Positions 1-64,000 of a stretch of 64,000 bases of DNA are shown one piece after another. The notes beneath the pieces are model-generated. The model did not search any database, was not told the origin of the DNA, and saw only the letters and a program-made list of their open reading frames with translations. Source of the DNA: Tachypleus tridentatus (Eukaryota; Arthropoda; Merostomata; Xiphosura; Limulidae); the NCBI RefSeq assembly GCF_004210375.1, contig NC_134834.1, positions 139,285,009 to 139,349,008 on the forward strand, in the 5' to 3' direction. How positions within the stretch are numbered: position 1 is the first letter of the stretch; each line of letters begins with the position of its first letter. The position numbers were made by a program, and so were the translations under genes.

Positions 1-952
1 GGAGATTGAAAAATTACTAACGCTTGAAGGTTAATGAATGATGTTAAAATGTTTGAAAAGATAGTTGAAAAACAATGTATTATTAAATTACTTTACGGAA
101 GCTCTGTCGATATAAGAAGCGAACAAGCATTAGCACAGAAAATCATAATTACTAGAAAGAACAACGACGTATTGATGCTGAACAACGTTAAACTTTATTC
201 TATGTGATGTGAAATTGTATAAAAATGCAGGTTCGACAGTTAGTGATGAGTCTGAAAACTCGAAAAGCTTTTCAGTTGAACTTTTGAATGCACAAAGAAC
301 TTATGGAACGCCACCAAACGAATTGATGATGACTGGTTCATTATTTATGTTGAAAACAAATTTAAACCCGAAACGAGAAATGTCTAATGGAACGAAGCTA
401 ATTATGAACAGATTATTAGCTAATTATATAATTACATAAATGGGAGTAGCAAATGTGACGAGTTTTTATTCCACGAAATGATCTGGAGCCAAGTGAAACA
501 AATTTGCTTTTTACATTGAATAGACGACAGTTTCCATTAAGCTTTTGTTACAATGGTGAATAAATCATAAGGGCAAACTTTTTTATTGTGCAGAAGCATT
601 TTTACTGAACAACTTAAGTTGTGTTGATGCGAACAATAATAGAAAATAATTCGAAGGTATTTGTTGTTGAGAATAATAACCAAATAAACCTATTAAAATA
701 TGAAAATGCATTCACGAGGAATGACATATACTTGAAAATATTTAATCGATTAGTGAGGATCAAAATCAAAAAAGTCAAACAGTAATCTGTCATAAAGTAA
801 CAACTTATATGGGTGATGTACTTTGGCCATGTAGCAAAATGGTGTCCGTGGCTGAATTACTTGTATGTATTTTTATTTTTCAATATGTTAATATGACAAA
901 CCACCTAATTTCAATTTTGAAGACAAATTGTCAATACCAAAAAATGTTGAAG
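1..952. other. AT-rich DNA, nothing recognised
   Basis: Short ORFs occur here (for example 209-439 and 809-1021) but show no domain, no codon bias and no splice-supported extension. I see no repeat copy that I can name. Confidence 0.5.
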
Positions 953-1234
953 AGTTTGTTTGTTTGTATTTTGAAATTCGCGCAAAGCTACATGAGGGCT
1001 ACCTGCGTTAGCTGTCCCTAATTTAGTAGTGTAAGACTAGAAGGAAGGCAGCTAGTCATCACCACCCACCGCCAACTCTTGGACTACTTCTTTACCAACG
1101 AATAATGGGATTGACCGTAATATTATAACGCCCTCACGGCTGAAAGAGCGAGCATGTTTAGTGCGACGGGCATTCGAGCCCGCGACCCTCAGATTACGAG
1201 TCGAACGCCTTAACCCACTTGGCCATGCCGGGCA
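953..1234 (-). repeat. SINE family A, full length
   Basis: Read on the - strand: a tRNA-like head (A-box-like tggccaagtgggttaagg, anticodon-arm region, B-box-like ggctcgaatgcc), then a unique body (ccaactcttgg, tagtcatcacc), then a short T/G-rich tail seen here as tttgtttgtattttg. About 280 bases, the commonest repeat in the window. Confidence 0.85.
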
Positions 1235-1613
1235 AGCGTATCAAGCCTGCTTTACATTTATCTTGTCATAAAATTTTGCTTTAGACATTGCTGCTTATGG
1301 TATTTAACAATGATAATCAGTAAGCTTCTTTAATTTCCCTGTTGCTGTTAGATGTAAACTCTATCTCTATACCAGTCAAGTTAATGTCTTAAAGAACACA
1401 TCCAGGCATGTTAAAGGGTTTGCGACCAAAAGTTCTTTTTTGTGTGTGTTTGCATATGGTTGTTTTGGTTTAATCTACATTTTGGACGCTGCATTTTTTA
1501 CATTAGATTACACAAATGTTTTTCGTAGAGCAGGTTATGGGTTTAGTGAATCTGAACTGTTCTTTGTCTTCATCCGAAAAATTTCTTCGTTTCCTGAATG
1601 AACTTATAGTTAT

Positions 1614-1823
1614 GGCAGAAAGTGTTCGTACCCCTGCGTCATGAGTAGTTTGCTTCCTCATAACTTAAAAACTATCACGATTAGGATAATGAAAGTACGG
1701 TGGATTATAACTATTATACTAAAACACATCTACATAAACTTATATGTAAATTGAACGACAAATAAACTGTTTATAAACAAATAACCAAACATAGGAGGGG
1801 CAGAAAGTGTTCGTGCGTCTACT
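1614..1823. repeat. Tc1-like element terminus with internal direct repeat
   Basis: The motif gcagaaagtgttcgt occurs at about 1617 and again at about 1801, in the same orientation, 185 bases apart. It lies beside the transposase C terminus. This is the IR/DR layout known from Tc1-type elements such as Sleeping Beauty. I could not find the matching inverted copy at the other end. Confidence 0.55.
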
Positions 1824-2760
1824 TTAATGGTCAGTTGTGTAGCCTGTCAGGTGAATTACTTGGCGCAATCTCTCCTCATAGCCCTCCATGAGCGTTTGAC
1901 AGTACTCGACTGGTATTTTCTTCCATTCTTCTTTACAGAAGGCCTCCAACTTTTGCAAGTTTTTCGGATGACGCTGATGAACCCTGGTCTTCAACTCATG
2001 TCAAACGTTTTCAATTGGGTTGAGATCGGGTGACTACGATGGCTACTCCAGAACGCTTATATAGTTCCTCTGCAACCAGGATTGCACATATTTCGATGTG
2101 TGCTTAGGGTCATTGTCGTGCTGGAAGATTAAACGACTTCCAAACCGCAAGTTCCGAGCATCATTCTTGATATAAGTGCCTAATATATCAACGTACTCTT
2201 CTTTTTCATGATTCCGTTGACGCGGTGAAGGCTACCTACACCAGAAGAGCTGAAGGAACCCCATAGCATGATCAAGCCACCTCCGTGTTTAACTGTAGAG
2301 ACGGTGTTCTTTTGAAGACTTCGTTCCCCCTTCTTACGGAAAATACAGCGAACATCATTATGGCCGAAAAGCTCGATTTTAGTCTTGTCTGACCAAAGAA
2401 TACTCTTGCAATAGGTAAAGGGTTTATCTACATGCTTTCTTGTATACCTCAATCGTGCTTCTAAATGAACAGGCTTTAAATATGGAGTTATACGAGGACG
2501 TCATGCTTTGAACCCAGAAGAGCGTAACATGCTCGTAACTGTAGAGGTGCTTACTTCAACCCAGTTTCCCTTACCAGTTTCTGTATGTCATTACGTGTTA
2601 AACGAGGGTTCCTACTACCTTTTCTGAGAATCTTCCTCTTGGTTCTCTCTGGACTTTTGGTGGAGCGTATTATAATCAAAATTTTGTCTTGTGATTTGGC
2701 TAAATGTGTTGGTTATTCTACTTAAGATTTTAATAGACAGAAACTGATAAACGTAAACTT
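1824..2760 (-). pseudogene. Tc1/mariner-superfamily transposase, inactivated
   Basis: Reading the - strand: a helix-turn-helix region (PRLTRNDIQKLVRETG, about 2600), then [12 protein letters not shown], a DDE-type core with [19 protein letters not shown] (2400-2340) and [12 protein letters not shown]. Next come FQHDNDPKH (about 2115), PDLNPIENV (about 2025) and a C terminus ending TDH-stop at 1824. All three catalytic acidic positions (D, D, E) can be located. It is broken by at least one in-frame TGA where Trp is expected after PIENV, and by a stop or frameshift near 2490-2560. An internal 90-codon ORF (2180-2452) survives. Confidence 0.88.
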
Positions 2761-2999
2761 TGTTAAACAGTCATAACTTTCATTCTCAGTAAAGCATTTA
2801 TAACCTCAAAATAATTAGTGACGCTGTTGATAAAGTTGTTGTTATAACATGTGAACAGGAATATATATTATTCATGTGTTATTAAAGGTTTACTGTCATC
2901 CTAAGATTGTGCATAATGAAAAGAAAACTTAACATTGAAAAAACAAAAAATGAATTGGCCGCCTTAATATTGTATAAGCTAGAAAGATAAGCTAATGAC

Positions 3000-5719
3000 C
3001 TGTTTCTCAATCAGTCGGAAATCCGATTTTTGTTTTGTTTTCACAAATCTTGAACTAATATGTTTGATGCTGTAACAGAACAAACCACTTTGTGCATATC
3101 ATTTTATAAAGAAATTCACTCAAGACTTGACTCAATGAAAGTAAGTGTCTTTATTTTCAACTGAACAAAAAAAATAAATAATTACTTATTGAGTCTGTAT
3201 AACTAAACAAAATACAGTGACATATACTTTTATTGTTTTTTCCTATACAAGAATGGAAAGAAGATTTGTATTTATACTGAAATACGTATGTAATTTGACA
3301 TTTTTTCTTCCCACTCAAGACAAGAAATACAAAAGAAATAACTTACAATATGTTTCTCTTTTCGTTCACCAAATAAAATTATTTGCGGAATGGTACACTA
3401 CTTTTCCTTATCTGAACGAAACGTGTGGTACATGAAGTTTTCTTTGTGCAATATTATTCAAAGCTAATTGTATTGAATCATTTAAATGAGATATTGTGAA
3501 AAGGATAACTAATGATTTATATACTTTTATTCATATACTGATTTCTAAATTAAAAATAAATTTCATGGAAACAAAATTATAAGGATAAGTTACATTTTAC
3601 AATAAAAGTACAGAATACGTTACTTTTTTATTAACATAAATAGTATAATTCAAATCGATGAATCTAATGTTCTGTAACCGGTTTATATTCGCTTACACAT
3701 TATATTTATAATAATCAAAATATAAGTTGGGTTATACTCTGGAAAACGTTGATCATATTAAGGAAAAGGTGTTGATTAATATGTCTTTTTTAAGACTTTA
3801 TATTCATATAAAGAAAGAGAGCAGATAATACCTTCCACAATAAATTACTGTTTAGTCATTGTTATCGTATTTTAGTATTGTATGTTTCAAGTTATACTTC
3901 TGCAGACCTGTAAAACGTTCTAAGCTATTCAAGGTTACATATTAAAAAAAAAATTATTGTTTTTGTTATTAATTGTCTGTCTAGTATATTTTTTATTGAT
4001 AAGTGTTGTATAAATATCATTTAGATGAAAGCTTATAAATAACATGAGAAAATGAATGCTTATGAAGTAGTCCCTTGGTGGGACAGCGGTGCGTTTAAGG
4101 ACTTAAAATGCTATAGACCGGAATTCAAGTTTCAAAGTTGGAAAGAATGAATAACCCAATTTGGCTTTGTTCCTTAAACAAGCAAATTTTGAGAAGTAAG
4201 AGCAAAGTACAGAAAACTATGTTTTATAAAAGATAATGGTGTTTTCAAGTGATTACTAAGATACATGAACAAAGTTCATAGGATAAACTAGTTACAGTAC
4301 AGTGTGAAACAGAAAGCAGTTTGTGTGCTTCAGATAAGTTAGTATTTTATTTTACTGCATCATTATAACTCTTAAAAAATATCATTGAATCGTAATTCTA
4401 AGATTTCTGAAAGAAAATTCTTTCATATTGCTTACAAACAAACTCAAAATCATCTTCAGAAGTCAATCTAATAACCACACCAAATTTTCTATTAATCAGC
4501 GTTTAGACATGATAACAAAGTTATTTACAGGTGTACATTGCGAAACAATAATGAGTTATAAGCTTCCTGGCACGAATTCGACTTTCACTTTTATCAATGT
4601 GCAATGTTTGCTGCTGATCAGCAAATTTTTAAGCTGGTAAGTTAGTTATAAAATAAATGTAGAAAATCACTATTATTTGGCCCAACAACAAAACAAGAAG
4701 CACACAAAAATTGTGACATCATTTCCTGAGTGAGCTGAATAGAAATTAGAAATATCGCCAGTAGCTACTGTCTCCTGTGGCCGACGAAGCCAGCGGCAGA
4801 TGAGGAAGAACTGATATTTTCAAACCAAACTAATCGTTACGCATGCATGAGCTAAGTTGTTAGGCCAGGTATATCCACTACTAGTGAACAGAGGCAGAGA
4901 CAACAAGTTCATAACATTTTGAGTCGGAAAGCATTTTGTCCGGCTTTAAACTCATTACCGGGTTAACTACCACATTCATTACGAACCCAGATTTGAAAGA
5001 AGTGAACGTGTGTTTTGCATTGTGGCGGGAAGCTTGTATTTGCTGTGTGAAGATACAACTAATTATGTAATAACTATCTTATGCATTGACATGTTTGAAG
5101 TAAAATTTGGATATGTGTATAATTATCCTCTTTATGCTTATTATAACAAATATAGATATGCAAAAGGATGGGGTGTAGGCTTAAAAATAATTAATGAAAT
5201 TAGTTACTATGTTACATTCTAAGTAAGTCTAATAAATAGAAGTGATGGCAGTGAAAAGACAATATAGCAACTGTAATATCCAGAATGTTTTGTTTCATGA
5301 ATTTTTACCTAGAGGAATGTATTATGGTGTAAAGGTTTACACTTTAGAGAGAATTTGCTTATGTATTCTATCACTGATCTGTCCTGTACTGAGTCTGCCA
5401 CAAACAAAATTACAGCAAATATGAATAATTGGCGTTTGTGCATTGTGTAAAAGTTAAAAATAATTAAAAACAACGAGGAATCATGTAATATAAAAACACA
5501 AAGTCTCTGCATTTTATTCATATGTTTACAGAGAATCAACAATAAACATATTGTTTAAGACAAGAATAATTAAGTAATGAATTGTTACTAATTAAACATG
5601 TAGTTGTTGAAAGAGAATATGAACCAACTAAGTAGATAGAACATTTAAGAAATTTAACAATGGTTTAATTCTAGCTGAAAGTACTACGTTATGGTATGTT
5701 TATGGAAAACCAAACAAAA
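3000..5719. other. AT-rich intergenic DNA
   Basis: No coding or RNA gene recognised. The only repeat I can name is a weak tRNA-like fragment at 4072-4145. ORFs at 3217-3435, 4428-4640, 5010-5222 and 5242-5424 have no recognisable features. Confidence 0.45.
4072..4145 (+). repeat. tRNA-like SINE fragment (family C-like)
   Basis: Reads gtgggacagcggt then aaggacttaaaatgctatag and a degraded B-box region (ggaattcaagttt). Similar to the head of the other C-type copies but without a tail. Confidence 0.4.
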
Positions 5720-5725
5720 CAGAAA

Positions 5726-6040
5726 CTTTAACTTTACCTTATATTTCAGGATTAAGAATTCAATCATTTAATGTTTCTAAAAACTACGACACCTTTATGG
5801 CGTCTTTAAACCTATAAGTAAGATTTCAGAAATGTTGGAGAGTACTGAAGATAAAATAAATTAAAAGATAAAACTGGGATTTACAAGAAAGAATGTGAAT
5901 GTGGGAGCAGTTATAGTGGTCAAACTAAAAAGAAGTTAAAATACAAATTACATGAACATAAATATTACGTAAGATATAATAAAGTAGAAAAGACTGTTAT
6001 AGCAGCACATGTAAAAACAAGAAGAACCATCAAGTAAAAA
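5726..6040 (+). pseudogene. Penelope-like element: GIY-YIG endonuclease fragment
   Basis: Frame with LTLPYISGL (about 5729), then after stops and a shift GIYKKECECGSSYSGQTKKK (from 5877) and KLHEHKYYVRYNKVEKTVIA followed by AHVKT. The GIY...YSGQT pair, the C-x-C and the H-x-x-A-H region are those of the C-terminal endonuclease of Penelope-like retroelements (family from memory). 5' truncated and interrupted. Confidence 0.78.
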
Positions 6041-6056
6041 CTGATATTTGTCGTGA

Positions 6057-6171
6057 TGTAATATAACGCCCCTACGGCTGATAAGGTGAGTATGTTTGGT
6101 ACGATAGGGATTCGACGCCGCAACCCTCAGATTACGAGATGAGCGCCTTAACCCACTTGGCCATGGCGGGT
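6057..6171 (-). repeat. SINE family A, head half only
   Basis: Contains the tRNA-like head (ccatggcgggt, cttggccatggc) through to gcccctacggctg. The body beyond that is missing. It abuts the Penelope-like fragment just upstream. Confidence 0.75.
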
Positions 6172-7098
6172 CTGATAAGTTGACTGAAAATTACTATTTT
6201 ACTATAACTATCACAAGTAAGAAAAGAAAAAAATAAAGAGGGTGTAACTATTTTGTAAAAAAAATCACTTGTTATAAATTGTTTTGATCGTAGTACAGTC
6301 GGCAATCGCTTACTGTGCAGTAATAAACTATTAAGTATTAAAAAGCGATATCTCATTTGTATGTTAAACTTGCTCATGCATTTTTTTTTGCAAAAGAATG
6401 CCTCCTGTAACAGATAAGGTATCTAACGGATAAATCTGAACAGTATTAAACTATGAGACTTTGCCCTCTTTTTTTTTTAACATGAGAATTGTTTTAAATC
6501 AATCAGAACTGTAAAATAAATGTGTAAACAAGCTATCAGATAGCTAATCTTTGTCTTTCATTTAAAGAAATCGAACATTAAAGCAGACAAAACCAAAATA
6601 TGAAAGGTCCCTCCCTTTCGGGTCACGTGACGAGGGGGTGTCACTGTAATTTCGTCTTTTCATTTTTGTGGTTGATATTATTTGGAGAACAGTTACAAAA
6701 GGCAGTTAACATTTGGTTAACAAGTCATTCAATTGGTGCTAATTTACAGAACCCTGAAAGATATTCCCAAAAAGGTAAAAAGTTTAATATTAATTCAACA
6801 AAAACTATAGTTAGAAATATGTGTTATTAATTATAGCCATTAAATTGTTGCACATATGTAGATTTATGATTTCAGATGAGTTTTTATTTTGAATATGATT
6901 TTGTGCAAAATAGATAGATTTTAAGAGTTCGAACTTTTCAAATTAACAAAAAATTCTGTCCTATTGCTGATCGAGTACTCGTTTTAGCACAAAGAAATAA
7001 GCTGGGCTATTTGCGTTCTATCCATTATGTGAAACCGAACCAGGATTTTAATATTTAATGCTCATGAGCTTTTCGTTAACCTATCGATGAACTTACGC

Positions 7099-7220
7099 GT
7101 TTGTTGTTGTTGTTATTTGTTACTAAGCACAAAGCAACACAAAGGGTTATCTGTGTTCTGCACACTACGGGTATCGAAACCTGGCTTCCAGCATTATACT
7201 ATTGGGCCGCTGAGGGGGCT
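7099..7220 (-). repeat. SINE family B copy
   Basis: Family B is a second tRNA-like SINE: head with B-box-like ggtttcgatacc and a short body ending gctttgtgcttaat followed by aac/aaac repeats. Here it is seen reversed, with ctaagcacaaagcaacac and gggtatcgaaacctggcttc. Confidence 0.75.
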
Positions 7221-7365
7221 CAAGTGTTTGTATATTTAGCTGAAGATTCTTTGAGGATAGATACTATATATATATACATGAATCATAACATTAACTCAAA
7301 TATTATAGAAAGTTAATATGTCGTTATATATTTTTAGCAGATAAGAATTCATGATAAATTCCATT

Positions 7366-7477
7366 GTTCGTTGGTAAGAGAGTAATCCAAGATTTTACTA
7401 GTCTATCACTCCTAAATTAGTGACGGCTAGTGCACCTGAGCCTGAGGTAGATTTTCGCGAAATTCAAAACAAAACAA
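7366..7477 (+). repeat. SINE family A, 3' fragment
   Basis: Only the last part of the body and the tail: gttggtaagagagtaat, a degraded middle, then ctaaattagtgacggctag and gcgaaattcaaaacaaaac. Confidence 0.7.
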
Positions 7478-7649
7478 AGAGAAAGATATAGTTGGTTTTC
7501 AAACGCGAACTTTATAAATTTAGCTTCCATGTAAACAAAGAAAATAAAAGATAATTTTGAAAGGACATGCTAAAAATTTAAAAAGAATTTATTATAAAAA
7601 ATTATTTTTAAAATTGAATATTTATTTATAATTAACAAATCGGTTGCTC

Positions 7650-7776
7650 CTTAGTGTCACAGCAATATGTCTGCAGACTTACACCGCTAAAAACTGAATT
7701 TCGATACCGTGGTGGGCAGAGCACAGGTAGCCCATTGTGTAGCTGTGTGCTTAATTCCAAAAACAACAACAACCAA
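7650..7776 (+). repeat. SINE family B copy
   Basis: Full order in the + orientation: cacagcaatatgtctgcag, a degraded B-box (atttcgataccg), gtgggcagagcacagg, gtgtgcttaattcc, and an (aac)n tail. The two overlapping ORFs here are SINE readings, not genes. Confidence 0.78.
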
Positions 7777-8805
7777 AAAATAAATCGGTTATTAGATTTA
7801 TACTTAAGTTTCACAACTAATCTCACCAAGAGTTGAAAATATTAATTGTCACCTTTATGAATGAAGCTTATTACACAAAATATATTTGTTTTTAGCAAAG
7901 TTATTTTTACTTACTTTTATACCATGGGCGAAAGGCAGCATGCAATATCCGTTACAACTTTCAAAGAGAAGCATAAAAAATAAATGTTTTAAGTGTGCGT
8001 GAAAATAATGAAAACAAACTATTTATTTATTTAGAAACAAACATTTTATTAAACTTGGCTGTGATTAGACAATTAGCCACTATACAATTATTTTTGTACT
8101 TGTTTACTTGTTTTCATTTTAATGAAAATGAAAATATGAAATATATAACTAGTTACCTTTCCAGTTGCAGATTTGGAACATTTTACAGGAAAATAACCGT
8201 TGCTTTGTACAAATTTTGGGAAAATTTACTTAAATTTTAGCTCATATATTAGTCTTATAGTATTCTGCCCAACTGAAGAGAGTTTCGAGATGTATTTTTG
8301 TCTGTTTATGGTTGATCATTCAGAGTTTTAAGTGGTGGATTCTGTCAGTCGACAGCTCATGTGATCATTTATCAAAAAAGTCAGTTAACTTCAAATTTAT
8401 TGCCTAAGTAAAAGGACATAATCGTTACGTATGTTTAAAAATAACATAATGGTCATTTTTCACTCATAAAGTAATGAAACTGTTTTTTGAGTGATAATCT
8501 CTGAATTGCCTAATTGTGTTAATACAAGCTGAACCTGTATGAAAAGGCGCTTCTCAATTGGTATTGAGCATGTAATAACCTATTTGTGTGAAAGAGAAAA
8601 TCCAATGCCTTTAATCTTAATCAAATCACTTTTTTTAAATTTTAGAATTAATTTTTAATAATGGAACATGAATGAAACTTAATATTTCATTGTTCAGTTA
8701 TTAAAGTTTTACAAAATTGAATTGAATTTAAATGTTAATAGCTTTTCTAAATAAAATAGTTTAACCTAATGTTCGTGTCTTGCCGTATAGTGCCTGGTTG
8801 CTAGT

Positions 8806-9054
8806 TTGTTTTTGTTTTGAATTTCGCACAAAGCTACCGGAGGACAATCTGCGCTTGCCGTCCTTAATTTAGTAGTGTTGTAAGACTAGAAAGAAGGCAG
8901 CTAGTCATCACCATCCATCGCCAACTCTTAGGCTACTGTTTTCCCAATGAACAGTTGGATTAACCGAAACAGTATAACGGCCCCACGGCTGGAAGGGCGA
9001 GCATGTTTGGTCGAACGATGATTCGAACCTGTGATCCTCAGATTAAGAGTCGAG
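8806..9054 (-). repeat. SINE family A copy, head truncated
   Basis: Tail and body intact (tttgttttgaatttcgcac, gccaactcttagg). The head stops after gattaagagtcgag, where a second copy begins in the opposite direction. Confidence 0.8.
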
Positions 9055-9059
9055 TATCG

Positions 9060-9200
9060 GGCCTGCCTGGTGATTAGAGCACTCAACTCGCAATCCCCGT
9101 TACCAAACTTGCCGTGGGAGCGTTATATTATGACAGCCAATCTCACTATTCGTTCATATCTCATTAGCTGGTAGTGTTGACTAGGTTTCACTCAAATCTA
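9060..9200 (+). repeat. SINE family A, partial, head to head with the previous copy
   Basis: Begins gcctgcctggtgattagagc, a diverged head subtype with cactcaactcgcaatcc, and runs into ccgtgggagcgttatattat. It ends about 80 bases before the first coding exon's acceptor, so it lies where the gene's promoter or 5' UTR would be expected. Confidence 0.7.
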
Positions 9201-9277
9201 TCATTACTTAGGTAAGAACGGCTGCTCGTATGAGGCTACTTTGTTTGAGATAATTTTCTTTTGTTTTTTTCTTTCAG

Positions 9278-9300
9278 GAAGAACAGATAACAAAATAACA
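9278..9300 (+). other. 5' UTR part of the first coding exon
   Basis: A strong acceptor (T-rich tract ending ctttcag) lies just before 9278, 23 bases upstream of the ATG, so at least one non-coding exon is expected upstream. A candidate donor (acttag/gtaaga) at 9211/9212 would give a 66-base intron, but it sits at the edge of a SINE and is weakly supported. I see no recognisable promoter. Confidence 0.5.
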
Positions 9301-9394
9301 ATGAAACGACTGGGAGCTTTTGCTGCCATTTTTCTGCTAACAGTGTTTTTCAAACAAGTATGTGGCCTTTGTAACGAAAACCCGTCCAATAAGA
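9301..9394 (+). CDS. Exon 1: signal peptide
   Basis: Starts MKRLGAFAAIFLLTVFF, a classical secretory signal. This ATG is the first in the exon and directly precedes the hydrophobic stretch. A cleavage site is likely near VCG/L. Donor gtgagt follows; phase out 1. Codes residues 1-31. Confidence 0.88.
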
Positions 9395-12300
9395 GTGAGT
9401 ATGAAGCGATAAAGTTTCAAAACTGATTTTCTTAAGGTCACAGTACGGACCATTGTATAATAGCAATGAAAAAGAATATCTGCACTGGTATTTCTATTTC
9501 TTAGTATGAATGTTAGATTGAAACTTATGTGTAACTATTGTAAGTGTTAGCTAATTTTGAAAAAAATCGTTTTAACCTTTTGCTTTATTAAAATTAGTGT
9601 TGACTGGCATGCTGGTAAACATGTTGTTAAAAATTCTTAAGTTTATTTCTGAGTTGTTGTTTTTTTTACGAAAAACAAAATTTACATAAATTTGACCTGT
9701 AAGTAACTTTTCCTCTGGTTTATTTATATCTTTCTAGCTGTTTTTTATGTAACAAATTGTATGAAAAGTAAAGATTATGTACACTATTTGTTCAAATGTA
9801 TCATGCAAACAATCCCTCTATTTTTTATGAAATGTGTCAAATCAGATGACATTTAAAATAAGTTTTTGGTTGAAGCTAGTTACTTTGAAGACTATATTTC
9901 GAAATATTTTTGTAGATCTCTTAAAGCGAGTGTTTCAATCTTTTTGTATTATAATAGTTTAGATTTTTTTTCATGTTCAGCCTCAAACAGTACTTCAAAG
10001 ATTTAAACCAACTTCTACTAGATATTTTGAACGTTTTTAGATCTCCAATGAAAACCCATATCTTTGTAAATACATTCATCTTTATCAATTTATGTATCAA
10101 AGGAAAATTGTTTTAATCTTACTATACCTTGTGTTAAATCAATTTCTTTTGTTACACCTCATTTAAAATTAAAGAGGATTCATATTTTTCTCCATAATAT
10201 ACTTTGAACGTTCTGTTATTTTGAGAAACCAGTAAAAGCTTGGTATGTAATGGAGTTGGTAAAGATAAGAAAAAGGTTTCACTGCTACCAGAATTTATTT
10301 TTACAGATTGTCAAGTTTTTTACTCACAAATATAGTTTTACTTAAAATTTTGTAAACTCGCGTGTTATTGAGTTTAAAGCTTTCTACTTGATAAAATGAT
10401 ATTTTCAATAAGTTGAAGGATTTCTAACTAATAGTTAGTCAATGAAAGCTGTCAGATGTTGAAGAAATCATCTTGCGGATGCCAGGCTATTTTCAATGTC
10501 ACTTCCGTCTACTACTCATTTCTCATTGTAGACTATAGAATCTAGGACACCTAGATTCGAACTCGCGACTTTCAGATTACGAGTCGAACACCGTAACTAC
10601 CTGGCCATGCCGGACTTGCCCGGTGGTTAGAGCACTCGACTTGCAATCCTCGTCAGACAGATTCAGTTCTTCTCCTCGAAAGCAACCACAGATTTAGTAG
10701 CTATAGATGACTGAGGCTTAATGGAGTGACATATGATTTTGTGATTCAGGGACTGAATAGGATGGCCTATATAGTATTCCAAGGTGTTTGTTGAACAGTG
10801 TAATTTGACTCTAGCTTTTGTTGCAACCACCCTATATTATCTGAGATATTCTGGAAATGATGCTCATTCAGCAGAATGAAAGACAGTGAAATGAAACTGA
10901 TTGGCCAGGAGTATGTGAATGAGAGTTTCATGAGAAAGCACATGAATGAAACTAGACATACCTCAATCCTAATGGTGAAGTAAAATAACGCCTTCAATTG
11001 CTTTTACTAAAGTTGATGCACATCTAAAATAAACTGAAAAATGTGACAAAGCGTTTCTGTCAATAGAGTTTAGTTGAAGTTCCATGTTGGGATATCCAGA
11101 ATGAGATTATAAGATTTCGTTAGATACTGTTTTGTTTGATTCCACTAATAATAATGGAATTAGGCAGTGCAAGAGTGTAATGTGTAATTACTTACACTGA
11201 TTTCGCATTATTCGCTTCAGAATGCAGAAACAATATGATAAAGAAAGAACTTCTTGCAGTTGTGGTCTTCATCGTACAAAATTGACACTATCTGTGTGAT
11301 AGAAAGTTCTCCATTCGTGTGGACGATGCATCCCTAAAGTGGCTCAAGAACTTTAAAAAATTAGGAATTATTTATTTTATTGGACTGCCATACCATAGGA
11401 GTATGACTTAGCCGTATTGTATCGCTTGAACTCACAAGATAAAAATATCTATCAATAATCTCGATGCATTCCGATACCTTATTTTTACTTAGTGCTCTGA
11501 TACTGAACGCCATGTAGAAAATAAAGCCATTTTTACCACAGGAAATACAGTAAAAACAGGGCCAGTGAAGGACTCAGGTTCATTAAGGAACATTAAGCAT
11601 ATCTAACACATATTTTGAAGATATTACAGACATACATAACCTGTGTCATTTGTATGGGCAGCCAGGAGTGTAGGATATTGTGCTTTACAATTGTTAACAA
11701 CAACTATCAATACATGATTCTCAACCAATACCGCAGTTAGTGATTTTTAAAGCTTTTAGGCCGGACATCTTTCATGTTTTCTTCAGCATGAAGACAAAAG
11801 GTTGTGAAAATGTTACATTTACTTGCTCTAACATGACGCTGCAATTACAATTATCTAAATTGAAGTTTGTGACATTGAACAATGGTGGCAACATTGTACA
11901 ATCAATGGTGACCCAGTAGATTCAGTTTCTCGAACGTCAGAAGCTTATACAGCCGATGATTATCACTAGAAGTTTAAAAGTACAGCTGAAAAATTGCTGT
12001 AGAATTCACTTTTCCAGTTATGAAGTAATTCTCTGAAACAAGTTCCTCCTCTAGCAGTTTCACAAAATATCCACATTTTATGTAGCCAAATAGAAGTGGA
12101 GTTTTTGCAGAACATTGTGAAATACTTGCTAGATATTTGAAGTACACATAGCTCCTTGATGCAAAGTCAAGAAGTTTTTCTAAGCACATAATATGAACAA
12201 GGCTGTGTGAATTTCAGTTGATGGGCTTTCTCTCACTTGATTTGACTGTCTTCATTTTTGTCGTAAGTGGACTCACTGTTAAGTAGTGATACTACATATT

Positions 12301-15300
12301 CATGGATTAGCTAACGGTGATGATGATTATTTAAGACAATAAATGTATTTTAGTGCAGAATAATATATTCAGTCTGTATAGGTTTGAGTATCAATTTCTT
12401 CAGTGATTGTTCATTTTCTGATGAAAGATAACATATTGGTGTATTGGTTCATAAATGCAAGCATACAGCACTAAATGTGTCGAAACATAGCAGACAAGCA
12501 CAAGTAGTCTGTCTAAAACTACTAGTATATCTGGTAATACGAAACATTGATAATACGTACGACATTATAAATCTATATATTTTGCTAACACAAATGAATC
12601 AGGAAGAAAAATACCTTGTTGTGTGTTAAATCCAAGGGGTCTTCCTCAGACTTCGACTTGACAGAGCTCATGTAAGACCTTCATATTATTTAGCCAAAGA
12701 TATTCCTGTACCTAGAGTCCTCTCAGAGACTATCAAAGCTCTAGAGTGCTAACTATGCTAGTGGTTTGAGCAACATCCGCCAAATCACTGAAAGGAAAAA
12801 CTCTGACAATCTTTGATGACAGTTTGGTGGCATCGAAACCAACTGATGAATTTCACTGCCTGATAAACATTCCCATACCCAATCTTAATGCCTGCCCACA
12901 ACATCCTGGGTATGTATAAAGCTAAAAAGAGAATTAATTTCTACTCATCGAGAAAATACTGAAGACGAAAGGCGGAAGACTTTCGAAACGTCGTCCTCTA
13001 CACTTGTGTTTCCACAACAGGCAGTTGCCGTCCATTCTACAAGTTTCATCATGAATACTTTGCCTAAACAATCTATCAAACAAGAAAAATACTATTTTTT
13101 ATTATTTTTTTACTGTGCAAGTAATTATTTGTCTATAACTTTTGTGAAGGTTTCATTCTATATTTCTGATTTCGACTTTTTTGTATTTGTACGAAGGGTT
13201 ATTTATTTATATTTTAACTTATTTTCCAATACTTTTTTTCATGAATCGGTATTTTATTTTACATATGGTGCCAACATTTGTCTTGTGTGTTATTTCAATG
13301 CATTGTAGCTGCTTATAAAGATAATTTTCCTATCTGATATCCGTGTACGCTTGGTTCAATATAGTTTATTTTGTAATTATAATATAAACTTATTTTTTAT
13401 ATTTTTTTACTTTATGCGAATGACGTATTATATATTTATAATTTCAAGTTGAAGTATTTGTTCCGTATTTATTGTCCAATAATTTATTTTTAGCTTTAAT
13501 ATTTCTTACATCGTGTTACCGTTTTTGAAGATTATAATCTATTTTGTACGTCAGTTAAAATATTCTGTGATATTTACGTATTTATTATATTTCTTTTACG
13601 CTCAATGACGAAGGTTAATTACTTGTCATTGTTCATTTTCGAGATATAACCTTGATTTATATTTGTAATCTTTTTGTATACAACTGCACTCCTGGATTTA
13701 ATTATCTGTAGTTTAGTGTGAGTATTTTATAGAGGGAAAAGTAAATTCTACTGCCATCTTGATCTATGTACAAATTTACGTAATTGAATTTCAAATTTCT
13801 AGACTGTAAATAGCCTGACGGTAAAGGGAAAAGGAAGAATGTGGTATTCAGGTATACTAGCTGTTTTCACCAAGTTATTTAACATATTTTGTTAGTTTAC
13901 ATGCACTGTGTCTGTAGTTTTAACACAGAGCGTTGGTGAAAGAAGTAACTAAATTCACTTAATTCTTGTTATATATTGATCTCGCATGTCATGTGTCCCT
14001 TCTCTTAGGAAGGATCTTTGTCAAGCAAAGCATACTATAAACATAGAGAACGGTGTTTTCCAATGGTGGATTAGGTAAAAAAGATACTTAAATTATAAAA
14101 AAGTTTTTATCATTTAATAAAAAGACAAGATTGGCATAAGAGCCACAAATGCCATTAGAAGAGCAGTATTGCGATAAAAATCAAGTTAAATGCAGATTTG
14201 TTTCCACATTTTTTAAATTTGTCTAGTTTGGATTTCGTGTCTTAATACCTTGTCGGTCTTTAGCGTGAAAGGATTAAGAACATTATTATTTCTTCACTAT
14301 ATTGTTGTATTTTCTCTGTCCGAAACAATCCTTCACAGACTTACACTAACTTCAAACCTACAGTAAAGTCGTCGTTCTTAAGGAATACGTTCACTTGTAC
14401 TTGATTGTAAGCCAAAATAAAGAATGTTTTTACTTCATTTTACAATGCGTTCAGCCTCATTTATTGTGTACAAAGTATGCTTCATCATACATGTTCTGTT
14501 GAACTTCATATTATTCTACAGAACCTGCTCAGTTGCCCTTAAGTGAATTAAGCGTAGCAGAGAACAGTAGACAATAATGAATAATTTTTAAAACCAACTA
14601 GAATTAAAGCGTAGCATGAACTGAAAGTCACAAAGTACAAATAATATTTTAAGACGTTTAAACTAAACTAAATCTCTAAACTAAATATTTGAAAGATCTG
14701 AATATTTGTTATTAAAATTGAATAAGAAACTCAATTTAACACTAGAAGCAAACAAGTTACTCTAATTTTCAAATTCCTTCGAATTATTTATAACATTTTG
14801 GTTAAAAACGACTAAAATATCATTTGAACGGTCCTACAATGAATACGTGAAACTGAAATAGTTTTATAACGAAGTACTGGTTTTTAGACCTTATGTTGCT
14901 AGCTTAACCTTTATTTTATCGTATCTATAAGTTAAAATATCTTATATAATTTATCAGGATATATTATAATCTGTTTTATTTCATTTTACTTTATTCTTTC
15001 AGTGCTCGCATTTCCCGACATATTTGAAGTCGCTGTCAGCAAATTAGGATACCAAGTAACAGTCGAGATCAATGAGAATGAAAAGGTAAAATATCTATTG
15101 CTTTTTTGTTGTTTTAGAACTTTATTTGTTGTTTTAAAATTTATACTGTTTTAGAAAGTGTATATTTCTTAATTATGAAAATTCACGTGTACCAAACAAT
15201 TTTTGTGAGTCTGTACGATAACTGATTTTGATAAGGCGCTTATTTTAATGTACGGAAGAAATGAAAAATAGTCTAATGAAAAAACCTAAAGCCTATGACA

Positions 15301-18300
15301 AAATACTTTTATTGAGTGTTTGAAAATTTAAATCTAAATAAAATTACTACTTTCCCAACAAGTTATTTGCTTAAATAACATAATTGTGGTAAGTATATTG
15401 CTTTATTATATAATTAACAACTCTGCTGCTTATACCTGACTCCAGATGTAATTCATAGTGATAACTTATGTTTATTATAGACTTTTAGCGACAAATGTCT
15501 CTCAATTTTTAAACTTGTTAGTACTTCATATTACGTAGAAACAACAAAAAATGAAAAGATGAAAGCCTGACAACTTAATGTCAGAATAAATTAAAAATTA
15601 TAGATTTTTTTAATGGAACTAAATTCAACTTCCTGTACACCACTGTTTAAAACATCCTTGCAATGACGTATTTAGGAAAAATGTTAAACCAAAACCAAAA
15701 CCAAATTTATATTTCTTTGTTTGTTTTATGGAGCAAAAGTACATTAACGGGAATCGAACATCAAATTTTATCGTTTTAACTTATTAAACTAAACGTTTAC
15801 CCATTGTGCAAAATGAGTTTTTTTTTGATAAAATATAGAACCATAGAAATATTCACGGCATATATAATTACTATTAGAAAGTAACAAAAGTTTTTGAATT
15901 TTGCACAAAGCTACACGAGGGTCATGTTTACTTAAGTATAGATAATTCATTAAATGTGTGTCAGGATTCACATGACATAAATATTTTTATAGGATTCTTA
16001 ATAGGAGATATTTAAACATTTCATAAGAATTAAATTATAAGACTCCGTGATGACGAGAAAACCCAATTGTAGAGAAAATTATGTATGTTAAAAACGATTA
16101 GTATTGATAGAGAATTTACTATGTAGAGAAGCGAACAAAGTTTTGACCTGACGATGACCAAAGAAAGTTGTAACGTTGGTCGCTCCTCTACATAGTGCTT
16201 TCTCTACTCATACCAGCCGTTTTTACATGTATAAAAGATTACTTGGTTATAAATTCAAGCAAAAATATTAGGAGAACAAAATGTTGCCATTTAATGAAAT
16301 TTTATTAATATTTTTTTACAGGAAGCTGTTCCCTAGTGGGAAAGCGGTAAGTTTAAGGCTTCAAACACAAAATTTGGGGTTTGATTTTTCTACAGTAGAT
16401 ACAACAAAGAGCTGAAAAAATAGAAGCTATGAATAATGAATTTATATTTGTTTATCTGATATTCATTCTTAGAAAGAAAGCTTTTTTACTGAAGAATACT
16501 ATGACATATTTAACAAGAGAGGGAGGCTTGACATATTGAAGAATGGCACTAGAATGCTGTATGCCTACTACGAAGAAACTGACGAGTTGTTTAACATTGT
16601 AGGAAACGGTAAAGTTATTTTTACCAGCTAAATGTTGCATTATTGTTTGCAGTTTGTTAAATCATTGTTAATTAAGGATTATCCACTTCTCTTTCCTTGT
16701 TCATCAAATTTATTTCGACTGTAATTATTCCTACCAAGAATTTATTTGATTCAAACTAATGTAAAAATAATGTAAATTGAGGAATAGGGTTTGCTTATTA
16801 CTGGCTGCATATTAATCTATTCCTTCACTTCTCTTGGCTTATCCATTCGGTCTCACAATTTCTTGTCTTATTTTTCTTTGTCTCCCAGCACAACAACGTT
16901 AAGTTTAAGCATTTAAAAGGCTAAAATCCGTAATTCGAATCCCCGCGGTAAACACAGTAAATATTTCATTCAAATCATTTTTTTCAAACACCGCCAAAGT
17001 AACTCCGTTATTTTTATCTAGCATCTATTTCTTTTGCATAGAATTGTAGTATTTCATAACTACGTCTTGTAGTCTCATGAAATACTACGTCTTGTAGTCT
17101 CCATATCGTGCTCACATCAACCGCTGTAATCCCCCAATTCCTTAAAGACTGGCAAGACTGTCCACTTTCTCATCTATCTCAACTTCAATGGATGTTACCT
17201 AAAACTAAATTCGTATATGTAAGTGCAACATTTAAAAAGGTTCACGGTCTTATATTTATATATATATATATAGAGAGAGCCATACCCTTAATCTCATCTG
17301 TTCTACCTGTAGCTTTCAGAGCTCGAATCAGTAAGTTCATAAATTCCGACTTTTCAATTAATTTGCATGACCAAGACATTCAGTCACAAAATCAGGTTTA
17401 ACTCCAGGTGGATGGATCGTAAATGCGTCTACATTTTACTGTCTATTCGCTGTTCTACAAACCACTGTAGAATTAAATTCTTGTTGTAACAGACTCCATA
17501 CAAGAAGTTTTTTGTTTTTATTCTTCACTTTGTTTCAACCACAAATGCTTTGTCTAAGAGAAATAGTCTCAATTTGTCATATTTACACACTATTACCAAG
17601 CATCTTTTTTCAGTGGTGGCTGAGGCTTTCTTGTATTCTAGTAAATTTTGGCTTAAATATGCCACTAGATGTTTTATGCCATTCTCACTAATTTGATTCA
17701 TCACTATATTGGGCGTATAAGTTAGCAATATTCTTATAATTATGTAAAGTTAATTTTTACGCAGAGCCATTTTCTATAGATATCTTCTAAAAGCCTTCAC
17801 GGCATAGTTTATTCCTAATTCATAAGTTAGCGCTCTAAGTGGTACTGCTATTTCTGAAAACCCGAAAATAATCTTCCTTTAACACCATATCATTCCAAGA
17901 TGGTCTGGCATGGCCAGGTGGCTAAGGCACTCGACTCGTAATCTTAGGGTCGCGGGTTCAATTTTCTGTCACATCAAACATGCTCGTTGTGGGGGCGTTA
18001 TAGAGTGACGGTCAATCTCACTATTCGTTGTTAAAAGAGTAGCTCAAGAGCTGGTGGTGGGTGGTGATGACTAGCTGCCTTCCCTTTAGTCTTACACTGC
18101 TAAATTAGGGACGGCTAGCGCAGATAGCCCTCGTGTAGTTTTGCGTAAAATTCAAAACAAACCAAACCACTCCAAGAAAAAGAAATCTAACTACTTTCTT
18201 TGTCAATCTCTAATAGCTTTTATCTTAATTCCATTAATCTTTTACCTATCGTGTTACTTAAATACTCCCTGCTGTCTATTCTAAGCTTGCATTTAGATGT

Positions 18301-21300
18301 CCTTCTTGATTATTAGTGGTATGCCACAGCAATCTATGTAAACTGTGATTGACTCCTATAAGCCACCTGAGATGTTATTCGTTAACGTCTGAAATGCTAT
18401 TGAATTTTTTTCTACAGGTTTTGAATAAACTAAAATAATCGACAAGAGATGGAAACCACTGTTTTATTTTTATCTTTTCCTTTAAATTTACTTTGAAATA
18501 TCCTTTCAATAAATCAGTTTTACTAATGTACTTTGCTTGACTTATTTAATTTGGCATACGTTCCGGGTGAGGTAACTGGTAGGAATTAGCAATAGTAGCT
18601 CCATTCAACATCCTCAGGTCAACACATAATATTAATCAATCAGTCTTAGGTTACAGCCAATGCATAAGGACCAGAAGTTTCCCTAATTTTTTATCCTTTT
18701 AATAATTTATCTATCTCCTGCTTTAGAAGAGCTTCCATCAAATACTATGACACTCTCCGTTTGGATTTTATTTGTACAGAACACCAAAATCCTTTTGATT
18801 TGGTGCTATAACCAGTTAGATGTAATTTATCTCCTATCAACTGATTATTCTTTACTATTTATTTTCTTACTAAAGATTTTCATCTATTAATATTTCTTAA
18901 ACTCTTGCCCATTTATAATAATTTTTTCTAAAAATTTATTTGAAAATTTCTCTCAGTCTTCATCATATTACACTTTCCTCCTATCCACCGTTTTCTTGTT
19001 GTATCTGCAGAATTGTACTATATGCACAACTTGATCACATACAAAATATTTTGGTGAAGGTTTGTAATTCCTCTCCTTACTCACAAAATCATTCTACGGA
19101 TAGCTTCCTCTTACAATTCCCTGGAGCTCTGATTCTGTTTTATTGTAATAAGTTATTGATTTATTGTTATAAGTAGTTTTATTGGCTTGATATTCACTTA
19201 CTTTGAACCGGTTATATTTCGTTTTTACTACATATTTATCTGCTAACGTCATCGTTTCATGTGCTAGAAACTGTTAAAAATTCCTTTTCCAATATCGAAT
19301 ATACAATTTTGCCAGCGTCTCTAACACATATAAATCCTTCAATATATTTAACTTTGCATCCTTGTTTCATACTCTTTAATTACCTCCTTTGCCATTTTTT
19401 CACTCACTAAATTTCTTGAGATAAGTCTCCAAACTTAGTTCGTACATCTCTAAAAGAGCTGATGTTACTACATCATACTTTAATTCCCAGTCTTCTCAGA
19501 TACTTCTAATAGATAAAGAAGCTTCTTAATAGTATCCTCCTGTGACTGCCTCTTGTCTGCTTTTCTTATTTTATCAAAAACACAGGAGTATACATATATA
19601 TCACTTTTGCACAATTTACAAATTGGCGATTATTTTATGCATGTTAGCACTATTACCAGAATTACAATTTGTCATCATCTCGAATTCGTTTTGCATATAT
19701 CTGTTTTCCAACTGTATTTCTGAAACCTTTTTCACAGTTTCTGTTTTTGAGCGTTTACTCGAAGTTTTTCTTCTAAGCTTTTGTTCTCTGCTTCTAAGCA
19801 TTTCATTCCTAACTCTATCAAAGCTAGAAAGGCGTTAACTCACTCAACTAATTTTCTAATGATATTAAATTGCTCCAATTCCCTAATATTTTAGCAACGT
19901 ACCAAACGCCAAATGTTATTTCACGTGTTTCAACTACAACTAATCTTTCTTACATCTAACTTTATAACAATGCATTAAAATATTACATTGCAATGCTTTA
20001 CGTAAGTTGGAAGTGTGTAGATTATATCAGATTTTGACTCTCATTGGTAAATTATATGGCAAAGTGAAATGTCTGCGTACGCACACCGCGAGAAAGCAGG
20101 TTTCAATGGGCTTGGTGGACAGAGAACAGATAGCTCATTGTGTAGCTTTGTGCTTATCCTTAAAACAAACAAACGAACACAATGAAACTTTTGACAAACC
20201 TTGTTGAGGCAATTCCATCTATAACGTTCAAAGATGATGTGACGGCATTAAAAATATGTTTGACGTTGATAGGATAGTAGTAATGGTACTAGTAGGTTTC
20301 GATCAGATCAGAAAATAAAGAACAAGGTCTCCAACCTCAAACAGACAATGAAGAAAAGTCGGTCGAATAATCTAATTTGAGAATAAAAATTGATCTAATG
20401 CGTTCGTGTACGATTGTTACTGTTGCGGTTACTTTTAGTGCTCACAACATTAAGAAAACTAATATTTTTGTTATCAAGATGAAGACTGTGAAGTTTAACA
20501 AATTATTAGATCACTGAATAAAGAAATATTTGGATTGTAATATCATTTAAAGATTTTTGTTAAATATATGAAGATCTGGTAGCATTAGAATAATGTATGT
20601 TCATAGTTAAGCACAACGCTGCTCAGCAAACTATCTGTTTTGTTCTTACAAAGTTATAGGGTCGCAGACATAATTTCGGGCCACCGGAAGGCAGTTTAGT
20701 AAGCAATAAGAACATGTTGCTAATAACGATTTAAAAGAGCATTTGATTATTTATGTATATGATGTGTTCAAAATTCTTAACTTTTATTTTCACAGAAAAA
20801 TATTAATTTTATTAATGAAAGTGTCGATTAAAATTTATTTAAGATATATTTTAAACAATATTTTATAGATACGCAAACGTTTCATTTCTGATATTTAAAG
20901 AAGCATTGTTTATTAAATATCTTCTTCTATATCACTTACTTACTTCCTGATTAAGAAAGATTTAGCTTTTTTTTCTAAAATTGTATCCAGAAAGGTACAT
21001 TTTCCTTATCTGTTTGTTATTGTTAAGTGAGTGAACGAAGGTGCAAACTACGAATAATAACATGAGTTATTTGAAGTCACACACTTATTTTGGTAAAAGT
21101 AGCAACAACAAATTGCATAAAGGTTTATTTTACTATTTTTCAGGTCCATGTAAAGTTACTCCAATAACTTCAACTGAAAATCTTTTTGACAAATATTGGA
21201 CTGACAGAGAAATGGATCGCGTACTTTTAGGTCCATCAGCAATGTTCAGACACGGATATCTAGACTACAAAGAAAATAAGGAACTGGTGGTAAGTACACT

Positions 21301-24300
21301 TTGGATTGTGCAGTCAATACATCTAAGTATATATGCTGTGATAAAGTCAACCATGTTTCTTTATGTTTTGTTTAATTTAAAAAACGAAAAAAAAGCACAA
21401 TAATAAACATGAACCTCGAACGTCATATTAAAATTATATTTAAATTTATCAGCATCATTGGTACTTATTCTACATTTAATTTTCACGTGTCTTTCTTTGG
21501 TTATTAGTATTAAAAATATATACAAAAAGGTATTGGTATTTCAATCTGAACAGAATCTTGCACGTTCATGAACTAAAAGCCCATGGTCAGAGCCTTCTAT
21601 AAGTCAAGTGTAGAATTATAAATCAATTAATTCAAGTGTGAATTAAATCAGAACAGGTAATGAGCAGTTTACATCTGAAAAGAAAAAAAAGTTTTATCAA
21701 ACTTCTGATACCGATACTTGGAATGATTGTGTCTTTTATAATACACCCACAGATAAGCTGAAAACAAAGAGAATGTTTAGTTACATCGTGCGTAAATTGT
21801 CACGCGTGCGCTCACACCGAAATAAAAGTCAACCTATGGTATGATAAAAGAAATATGATAAAAATGTCTAGTTTTACTTCAGTTACATGTCAAATAAAAA
21901 TTCCAAAAAGAAATTATTGAATAATTGCTCGTGACTTGTGAAACGTGAACACTTTGTTAATGTCGCTATATATTACGAAAACTAAGAAGAACATGAGCAT
22001 AAAGCTACACAATGTACTCTGCCACCTACGGGTATCGAAACCTGGTTTCTAGCGGTGAGAGTCCGCATAAATACTACTGTGCCACTAGGATACTTCGATA
22101 AGTAGATACGTTTTATACTGGAAAAGTATAAACTTTTTAAAATCACGTATTGTATAATCAATACTGTGCAATATATGAAAATAATTAAAAGGAATATAAA
22201 ATTAATGAAAAATCTAGCATGAACTACATTTATAAATACATATATAAATGAAAATCTTAACCTAAAGTAATAACTTTCCTACATTGTGTATGTAATTTGC
22301 AGGAAATAAATAGTTGTTTTATAATAAACATTATATTCTTAATCTTTAAAAAGAAATTAAAATACTTTCAATTTCGAGCCTACAAAGAAAACACGTGCCT
22401 TCTTGTTTAAAGGCCATTAAATAAAATTTAATTTTTCTGTAATTGATAATTTTTTTTACTTTGCATCTTTTTACATAAGCTTAAATGCATATTATAACAT
22501 TATTAAAATTACAATTCTATTGATGTCACATGTAAACTGAAAGAACTTTTAAGGAATTCCAAACACCAGTTCACATTAAATTTGTCACTTTCAACTCTAA
22601 AAAATCATATAAAATATTCTCCTATTTTTTAGATAATCTTTTCTGTGACTTGGAAGGTAAAGGTATAAATTATAGTGTTCAAAAGACGATCATGAAACAT
22701 TTTAATTCGGATCGCTTAAGGTTTTCAATTTACTTTCAAGTACAACAAATAAAAAAAAACAGATCAAATTTATCCCAGAAGTGCATCAACGTAAAAATAA
22801 TCTATGAGGAATGTTTTTTGACAAAATTTTGCTTTCAATTTTCAAGAAAGTGAAGAAACGTCGTAAATGATAGGATTCCTGAGTCTCATTTTTGAAGGAT
22901 ATTTTAAATCTTTCATGAGTTGTATTTTAAGTACTGTAAAATACAATAGAAATTTAATCGAGTAATTTGCAAAAGCAGTTAATAGAGTATTCACGTATTG
23001 TGATGTTTTATACTGATTTGTTTGTTTTGGAATTTCGCACAAAGCTACACGAGGGCTATCTGCGCTAGCCATTCCCAACTTAGCAATGTAAGAGTCGAGG
23101 AAAGGCAGCTAGTCATCACTACCCACCGCCATCTCTTGGGCTACTCTTTTACCAACAAATAGAAAGATTGACCGTCACATTATAACGCCTTCACAGTTGA
23201 AAGGGCAAGCATGTTTGGTATTTGAACACCCGACCCTGAGATTACGAATCGAACGCCTTAACCCACCTAGCCATGCTGGGCCGTGTTTTATACTGGAATT
23301 TATAAAATCAGTATAGATTTGGAGATATTAAAATGCTTTAGCAAATTGGGTAAAAATGTTTGCTTTCTATGTTTAAGAATAATCCTGACTTCAATTGTTT
23401 AGAAAATGTTCCTTAATAAGTCTTATTTTTATAAATAAACTTATTTTCAACTTTCGGGCCCTGTTAGTACTCCATAAAGAGTCAAATTTATCCTACGTTA
23501 ATTATGGTTTTTTCCAAATTAAAGATGAAGGAAAATGTTATTTGTGTGATATATGTTTTTTTTTTGTTTATAATAATGTGGTACATAAATTATTATTTTG
23601 GTAATGAATTATGTTTTGTAGTTTTGTGATAGAAGCTCATTTTATGAAAATGAGTTATAAATGTAAATGATTTTTTTATTTAATAAGTTCAAAGTCAAAG
23701 TTTCATATTTTAGTTAAACACATCAACAAATAAAAATATATTTTATCAAGATGTTAATTTTTAAACTAGTAGTGTGGAGATGTCTTTTTATAACAATTTT
23801 TTATAGATTTAATTGTGAGACATAAGCATGAAATTGCATATATTAAACATCAAAAGAATCTTAAGTTACATTGTTCGAAAAACCTTGAGATCGTGGCATA
23901 GACATCCATAGTTTAGAGCTACTAACTAGAGGGAGATGAACTTTTACAATATTTTCACTAAGCTGCTCAGCAATCTCACAGGTACCGCGTATCGAAAACA
24001 ATCAATAGTCCATTCAGATATTAGTTAATTAATAGTTTTGTGTGGAAGATATGGGCCTAGAATTTGAAGCACCAACAGCCACTCAGAGTACTGGACAGTA
24101 AATTAGTGATCAATGGAGTTTATTACAATGAAAACTCTGAAGGAAATGTTTGGCGCTTTTCTTAGTAGAATAAAGGGATTGACTTTTATAACCTTTATTC
24201 TCCAGAACTGAACCTGTAAAGAATTTTCAGCGACTTATGAATGCTTAACTCTGTGATCTTTAGATCGCCGCCAGGCATGGTAACCATGTTGGGTTTCCAA

Positions 24301-27300
24301 GAATTATTTTATGTATAAGGCCAATTTGGAAAATATTTAAGTTGAACATATGCAAGGGCACTAATTTATTTATCATTATTAATTTTTTTCAGAAAGAAAT
24401 TTTATATTTTTCTTTCCAGGATGGAATTAACTCATTTCGACTTAGTGCTTATGATCATTGTTTAATTAACGCATGCCAAGTTCATAAACACAACACAGGT
24501 ACTATATCTTAAAACTAATCATGATCTAAAAAATGTCTTTGGTATTTAAATTATTTACAATTATTTTTATTTTCTTAGGTTTATATGGGGAAAGAATCAT
24601 CTCCTGGTGTCAGAGACATGACTGCTAACAGATGGAGACAGTGTCTAGATAACAACCAAATCCAAATCGACTATTATTTTCTTGGTGAGATGTAATGAAT
24701 TCTAATGTTGTTTTTGTGATATATTGAACACTTTACTTTAATTATTTCATATGGCAATAATAAGATTTTATATTTCAACCATGTTTAGTGGGTATATGAG
24801 AAATGTGGATACTTGGGTATAGCTTTTCTGGAATTTTATGTCTGAATTATATTTTGTCATTTAAAAATACCGAAAATTTTGAAACTCTAAATGTTTGAAT
24901 ATTCGAAATTTCGCTCCTAAATTACATTTCATGTTACTATTGTTTTGGGCTTTATGTTGTTTGTAGATATTTGTAATTTTTAAATTTGATTATGCTGTGT
25001 TTAAACGCATTCTTTGTCTTTTTAATTCTGATTATTTTATGAACAAAACGAACAAAATGAAAATTCTTTGTTATGAATAGATACTTGTAACACAGCATGC
25101 ATATTTTTACATGTTGAACTATCCACAAAATCTGTTATAGTACTTATAAAGCATCAAATCCGAGATCCATAATTCTCATGCATAGAAACTCCGATCTGTT
25201 ACAGTAATTGTACTGAAAGTGGGTAATTTCGGATTTTAATTAGCTTCTGTGTCAATAAGTTAAAATTTAGATTATAAATGAATTTTGTATGAATGTCCAA
25301 AGACGTTCTAATAAAACTTTTTCATATGTTTAAATTACTCTTTTTTAATAAACACCAACAGGGCAATCACAATTTTCCGTAATTAAAATTTCTTCAAATA
25401 AAGATAACTTTTTATCGTATAATTGCAATCTAAACTGGTTAGGTTTGCTTTTAATTTCACGCAAAGCTACACGAGGGCTATATGCGCCCGCTGTCTCTAA
25501 TTTAACAGTGTGAGACTAGAGGGAATTCAGCTAGTTATCACCACCCACCGCCAACTCTTGGGCTACTTTTTTATCAACGAATAGTGGAAATGACCGTCAC
25601 ATTATAACGCTCCTACGACTGAAAGGGTGAACGTGTTTAGTGTGACGGGGATTCGAACTCGTGACCCTCGGATTACGAGTCGAGTGCCTTAATCGCCTGG
25701 CCATGCCGAGTCTTCTCTCTTCAGATGGCCATTAGTAAGAAAAGTATCATATAAAAATGTCTTGCGATTATTTAGAAGAGTTAACGGTCTTCTGTTGAAA
25801 CGTTTTCAAGAATTTTAACAAGCATGATTAATTTTTGTCTAAAATAAATGTGTTAGATTTTGGAAGGATGACTCTGTAAATAATAATAGGATGTTAATTA
25901 ATCTAATAATATAACAATCAAGTTAACGCAATTCAAATAAAATTTATATGATGCTCTTTTGTTTCAGGAAATTCACCTTACAGGTCTTATTTTACAGATT
26001 CCACATGGGAAAATTACCTAGGAGATAAAAATCTCCCAGTTCCTCTTAGGATCGTAATTAAGTCTAAAGATATTGAAAGACAGTTTGAGTTTCTAAAGTT
26101 TATACCGTTTATTGAAAATCCGAGTAATGTATTTCAGGTAATGTTAGAAAATAATATTGTTAACTAATTCAAATATGTTTATTTTTCTAAGTTTAGAGTA
26201 AGTTTTTACTTTATCTTTAACTACATATGTTTTCTTAAGGAATCTCGACACAAACTTTCTTCCAATTTGATTCAGATAAGACTAACTTAGAGAACGTGGC
26301 TATTTTTTCCTAACGCAAACAAGAACAAAGTTTGCGTATCTATATTTATATTTCTAACTTTTTGCGTGTAAATATATTCAGAAATACATCATTTAGCTAC
26401 TATTATTGTCACAGACTTTTTCATACAGCAGTAGAAGTAAAGAATAAGTAACTTACATCAGTAGAAATTCTGTAGTAAAGGAATTTCATGTACACTCTAT
26501 ACGAAGATTTCTTAAGGGAATAATGTTAATCCTATCAGTAATAATTCTGACTAGACAATTCCCCGTAAGTAACATGTTTGAATTTATTAATACCATGCTA
26601 TTACTTTGTGAATAGTTAAGTAGTCAATAGATGCAAGGTATTAAGGACTGTGTTGTGTAATACAATTTCGAGAAAATTTACTAGTTAATTTGAAGTTTCT
26701 TCCAAGAGAAAATTGAAAAGACATTGTTATTTTCAAACAGACAGAAGAGTACTCTTGGCTTAGTGTGAATTTTCGGTGTAACTGTAAGTCTATGTCCTTA
26801 TTGTGTTTATTGCCAGTATCACTGTTGAATAATCATGAAATTTAAATGGCAAGTAGCTGTAAACAGAAGCATCTGTCTTATCAGAACGTCTCTCTTTATC
26901 TATAGATTCCAACAGGGTTGGGATGTGAAAGACTGGCACAAGGCTTGAAGAAACCCGTTGATTTATCTAAAAGCAACTTATTGCTCAATGCTGAATTGAT
27001 TTATGTACCGAAAGAAGAGGAAACGAACAAGGCGTACAGTTATTCCATAAATTTTAAAGTAAGTTATTCCAGTAAGTATTTTCTATTTAATTATTAAAAT
27101 GATAATACATATGATAGTTAATGGGATATTGCCTTTCTAAATAGAATAATTTCTCATTTGACGTTAGGGTTGTTTATTAGTTACGTGTCACAGCTTAGAT
27201 AATAGAATTCCTATGTCTTTCTTCTGTGAATGAGATTATTTTATGATTAATGACATAATTCTTTTAAAATACCTAAGTAAAAGCTTAAAGACAAAATAGT

Positions 27301-30300
27301 TCAACTATCACTGTTTTTGTAAATACTATTGTGAATATTATTATTGAAAAATTTGAACATATGTGCTGGATTTTAGTGGCTATTTATTTTTCAATATCAT
27401 ATGTCGATTGCTGGTACAAATGTTAACAGTCTGAAAATATATTTGCGTATCCCGCACAACCCTTTCAGCTGGAAATTGAAATAAAGCTAGAAGTTATGTT
27501 AGCGTTGAAAATTAAAAAAACAAACTTATATTAGCAGATTAATGTAATGTTACAGTCGACGATTAGTATGTTTAATGCTTAAAATTTATTATATTCTACT
27601 ACAATTAATGAATAGTAAATATGACAGCGTGGCTACCCCTTTGAAACCGTTAGAAAATCCAAGTACAAATGGTTTGGTATTTTCAGTATAATGTACTATA
27701 TGAACAAAAGAAGTTGAAAAGCCAAGTCAAAAATCTTAACGTTCGGTAATTATTCATCACTAATTTAAAATTTCTGACTGTTGGTAGAGAAAACAATTAG
27801 CAATGCCTTTAAATTAACCGAGCTCTGGGATTGAGTGACTTTTTTATGACGCTCTCAAAATTTGAGACGTGGAACATTTGCTTCAGGATGAACCGAACCT
27901 GCGATTTTTTAAACCAAAGCTCGGGATACTATTTGCTAGGCCACACTAACTCCTAATGTATTTATAACAATATAATATTAAGTAATACTTCTGTACCCAA
28001 AAACAATTTTTTACGTTTTATTTTACTATATTTATATAAAAGGAGGAAGCGTCACGTCATAAAAGCGAAGTACGTATCATCTTTATATTTTGTTCCCATA
28101 TAATTCTGAACTATTTTATAGAATAATTCTAGCATGAAAGTGCAGATGAAGGGTCTGTCTCAACTCTTTCTTAGAAAGGATACTGACATAAAAATATGAT
28201 GAAAAGATGAAAACACTGCTATTTGTAATATTTGAATAGCTCTGCAAGAGAAAAACACAAAATTATAACAAGGATAAGACCACTTACACCACTACCATAA
28301 TATGAGGATTGGTCATCTAGGAATCTTTCTTCACTCAAAAGTAATTTTAAAAAGTTGTATTTACTCCTATAATTTCTGCACAAAATAATTTGCAAATATT
28401 TTGTCCTTGTAAAGAAGTATAAAACAAACTGTTGCAACACTGAACATGAATTGGTGTATTTCAGTGAGTGATATAGGAGAGCTGATATCTTCAAGGAATT
28501 GTGAAGAGTTTCCATCACTAGACTATTATATAAACCATATTTTTTATAATGACTTATGATTCCATTGAGGATTTTATGTAATAGAAACCTTAAACTTCAC
28601 AAATTTCCTATTAAAGTTACTGTCACAAGAACGTACTGCTGTCATTTATGCGCAACAAAATTTATGCACTATATTGCTACAGCGCCTAAAATGTATTCCT
28701 GCATCAGGATAGATAATTAAGTCACAGAAATAAGTACACATCTACAACGAATGACAGAAAATGGAAATGGGCTCCCTTCTATCATCTTATTTGACATGCT
28801 AGTAAACCCACCTGATTATGCGCTTATGAACTTGTGGTTAACTTAAACTTAGTCATGGAAGTCAACTGAACATACTGTGGAAGGTTAGTGGAGAGATCCT
28901 CCATCCATTTCTATAACTTCATCCTTTATTTACTAATATATTTAAAAATATACTATAGTTAAATACCCCCTACAGGTGATCTACAGCCGCGACAGTGAAC
29001 ACTTGGTGCACACCTACAATAAATGGGAGAGAAGCTCGACTGCTGAAGCGGTACCTGTGAGATCAAGTCTTAAGGATGTATATGGTTTTAAAGATAGTAA
29101 GTAATTTTCACATTTATCTATATCATGATACTTTTGAAACTACTTTTAATTGCGATTTCTATGCAGACAATATAAAATCTATAATATCACAGTTTTAAAT
29201 GTTGCTTTCAAGCCAGATTGATAATAAAATAAACTGTTAACCTAAGTATCAGGCAGAAAATTATAAACATAATATAGTCAAGGTTTTAATCAGCAAGCAG
29301 CGATGAACATAAGAGTACTATGTTTAGGAAGTATGGTCTAAAAACGCAAAGCTTTAAATAGTTCTAGTATTGTATTTATAAGCAATACTCCGCAAAGTTC
29401 GCATTATATTTCTACTTATATCACTGTGATCATTAAAGGACTTCCGCCTAAAATTAAGCTAATATAACTGTTGTAAAGATATTGTAGAGTGCATTAACAC
29501 CCTCTCTATAGGAATGATACGACGATCGTATTAAAGCAATACAAATATCATCTAGAATTTCTTCTCTACAAATAATCAAAAGCTAGATATGAAAAGTTAA
29601 CTGGTTTTCTTGTTTTACCTCAGGTGTACATGCCTCTTTTCAACTATCCAGAGCGTTGCAAGTCGAAATCAGACGAGTGGCCAAAATTGAATTTTCTTAT
29701 TTTTCATTCATCATCATCTTTCTTCAACAAGCCTAACTGCTACCTATCACTAGCAAAACAGTCTTCGCAATCTTTGACTATTAATATTATTATTTTTCTA
29801 TGTAAAAATAGGAAAAAACATAATTCCAGTGTAAACGATATTGTTGTTTTTTGAAGTTGTTTGTGCTTTTTTAACAGAAGCCTGGTGTTACTTTGTAAAA
29901 CTTAAGTACAGAGTGAAACAGGAATTGTCAATCATTAATAATTGAAAATTAGATTAGTGTAACATATAGAATACTCCATGCTTTGTGCATTATAAAAATC
30001 GATTTCTTTAGGAAGTCAGTTCCTAAATTATACACATGAATGAAGTGAAGGAGTAAAAAATAACAGTACTGATAATCAGAATATAGATATGAAGAGCTAC
30101 CTGACATAATCGCTCTACCTTTGGTGTTCCCCTGCTGGATTTACAGCTCCAAAATCAGACGTTCGATTCCTCTCACTGGACTCAGCAGATAGTCTGATGT
30201 GACTTGCTATAAGAAAACCAAAACACACACCCTACCTTTTATGCTTATACTGCATTATAGTTGTCCAACTCGTCCAAAAGTTGAAAACAGTGACTAGACT

Positions 30301-33300
30301 AAACCGAGATTTCATATTTTAGTTCATCATAATCTTTCTTCCACAGGTCTAGCGCCTATCTTGTTATAGCAGTAACTATAATTTTATAATCATTTGATAG
30401 AGCAAAACAATCTTTACTGTCATTGAATACCTACTTTATTATTATTCTATGAAAAATTTATAAAACTTAAATACACTATATAAACTACTACGCCATCTTA
30501 TAAATAAAAAACAAACAAACAAGTATTAGGGAAAGTTATCGCTAAATAAACAGAAATCTATGTAGGGCTGGTTGCTGAAATTATGAGAAGAAACCAACCA
30601 AAACAGAAATGGAAGTTGTGAATTTACATGGAGGATAAAACACCTACATTACTGGCTTCCTCACTGGCAAAACAAAGAGAACCAGAATTTCCAATTGTAA
30701 AACTATATTGTAAAGCAGTCATAAATATGGTGTTCTAAAGTTAACTAAAAGAAATGTATAATGATGAATGCTTAAATTCTATTAAAAATCCATATTTCGA
30801 TAGACGAAGTGGAGAAACAATAATGTAGGGATTTTATGCTTCGTCTAATGTCCGATCAGCTTAGCCTGCTATGTGATCATTAGGTGGATCAAATGATATA
30901 TTTACTTCCATTCCCATCTTGTTTGGTTACGTTTTCTCAAGTTCCGTAGCAAGCCCTACGTAGATGTTTTAGTTAGCGACATTTTTTCCTCACACATGTA
31001 CACATATAAAGTAAGAAATAAACTATAGTATTCGTTTTTCATATTTAATAATAACTGGAAAATTTTCAAACTGAGTTGCGGATTATTTTGATATCTATAT
31101 ATTCATTTCTTAAGCTGAAATATCCTTCCATTGTACAGGAGAAATAAAAACTTGCTTGTAACAAAGGATAAGAAATTATACTTGTATTTTTTCTTAATAC
31201 AATAAACATTGAAATTACAATAAAATACAAGCCAACTGATATCAAGAATTCTGTTAATATATCACCCTGTATCACTGTGTCAAGCTGTGATGAACTGTTT
31301 TTTTTTAATTAAATGAAGGATCGAATCCCACCTCACGATCTTTCTCATATCATTCTGTATCATTGTGTCACGTTTGGTGCTGATTAATCAAGATATGTGG
31401 AAACCTATAAGCAACAGATGGTTTAAAGGTGTGACAAACAGACGCTATTTTAGCCTTATATAATGAACGTATGCGATAAAACACAGAAGGGAATGCATTT
31501 AGTTTGTTTGTTTTTAATCACAAAGCTGTACATTCGATTATATATGATACGCCTACCGAAAATATAAATTCGTGATTGTTAGTGTTAAAAGCCTTTAAGC
31601 CTATCCGCTAAGCCACTATGAGGGTCCTAGAGAGTTTAAGTAAAATATTGCATTAAAATGCTTGGTGACAAGATTTTCTTAGAAAGGTTCCTTCCTGTGT
31701 TTTTTTTTTATAGCAAAACCACATGGGGCTATTTGATGTGTCTACCGAGAGGAATCAAACCCCTGATTTTGACTTTATAAAGACGTGGACGTACCGTTCT
31801 CCCACCGGGGATCAAATTACTTATTTGTGTTTTGAATTTCGCACGAGAGCTATTTGCGTTAGCCGTCCCTAATTTAGCAGTGTAAGATAATCACCACCCA
31901 CCGCCAACACTTAGGCTACTCTTTTATCAACGAATAGTGGCATTGACCGTCACATAATAATACTAAAAGAGCAAGCACGTTTGTTGTAACGGGGATCTAA
32001 ACCCGCGACTCTTAGATTACCAGTCGAGCGTAATAATCACCTGGCCTTGCCGTACCTACCAAATTGCAAGTAGCTATGGCGGCTCGTAAAATTATTGTTT
32101 AAAGGGTTTTTTGTACGCATCTTCCGAACCCGTCTTAGCAAACGACATGAATAGTATTTTAAACATTTCGTTTAGGAGCTACAGATAAATTCTGTTTGAG
32201 GATCGTTATTGTAACTTAAGTGGATTTTATAACTTGTACACTTGACCAAATAAAATGTTGCAATATTAAAGGAGAATAGACTGTTTTGGAAACTAATGAA
32301 ACCATCTGACAAAAATATCATTGTAAGTTTCGAAGGCCATATTTTATGTGTTGAATAAAGAATTCTAGCAATATTTGTTCTATGAAAACAAATTAGTGAA
32401 CTGAAGACTATGGATAAATGTACAGTTCGATTAATCATATAGCATATTTATTTACCATAGTGGGATTTATATTTACGTTTTGATTAAGAATGTTATCAAG
32501 CTTTATCACCAGGTAATGAATAATCTTTCTGTGTTTAAACATATAGATTTGTGGCTATTTAATTTTTTGTTAATAATATTTTGTTGTTTTTTTAGGGACA
32601 TTGTACACCATAAATATGGACTATAAAAATTGTTCTATTTCAAGACCATCTAGCTACAAACCCAAACTTTATCTACCATTCAAAAGAGAGTTACTGCTGA
32701 CCAATCCTAATATTCTTATTAGCAACGATGGTTTCTACTATATGGGAGAGGTTTGTAGAATACCTAGTTTATCAATGTGGAATACTTCTTGATATTACAT
32801 GAAGAAGAAATGTCTTCATTCACTCTCTTTTGAAATACAAATAAGGAATACACTCATGAGCTATGAAGAAAGACATATTTTGATTTGTGATCCTTCTTTG
32901 TATGATTTACAAGTATTTACAAGTAGCTTATGAAAAGTAATACATTATGATTAAACATGAAAAGCCATGTGCCATTTCAAAATGTTTAAGTTGTGAATAT
33001 TCATAACTATTCTCATGTAAAACTGTATTCACCTCAACGATATAAATAGTCAATTTGCGTTCCACAAATGAGTAAGTCCAAGACCTCACAAAGACAATGT
33101 GAGGTAGCAGGCAATTTCTTTCATAAACGTACAAATGTCTATATAAATGTAACAAGAAAAAGAAGTATTAGAAATTGAACAAATTAAAAGTAAACACCTT
33201 GTTAATCCAATGTTCTGAATGTTGTTCATTTATTTAGTTTTAGTCAATTCTAAACCTAAACATGATACAATGTTGTATGTTTTTAATTTCTGATTCTTTA

Positions 33301-36300
33301 CTTTTTATTTTATACAAAATAACGTGAGATGCTTTGATACATTTTTTTTAAATTCAGACACATAAACAAATAATTAAAGCCATATGATAATATTATTTGA
33401 AATAAAACATTCGCACACTTTATAGCAGTATTTAGAGGTTGATTTGAGGAATGAAGTTTTATCAAAAATTTTTATTTTAAGCTATTTTTAGTTAAAAACG
33501 TTTTTGTCGTCAACAGTTACAAAATATTGTTTTCCACCTTCTTTACCATATGGTATCATTATTCCATTTTATACAATAGTGTTGTTAGTTCCATTGACAT
33601 TCTTTATTGTATCTTATTCTTTCGTTTTGCATAATACAGTTAACAGTGACCTGCATTTTCTATATTGTATGGTATCATTTGCAAATATTTTAAAGCTATA
33701 GCGCTTCCTGCTTGTTTTTCTTATACAAAATAAAAAATGAAACTTAAGGCACATGGATCAGGATGTGAAATACGTTTTCTGGTAGGATAACATATTGGTG
33801 ACTTGGTGATCAGGATGTGAAATACGTTTTGTGGTAGGATAACATATTGGTGACTTGGTGATCAGGATGTGAAATACGTTTTGTGGTAGGATAACATATT
33901 GGTGACTTGGTGATTAATAAATATATAGAGGTTGTTTTAATCCATTTTTGTTAACTTAGAGTGAAGAAAGAAATATACCAGTTTCTGTGTTCGAGAAAAA
34001 AGTTAAGATGTTCCCACTTGGACCAAATATTTTGTCAGCTTTCGTAGTGATCACACGTTATTATACGAGCGTGAGTAAATTTTATGAATTAATGCAATTT
34101 TCACTTTAGGCTCCAAAGTAAACAACTTTTATATTCTGCATTTATGCTTTTTTTACAGTATTAGTTCTCTTTTGTTACTTTTCATATTCGTCTGCTTTGA
34201 AATTAAATTATGTGCACAAGACGGTGAATACATTACAAATTGGAAAGATATATATTTGGACTCTAATGGATGTTTTGAGAGGAGATCTTATGTAACTGTT
34301 TTCTTTATTTTCGCGTGTTTACTACTTAAGGATACTTGCAACTTATAAAGATATGTCATTTTAATTAACGACTTAAAGTGGGTTGATGTTACTCATTATT
34401 AAACGTGCACTGAATTCATACAAGTCTATTCGAGATTTTATAGTTGATAAGGAGAATGAAGAATGATATGTGAAAGCTAAACATGCTACTCATTTAATTA
34501 CCAAATCTTATATTGAAGTTTATTTTATTGTATTTAACCACATTCACAATAAGTTAACTTTTACGATAAAGAGCTGACATGACATACTAGAATTTGTACA
34601 TCCAATTATACGTTATTTGTTTGAACATTTTTAAACAATGGATAGCTTCAGCTGTGTTTCCTTATCCATACGTTTTATATCTAAATAGCAAGATGAAGCT
34701 GATTAACTACATTTGGCTAAATCCAAGTTTCTAACAATTTGTTAAAATAAAGTAAAGGTTTTGACAAAAATTGCATCAAATAATGATTTTCCGAAGATTT
34801 TTCGAAATAAATATAAGATATTAAGGCATTACCAATAAAGTATACGTGTTGAATTTATCAGATTTTACCTGTATAAGGTATACTATCTATATTGAAGATA
34901 TTAAGACTAATTACATTTTATTCACCTTTGTTACACAGAACGAGGTTTCGTATGGAAGCGACAGAGTAGAGACACAAGTTCCCATCCGTGTAACACTTCG
35001 AGCATATGACGATTTAAAGAAACCAAAAGTATGTATTTAATATTTAAGGTGTCACTTATAGAAAAAAAATAGGTATTTTATATGTATTGTTTTATCTGTT
35101 ACAAAACAGCAAAATATATTAAATACAATTTGGAAAACAAATTGCAACCCTTTGGTTAAAAATAGTTTATAGATTATCAATGGAGGTGAAGTTACAATGT
35201 TTTTATGCGTTTAAAACGATCTATTTTATATAAAAGTTTTAAAGATTTTCATAAATAAATGGAAAAGTATTATTGAACTTTCACTTTTCTGGACAGTTGA
35301 GTCTTTTTTTTTTTTTAGAATACAGACATATCTAAGATATCGGACATTTATTTTACAGTATTTCAAGTCCCATGTTGTGTAATTATATACATATACATTT
35401 ATCTAAAGTGTTTATTGAAGTGTGTACTGTCATTTTATCACACTTTTCTCGTTTTAGGTGGATACACTTTAAAATAATGCTGCCAGGATGTTTTCTGAAA
35501 GAAACTTTGTTATTCAGCTTTTGATTATTTTTACGCTTATATTCCATATACAGCCGATAAAAATAAAAGGAAATTCATGTATGCTTACGTATATAACACA
35601 CAAAAACAAAGCCCGCACTGACATGGCACTAAGTCCACGGACTTAGTACGTTAGAAACCCGGTTCAGATACAGATAGCCCATTGCGTAGCTTTGTGCTTA
35701 ACTTTAAACAAACAAAGGCACTTTATTTTTCTTTAAACAAGAGTAACGTATATTTCGATTAAAGATCAAATCACAACATAAATTCAAAATTTAAGAGTAT
35801 GAATTTGATTTTTGGGTTGTGGAAGAGTATTTGTTTTATATTGCCATTAGTAGCTATGGTTAATCACTCAGTACGCACAACTGATCTGTTTTCGAGATTT
35901 TATTGAAAAACTTTCGTTTTTGTTTATTTGTGTTTAATTTCGAAGCTGCACAACAATTTGTCTGAATTGAAGTCACAGAGGATGTCTAACCCCATTTTGT
36001 TTAGCTTTCTCAAACTTACCGCTGATAGACTAGTGGGCAACGTCCATGTTATACCGTAAAAAGTTATACGTATATAAACAAAAAAACACTCTGCTATTTT
36101 ACAACACATATTGTGTTGTAGGGATATAAATGCACATTTTGTGTGTTTAAAAATATGTGTGATTTTCCATTTTAGATTTCAGTTTAGTTTAATGTATTGT
36201 TGTGTTGCGAGTCATATTATTTGTAAGTAAACTGTATAATATTCAGCCCAAACACTGTAATGTGTTTCCTTACCACACAATAATTTTGTTACAGTTAACG

Positions 36301-39300
36301 TGAATTTGTATTCCAAGTATTATAAGTTGTGCTGTTTTGGTTAATTGTTTAATTTGTTTGTAATTAAGCACAAAGTTACATATTGAACTATTTGTGTTCT
36401 GCCCCACTGGTATCGAAATCTGGATTCTAGCATTGTAAGTCTGCAGATATATCGCTGTACCACTGGGGGACGTGGTGTTTTGATTCAGGTCTTTTATATG
36501 TGTGTGTGTATGTATCTTAGTGAACATAATTACATTCTAATGAAGTTAAATAATAAAATTATAAGGAAGGACTGCGTTGAAAACAGAAAATCTCCCCACT
36601 GACTAATTATATAATTTGGTATTTTGAGTCAAAAAGAAGCCGAAACAAAAAAAAGGAAACAAAAAACGCTGCATCAATTGAAAAAAAATCTCGGGGTACA
36701 AGTTAAAACGTTAAAATGTACCCTAGGTTTTGGATGTGACTGAAAAGATACAGTTGATGCAGCGATTTTTGTTTAATTTGCTTTTGTTTCGGCCAATTTT
36801 TCAGTTAAAATAGCAAATTATATAATTTGTCAAAGGTTGGATTTGCTGTTTCTAACGCAGTCCTTCCTTATGATTTTACTGATTCAACTTCATTAAAATG
36901 TAATTATTTTTACTAGAATATATTTAATGTATATGAATGATCGCTTACTATTTTGCACTTTCTATTACATTGCTCAATCTTCATGAAGTTAAGTATAATA
37001 GCCTTAACTAATGATATATTGTGAAAATATAATTTAGCCTTGCGAACTGATTGTAGAAATTGTAATGATGCATATGTTACAAAATGTAATAGCAAAAGAT
37101 GTTTCACATGTCCTGCTCTAAATACTTTTCATCATATTACTTCCCCAAATTCATTTTGTAAAATAAAAAAAATAATTTATCTTTTAACATGTACTAAATG
37201 TAATATGAAATATGTGGGTCAAACTTCAAACTCGTTACACATGTATAAAAAACTTTAATGGAGCTGAAGTTAAAAACAATTTAATTAATTCTATAGAATT
37301 AAAACATTTCAGGATTCACCTCTTTACCTCTGTTAAGATAACTATATTAGAAATAGTTAATAAAGTCACCAATAGACTGCAACGAGAACATTTCTACATT
37401 TTGAAACATAGAACGTCATATCCTTTGGATTAAACCAAGATTTTAATAATTCTACTGCTTTGAATTTGAGAAATGATTATTGTGTTGCTAACTTTTCTTT
37501 ATTTTGTAATTTTTTTGTTTTTGAGTTAAAATAACAAATTATATATATATATATACAGAGCATAAGCAATATCAGCTCATTCTGTTTTTGCCAGCTGACT
37601 GATTTGATAACAATAAACGTTGCATATTTTTCAACTGAACCGCATGACATGGAAAATAATTTTGACGTGTCCAGTTGTTTTGTTGACAATTCAATGTCCA
37701 GATGGTTTCAGATATCTTTTCCATGTAAGTATTCATATCTTTAACCATCATTATCATGGTTTTTGTTATTTGTATTCAGATTAATTTTTAAAATAAAAGT
37801 AGCTGAGGTATTAATGGAACCAGCAAGTCGAAACAGCAAACATCAACATCTTCTATGTATATTTCAAACTGTTGATGTTAAAAAAAAACTGATATGTTTC
37901 AAGAAGCCTTTGAGGTATCCAGATGCTAAAAAAATTAAATCAGTTTTAAAAGAATGAAAAGTACTTAAATCATCCTTCTAGGTACATCTAACATGAAAAT
38001 ATATTGTTAAATATCTGAAGTTAACAGTAATCGCATTGCATTCCTTGTTACAAAATTTCATTCAGAATTCCCTAATCATAATATTTACATAGTAATAAGA
38101 CATGCTTGAAAGAATTAGATAATGAAAGAATTTTATCTGAGATAATGAACTGATACTAAGTATTTTATAATATGCACTAAGCTTAATAAGCTGTTGTTGA
38201 TTGCGATTAAGTATTCAAATTACCAGTAGACTTAGGTTTATTTCTCACTTTTCAAACTGCTAATAACAATCAGTCTATTAATTACTTTAAATATAATTTT
38301 TATGAAACTTAAAAAAAATGTTTATATACAAATATTTTTACATTTTAAAAATCTGTTGTTGTTCTACAAACAATAAAGTGTTTCCTAACTATATTAATTT
38401 TGTAAAAAAAATTAAAGCATTTAAGACCTCATCATTAAAGTAAGAAGCATTTGCATTTTGTTTGTTAAACAGTATCGTAGTTGTAATGACCTAATTAGAT
38501 GAAGTACATTTGAAAGAGTGAAGTATATTTAAAAGACATTTCTTGCCTAACTTGGACAAAAAATATATATATAGAACCCTACTACTTGAATATTCGTGTT
38601 TTTCTGACATGATGATTGTTTACCTTAAACTGACATATGGTAACAATGTCAAACAAACAACACAAACAACTTGGGAAAATTTTACTGAGATATTCTGTCC
38701 TTTCAATAGAAATAAATAAAAAAGTGATTATATTATTCACATATCTAATTATTTATGTTTCTGTAAGAATGCTTCGGATAAACAAGGAGGAAAATATTTT
38801 TGATGATACTCCTGATGATGTTAGACTGCGTTGTCCTGACTGTATTTAGTACATGATGATTTTATATGTACTAGCGAATATTGTCAAATGCTATATATTT
38901 CTATAAAACTCGTATTAGCTCAGTGATACTAATTTTTGATTATATTTCAGTAAAAGCATATGATGTACTTAAATCACTTCCAATTGTGGCTGCAATCAAG
39001 CAAAATTTCTTGCAGCAAGCGAAATCAACAGCTGACATTTCACCTCTTCGAATACCAAAGGTTATGGTATGTGTTTTAAAAATTGAGTGTTCTAGTTATT
39101 AATTATACTGTTGAGTGATAATAACTCCACTTTGGAAGCATAAAATACGAAACATAATTTGAGACATACTATCACTAATACAGCGGAATTGCTTTATATT
39201 AGTCAACTTTACTAACAGTATGTTAACATTCATGATAAACCTTACGAAAATGAAATATTTTTAATCTTTTTTATTAGTATTATACTTTCGTCTTCCGTAA

Positions 39301-42300
39301 AATATTTTGTTTAAAGTTAGTCGTAAGTCAATCAGGCAATGAGTGTACGTTTTCATTTCTCACAGTGTATGCTCACTAATAAAAAACGTGTTATGTTTTA
39401 GGTTGACTTTACTACAAAAGAAATGTTTATTACAGCGTTGTTACTAGAAAGGCCTCCGTATTTCTGTAAGTAGACTAACGATCATGTTTATCTATTAAAT
39501 ATTATTTCTTTTATTTGGTAAACAAACTCCATTAAATAATAAATAAAAATTGTAACACTGTTTATTGACTCTTGGTCTTAACACGCTTGAGGAATGTTTA
39601 TAACAATATCTGCATCTTGTTCTAGAATATTAAGTAACTCGACTCTATGCTAGCTAGATCTTTCTTTAGATAAAAAAAATATAAGCCAAAATTAAGATTC
39701 GCAAAAATGGATTATTATGTTAAAGATCGAAAAGTAGCCCTTAAATGACACGTTGTTTACTTTTGCGGCTTAATGATTAGTGAATTAAGTCGCATAATAA
39801 CAGAGTTCGCTATTACCCATTTGCTAACAGTTGTTTTCGTTTACCTTCTGAAAACTTTTGCCATTCAATCGTTTGTGCATTTTCTTTAATTAGCTCTTTT
39901 CAAGACCAATGTCAATTGGTCAATTGACCAAAGATCATCTAAATACTGTAAAAACCTCTAAACGTAAACATTTAGACCTTTACAAGACACTCCGATGTAA
40001 ACATTCTCTAGTCATTTATAAATTTTTTGTCATAAATATTATCCAATCATTTTCAGGACTTTTGAAATACAAACATTCTCTAGTACTTTTATTTTATAGT
40101 TGTTATCAAAAGATGTCTCTTACTAGGTTTACATTCCTGAATACAAAGGTATTTTAGTCTTTTACATTCTACTACTTTTGCTAAATACACTTATGAGTAC
40201 AGTATCTCATTCTTTAAGTGTCATACCAAGCCATTCTTATTTGAATAATAAATCTAATAAATCCAGCAAAATTCAAAACCATATGCAACCATTTACTTAC
40301 AATATCTGCCGATGTATCCCCTCTTATAAAGTAGGTCATCTAGCCAGAACTTAGACCAGTGTGTACTCTGAAAGATGCTTATACAAAGTGGCTTTGGTAT
40401 TTTAAAAACCCAGTTATAATATTTGAGTTCATCATTTTTCCTCACCTGTGTTTCTTTAACTTTTACAAATGGTACGCATTTTACAATTAGCTTTATAACT
40501 TTTCTTGTTTACAATCATGTTTTTACATCTTTTTTCTCTTTAAAATGCGTATATCATAATTTATTTTACTTCTTTCTAACGCTTATTTCGAGTTAATAAT
40601 TATCTGTTAATTAAGGCTCAATATACATCTATTGGATCTTCCTTGTTTTCAAATTACTGTCTTAAATTTAGCCTTTTCTCTTTTTAACTAAAAGATGACT
40701 TATCATAGAGCGCAAACATCAGTCAAAAAAGAAAGCAAGAAAGAATTGAAAACATCAGCTTGTAATCCATCGTTTTGTACTTTTTATTTTCATTTCTGTA
40801 ATATTTAGTTTTCAACATAGAATTTATCTCTCGACCAGAATTAAAGTAATGCTTTTAGATGGTAAATCAAGACAGTATCAATTTTGATAATTATTTATTG
40901 GAGGTTTTGCAAACATCTTTGAAAAGTAAGTAATCTGCTGTATCCAAATATGTAATCCATGTGATGGTAACAGTCGGGAGTTGTGAGCAGGATTTCAAAG
41001 TAGCCGGACCAGTAAATCAAATTATTCAACCTTTTTTCAATGTATGTTTGAGGCTGGAGACGATGTACATGATTTCCTGATATGGCTGGTAACTGCTAAC
41101 ACTATTATTACTAACCTATCTGCATCAAACATATTTTTGCTGCCACCACATTATATTTGAACTTTATAGATGGATTTGCCTCAACTATATTTGTCCAAAT
41201 GTTGATTGTGGTCATTTGTTTGAATGGAAGGTATGCACAAATCTTCACAATGGTCTATCTGTGCTCTGCCTACCACGGATCTCGAAACCCGGTTTCTAGC
41301 GTTGTAAGTCCGCAGACATACCGCTGTGCCACCGATCGTGGTCTCATCATCAGCGGTTGCACAGTTTGCAAATAGAACATCTTGGAATCTTACATATGCA
41401 TACAATCGAGAGAATAACGGTGATTGGTGATGAGGTGTGGAAAAGTAGCAAAGTTCCAGCTTTGAAAGTGTCTGCTGAATAATCTATTTGAGAAGATACA
41501 AGTGATCGAATAACGTATATGCAGAAGTAACGACGGACAACAAAGAATGCTCACGTATCGGACTCGTCAGTTACACAACAAAAGGTAATGTGTATAAGAC
41601 TTCTGCTAATTTTGTGTCATTTTTTTTTCTATTTGTAAATTGTAATATTCATATTATATCGTATGTTACAGCATTTTGAAAGTTCATTACAATCGGAAAA
41701 ATCCCGGATTTTTTTACGTCTAATCCCTGCCACCTTGACTCCTTTGGAAAATGCCCTGTGTTAAATAAAAACACAATGGATATCTGAAGAAACAGACGTT
41801 GTTGTTTATCAGAAGTTTAGCTTCTATCCTTATTTGAGAGCATTATATACTAACGGAAACACAAATGGGCGAAGAATATTGTAGAAGATCACATGTTGAG
41901 GAAATAAAAATGTTCCTGTATATCGAAATTGTGTTCTAGCTAAACATGAGCTAAACAGTGCAGTTACAAGTTTTAAAAATAACATGCTTACCTCTTGATA
42001 TTACAGTAGATAAAAAATTGCAACTTCAAATTAGCATGTTAACCACATGTAAACATTTTATTCCAAGTACAGTTAATTTATAACATTAATCAAGTAAATA
42101 AATTATTTAAATTAATTCATCAAAAAGTCGTATGTTTAAATTAAAGACAATAATATTTATTTAGGTGATTATAATTCTGTGCTGGTCAGTTATTAGTGCA
42201 TCATAAGATACTGTTTGAAGTTGCAAGTTTCTGCTTCATGAAGTAGGTCTTATGTTACCTTAACATATGCAAATCTGACTTAAAATAGTACTTAAAAATT

Positions 42301-45300
42301 GATATGTTACTTTTGCGTTATAATATTCAACATTATATTTGGATTTAGTGGATTTCGACCTCGTAATTAGCAAAGGACTTCGTGAACCATCCGCTACTTT
42401 TGGAATAACTACGTCTGAAGACTGCGCTAAGGCTTGCTTAGAAAGCTTCGTGGAATGTCTGTATGTGTGATTTGCAATATCTTTATCAGTATGTGTTAGA
42501 GATTTACTCAAGATAAATTTTAAGAAAGCAATGGTATTACGTCATTAAACAAAAAATGTAATATAAATCGAATACTATTTTTATAATGTGAGCGCCTTTT
42601 CTAAGCTAACTAAGCAGAATTCTATTTGTCATAAGGGAATAGTATTAGGCCTATTACGTTTTAGCATTACATTCTTTATTCAATCCCTTAAGATTTTTCA
42701 TGAAAAAATGTGAACATAGTGTGGCCGAAACATTGTTAAAACACTCAGTTACTTAGAGCGATCTGTGAATATAAGAGAATTGCTCTTATTTGATTTAAAT
42801 ATAATCACATCTTTGTCATTTCTAAAAAAATATATAATATTTTTAATTATTCAGAGTTTAGGTTGCTTTACAAAATTTGAAGTTGATTAATGAGTTTAGT
42901 GACCTTTGAAAAGAAAGTTTGAAATAGTTTTAAGGTAGGATGTATAGAACGTGAATCTATTGAAAATTTTCAACAGGTGATGCTAGGTAAATCTATCAAA
43001 ACGTAGAAGTTAAAATAGTAAGTAAAAGAGGTTACAAAACATATTTAATTGATTATTTATAAATAAATAAATAAATAGCATATTAATTTAACAAGTTTTT
43101 CTTATCAATCAATCGAGTTATTTTAAACGCCGAAATTTTGAACTAGCATGTGATGTGCTAGCTTCAAAAACACCCTCAAGGCTGTTATATGTATAAAGAT
43201 GTTCATACTGTAACCGATTTAACACTCAAATGCCAAGTTTTTTATTACGTTTTTGTACTATTTTACATCGTTTAAATGGAAAATATTTCAAAATATTACC
43301 AAAGTTAAGGAGAAGCTGTTTCACTCTTCCTTTTGTTCAAATATTAAAATTAATATATATGCTGTGTAACCCTTAAAATACATAAGTATCTATTTATTTA
43401 CACACACATAAATTTATGTGGATCTAAAATATTATTACTTGTGTAATTACACAACTTCCATAAACATTGTACAACTTGAGATTTATTCTTTCAAAATTAT
43501 TGTGTGTGTTTATTTTATAGCAAAGTTACGTGCTTATCCCACCTAGGGACATCGAACCTCTTATTTTAGCGTTGTAAATCCATAGACTTACCGTTATACC
43601 AGCGGTAAGTCTACAGATTTATGGAGTGTAACTTTTCAAAAAGCAATCACTCACGTACACATATTCTGAATAATATGGTTAATCTCTAGAGAAAATTTAA
43701 GTAAAAGATAGAAAAAGAAAGTGGAACAGAGAGCTTACCAAACCAACCATGCAAGTACTCAGATTATTGTTTGACCACAAGCCAATACTATTCATATTAA
43801 TACGAATATCGTTTGGCCAGAAAGTGACTGTGTTCTTATCTTAGCAGTTATATACTAATTATTTTCGTATATTTGTAATTAAATTGGCAAAATTAAATGG
43901 ACAGTTTCTAGAAATGTAATATATAATGAATTTTGATAAAAATATTAAAAACAACAAGGAAACAAGTAACGCTTTTTGTGTATTTTTACTCTTAATATAG
44001 TAGCACAATGTCCATGGAAAGAAATTATACATCATTTTGAAATGTGTTTCAGAGGATTCGCTTACTGTGGAGCCACATGTTATTTTACCAGCAAAGAATA
44101 TTCAGAAGACATAACGTACGATGACAATGACTGTGACTTTTATAAAAGTAAGTTAGTATGAGACTAACTTTTCACTAACTAAAAGTTTATTCTTCATCAT
44201 ACGTAACAGTCAAATATAAAAATTAAATACTTTGCTTTCTAAACTTTCTACCAAATGCTTATGTACTAGAACTATGACACGTCACTTTTTCATAAACAGA
44301 TGTCTTTTAAACTTATTTTATTTGTAGTTTGGTTTGGTTTTTGGAATTTCGCACAAAGCTACTCGAGGGCTATCTGTGCTAGCCGTCCCTAATTTAGCAG
44401 TGTAAGACTAGAGGGAAGGCAGCTAGTCATCACCACCCACCGCCAACTCTTGGGCTACTCTTTTACCAACGAATAGTGGGATTGACCGTCACATTATACG
44501 CCCCCACGGCTGGGAGGGCGAGCATGTTTAGCGCGAAGCGGGCGCGAACCCGCGACCCTCGGATTACGAGTCGCACGCCTTACGCGCTTGGCCATGCCAA
44601 GCCATTTTATTTGTAATTGACTTGATTTTTTTTGCACATTCTACAGTAATGCTAAAGTAGCAAGAGTTCTATTATTTCATAAGTACAGAGTTATCTGTAA
44701 TTGAAACATAGCTAACGATGTAATTACTTTTACTGATATTCACACTATTACAAAAAATATTATCCAGGAGACAAAGCACACGACTAATGATTTACAAATT
44801 CCATTCGAACAAAGATTAGAAGAAAAATGATTCCAATGAAATATTAGACGATGAATATTACTCCTTAAACGATTCTTCTAGCGGAAGACACACGTGACGA
44901 AAAATTTGTCAGAATACAAGTTATCAAAAGATGAATAAATATAACAACATTGCGACCCATACACGACTATTATACAAAAAGAAAAGTTTTAAAAATTATA
45001 TATCACATTAAATCATAGCATGAATATCAACATGTGTAATTCATTCTAGTAAATGTCAATACAAGACAACGAAACAATGTTTTCTAATGACACTTTTAAT
45101 TAAAAAACAAACAAACGGATAGCCACTCTGTCATTCGACACTTATCACTGTGCTATACCGGTTTCAGTGTAGAACTATTGTGGGAGTAGCAACATTTCAA
45201 AATACATGTACACTCCACCACTCATTCTTACGATTTTCCAGGGTTACTGACCTTTCTCTCTCAATAGGTGCTAGGCTTGGCATGGACAAGTGGTTAAGGC

Positions 45301-48300
45301 GCTCGATTTACAATCTGAGGGTCGCGCGTTTGAATCTGTCACACCAAACATATTGCTCTTTCAGTTGTGGAGGCGTTATTATGTGATTGTCAATCCCACT
45401 ATTCATTGGTAAAAGAGTAGCTAGCCCAAGAGTTGACGATGGGTGGTGATGACTAGCTGCCTTCCCTCTAGTCTCAAACTGGTAAAATAAAAATAAGTGG
45501 CGCAGATAGTCATCGTGTAGCTTTGGGCGAAATTAAAAAACAAACAATCATAGTTCTGCAGAGTTTCATGTCTTATGATCACTCAACACCAACATTTGCT
45601 TATGCTGCTGATGTAGTTTAACATTGGTCTTCCTCAATATTTTGTATCAAGTAATCACCATATTTTCAATCTCTTCCTTCTTCGTTATATCTTAGGAAAC
45701 TTAATTAGATTTCTCTGCTCTTCTCAATACGTCTTCTTAGATTATATAATCTGTACACAGAAATAGTAATATTCTTCTACAAAATCGTATTTCTGTCGCC
45801 CCCTGCTCGTACAGTGGTAAGTCTCCGGATTAGCAATGCTAAAATCAGGGGTTCGATTCCCCTTGGTGGGCTCAGCAGATAGCTGGATGTGGCTTTGCTA
45901 AAAGAAAAACACAAACACACACACGTATTTCTGTAGTTTCAAGTAGCTTTTCAGTGCTAGGTCATATGAAACGATAGAATACACATGACATCGAAGTGTT
46001 GTTTTTGTTGTAGGCGTGGTTAAGCTGTAATGTTTTAGTATTTTTCCCTAACTTTTAAAAAGCTATTTTGACATACCTATACGTATTTTAATTTCTGGCG
46101 CACTTCCGTCTGCGGTTCAAATACAACCTACGCCTTTGAACTTTTTCGCCTGTTTCATTAATGTTAATTAAAAGTCCTTGACGGTTGCTTAATTTCATGT
46201 AAATTATTTTGTGAGCTTCTAATCAACACTGCAAGTTCAGCTTATATATTTTTGTTATGCAGTCTTCGATGCTGTTTATTTCTCTGAGGATATTATCGCT
46301 AGAGTAAACAGCCATGTCTCGTTCTTCTTTTAATTTCTCTTCATTTACTGATTTTATCATTTATTCTGATTGCAGTAGTTTGTTCTCAATAAAAGTTTCT
46401 GAACATTCACATATCCTTCCCATAAAGATCTAGGATTTGCAAAATTTCAAAGTGATCTTAATTTTTTTTTGCTTTATCAAAAGCTTTTGTATTTAATTCT
46501 TTGTTTTATCATGATTATTATTATTTTTGGCTTGTGCAGGGATGGATTTTTTTCGAAACAGATATTAAATCCATGATAACTGTTGAATCAAATATTCAAA
46601 TTCATATTTGATTTTCAATATTTCAGCTTGTCTGAATAAACAGTTCCCAACTGTTTGCTCCTTATTAAGTGGAAAGATACTCAATGGACATTATGTACCC
46701 AGTACTGGTATCGAAACCTGGTTTTTAGCGGTATAAGCCTTTAGACTTACAGCTCAGACACTTGGGAGGGGAACGAATAAATCACAAGGTTAAATTAGCA
46801 GCATTAGTACACTTTTAGAAATTTGCGCAAATTTAGAACTTATAGTTAAAGTTATAGTCAACACCACCACTTTTGGGCAACTCTTTCACTAACGAAAAGT
46901 TAGATTGTACCGCAACTGAATGGGTGAACATGTTCGGTGACAGGATCCGAACTTGCAACCCGCATATTATGAGTCTAGTGTCTTAACCACAAGGTCATGC
47001 CAAGACAAGGTACTTTTGAAACTCTCAGATAAATATAAAATTACTTTGAATAAAAGAAATTTCGAAACAACATCTTACGTATAATATATTTTTAACTATT
47101 TTTTATCGATTCTCTTTTTATCTTACGTTATCTTAAATGATTTGTTAGTTTCCGTATCTTACAGTCTTTCTAAAATAATGTAGATTTTGTGAAAGTTATG
47201 TTAAAAGAAAAAGTAAATGTAACATATTTTGAAAAAAAGTCTTGTCGTATAGTGCCTGGTTTGTTTGTTTGATTTGAATTTTGCGCAAAGCTACTCCAGA
47301 GCTATCTGTGATAACTGTCTCTAACTTAACAGTGTAAGACTAGAGGAAAGACAGCTAGTCATCACCACAACACCAACTCTTGAGTTACTCTTTTAACAAC
47401 GAATAGTGGGATTGACTGTAAAATTATAACTATTTCGTGTGATAGGGATTGGAACCTGTAACCCTGAGATTGGGAGTCTAACTCCCTAGCCACCTGGCTT
47501 TACTAAGCCAGGTAAAAATAAAACCCTGCGTTAACAACAATTAAATAGCTTATGATTAACGTAATTTTTAATTTTAAAAGCACCTGTGGAAATATTACAT
47601 TTGAGATTGAAAGTTTTTTTTTTAGAGTAGAACATTTAGAATCAATATTTTAATAATTAATTTCTTTCTCATGGTTGTAATTAGGATTGATAAAAGAAGA
47701 AGATGCCACACCAACGATGGATGTAGTCGCCTCAAGACTAAGTGGTTCAGTAAGGAGGGGGGAATTTTATTTTACTATCAGGACAGCTGATGATGAGGTA
47801 GTAAGAAATTCAACATTTATTTCTTTAAAAAATATCGTTTGAAAAAGATCTATGTATATGAACACGTAATATTGAAATATTAGAAAAAGAAAAATGTTGA
47901 AAGTTTCGGTTTTAAGTAGTATTATCTCACGTAATAAAACAGTTTCTCTTGATATCTACATGAGTTATTTAAGCAGTTGTGGTCAATAAAATTAGAAAAA
48001 GGACAGCAAGTTTACTTAATTATTTCATTTTTTACAAATTAAATACTTTAAAATTGTTTTAAAATGTTTTTTACTACTTATTCCTAAAGAGGAATTTGTT
48101 GTGTCACCTTTCTTTAAAAAACAAAAATCTGTCAGTTAACTATAAATTATGAAATGTTCACCTAATGTTGCCAGAATATGCGAGCTTTAACTCAGAAGAA
48201 AGTTATGTTCCCGGAGAGATTTCGTGAGTCTTTTGTTGTGGGTTGTGGTAACTTCAGGTGCTGCCTCATTGTAAATAAAATAACATTTAAAAGTTGTCTT

Positions 48301-51300
48301 ATTTTTGTGCTATTCGATGTTTTTTGTTGTTGAGCAGAAATCTACTCAAAGGGCTATCTGTGCTCTTCTACCAGGTGTATCGAAACCCGGATTCTAGCAG
48401 GCTATTTTTAAGGTTTATGATCTTCAGATACAGCATGATCTGATTTCACGACTTGAGCTGTAGCGACGTGGTTATTTTCATGATATTCAATATAGCGTAT
48501 TCAACTTTTATACCCATACACAATTAACATAACCATTAAAAGTATACATAACTAAGAAGAGATTATATTTATTTCATTCATTTCGTGCTAGAAATACCTT
48601 CAATAAAATATTATGTGAAAAGTATGATATAGATAAAATATTCAGAAAAAAAAATACATTTGACCTTGGATGAATGTGAATATTAATGCCGTGGAAGTTT
48701 TATATTTACATTTATGGAACTTTGCTTTATATTTTTTAAGATATGTATGTAAACCGTCTAATAGATTAATTATTTTTAACTTGTGCAGACCACTTATAAA
48801 GCACTTGAGTTTTACGATAAACTGGCTTCGGGAATAAACGGCTTCGAACAGCGCCCCTCAGGTGAGTGCAAGCGCGTATCAATGTAAGTGTTCGCTTTAA
48901 TAGCATATTAGTGTTAGACGATACTATCATCTTTTGCCTATTGAATAATAATAAATCTTTTATCTTCTTCTCTTGATGAAAGAACAAACTGTCGTGGTTT
49001 AGATAACATGGCTTGAAGCTTGTGAGAACTTTAAATTAAAATACCATAAAGGACGAAAATTTTTCCAATTTCAAAGAATACATGAAAATTATGTTGACTA
49101 TTTAAGTGTTCCTAACATAATACACCCTTCTCATATTTCAAATTAACATATCAGGAAATATCATATCTATTGTTTCGGGCCTACTAATAGTTCAACGTTG
49201 AGTCTGAAAGCTTATAATGTTAAAAATGGTATTTTGATACCCACAATGAAAAGAGAAAGGATATACAGCATTGCGCTTTAATACCACACAAAACAAACTA
49301 CCACTTCAGCGCAATAATGTGAAATAAAAATATTAATTATAATATACAACGCTCAGTGTTTGTGGGACAAAAGTAAGTGTAGGGAATTATAACATTAAAT
49401 CCCGAGTTCGATTCCCATGGTAGAATTATAAAATTATTATGTGATATCGTTCAATTTAATCCAGGTATAATTTTAGTGTCATTAATAGTACCGAATAACG
49501 GTTTAATAAAACATTACTTTCATGCTATATGAACTCAAACCACTAGTACTTTAATTTGCAAATCATGTACTGTAGTATGTAAACTTTTAGTCTAGTAATA
49601 CTTAAGCATTGATATATATGAAGTTAAATTTTAAGATACAGTTTTGGTTGGTTTATTATTAGGCACAAAGTTACACCATGGGCTTTCTGTGGGAGCTATA
49701 TGACAAATACTAACAAGAATTAGCTAGTTAATTTGTTTGTTTGTGATTAAACAGAAATCTACAGATTGAGGTATTTGTGCTTTGCTACCAGTGGTATCGA
49801 AACCCGGTTACTAGCGTTGTACGTCCGCAGGCATGCCACTGTGCCACTGGAGAGCCTAAGTGTTACTAATCATAATAAATACGTGATACTTTTAACCTTA
49901 ATAAAATAAATTAAGTTCAATGTTCTTGATAAGTTTCAACTTATCCATTTGGATAAATACCACATGTTCATTAACTATTTTTTTTCGCTTAAATGAGAGA
50001 TCTCGACGAAAACTGACGGCCCTCTATGTTATTAAAAATGTTAACAGTCAAACGAGTTGTTTTAAACTTTAATGTTATTTTGTAATTGCTTAATGTTAGC
50101 CAATAATATCGCTCATAATCTTTACTAACAGTTAGAAAGCTCATAAGCTAGTAATTTATCCATTTCTTGAAGTATAAGGGAAACTACATTATTGTCGGAC
50201 TTTATGATATTTTAATACATGAATTAAATAATTCTTTAAGTCGCAAAATTTTGTAAGTTGTGGAAAACTATTAGTTAGTGTAAGGTTTTGTTCAGTCCAT
50301 TAATTTCGAAAGTATTTAAATAAACTGTCAAAAAATTAAGTTGTATTAAACAGGGTGAAACTGTTTTGCGCATGCTGTAATACACAATTTGTAAGAGCTT
50401 TGCATTTAGATTAATTAACTATAAGAACTTAGTATACAATGAAATTTTACATTATTTCATCACATTAACCTATTATGTTGAAGTAGTCTGAAACTGATTG
50501 TACACATGAACTGTGATAATCGCTTGAACTTTAAAATATTAGTATTATTAAATTTTCAGGTTCTATCGACAGTAAATTCACAGTATACAAGTATACAACA
50601 AAGTTCTACAAGGATGAAAGTGATGATCTTAAAGGCTTGGGACGAGTGACCTTCGAAACCTGTAAAAGGGCATGTATTGATTTGCCACTTTGTGAGTCTC
50701 TGTCCTATTGTAAAATAAATGGTGAATGTTTACTGAGCACGAAACACGGTAGTGTGATTTCAGATAAACATTTGGCGAAGGATACTCAATGTGTTATACT
50801 CACCCGTAAGTAAAAATCCTTATCTATATATTTATGTTATCAAACAGGCAATCTATATATTTAGTTAACCATGTGTTTTGTCTTTTCAATATATTATTTC
50901 TTTATGCACTTTTTTAATATGTTTATGTTCATTTTCGTCCTTTCTATGCTTTTTCTTTCTTTTTAGATATAATTTTTGTTGTTTTTCAAAGTTTGTAGTT
51001 CGTACTAGAGGGATTTACACATTTTGATAAAAGTTGAGTAAAAACGACCTTTACACTTCAGATAAATATAACAGAGTATATTTGTATTTGGTTTAAATAA
51101 AAAATTTTCTTTCTTATTTATTTAGAATGTGAACATCGTTTCTTCTTAACTTTCTTCGTGTATATATTTGTCTATAACTTGACACTTTCTAGTTCTTATT
51201 GACGCATATGCTATTCAGGTTTAAATTCAGTAATCTTAATTTCTTGGAGTGACCTATGTAAACACAGATCAACGTAGGAAACGTGCGACTGAAATGGAAA

Positions 51301-54300
51301 GTTTAATATGAAATGAATTTTCTTGCAGTGAATTAGTCTATAAGAATAAATATTAAGACGTTTTAAGATATTTTTTCTTTCTATCATGCAGTATACGTAT
51401 ATATATATGAAAATGTTAGAATTTGTTAATAATATTGTTTTTAGTAAGTTTAGTAAATTATATAAAAAGAGAGGAAGCAATATATTCAAAGTCGATAATA
51501 AGTAATGAATCTCTTATTTCTAAAGGGAACTACGTTGATGCCTATGAGAGACTACCGGGTATAACAGTAGGTTCTAAGCCAAAGAAAGCATTTAATATTA
51601 GCGACCTCAACGAATGTGCAAAGGCATGCAGTACGGAAGGAAGCTTTCAGTGCAAATCATTTGACCATTGTCCTCAGTCCAAAGACAAGAAATACTCGTG
51701 TCTCTTACATGAAATTCATTTTTTAGACGCGAAGGACAAAATTGTTGGTGACAAAGCGAAAGTGTGTGGTCATTACTCTCGTAAGTCAACACAATTCTTT
51801 GGTTATAACTCTTCTTAAGTTGATATCAGTTTGTCACATAAAGCGCTAATCATGGTGCAGCTTTAAATTTCGACGTATGAGAAAGTTATTTTGATGATTT
51901 TAAATTTTAAATGATCTGTCTTTCTTTTAATAATTGATTAATTAAAGTACTTTCATATATCAATTGAACTTGGATATTTCCCTTCGAATGTAAATTTAGG
52001 TTTATGTAAAAAAATTAGAATTATAACAACGAAAACGTAATCAAAATACTCAGTTCACTGATTTTCTAAATGCCTTATACCAAAAACTAAATGATAAAAA
52101 ATAAACGTTTCTTTCCAATCCATAAATTTGTGAAAAAAGGTCGGAACACGAAAATTTACATTAAAAACGTAAATTTTAACATTAAAGTTGGCTTTTAACA
52201 CTGGATATACAAATATCTATTAAACTTTGACCTCTTTCTAGTGACTCAGTGACACTTCTGCAAACTTATGATGTCAAAATTTGAGTTTCGACACTCTTGG
52301 TAGATAAAACACTACAATTCTGTAGTTTTGTGCTTAACAATAACGAACCAAACCAAAATGTATTGAAATTCAAAATCGATTTGAGGATTTCGATCTACTG
52401 GAGTTATTTGAATACAGAGTTTGTATAAGATTTATTATAGCAAGAGAGTGTTTGCTGAGTAAAGCCAACTTTCAAACAAAATACACATTTCATGTCAAAC
52501 TGTATGCAAAATGTTAGTTTATCATATAATTTATATAATTAAATCATTTGATATTATTGCAATAGAATTATAGGTTAAGTCAATCTCGTCGGTACTCCAA
52601 AAACACAATAAAGTTTTATGATTAACAGAAGCTAATTAATGTGATTCATTATACAGTGTAGTTATTATCTTTTATTTTATGTTCCCAAAATTTAGGGGAT
52701 TACATTTATGATTTTAAACAAACTGATGGCAAGAAGGTAAATGGTGCAAAAGTGGTTGAATTACAGAATGTCACAGCCAAACACTGCGCAAAAAGGTGCG
52801 TAGAAAATGCAGAGTTTAGCTGTCAAAGTTTCGACTTTTGTCAAGCCACTACTCTGGACAAAAGTACTTGTTTATTGATCGGGAAAGGAAACTCGAAAAT
52901 GGACTTCATAGAAGCTCCTGTTTGTGCCCATTACGAATACCTTGGTACAATAGGTGAGTGCTTATCTTTCATTACAATACTTTTCAGATAGTGAAGCAAA
53001 CTTTATTATTAGACCTTAATTCGTTTATATTTAATATTACTAATCTGGCGTTTATGTTCTGACATTTCGACATATTTTGTGTTTATATAATTATATAACA
53101 TATTTATATTAAATTAATACAGGTTTCCGTTATAATCCAAAAAATTATTTTGATATCTTAAATTTGATATTCACATGATCTTGAGCTGTAACATCATAGG
53201 ATTTATAATTAAGTAACGTTACACTCATTGTTCTCTTATGGACTCGGACATCTCAAACGATGTTACATCCTACTAACAACGATGTAATACCCATCAGTAT
53301 TGCAAATATAATGACTTTGAATCCTTCACGTCATGGAGGTCAGATTTATCTGAATGGGGACTTTCTATGAGAGCAATCATGTTAGATGGTGATAGAAATG
53401 TGCTTCTGGAGAAGTCCCCCTCAACTCATAAGTACAAAGTTCATCATAGCTAATACTGGCAGTGCGCATCTTCGATAATGCAACTCTTTTTCATAACTTT
53501 TTTCTAGCATTCATATTAATATTTTATGTAATATCTAATTATTAAACATCTATTTAACCACTTGAACTACCAACTATGTTCGATGGACATGAGCTCATAG
53601 GCTTCCATGGAGATCGCAGGCCTTCAACAAATGTTCAGTAAAGATATTCTTAGATTTATATAATTCAGTAATTACATAATACACAAATTTCTAAATAATT
53701 TCCTGGTTGACTCCCATATGGTAACTTCTTATGGATTTTGGATGACATCATATACGCCCACTATAGGTGCTATCTTCTTGAATGATGCCACATTCGCTCG
53801 TTTCATGATACTCAACCCTGGCGTGATTTCTGGTTAACATACACTCATCATCAAATCGTCGTTGAATATTGTAGGAGCAAAGTAACTATGGTCTGGCATG
53901 ATCAGATGGCTAGGACTTTTGAATTGTAATCTGAGGGTTGCTGGTTTGAGTCCTTGTCACACCAAAGATGTTTGCTCTTTCAGCCGCGAGGATGTTATAA
54001 AGTTACAGCCAATTTCACTATTCGTTGGAAAAATAATAGCCCAAGAGTTGGCGATGAGCGATGATAACTAGTTGCCTTTCTCTAGTTTTATACTGCTAAA
54101 TTAGGGACGAATAGCGCAAACAGCCTTAGTGTAGCTTTGCGCGAAATTTAAAACAAACAAGTAAAACAGCTTCATCTTGACCTTCGAGAGGCTTTAACCA
54201 CAATTTATATGTGTAAGTGCGCATAAGTTTGCAAGTGTTGTTAACCTATAGAAGCTAGGAATGTTATGATGAAAAAATCAATTTTGATACAGTATGAATT

Positions 54301-57300
54301 GTTAATGTGTTTTGTTTTATTAAACACTCACAAGCATTCATAGGAGGACATTGCCCTGCTGTAAAGTTGTTACGTATTACGATTTATCTCGAACGAGCCT
54401 CCAGTTTATTATATTAAATATTACAATTTAAATTCCTCAGTTGGACATAACTGTGCTAGTTTATCGAAACTATTGCCAACTTGTATACACCATCGATCAA
54501 AATAAACCTTTTTTTTGTGGGTAAATTCCATATGTTTAATTATCTCTGTGATAATCTCAAAACTTTTGGAATAAGCCTCTGGTATTAACTCATATGCTTT
54601 AACCTTATTATAATTCGTACATTATACAAGAGATAGAAAGGCATAAGCTTCTTGTGCTTTACCAGTTAAAATCTCTGTAATAATAATGCCCATTTTCGGT
54701 GGCCATTCCATGGTTTGGGCAACCTTCTCAAACTATTGGAAATATTTATGAACTTAATTTTCATTAATTCTTGGTACTTTAGCATATCGATTAAGTTTAA
54801 ATATGTCATTTGTCTTGGTAAATCGGAGTTGAGTCTAATTTCCATTTCTATTAGCCTTATTTCATTTTTGTCTTCATTGCAACCTTTTTCCACTTCGAGA
54901 CGTTTATTTTCTCTTTCAGCTTCTTCAAGCTCAATTTCTTTGAGTTTTAGCTGTATCTGTAGCTTATCTTTATCACTCGACTTCCCCAAATACTTCCTTA
55001 GATAACAAATCATCGTCGACTAGTATTTCAATAATATGTTTTTAATTCATTTTATCTAATTAATTTATTAACTTCTAGTTCTAAAATTTTGGCAATTTCA
55101 ACCATTTCACTTTTGTTACACCTATCTAGTTGTCCGATAGAGGGTGATACCATGAAACCTCGAAAATCAGATGTGATCAAATTTTGTTGGCTTTGATAAA
55201 TATAAATTGAGTTATGACCTGAATTTTAATTTAGATCTAATTTCGCTTCTGATTCAGATCCCTGACGAGGTCCCAATTTATACATTACATATTACAATTT
55301 GAAATAACCTGAAACCATGTTAAATTGTAATTTAGATTTAGAAGTTAATTACATGTCGGTATGAGCTAAATTTATGATATTTGCCAACAAGAATAATATA
55401 CACGGTTTTCTTTCATTTTTGTTCACATGTATATTTCAATATACAAATAAGTGCCCTCCTTGAAACTCTTGTTAATTTGTTATATCTTTCACTACACAAC
55501 AGAGAAAGATTTAAAATTATATATTTTAAAAACACACTCGACAAGTATGATCTCAAATCCTAATTTTAACACTAGCTTTCGTAAATGCCTGAAATTTTCA
55601 TGATTTTAAGTTACATTTTCTCATAAAAAGTGTTGTACAACTGCTGTGGTTTCTTAGACTTCTTATTCCAAGTAGCCTATAAAATCTCAAACAAGGTATG
55701 CGAAATTAACAACATTTGCAAGAAAGACCACTTTTTCTGTCCACCCCTTGTGTATAAAATGTATATGTTATAAGAATTTTCAAAATGATATAGTGCGAGT
55801 ATCAAAACATCACGTATTGTCTTAAAGTACGTTCCATTACAGTCACACGTCCCTTAACACAGCTAAATGCTTGCGTATTTATGACGCTAGAAACCAGGTT
55901 TTGATATCTATGGTGGGTATAGCACAGATAGCCCATAGTATGGCTTTGTGCTTAACTTCAAACAAATTAAACGAGGACATTATGATCACTGAAAGTTTAT
56001 CTATCTTCTATTCTAATTAAATGGATTATTATTATTGTTTTATATTCTGCGATTAACTTTTGTCATATTAAAATATATATTATTTCTGTATTTGCTAAAT
56101 CTAAAGTTACTTTATATGTTCTCATAAACAACTAAACTGTGACATATCAGGTTATTAATGTAATTGCTCATAATTTCGGGAAACCAATAAAGATAATGAT
56201 AAGATTTAAGCTCTAAGGTTTAACAGTGTACATGATGCAGACGAAAACACTGCTTGTTATTAACTTTATTTCATCACATATTGTGAGAGATTTTACAAAG
56301 TGTAACTCCGTTAATAGTATTCCGTTTTTGTATATAAGCGTATATTTTTAATATAAAGAAATGAAATACGTTCTATATTAAGGTAGATGTTTCTAACAAT
56401 GTAGACATTTTTATAAAGTTATGTAAATATATATTTCTTGATTTAAAACGTTTAAAACCTTTTATGTATTTTTTTACCTGTATAGAACCATCGTTAGATG
56501 AAAGAAGTCGTTATTCCACTGGTGGGTATTGTAGTTATTTCTTGCTTTCTTGAACTTAAGTGTGTGATCTATAAAACATCTTTTAAAGCTTTAAAATGAT
56601 CTTTTGAATTTGTTTTATTGCAATAAGAGTAAACTATTCTTTACTATCAATTTTCAAACAATTAAAAATTGTAGCCTGGGTTTATGAGAAGATCATCCAT
56701 CTAGTTTAGAGATCGTTTTTGAAGTTTAAAACAAGAGTTTACATGATAAGTAACTAAAAGTCACTACGAACATTTAGTTACATAGGAAAGTGACGTGTTT
56801 CTTACACACTATACTCAGTCAATCAGAGATTAGCTCTGCTATCTGGATTGAGGGTTTAAACTTGTTGCTGTTCACTGGTAGGTTACAGAAAGTTTAGACC
56901 GTAAACCCTTCAAATCTCTGTTTGCATCTTAGGCACTTGAATGCACATCATACGAGGAGACTGACCACCTTATCGTTGCCTTTTTATTACTGTAAAGCAA
57001 AAACTGTCTTATCTAATCTCAGTTTTTAAATATACGTGATACTTCTATACGTGAATAACATAACTGTCTATAATTTTTCATATTTTATATGTTTCGCATA
57101 AATCAAATAATACCAAAATAATATAAGACTAGAGCTATCCTCTTCCTGTGTATATCATACTTAACATCCGTGTTTGAACTTGAATAATTCTATTTTTATA
57201 AAATTAAACATGAAAATTTTTAATATTGTCAGATTCTTTATGAAATACATATATATTTACCAATTATGAATGTTTCAGCAAGTTTTGTCTTGAAACTAAA

Positions 57301-59256
57301 CATGAGGTTAACTCAGTCGAGAGGAAACTATTTAAGATAAAGATATTTTGATTTCTTGAAAGCTCTACACATCAAACGTGTGCCAGATGTTCCTTAAATA
57401 TTGAAGGAATAATTGTAACTTAAATATTAAAAAAAATGTTTTTGTTTTGATATTCAACCTTAAACCTCAATACTTTGATATGTACTATTTAAACAGTTAA
57501 TAAATAATTCACAGTGTTATGTTAGCATGTTTATAATAACAGGCAATTTTCACGTACAGAAGCCTAAAGTATTTGAAACAGTCCTTTCACTTTCGTTTCT
57601 TATATAACAAAGATAAACATTAGTAAGCTCATACGTCACACATGAACATGTAACTAAATGACTGTTATATGTAAAGTGACATAACAAAATATGGAAGTGT
57701 TTTGAATACGGCTTTAATGATACTACGTGAACTACTTTATTTTTGCAGTACGCAGAATTTTAGCACAATTCTGTTTTTCTGTTCTTGATAAAATGTGTTT
57801 CTGAGTATATTTCAGCCTACTGTTGATATGAAACTGTTTAAAACCACTCCAAACTCAGGCGTTGGGAACTCTTTCAATGATGATAAAAGTAACCTAATGC
57901 TGTTGTCTTGCGAGACAAAACCATGTGAATAAAGAGAAAGTAGGCCAAACAATAACTCTTACTTCAAATTACAGAATTTCGTAAGCTTAACTCAACACCT
58001 TCAGACCACTTCAATATTGAAAAACTTTGAATTTTCACTGCTACGAGATGTTCTTTATTTGAAATTAACTTTATGATTTTCTTTTAGTTAAAATTAGAAT
58101 AAAGGTACATAATAAGCAGTTATAACGTTTCCTGAAAGGATTTAATGTTTTCGTAGACTGAACAAAAAACTAAATTTGTTACATTAGCTTAAACCTAATC
58201 TGCCATTTTTAAAACTTACTCAGTTTTTAACTACAAATAATAAGTAAAATGTGAAGTTAACTTATTATGTTATTGTTTAATGAAATACATTTAAGATGAT
58301 GTTTTCATAAAGTGCTAAAGACGAAAACTGAAATAAACATTTCTCAAGTTTGTTTGTTTTGGAATTTCGCACAAAGCTACTTGAGGGCTATCTGTGCTAG
58401 CCGTCCCTAATTTAGCAGTATAAGACTAGAGGGAAGACAGCTAGTCATCACCAACCACCGCCAACTCTTGGGCTACTCTTTTACCAACGAAAAGTGGGAT
58501 TGACCGTCACATTATAACGCCTCCACGGCTGGGAGGGCGAGCATGTTTGGCGCGACTCGGGCGCGAACCCGCGATCCTCAGATTACGAAGCGCACGCCTT
58601 AACGCACTAGGCCATGCCGGGCTGATTTCTCAAGTAAACAAATGAAATGTTGTTCCAATATTTTATCACCATTCTATTTAGCTTTATACCTTGTATCACA
58701 AACCATTTTCCTATAAGTCCAAGATTCAAGCTTTTAAAAAGGTGTCTAACATATAATATACATCATTTTACAACAAAGTTAAAAAATTATTTTTTAAAAT
58801 TGAACTAAAACATATGGAAGAATACCTACATTAAAAACATAGAGTTAAATCCGTTTGAATCCTTAGTATATAGTTCATTTGAGGAATAAAATACAAGTGA
58901 GTTCCAACTTCACCCGCAGTTTTATACGGGGAAATATATATGCCTTTTTTTTTTTTTAGTTTAGCACCAGTTTTGCATGCATCTGTATCCTTGTAAAGTA
59001 ACGATGTGTTTCCAGACTTTTAACGCTAAAATCCGGGGGTAGATTTCCTAGACACTAAAACAACCTAACAAATATGAATGCGTTTAATTTTAAGGTGCAT
59101 AATTACTTGACTTCAATAATTTTGAGGTAAATTAAATAATTTCATGTTTTTTTTCTAGGTCTTGGAATAGGTCTAGCCTTTTTCTTTATTATTCTGGGGA
59201 TCATATTAGGAGCAGTGGCCCTATTCATATACGGATATAGAAAAGCCAACAAGTGA
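9301..59256 (+). CDS. 23-exon gene: LolA-like/PAN-Apple single-pass membrane protein (uncharacterised)
   Basis: Joining 23 GT..AG exons, with phases matching at every junction, gives 961 codons and a TGA stop. Residues 1-22 are a signal peptide (basic start, hydrophobic core, Val-Cys-Gly near the cleavage site). Residues 30-533 form a long ectodomain. Its motifs VRDMTANRWRQC, IDYYFL and FQIPTGLGCE, and the later YTINMDYKNCSI, recall the invertebrate LolA-like family (family match from memory, inferred). Residues about 534-602, 670-746, 747-831 and 832-912 are four PAN/Apple-like modules with six cysteines each. Exons 17-18 form a cysteine-free linker. Residues 930-953 are a transmembrane helix, followed by a short YGYRKANK tail. 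The likely location is the cell surface with the N terminus outside. PAN modules usually bind protein or glycan, and LolA folds bind lipid, so a lipid- or ligand-binding surface protein is possible, but function is unknown. N-glycosylation sequons occur at NGT, NCS, NIS and NVT. Confidence 0.85.
10536..10613 (-). repeat. SINE family A, head fragment
   Basis: Contains gattcgaactcgcgact, cagattacgagtcgaac and ctggccatgccgg. The rest is absent. Head to head with the next fragment. Confidence 0.7.
10614..10660 (+). repeat. SINE family A, divergent head fragment
   Basis: Reads cttgcccggtggttagagc then actcgacttgcaatcc, the same head subtype as 9060. Here too it is paired head to head with a normal A copy. 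Confidence 0.6.
11030..11520 (+). pseudogene. Ty3/Gypsy-type pol relic (RT end to RNase H)
   Basis: Frames, with stops between them, read TEKCDKAF (about 11036), then a degraded ILDTDAS region (LDTVLFDST), then KKELLAVVVFIVQN (about 11240) and HYLCDRKFSIRVDDAS followed by LKWLKNF (11289-11355). These are the RNase H-region landmarks of Gypsy retrotransposons. A degraded EYDLAVLYR follows. No LTR found. Confidence 0.75.
12620..13010 (+). other. Unidentified retroelement-like tail with hammerhead-like motif
   Basis: Higher-complexity DNA than its surroundings, open for short stretches (for example AKDIPVPRVLSETIKALE near 12690) but broken by stops. It ends in the hammerhead-like motif at 12959-12996. 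Possibly the end of a Penelope-like or retrozyme element; not proven. Confidence 0.35.
12959..12996 (+). ncRNA. Hammerhead ribozyme-like core
   Basis: CTGAAGA at 12959-12965 (the CUGANGA box), a hairpin gaaag/ctttc with an 8-base loop (12967-12984), GAAA at 12985-12988, then a short stem III and a GTC cleavage triplet at 12993-12995. One extra base separates the first box from stem II, and stem I is poor. The copy is probably inactive. Confidence 0.5.
15003..15085 (+). CDS. Exon 2: start of the LolA-like ectodomain
   Basis: Acceptor tttctttcag, donor gtaaaa, phase 1 in and 0 out. Encodes LAFPDIFEVAVSKLGYQVTV and a few more residues: an alternating hydrophobic beta-like segment opening the ectodomain. 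The intron before it is about 5.6 kb. Confidence 0.85.
15886..15925 (-). repeat. SINE family A, tail fragment
   Basis: Only aatttt gcacaaagctacacgaggg remains, inside intron 2. Confidence 0.5.
16088..16229 (+). ncRNA. Hammerhead-like structure with long stem I
   Basis: Arms at 16088-16136 and 16178-16229 pair over about 45 bases with some mismatches (gtagagaag with ctcctctac is the inner part). The loop carries CTGACGA at 16148-16154, a weak hairpin, GTAA at 16170-16173 in place of GAAA, and the triplet GTC at 16179-16181 closed by A-T and C-G pairs over a gttg loop. The layout is that of a type I hammerhead. The A to T change in the GAAA box should kill catalysis. Confidence 0.55.
16330..16396 (+). 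repeat. tRNA-like SINE fragment (family C-like)
   Basis: gtgggaaagcggtaagttt, then a degraded B-box (ggggtttgatttt), 77 bases upstream of the exon 3 acceptor. Confidence 0.4.
16473..16608 (+). CDS. Exon 3: ectodomain, first domain
   Basis: Acceptor attcttag, donor gtaaag, phase 0 in and 1 out. Contains FFTEEYYD, a GRLDIL strand, an NGT glycosylation sequon and MLYAYYEETDELFNIV. The helix-then-strand pattern fits the N-terminal part of LolA-like domains in the invertebrate family. Residues 60-104. Confidence 0.87.
17046..17102. repeat. Small duplicated and inverted repeat
   Basis: tacgtcttgtagtctc occurs twice, and gtagtatttcat / atgaaatactac form inverted arms around the first copy. It can fold as a hairpin; likely a replication-slippage scar. 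Confidence 0.6.
17480..18870 (-). pseudogene. LTR-retrotransposon pol relic (RT and RNase H), SINE-interrupted
   Basis: On the - strand: EIDKLL..K (about 18710), SGPYALAV (about 18675), a degraded DLRMLNGATIANSYQLPHP (about 18570), TDLLKGYFKVNLKEK (18475-18525) and a degraded thumb. After the SINE at 17901-18168 comes a 67-codon RNase H segment (17525-17728) with HLVAYLSQNLLEYKKASATT, EKRCLVIV and FVVET. This is the Gypsy-like order RT then RNase H, in antisense to the host gene. Confidence 0.8.
17901..18168 (+). repeat. SINE family A, full length
   Basis: Head ggcatggccaggtggctaag, acgcgggttcaat-type B box, body and (caaaac)n-type tail, all in the + orientation. It is inserted inside the older pol relic, which dates it as younger. 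Confidence 0.88.
19200..19870 (-). pseudogene. gag-like relic of the same antisense retroelement
   Basis: On the - strand, a charged coiled-coil stretch (ELGMKCLEAENKSLEEKLR, about 19770-19830) precedes other broken frames toward the pol relic. Position, order and strand fit gag followed by pol. Frames are badly damaged, so the call depends on context. Confidence 0.5.
20088..20178 (+). repeat. SINE family B, 5' truncated
   Basis: caggtttcaatgggctt, then ggacagagaacagatagc, cattgtgtagctttgtgc and a tail of aaac units. Confidence 0.7.
21144..21289 (+). CDS. Exon 4: ectodomain, first domain
   Basis: Acceptor tatttttcag, donor gtaagt, phase 1 in and 0 out. Begins GPCKVTPITS and includes LLGPSAMFRHGYLDY. 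A GPSA(L/M)F.F-type motif is a marker I recall from the LolA-like family. Residues 105-153. Confidence 0.87.
21990..22095 (-). repeat. SINE family B copy
   Basis: Reversed: gcataaagctacacaatg, gggtatcgaaacctggtttc, tactactgtgccactagg. No (aaac)n tail is visible. Confidence 0.7.
23018..23282 (-). repeat. SINE family A, full length
   Basis: tttgtttgttttggaatttc at the left and ccacctagccatgctgggcc at the right. The head lacks about 10 bases around the B box (gtatttgaacacccgacc). Confidence 0.85.
24420..24498 (+). other. Cassette-like alternative (possible poison) exon
   Basis: This 79-base segment has a good acceptor (tttctttccag) and a donor (gtacta), and is open in the frame continuing from exon 4. 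It is not a multiple of three. Including it shifts exon 5 into a frame that hits TAA soon after its start, before the VRDMT motif codons are read. Skipping it restores the family-like join. It may be a regulated poison exon or chance. Confidence 0.35.
24579..24684 (+). CDS. Exon 5: ectodomain with VRxxxxxxWxxC motif
   Basis: Acceptor ttttcttag, donor gtgaga, phase 0 in and 1 out. Joins directly to exon 4 in frame. Encodes VYMGKESSPGVRDMT then ANRWRQCL and IDYYFL. This matches the V-R-x-I-P-x-x-x-W-x-x-C...W-Y-F pattern of the LolA-like family. Residues 154-188. Confidence 0.88.
25443..25711 (-). repeat. SINE family A, full length
   Basis: All parts present from gcttttaatttcacgcaaag to ctggccatgccgag, with an intact gattcgaactcgtgacc B-box arm. 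It lies in intron 5, 257 bases before exon 6. Confidence 0.85.
25968..26137 (+). CDS. Exon 6: ectodomain, second half of the first domain
   Basis: Acceptor ttgtttcag, donor gtaatg, phase 1 in and 0 out. Encodes SYFTDSTWENYLGDKNLPVP, a beta strand LRIVIKSKD and FLKFIPFIENPSNVFQ, which runs into the next exon's IPTGLGCE. The P..VFQ-P.G..C junction is typical of the LolA-like family. Residues 189-245. Confidence 0.88.
26906..27058 (+). CDS. Exon 7: start of the second ectodomain segment
   Basis: Acceptor tttatctatag, donor gtaagt, phase 0 in and 0 out, 51 codons. Starts IPTGLGCERLAQGLKKPVDL and ends in a strand AYSYSINFK. An acidic/basic stretch (VPKEEETNK) is a probable surface loop. Residues 246-296. 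Confidence 0.88.
27059..28975 (+). other. Intron 7 (1.9 kb)
   Basis: AT-rich. A weak tRNA-like fragment may lie at 27840-27955 (gaaccgaacctgcga, taggccacac). The ORF at 28219-28518 on the - strand shows no recognisable feature. Confidence 0.4.
28976..29096 (+). CDS. Exon 8: second ectodomain segment
   Basis: Acceptor cccctacag, donor gtaagt, phase 0 in and 1 out. Encodes VIYSRDSEHLVHTYNKWERS and SLKDVYGFKD, repeating the strand pattern of exon 3 (IDIL..YAYY), as expected of a tandem domain. Residues 297-336. Confidence 0.86.
29640..29820. repeat. Diverged direct repeat, copy 1
   Basis: Shares blocks with 30310-30470: tcatcat..tctttcttc, a core of agcaaaaca.tctt, and attattattttt.tatg. The order is conserved, with roughly two thirds identity by eye. 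The element is not identified. Confidence 0.4.
30128..30232 (+). repeat. SINE family C copy
   Basis: Family C has a tRNA-like head with a (g)gttcgattcc B box, then ggctcagcagatag and gatgtggcttt(g)ct followed by an aaaccaaaacacacac tail. Here: gacgttcgattcctctcac, ggactcagcagatagtctg. Confidence 0.7.
30310..30470. repeat. Diverged direct repeat, copy 2
   Basis: Second copy of the block at 29640-29820, with an interstitial difference around cttgttatagcagtaac. The two copies are separated by a family C SINE. Confidence 0.4.
30537..30980. mobile_element. Inverted-repeat element (MITE-like), about 0.44 kb
   Basis: Left arm 30537-30630 and right arm 30896-30980 are reverse complements at roughly 70-75% by eye. 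The best blocks are tatgtagggct with aagccctacgtaga, gagaag..aaccaaccaaa with gtttggttacgttttctc, and aatggaagt with acttccatt. There is no ORF inside. The pattern fits a non-autonomous DNA transposon; target-site duplications were not identified. Confidence 0.55.
31500..31628 (-). repeat. SINE family B/C-like copy, diverged
   Basis: agtttgtttgtttttaatcac, then acaaagctgtacattcg, and near the far end ccgctaagccactatgaggg. The B-box region is lost. Confidence 0.5.
31700..31812 (-). repeat. SINE family C copy
   Basis: Reversed: tttttatagcaaaaccacat, ggggctatttgatgtg, ggaatcaaacccctgattttg and ccgttctcccaccggg. Confidence 0.72.
31821..32055 (-). repeat. SINE family A with internal deletions
   Basis: The body lacks the segment around ctagagggaaggcagctag and part of ccacggctgaaag. 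The head is intact (gatctaaacccgcgactc, cacctggccttgccg). Confidence 0.8.
32596..32750 (+). CDS. Exon 9: second ectodomain segment
   Basis: Acceptor ttttttag, donor gtttgt, phase 1 in and 0 out. Encodes LYTINMDYKNCSI, with the NCS sequon, then LYLPFKRELLLTNPNI and FYYMGE. The Y.I....C.I motif parallels the exon 3/4 junction (FNIVGNGPCKV). Residues 337-388. Confidence 0.87.
33756..33911 (+). repeat. Tandem repeat, 52 bp x 3
   Basis: Three copies of a 52-base unit beginning gatcaggatgtgaaatacg and ending attggtgacttggt. Copies 2 and 3 are identical, and copy 1 differs at one base (tttctgg versus tttgtgg). The array ends 48 bases before the exon 10 acceptor. Confidence 0.92.
33960..34070 (+). 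CDS. Exon 10: second ectodomain segment
   Basis: Acceptor ttaacttag, donor gtgagt, phase 0 in and 0 out, 37 codons. Encodes SEERNIPVSVFEKKVKMF and ILSAFVVITRYYTS. A 52-bp triplicated repeat ends 48 bases before the acceptor. Residues 389-425. Confidence 0.85.
34939..35028 (+). CDS. Exon 11: second ectodomain segment
   Basis: Acceptor gttacacag, donor gtatgt, phase 0 in and 0 out, 30 codons. Encodes NEVSYGSDRVETQVPIRVTL and RAYDDLKKPK. The VP(I/V)R strand after a long loop fits the end of a LolA-like domain. Residues 426-455. Confidence 0.85.
35612..35717 (+). repeat. SINE family B copy
   Basis: tggcactaagtccacggact, agaaacccggttcag, agatagcccattgcgtag and ctttgtgcttaactttaaac. An indel disrupts the B box and following segment. 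Confidence 0.7.
36353..36471 (-). repeat. SINE family B copy
   Basis: Reversed, from tttgtttgtaattaagcac to cgctgtaccactgggggac, with a readable tatcgaaatctggattctag head. It abuts the palindrome that begins at 36519. Confidence 0.78.
36519..36914. repeat. Long palindrome (about 185-200 bp arms)
   Basis: The left arm begins agtgaacataattacattct, and the right arm ends taatgtaatta-type sequence, with aaggaaggactgcgtt/aacgcagtccttcctt, acgctgcatca/tgatgcagcg and gccgaaacaaa/tttgtttcggc as matching blocks. At the centre, gggtaca/tgtaccc closes a small loop near 36700. A 30-base block of the right arm (agttaaaata.caaattatat) recurs at 37523-37545, just after the Penelope-like relic. Confidence 0.8.
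37031..37440 (+). pseudogene. Penelope-like element: zinc-finger plus GIY-YIG endonuclease relic
   Basis: First frame: TDCRNCNDAYVTKCNSKRCF, TCPALNTFHHIT, then YLLTCTKCNMKYVGQTSNSL. After a frameshift near 37240: LKHFRIHLF, ILEIVNK and LQREHFYILKHRTSYPL, with a degraded GLN end. The Cys-rich linker followed by the GIY-YIG core (YLL..KYVGQT) and late Glu is characteristic of Penelope-like retroelements. The RT part is missing. Confidence 0.85.
38787..38841 (+). CDS. Exon 12 (tentative): ENIFDDTPDD segment
   Basis: This 55-base piece is needed because exon 11 ends in phase 0 and exon 13 requires phase 1. It reads EENIFDDTPDDVRLRCPD, resembling the N-I-(Y/F)-D-F-..D motif I recall at this point in the family. 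The acceptor (aacaag) has no good pyrimidine tract and the donor is gtattt, so one or both boundaries may be wrong. A better tract precedes gtaag at 38763-38765, but that acceptor does not keep frame. Confidence 0.4.
38951..39066 (+). CDS. Exon 13: helix-rich ectodomain segment
   Basis: Acceptor tatatttcag, donor gtatgt, phase 1 in and 0 out. Encodes a probable helix (YDVLKSLPIVAAIKQNFLQQ) followed by ADISPLRIPKVM. Together with exon 14 it forms an alpha-beta unit with I.PLR(I/V)...V.V.F....V wording like the C-terminal module of LolA-like invertebrate proteins. Residues 474-512. Confidence 0.84.
39402..39465 (+). CDS. Exon 14: end of the LolA-like region
   Basis: Acceptor tatgttttag, donor gtaagt, phase 0 in and 1 out. 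Encodes VDFTTKEMFITALLLERPPY, a beta strand pair closing the exon 13 unit. Residues 513-533. Confidence 0.85.
39466..42348 (+). other. Intron 14 (2.9 kb)
   Basis: Carries one SINE-B copy (41.2 kb) and a loose local duplication around 40000-40090 (acattctctagt occurs twice). No gene seen. The two opposing ORFs at 41157-41405 both lie in the SINE. Confidence 0.5.
41222..41338 (-). repeat. SINE family B copy
   Basis: Reversed: gtatgcacaaatcttcacaa, gtctatctgtgctctgcc, tcgaaacccggtttctagcg, cagacataccgctgtgccac. The head is nearly consensus. Confidence 0.8.
42349..42460 (+). CDS. Exon 15: PAN/Apple module 1, first half
   Basis: Acceptor ggatttag, donor gtatgt, phase 1 in and 2 out. Encodes FDLVISKGLREPSATFGI then SEDCAKACLESFVEC. 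The C-x3-C pair on a helix is the PAN/Apple hallmark. This is the only module split by an intron inside the domain. Residues 534-570. Confidence 0.85.
42461..44052 (+). other. Intron 15 (1.6 kb)
   Basis: AT-rich with one SINE-C copy near 43.5 kb. Nothing else recognised. Confidence 0.45.
43497..43606 (-). repeat. SINE family C copy
   Basis: Reversed: tttattttatagcaaagtt, gggacatcgaacctctta, ttttagcgttgtaaatccat, cttaccgttataccagcgg. The final accgttataccagcggt-type sequence makes a short local palindrome with the bases that follow. Confidence 0.7.
44053..44147 (+). CDS. Exon 16: PAN/Apple module 1, second half
   Basis: Acceptor atgtgtttcag, donor gtaagt, phase 2 in and 1 out. Encodes GFAYCGATCYFTSKEYSED and ends NDCDFYK. 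It supplies the last three of the module's six cysteines in the usual C..C....C order. Residues 571-602. Confidence 0.87.
44329..44603 (-). repeat. SINE family A, full length, low divergence
   Basis: Close to the apparent consensus (gagggctatctgtgctagcc, gtgtaagactagagggaagg, gaacccgcgaccctcggatt). It belongs, with the copy at 58349, to a subtype with gggcgcgaacccgcga in the B-box arm. Likely a recent insertion. Confidence 0.9.
45272..45548 (+). repeat. SINE family A, full length
   Basis: Head ggcatggacaagtggttaag, B-box-like gcgtttgaatctg, complete body, tail gcgaaattaaaaaacaaac. Confidence 0.86.
45800..45925 (+). repeat. SINE family C, best copy
   Basis: Complete in the + orientation: cccctgctcgtacagtggta, agtctccggattagcaatgc, caggggttcgattccccttg (B box), ggctcagcagatagctgg, gtggctttgctaaaagaa and an (ac)n tail. 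It defines the family in this window. Confidence 0.82.
46655..46770 (-). repeat. SINE family B copy, tail degraded
   Basis: tactggtatcgaaacctggt and cttacagctcagacacttgg mark the reversed head. The body is diverged. Confidence 0.65.
46858..47006 (-). repeat. SINE family A, partial
   Basis: caacaccaccacttttgggc, gatccgaacttgcaaccc, ccacaaggtcatgccaag: head plus half of the body. One of the more diverged A copies. Confidence 0.7.
47254..47508 (-). repeat. SINE family A with deletion
   Basis: tttgtttgtttgatttgaat through to ccacctggctttactaagcc. It lacks the cggctgaaagggcgagc segment. Confidence 0.8.
47685..47797 (+). CDS. Exon 17: cysteine-free linker
   Basis: Acceptor gttgtaattag, donor gtagta, phase 1 in and 0 out. 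Encodes LIKEEDATPTMDVVASRL and GSVRRGEFYFTIRTADDE. No cysteine and no recognised domain; it forms a single unit with exon 18 between PAN modules 1 and 2. Residues 603-640. Confidence 0.8.
48323..48403 (-). repeat. SINE family B, partial
   Basis: gagcagaaatctactcaaag, gggctatctgtgctcttc, gtatcgaaacccggattc. The far end of the head is missing. Confidence 0.65.
48789..48861 (+). CDS. Exon 18: cysteine-free linker, second part
   Basis: Acceptor acttgtgcag, donor gtgagt, phase 0 in and 1 out. Encodes TTYKALEFYDKLASGINGFE and ends QRPS. The first part is a probable amphipathic helix. Residues 641-664. Confidence 0.8.
49645..49694 (-). repeat. SINE family B, tail fragment
   Basis: ggtttattattaggcacaaa followed by gttacaccatgggctt only. 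Confidence 0.5.
49730..49856 (-). repeat. SINE family B, full length
   Basis: atttgtttgtttgtgattaa, tggtatcgaaacccggttac, gcatgccactgtgccactgg. All landmarks present. Confidence 0.8.
50560..50805 (+). CDS. Exon 19: PAN/Apple module 2 (whole domain)
   Basis: Acceptor aaattttcag, donor gtaagt, phase 1 in and 1 out. Encodes one complete module: FTVYKYTTKFY strand, TFETCKRACIDLPLCESLSY helix region, then C, ECLLS and QCVIL. Six cysteines. The symmetric 1-1 phase makes it a shuffle-ready cassette. Residues 665-746. Confidence 0.9.
51526..51780 (+). CDS. Exon 20: PAN/Apple module 3 (whole domain)
   Basis: Acceptor atttctaaag, donor gtaagt, phase 1 in and 1 out. Begins NYVDAYERLPGITVG, then FNISDLNECAKACSTEG, QCKSFDHCPQ, SCLLHEIHFLD and VCGHYS. 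Six cysteines and a glycosylation sequon (NIS). Most similar to module 4 (exon 21) in spacing and in the SFD.C and SCLL motifs, which suggests recent tandem duplication. Residues 747-831. Confidence 0.9.
52696..52953 (+). CDS. Exon 21: PAN/Apple module 4 (whole domain)
   Basis: Acceptor aaaatttag, donor gtgagt, phase 1 in and 1 out. Begins DYIYDFKQTDGKKVNG, then ELQNVTAKHCAKRCVENAEF, SCQSFDFC, TCLLIGKG and VCAHYEYLG. Six cysteines plus an NVT sequon. Sister module of exon 20. Residues 832-917. Confidence 0.9.
53890..54163 (+). repeat. SINE family A, full length
   Basis: ggtctggcatgatcagatgg at the head, gctggtttgagtccttgtc B-box arm, gcgcgaaatttaaaacaaac at the tail. Confidence 0.85.
54430..55270 (-). 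pseudogene. LTR-retrotransposon gag relic
   Basis: Reading the - strand: an N-terminal MVSPSIGQLDRCNKSEMVEI region (about 55155), LVDDDLLSKEVFGEVE (about 55020-54975) and a Glu/Lys-rich coiled coil (QLKLKEIELEEAERENKRLE). Next come ANISNSL-like then WNGHRKWALLLQRF, then in another frame ILTGKAQEAYAFLSL (about 54650), ELIPEAYSKSF and FDRWC...FDKLAQLCPTEEF. This follows, block by block, the SCAN-like gag of arthropod Gypsy-type elements (LLQ.LTGKAQEAY). It carries several stops and shifts. No pol follows. Confidence 0.78.
55886..55972 (+). repeat. SINE family B, 5' truncated
   Basis: cgctagaaaccaggttttg, tggtgggtatagcacagata, ggctttgtgcttaacttc. Confidence 0.7.
56486..56521 (+). CDS. Exon 22: 36-base stalk exon
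   Basis: Acceptor cctgtatag, donor gtgggt, phase 1 in and 1 out. Encodes only PSLDERSRYST plus split codons, a short juxtamembrane stalk. It is symmetric, so skipping it would keep frame. Residues 918-929. Confidence 0.7.
58349..58623 (-). repeat. SINE family A, full length, low divergence
   Basis: Near-identical in long stretches to the copy at 44329, including the gggcgcgaacccgcga variant and gggagggcgagcatgtttgg. Probably the same young subfamily. Confidence 0.9.
59010..59052 (+). repeat. SINE family C, head scrap
   Basis: tttccagacttttaacgcta followed by aaatccgggggtagatttcc, 107 bases before the final exon's acceptor. Confidence 0.45.
59159..59256 (+). CDS. Exon 23: transmembrane helix and C-terminal tail
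   Basis: Acceptor tttttctag, phase 1 in. Encodes LGIGLAFFFIILGIILGAVA then LFIYGYRKANK and TGA. The helix is about 24 residues with GxxxG-like glycine spacing, and the basic tail fits the inside-positive rule. Residues 930-961. Confidence 0.92.
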
Positions 59257-59590
59257 AGAATTTTCAACAAGTGGTGTTTCATGCCGATATTCGCATAGCT
59301 CACTTTTATTGTATTTAATGACTTTCGTCGTTAGTTCTTGAAGTGTGAAGACGAGTGTTTAACAAAATAATTTAAGTTGTATTGTTCTCTATGTTTCATA
59401 AAGTACTGGAACGACTTTATTCTTCAAATACATAAACTCAAAACACAATTACTGTCCAAACTATTATGTAGCACACAGTAACCGTAAGATAACATATATT
59501 TAAACCGTTGTATAAATTTGGATTAGTTTAATTCACCTTAGCTATACTTCGTTGATCATTATAAATAAAATACAATTAAAGCAAGATTTC
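59257..59590 (+). other. 3' UTR
   Basis: AT-rich sequence with no further splice-compatible ORF after the TGA at 59254-59256. It ends near the AATAAA at 59564, giving a 3' UTR of roughly 0.33 kb. Confidence 0.6.
59564..59569 (+). promoter_or_regulatory. Polyadenylation signal AATAAA
   Basis: First canonical AATAAA after the stop codon, about 310 bases downstream. Cleavage is expected 10-30 bases later. Confidence 0.6.
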
Positions 59591-61399
59591 TAAAATTAGT
59601 TTGAGCAGTGAAAAAGTTCTGAAATATTTTATTAAGATAAAATACAAATACTCATAAAAGAACAATGATCGTTTGTTTTATAACAAGTTGACTTAACATT
59701 ATCTGCTTTACAAGTTGATTAGAAAAAATTATTTAAAACAAAGTTGATTATGAAGATCGGTAGACATAAAGTTTTATGCAGGGAAATGTTTTGAAAGAAT
59801 CTTGCGTTAATGAATTAATAATATTTTATTCTAGTATGAGAACTTGTAAATTAATAAAACATTGAAAATTGTATGCAAACTTATGGAAAATTTCGCTATG
59901 GAAACTTTAATGAGTTTTTACAAAATTGGAGTTTGAAAAGCAGAAAAAAGATTATTGAATACTTCTTATATGTTCAATTATACACCATCAGATATTGTTA
60001 AATAATTTAGTTAAGTGACTCTTAGATCATTTTCTAAAAGCCCTTTTTGGTTGCTTAGTTTCCTTTGATTTCGTTTTAGAAGGAATCCTCAATACTTGAA
60101 ATTCCTTTAGACATGGTTAGAGTAAATTTGATCTTTTTTTCCCCTTCTTATTGACTATATTTTTGTGGAGCGTGTGAATGAACTTCATCAGGATCTTTAC
60201 CACCCTACTCTCAAATTGAATTTTTAAGACTAAATTAATCTATGATCATGGTCAGCTATATCTATTAAAAGGATTTGACTTCCTAAGTCCAAAACTGTAA
60301 GCAGATCTCAAATCGGTCAAGAAGTGATGAAGCTATGAGCAGAAATGTTTGTACTTCAAAAAACAACACATACAAACAAATAAACACAAACTATTAAGAG
60401 CTGTTCTACTAACTGCTCTGCCGCTGCTAAAATGATCATGTACTTAATATTATCCTATTAAACTCAGTCATAAGATGAAGATACAAACACTGTATTGCTA
60501 ATGTTAGCAGTATGCCTTTCAAATTGATAAATGTTTTATTCTGTGCTTATTATAGAAACCAATTTAAGGCTTTTAGAAAATATGTGTCAGCTTCATTCAC
60601 AGGTAAATATAGAATTCCAGTTATATGAAAAATGAAGAAAATTCATATATTTGATAATTGCTGTTTGAAAAACATTAAAGAAAAACGAACACTTGAGGTG
60701 ATTATTATGTGAATAGATAAAAAAATCGATTACAATTATATGAAATTCAAGGCATAGCTTCTCACGCCAGAATTTTTAGGAAGCAAACTGAAAACAGTTT
60801 GAAATACACCAGTCTAATGTTTTTTACATAAATAATTTAACTATTTTTGTATTAAAATAATTTCCATTGAAATAAACAAATGCTTTGTATCGAGTGAAGT
60901 ATTTAGCTGAAACAAAACTGACATAATCCGAAAAATGAATAACGATATTAATAAAGATCTTTCGTTCACTGGTCAACATCCATCATCTTAGTCTAATAAT
61001 AACCCTCACTCCTACAATTTTGTAAATAAAGAATTTATAACAACAATTATGTTAAAATATAAAGCTTATTAAACAGGTAGATTATGATTCCAGATTTTCT
61101 GTAGGTAGTTTCGATTTGAAAAAAACACACTGAAATAAAAGATAACATAAGATAAAAGCACTAAGTATTAATTTTCAGGTTAAAACAACCTACTGGTGGG
61201 AATTTCAATATGTTTAAAAAAGCAATAAAAAGGGAAGCAAAATAATTGTTTTTGAAATTTTAGAAATAAGTAATGAAGCTCTGAACAAAATGATCATGAA
61301 CTACAGACCAGGAGATAGGAAATCTCTAATCACGTGACTTTTAACAAAATTTAAATTCTCTTAAACTACATTGAAAATATTTTGCTCATTATTTAAACG
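59591..61399. other. AT-rich intergenic DNA downstream of the gene
   Basis: No ORF with recognisable features, no SINE copy and no RNA gene seen. Confidence 0.5.
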
Positions 61400-61522
61400 T
61401 TGTTGTTTTGTATTAAGCACAAAGTTGCACGTTGAGCTATCTGTGCTCTGCTCACCACCAGTATCGAGACCCGGTTTTTAGTGTTGTAAGTCTACAGATA
61501 TACCGCTGAGCTACTGGGGGGC
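61400..61522 (-). repeat. SINE family B, full length
   Basis: ttgtattaagcacaaagttg, cagtatcgagacccggttt, gatataccgctgagctactg. Confidence 0.8.
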
Positions 61523-61597
61523 TATCTAAACGTACCAATGAATTATCATTTTAAATTCTTACCGTGTTATGTTTTGTTAACATGTCAAATAGTGACG

Positions 61598-61873
61598 ATT
61601 TGTATGTTTTTGAATTTCGCACAAAGCTACACGAAAGCTAACTGCGCTAGCCGTCCCTAATTTAGCAGTGTAAGTCTATAGAGAGGGCAGCTAGTCATCA
61701 CCACCTACTGTCAACTCTTGGGCTACTCTTTTACCAACGAATAGTGGGATTGACCCTAACATTATAACGCTCCCACGGCTGAAAGGGCGAGCATGTTTGG
61801 TGCGACGGGGATGCGAACCCGCGACCCTCAGAGTACAAATCGCACGCCTTAACCCACCTGGCCATGCCGGGCC
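61598..61873 (-). repeat. SINE family A, full length
   Basis: All segments present, from tttttgaatttcgcacaaag to cacctggccatgccgggcc. The 86-codon - strand ORF over it is a chance reading of the SINE head. Confidence 0.88.
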
Positions 61874-64000
61874 GATAGTGACGATGAAATTGTAAAATAT
61901 GAAAAAGTAAAAAATTAGCTTTTGTTAATTTTCGGATACTAAAAGTTAATAATACACCAACTTTCTCAAAAAGTCGCGTAGCTAACAACAATTTAGATGT
62001 AATTTCAAATGTTATTTTTTTCTCTGATTAATAATTTTATTACAATTTTTACTCACATTATCTAAACTAATAATTTCATTCACAAAAATATTAGCGATTG
62101 ATCGGTAATTCTGATCCTTAAAAGTCTTAAAACTAAACTAAACACAGAAACTATTATTTATTTTTTTCTTTTGAAAGATTGACAAATCTTCCTTAGACAA
62201 TCAAGTTTTACATCACATCTTGCCAACAGTTTATAATATACATTTTGAAACAAAGCATAAGAAAAATTATTGTTCACTGTAAAAACCTACCTTATAATAT
62301 CAAAGAGTTATTCTAAATAGTCTTGAATGATTTTGTATATCAGCAAACATTTGAAAGGTTTGCTTTCTGCTAGAGTTAATAGGAATTATGCAATTTTTTG
62401 CTGTCTATTTTGATTAAACTTTCAGGAATTTCCATTTAATTCGACATTCCAAAATTATTTTTTTCTGCTACGTCAAAGAACTAAAATATGAAATACATCC
62501 TTCAAATACAATTGTTATTATTTTTAAGAACAAACAGACAGAATTAACCGAGACCCTTTCAATTCATGTTTCTGTTACATTTGTCGAACAGAATGTTCAT
62601 AAGTGTATAAATTTATAACTTTTCTGACAAAAATTATCTAATTTCATCTAAAAAAAATTAATTCAACTTTACATATATACATATACTTTTATCAGTTATT
62701 AATATTTATAAATATTGTTTAGAATGAAATGAAATGTGGTGTACTATTCTCACCTTGCTACAACCATTTACAGTCTAGCAGTATATAATATCAAAACGTT
62801 AATATATTTTATTAATGTAAGTATAATAATATAATAAAATTAGATGAAAGAGATTTACAAGAATAGTTTAAGTGTGAAGAAAATAAGATATTTATATAGA
62901 AATACGATATGAGAGAGTACGTATGAAACAAAGAGATCTTAACTTTAATGTAATTAACAATATATATTATTAATACTAAATATGACAAAGTAATTAATTA
63001 GAATGTTTTACTTAAAAGGTTACAACTTCAAATGTAAAATATTAATTTCTAGTACTATCGCAGTGTACGTTATTAATCATGTTGGTCTAATGAATTTAGG
63101 TAGGAAAGGAACATGTGCTACCCTCAGCATGTTTGCAGAAAGTATTAATGGTTGTTCCGTTTCTTCGTCTGATTGCTTACCTATTTAAATTAAGGTCCAT
63201 TCAAGTTCATCTGCCTCGTTTACATTTATCTGTGTATCTTTCATCATTATTAAAAACTTGTTAGATTCAAGCTCCAAATATACTAAATTATATTTTAAAC
63301 CCGCGACTGACTTACATTGTTAAAAAGAGGGTTTTAATATTCGTGGGGGACATAAGCACAGATGGCTCATTGTGGAACTATGCGTTTAACAAGAAACAAA
63401 CAAAAACATATATTCAACGTATTTTAATATTTTATTGTTGTGCGTTTAGTTACTACAGTGTGTAGTCGCTTAACGGAAAATCTTACAATACAAAATTTGT
63501 ATTGAAAAAAATGGTTGCTTATTCTTGGGAACTTCATGCTTGAACATCAAATTTATGTTTTAGAAGGAGAAAATTACGTCGTTAAAAACATAATTACTTC
63601 ACGAGTATATATTCATTGAAGTAATCTTAGGTAAAATCAATTTTTCAAGTAAAACGTAGAATTAGAAATTATTAAGTGAAAACAGAAATAAAAAAAATTA
63701 TAATATTTTAATTTCAGCTCTCTATTGTTGTAAACTTTAATGAATAAATAAATAGCAATAGAAATGAAAATATTATTTTATTATTATATCCCCAAACATT
63801 GTTAACATTATTCATTACAACAACAATTTTCCAGTTATAGATGAAAACAGACATGAGATGCATTTTTAATTTTTTGAAATACAATAATTGGAAAAATGGA
63901 ATTTTCTGTAGTTAATAACCGGTAATAACCAAGAAAATATTCTATTCTTGTGTTTTTGTTTTATCTCGAATTTAATGTCAAATTCTTATGTATATTAATT
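61874..64000. other. AT-rich intergenic DNA
   Basis: One SINE-B tail at 63338-63405; otherwise nothing recognised. The small ORF at 63003-63188 (START MFYLKGYNFKCKILISS) has no recognisable domain. Confidence 0.5.
63338..63405 (+). repeat. SINE family B, tail fragment
   Basis: cgtgggggacataagcacag, gctcattgtggaactatgcg, then aacaagaaacaaacaaaaac. Confidence 0.6.

Follow-up and report, generated by a model that had tools for sequence, protein, structure and literature searches.

EPDR1 is a LolA-fold protein in which the disulfides C42-C172 and C113-C210 are kept across several clades, together with the conserved residues D70, R77, W151, P174, F191 and F204, according to the structural account (PMC6363788). 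An assay described in a second report suggested that it binds fatty acids (PMC6608618), and the eukaryotic LolA-fold structures in these papers (EPDR1, 2019) are soluble proteins of uncertain function. Among the papers listed by searches of the open-licence PMC literature, none appeared from title and abstract to deal with an animal protein combining LolA with PAN modules. An invertebrate family called LolA-like probably carries motifs such as RGIxCDVW, PVRV and FDVSSC, with its domains in the order LolA-LolA-PAN-TM. Here we describe what appears, from its sequence, to be a single working animal gene whose product is a predicted type I membrane protein of comparable layout, crossing the membrane once, in which the PAN modules and the membrane anchor are readily recognised and the larger N-terminal half is named by none of the profile libraries searched.

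Gene model and predicted product

The window, a 64,000-nucleotide stretch of Tachypleus tridentatus DNA (C10:139285009-139349008 of a 2.17-Gb assembly in 205 contigs), was searched on its + strand for exons of compatible phase, and boundaries were then fixed by hand. The spliced model made from the sequence runs on the + strand from an ATG at 9301 to a TGA at 59256 through 23 exons (Table 1), and all 22 introns, 335 to 5608 bases in size, are GT-AG. The first-pass annotation had also described 23 exons joining in frame, and both the outer coordinates and the exon count are the same in the new model; its figure of 961 residues for the product had to be replaced, the model encoding a conceptual protein of 987 residues with a reading frame unbroken from ATG to TGA. 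The automatic chain had contained 25 exons, from which five short ones were dropped (four before exon 3 and one before exon 16), and exons 2, 13 and 14, absent from that chain, were placed by eye from frame and motif. When each internal exon was left out and scored with codon weights from the remaining exons, against all phase-compatible AG..GT open intervals between its neighbouring exons (29 to 231 rivals each), 20 of 21 ranked first and exon 14 ranked 2 of 65. Margins were smallest for exons 14, 17 and 15, which scored 2.6, 6.4 and 5.6 where the top candidate not overlapping them scored 3.4, 6.0 and 4.3; each of the three is matched by a homologous exon of a paralogue located on contig C14. 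An acceptor-like site lies immediately 5' of exon 1, as it does in the paralogue, suggesting a 5' non-coding exon.

Table 1. Exons of the gene model and flanking features, in window positions.
Feature	Position	Strand	Basis
Exon 1: start codon, predicted signal peptide, residues 1-32	9301..9394	+	gene model, hydropathy
Exon 2: start of domain A	15003..15085	+	gene model, leave-one-out, paralogue counterpart
Exon 3: domain A	16473..16608	+	gene model, leave-one-out, paralogue and neighbour homologues
Exon 4: domain A (C107)	21144..21289	+	gene model, leave-one-out, paralogue and neighbour homologues
Exon 5: domain A (W172, C175)	24579..24684	+	gene model, leave-one-out, paralogue, neighbour
Exon 6: domain A	25968..26137	+	gene model, leave-one-out, paralogue, neighbour
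Exon 7: end of domain A (C252), start of domain B	26906..27058	+	gene model, leave-one-out, paralogue, neighbour
Exon 8: domain B	28976..29096	+	gene model, leave-one-out, paralogue
Exon 9: domain B (C349)	32596..32750	+	gene model, leave-one-out, paralogue, neighbour
Exon 10: domain B	33960..34070	+	gene model, leave-one-out, paralogue (29/37 identical), neighbour
Exon 11: domain B	34939..35028	+	gene model, leave-one-out, paralogue, neighbour
Exon 12: end of domain B (C483)	37595..37724	+	gene model, leave-one-out, paralogue, neighbour
Exon 13: between domain B and PAN1	38951..39066	+	gene model, leave-one-out, paralogue
Exon 14: between domain B and PAN1	39402..39465	+	gene model, paralogue, similar equal-length neighbour exon; rank 2/65
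Exon 15: PAN1, first half	42349..42460	+	gene model, Pfam, leave-one-out, paralogue
Exon 16: PAN1, second half	44053..44147	+	gene model, Pfam, leave-one-out, paralogue
Exon 17: linker	47685..47800	+	gene model, leave-one-out, equal-length homologous exon in paralogue
Exon 18: linker	48789..48861	+	gene model, leave-one-out, paralogue
Exon 19: PAN2	50560..50805	+	gene model, Pfam, paralogue
Exon 20: PAN3	51526..51780	+	gene model, Pfam, paralogue
Exon 21: PAN4	52696..52953	+	gene model, Pfam, paralogue
Exon 22: 12-residue stalk	56486..56521	+	gene model, leave-one-out
Exon 23: predicted membrane helix, 8-residue tail, stop	59159..59256	+	gene model, hydropathy, homologous paralogue exon
Candidate polyadenylation signal AATAAA	59564..59569	+	consensus match only
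Space between the convergent window gene and neighbour gene	59257..64000	.	neighbour stop ~190 bases past window end

The protein is laid out as a signal peptide, an ectodomain of ~525 residues, four PAN modules, one membrane helix and an 8-residue tail, the ectodomain being divided into domain A (residues ~32-252), domain B (~253-483) and a region of ~75 residues before PAN1. Hydropathy (19-residue windows, cut 1.6) singled out two segments and no others, the signal peptide at residues 4-25 and the anchor at 952-984, a combination of N-terminal signal and one C-terminal membrane helix that predicts a type I single-pass protein and agrees with the single membrane anchor proposed earlier. A Pfam search of the conceptual protein recovered the PAN half of the first-pass reading, while a match to LolA was absent: PAN_1 was detected at E 9.1e-17 in four stretches, with 61.1 bits for the whole protein against a curated cut-off of 21.4. 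The six-cysteine spacing C-x3-C-x(5-7)-C-x5-C-x(3-9)-C-x(17-21)-C was present in 4 of 4 modules, and in all four modules of a neighbouring gene; with the PAN_1 matches it confirmed the four PAN/Apple modules noted at first, and the window protein is, by these sequence features, of the PAN/apple kind. Exons 19, 20 and 21 each encode one PAN module and the first PAN spans exons 15 and 16. A PDB search with a profile of the three PAN exons matched plasminogen (E 1.6e-4), and the PAN half used as a single-sequence query had no PDB match. AlphaFold2 modelling of exon 20 (PAN3) from three sequences gave strands and one helix at a pLDDT of 52.5, a quality too low for use as a structure query. No protease or kringle domain was detected in the protein by Pfam.

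All eight introns at module boundaries (signal/ectodomain, ectodomain/PAN1, PAN1/linker, linker/PAN2, PAN2/PAN3, PAN3/PAN4, PAN4/stalk and stalk/anchor) are phase 1, as are 12 of the 22 introns overall, and the associated hypergeometric value of 0.0015 is descriptive only since the boundaries were drawn with the exon map in view. Phase-1 module boundaries are the pattern to be expected of exon-shuffled extracellular modules. Of the 23 exons, only the stalk exon, exon 22, lacked an identified counterpart in the C14 paralogue; it may be optional, a direct join of exon 21 to exon 23 also being in frame.

Repeats and possible traces of mobile elements were also observed in the window. The core of an interspersed repeat, probably a SINE, occurs in five copies within 3 mismatches, at 18113-18145 on the - strand and at 23038-23070, 44352-44384, 58370-58402 and 61620-61652 on the + strand, and was contained in 0 of 100 shuffles. 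Pieces at 2043-2500 (-) matched HTH_Tnp_Tc3_2 at E 0.08 only and resemble a Tc1/mariner transposase, and reading-frame pieces at 37025-37433 (+) and 5855-6037 (+), for which GIY-YIG was matched at E 0.05 by 37025-37258 and nothing by the others, resemble a retroelement GIY-YIG endonuclease. The intron before exon 10 holds 3.1 copies of a 52-base tandem unit (33756-33914).

A paralogue on C14 and a convergent neighbour

A six-frame search of the genome with the ectodomain found, beyond its own exons, a locus on C14 in two inverted copies ~0.3 Mb apart, at 29.83-29.86 Mb (-) and 30.187-30.250 Mb (+). The two are 97.7% alike over one 11.8-kb stretch and may represent either a recent duplication or two uncollapsed haplotypes. 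Counterparts of 22 of the 23 window exons follow one another in unchanged order in the first copy. The second yielded 18 of them (5-21 and 23), with an assembly gap directly upstream of exon 5 and exons 1-4 absent from the stretch read. Frames are broken in both copies, in exon 6 of the first and in exons 9 and 10 of the second, and breaks at different exons suit assembly errors. When the paralogue was read exon by exon, the first copy supplied every exon except exon 6, which was taken from the second.

All 22 paralogue exons have AG/GT ends (or the start or stop codon), and 16 of them are equal in length to their window counterparts. Phases agree as well, but agreement in phase and length is partly imposed, 19 of the 22 having been searched at the window phase with equal length favoured at 0.05 per base. 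The paralogue is identical to the window protein at 536 of 961 aligned residues (56%), with 175/253 in PAN exons 19-21 versus 273/515 in exons 2-14. All 30 non-signal cysteines are kept, namely six per PAN module together with C24, C107, C175, C252, C349 and C483. Between the paralogue and its own convergent PAN neighbour lies a tandem array of 110 copies of a 52-base unit (C14:30270001-30275728, cut by the start of the stretch read), differing in sequence from the 52-base unit in the window, and further tandem arrays occupy the paralogue introns that precede exons 17 and 23.

PAN_1 matched at least 93 places in the genome at E<=0.001, including sites just past the window and beside both C14 copies. 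The 40 kb downstream of the window contain a second gene on the opposite strand, which converges on the window gene so that 4.9 kb separate the two stop codons, and which has the same layout as far as read. Its exons include counterparts of exons 3-7, 9-12 and 14, a split PAN1, PAN2, PAN3, PAN4 and the membrane helix, in a model in which some boundaries are unfixed, the window phase was demanded and equal length was favoured at 0.02 per base; a counterpart of exon 2 was not found in the 40 kb read, and those of exons 8 and 13 are candidates only. PAN exons of a counterpart of this neighbour lie beside the first C14 copy. Both the C14 paralogue and, as far as read, the diverged neighbour share this layout, supporting the original proposal that ectodomain and PAN modules are fused in one gene.

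PAN_1 exons are numerous and clustered on C2, C4 and C8. The C2 cluster was considered as a possible wider LolA-PAN array and set aside: in the 20 kb of it that were read (108.73-108.75 Mb), PAN-like exons abound and the ectodomain has no match at E<=1. No relatives were found in viral, prokaryote-genome and phage collections.

The tandem ectodomain and its likeness to EPDR1

Alignments that include the neighbour point to an ectodomain built from two homologous domains of ~220 residues in tandem, a relationship seen within the neighbour and between neighbour domain A and paralogue domain B. Neighbour A against neighbour B scored 55 with BLOSUM62 (1/2000 shuffles as high) and 84 with BLOSUM45 (0/2000), and the score of neighbour A against paralogue B was reached by 0/2000 and 1/2000 shuffles with the two matrices, respectively. 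The neighbour sequences compared here are without exon 2 and the split codons, and candidate exon 8 is included in them. The same-domain pairs, neighbour A-window A and neighbour B-window B, were equalled by 0/2000 shuffles with both matrices. Three other cross-domain pairs were not significant, with 396 and 214 of 2000 shuffles as high for neighbour A-window B, 491 and 103 for window A-neighbour B, and 473 and 269 for paralogue A-neighbour B. In the window protein itself, pairwise alignment of A and B was no better than shuffles, pairing by exon was equalled by 719/3000 shuffles and profile-profile comparison by 18/100 column shuffles; matching exons 3-6 to exons 8-11 by eye gave no significant result and was discarded. 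The repeat became visible only once the diverged neighbour was brought in. There, the two domains share a motif, IRGIKCNMW...YYF in A and IRGIRCDVW...YYF in B, and an alignment of all six domains has ten invariant columns, including those of the two outer cysteines (in domain A, C107 and C252), a P-x-R and an F.

The LolA fold assigned at first pass to residues 30-533 was recognised by no profile search and no PDB sequence search. In Pfam, neither LolA nor the ependymin family (PF00811) was matched at E<=10 by the window, paralogue or neighbour ectodomains. The ectodomain had no significant match in NCBIfam, nor in the PDB when searched by sequence and by profiles of 2 or 6 sequences. Matches of the ectodomain to CAMSAP_CKK (E 0.015-0.027, below the cut-off) and other PDB matches at E 0.17 or worse were taken as chance.

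We also compared the ectodomain with the anchor residues of EPDR1. Domain A of both the window protein and the paralogue contains C, D, R/K, C, W, P, F, F and C in this sequence, the R77 position being K in the latter, at a tolerance, picked after looking, of +-30 for the long loops and +-3 for the last three gaps. Column shuffles matched it in 29 and 63 of 5000 cases singly and in 2/5000 in both. At +-25/+-3 only the paralogue matched and at +-30/+-2 only the window protein, and at a spacing of +-15 or +-20 neither did. The pattern without C42 was matched by the window protein at +-30/+-3 (41/5000 shuffles) and failed at +-10 and +-20. In the neighbour, domain B matched the order, and domain A did not do so even when the last gaps were permitted to differ by 4. 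The likeness to EPDR1 in two-domain layout, conserved cysteines and anchor order is suggestive only, and a LolA fold for domains A and B is plausible.

Proposed function and comparison with known systems

The reading that we tentatively prefer is of one gene in which domains A and B form a beta-clam (LolA/EPDR-like) tandem, carried on four PAN modules and an anchor and presenting a hydrophobic ligand. The product would most likely be a membrane-tethered binder of such a ligand, a putative assignment, and would belong to an uncharacterised invertebrate family. Domains A and B would adopt beta-clam folds, whose concave face would hold a hydrophobic ligand such as a lipid, and the ectodomain cysteines would pair. 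The PAN modules may serve as a stalk and contact protein or glycan partners, and the protein might present, capture or hand over the ligand or act with a co-receptor; since it has almost no cytoplasmic tail (8 residues), it would not be expected to signal alone. The lipid- or pathogen-binding receptor role suggested at first pass is putative.

It could also be that domains A and B are unrelated to LolA, perhaps forming a new fold, in a receptor for adhesion or matrix binding that makes its contacts through the PAN modules, an alternative nearly as probable as the preferred reading. It accords with the failure of every library searched to recognise the ectodomain, with EPDR1 anchors that match only at loose spacing and are absent from neighbour domain A, and with the better conservation of PAN exons 19-21 than of exons 2-14 in the paralogue; against it, the cysteine and aromatic anchors in the same order, the tandem units of ~220 residues and the secreted N-terminal position resemble EPDR. 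We consider it unlikely that the protein is an innate-immune receptor, putatively for recognition of pathogens or lipopolysaccharide. Such a role, otherwise inferred from PAN and lipid-binding folds, would fit a membrane-anchored protein that has candidate ligand-binding modules in tandem and comes from a small group of duplicated genes, but the 8-residue tail is no signalling tail and no large expansion was seen, the ectodomain queries matching only C10 and C14 at E<=1 (a weak argument, as the diverged neighbour was missed too).

Two further alternatives concern the gene itself. That two adjacent genes, one for a secreted ectodomain and one for a PAN receptor, were wrongly joined might be suspected from the 2.9 kb intron at the exon 14/15 boundary and from exon 14 being the weakest exon, but the two halves follow each other in both the C14 paralogue and the convergent neighbour, a shared layout that makes a false join very unlikely, and the exon 14/15 junction is phase 1 like other module boundaries. 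Hardly credible is a window copy that is a decaying pseudogene: broken frames occur, though in the C14 copies only, and the window copy has no disabling change, with 987 open codons, 22 GT-AG introns and every non-signal cysteine kept relative to a 56%-identical paralogue.

The ligand-presenting tandem that we prefer extends to a bolder and more doubtful proposal, a membrane-anchored branch of the LolA/EPDR lipid-binding superfamily with two grooved tandem domains on four PAN modules, encoded by a convergent and duplicated gene pair and unseen by the profile libraries searched. If true, the protein would serve to capture lipids, or to pass them on, at the surface of the cell, and a membrane-tethered tandem LolA would offer a system in which to test lipid movement by the LolA fold at the animal cell surface. 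If the LolA guess is wrong, the genes would define a conserved receptor-like family with an ectodomain fold of an unfamiliar kind. Either way, this is an architecture that has been kept while no searched profile library names its larger half.

Compared with EPDR1 and ependymin-related proteins, the window protein shares a secreted N-terminal signal, a domain of ~200 residues, cysteines at the places of both disulfides and D/W/P/F/F anchors in identical order (PMC6363788). It differs in having no ependymin profile match, in its two domains in tandem fused to PAN modules and an anchor, and in loop spacing that is off by up to ~27 residues. With bacterial LolA and LolB it would share only the suggested fold and hydrophobic groove; no sequence similarity was found, the window protein is a cysteine-bearing animal membrane protein, and no Lol pathway is implied. 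With the plasminogen PAN, plasma kallikrein and the HGF N domain it has in common the PAN_1 family and six-cysteine modules, whereas its four PAN modules stand next to the membrane with neither protease nor kringle. A last comparison is with the putative invertebrate LolA-like plus PAN proteins of the databases, which would share both the motifs and the domain order.
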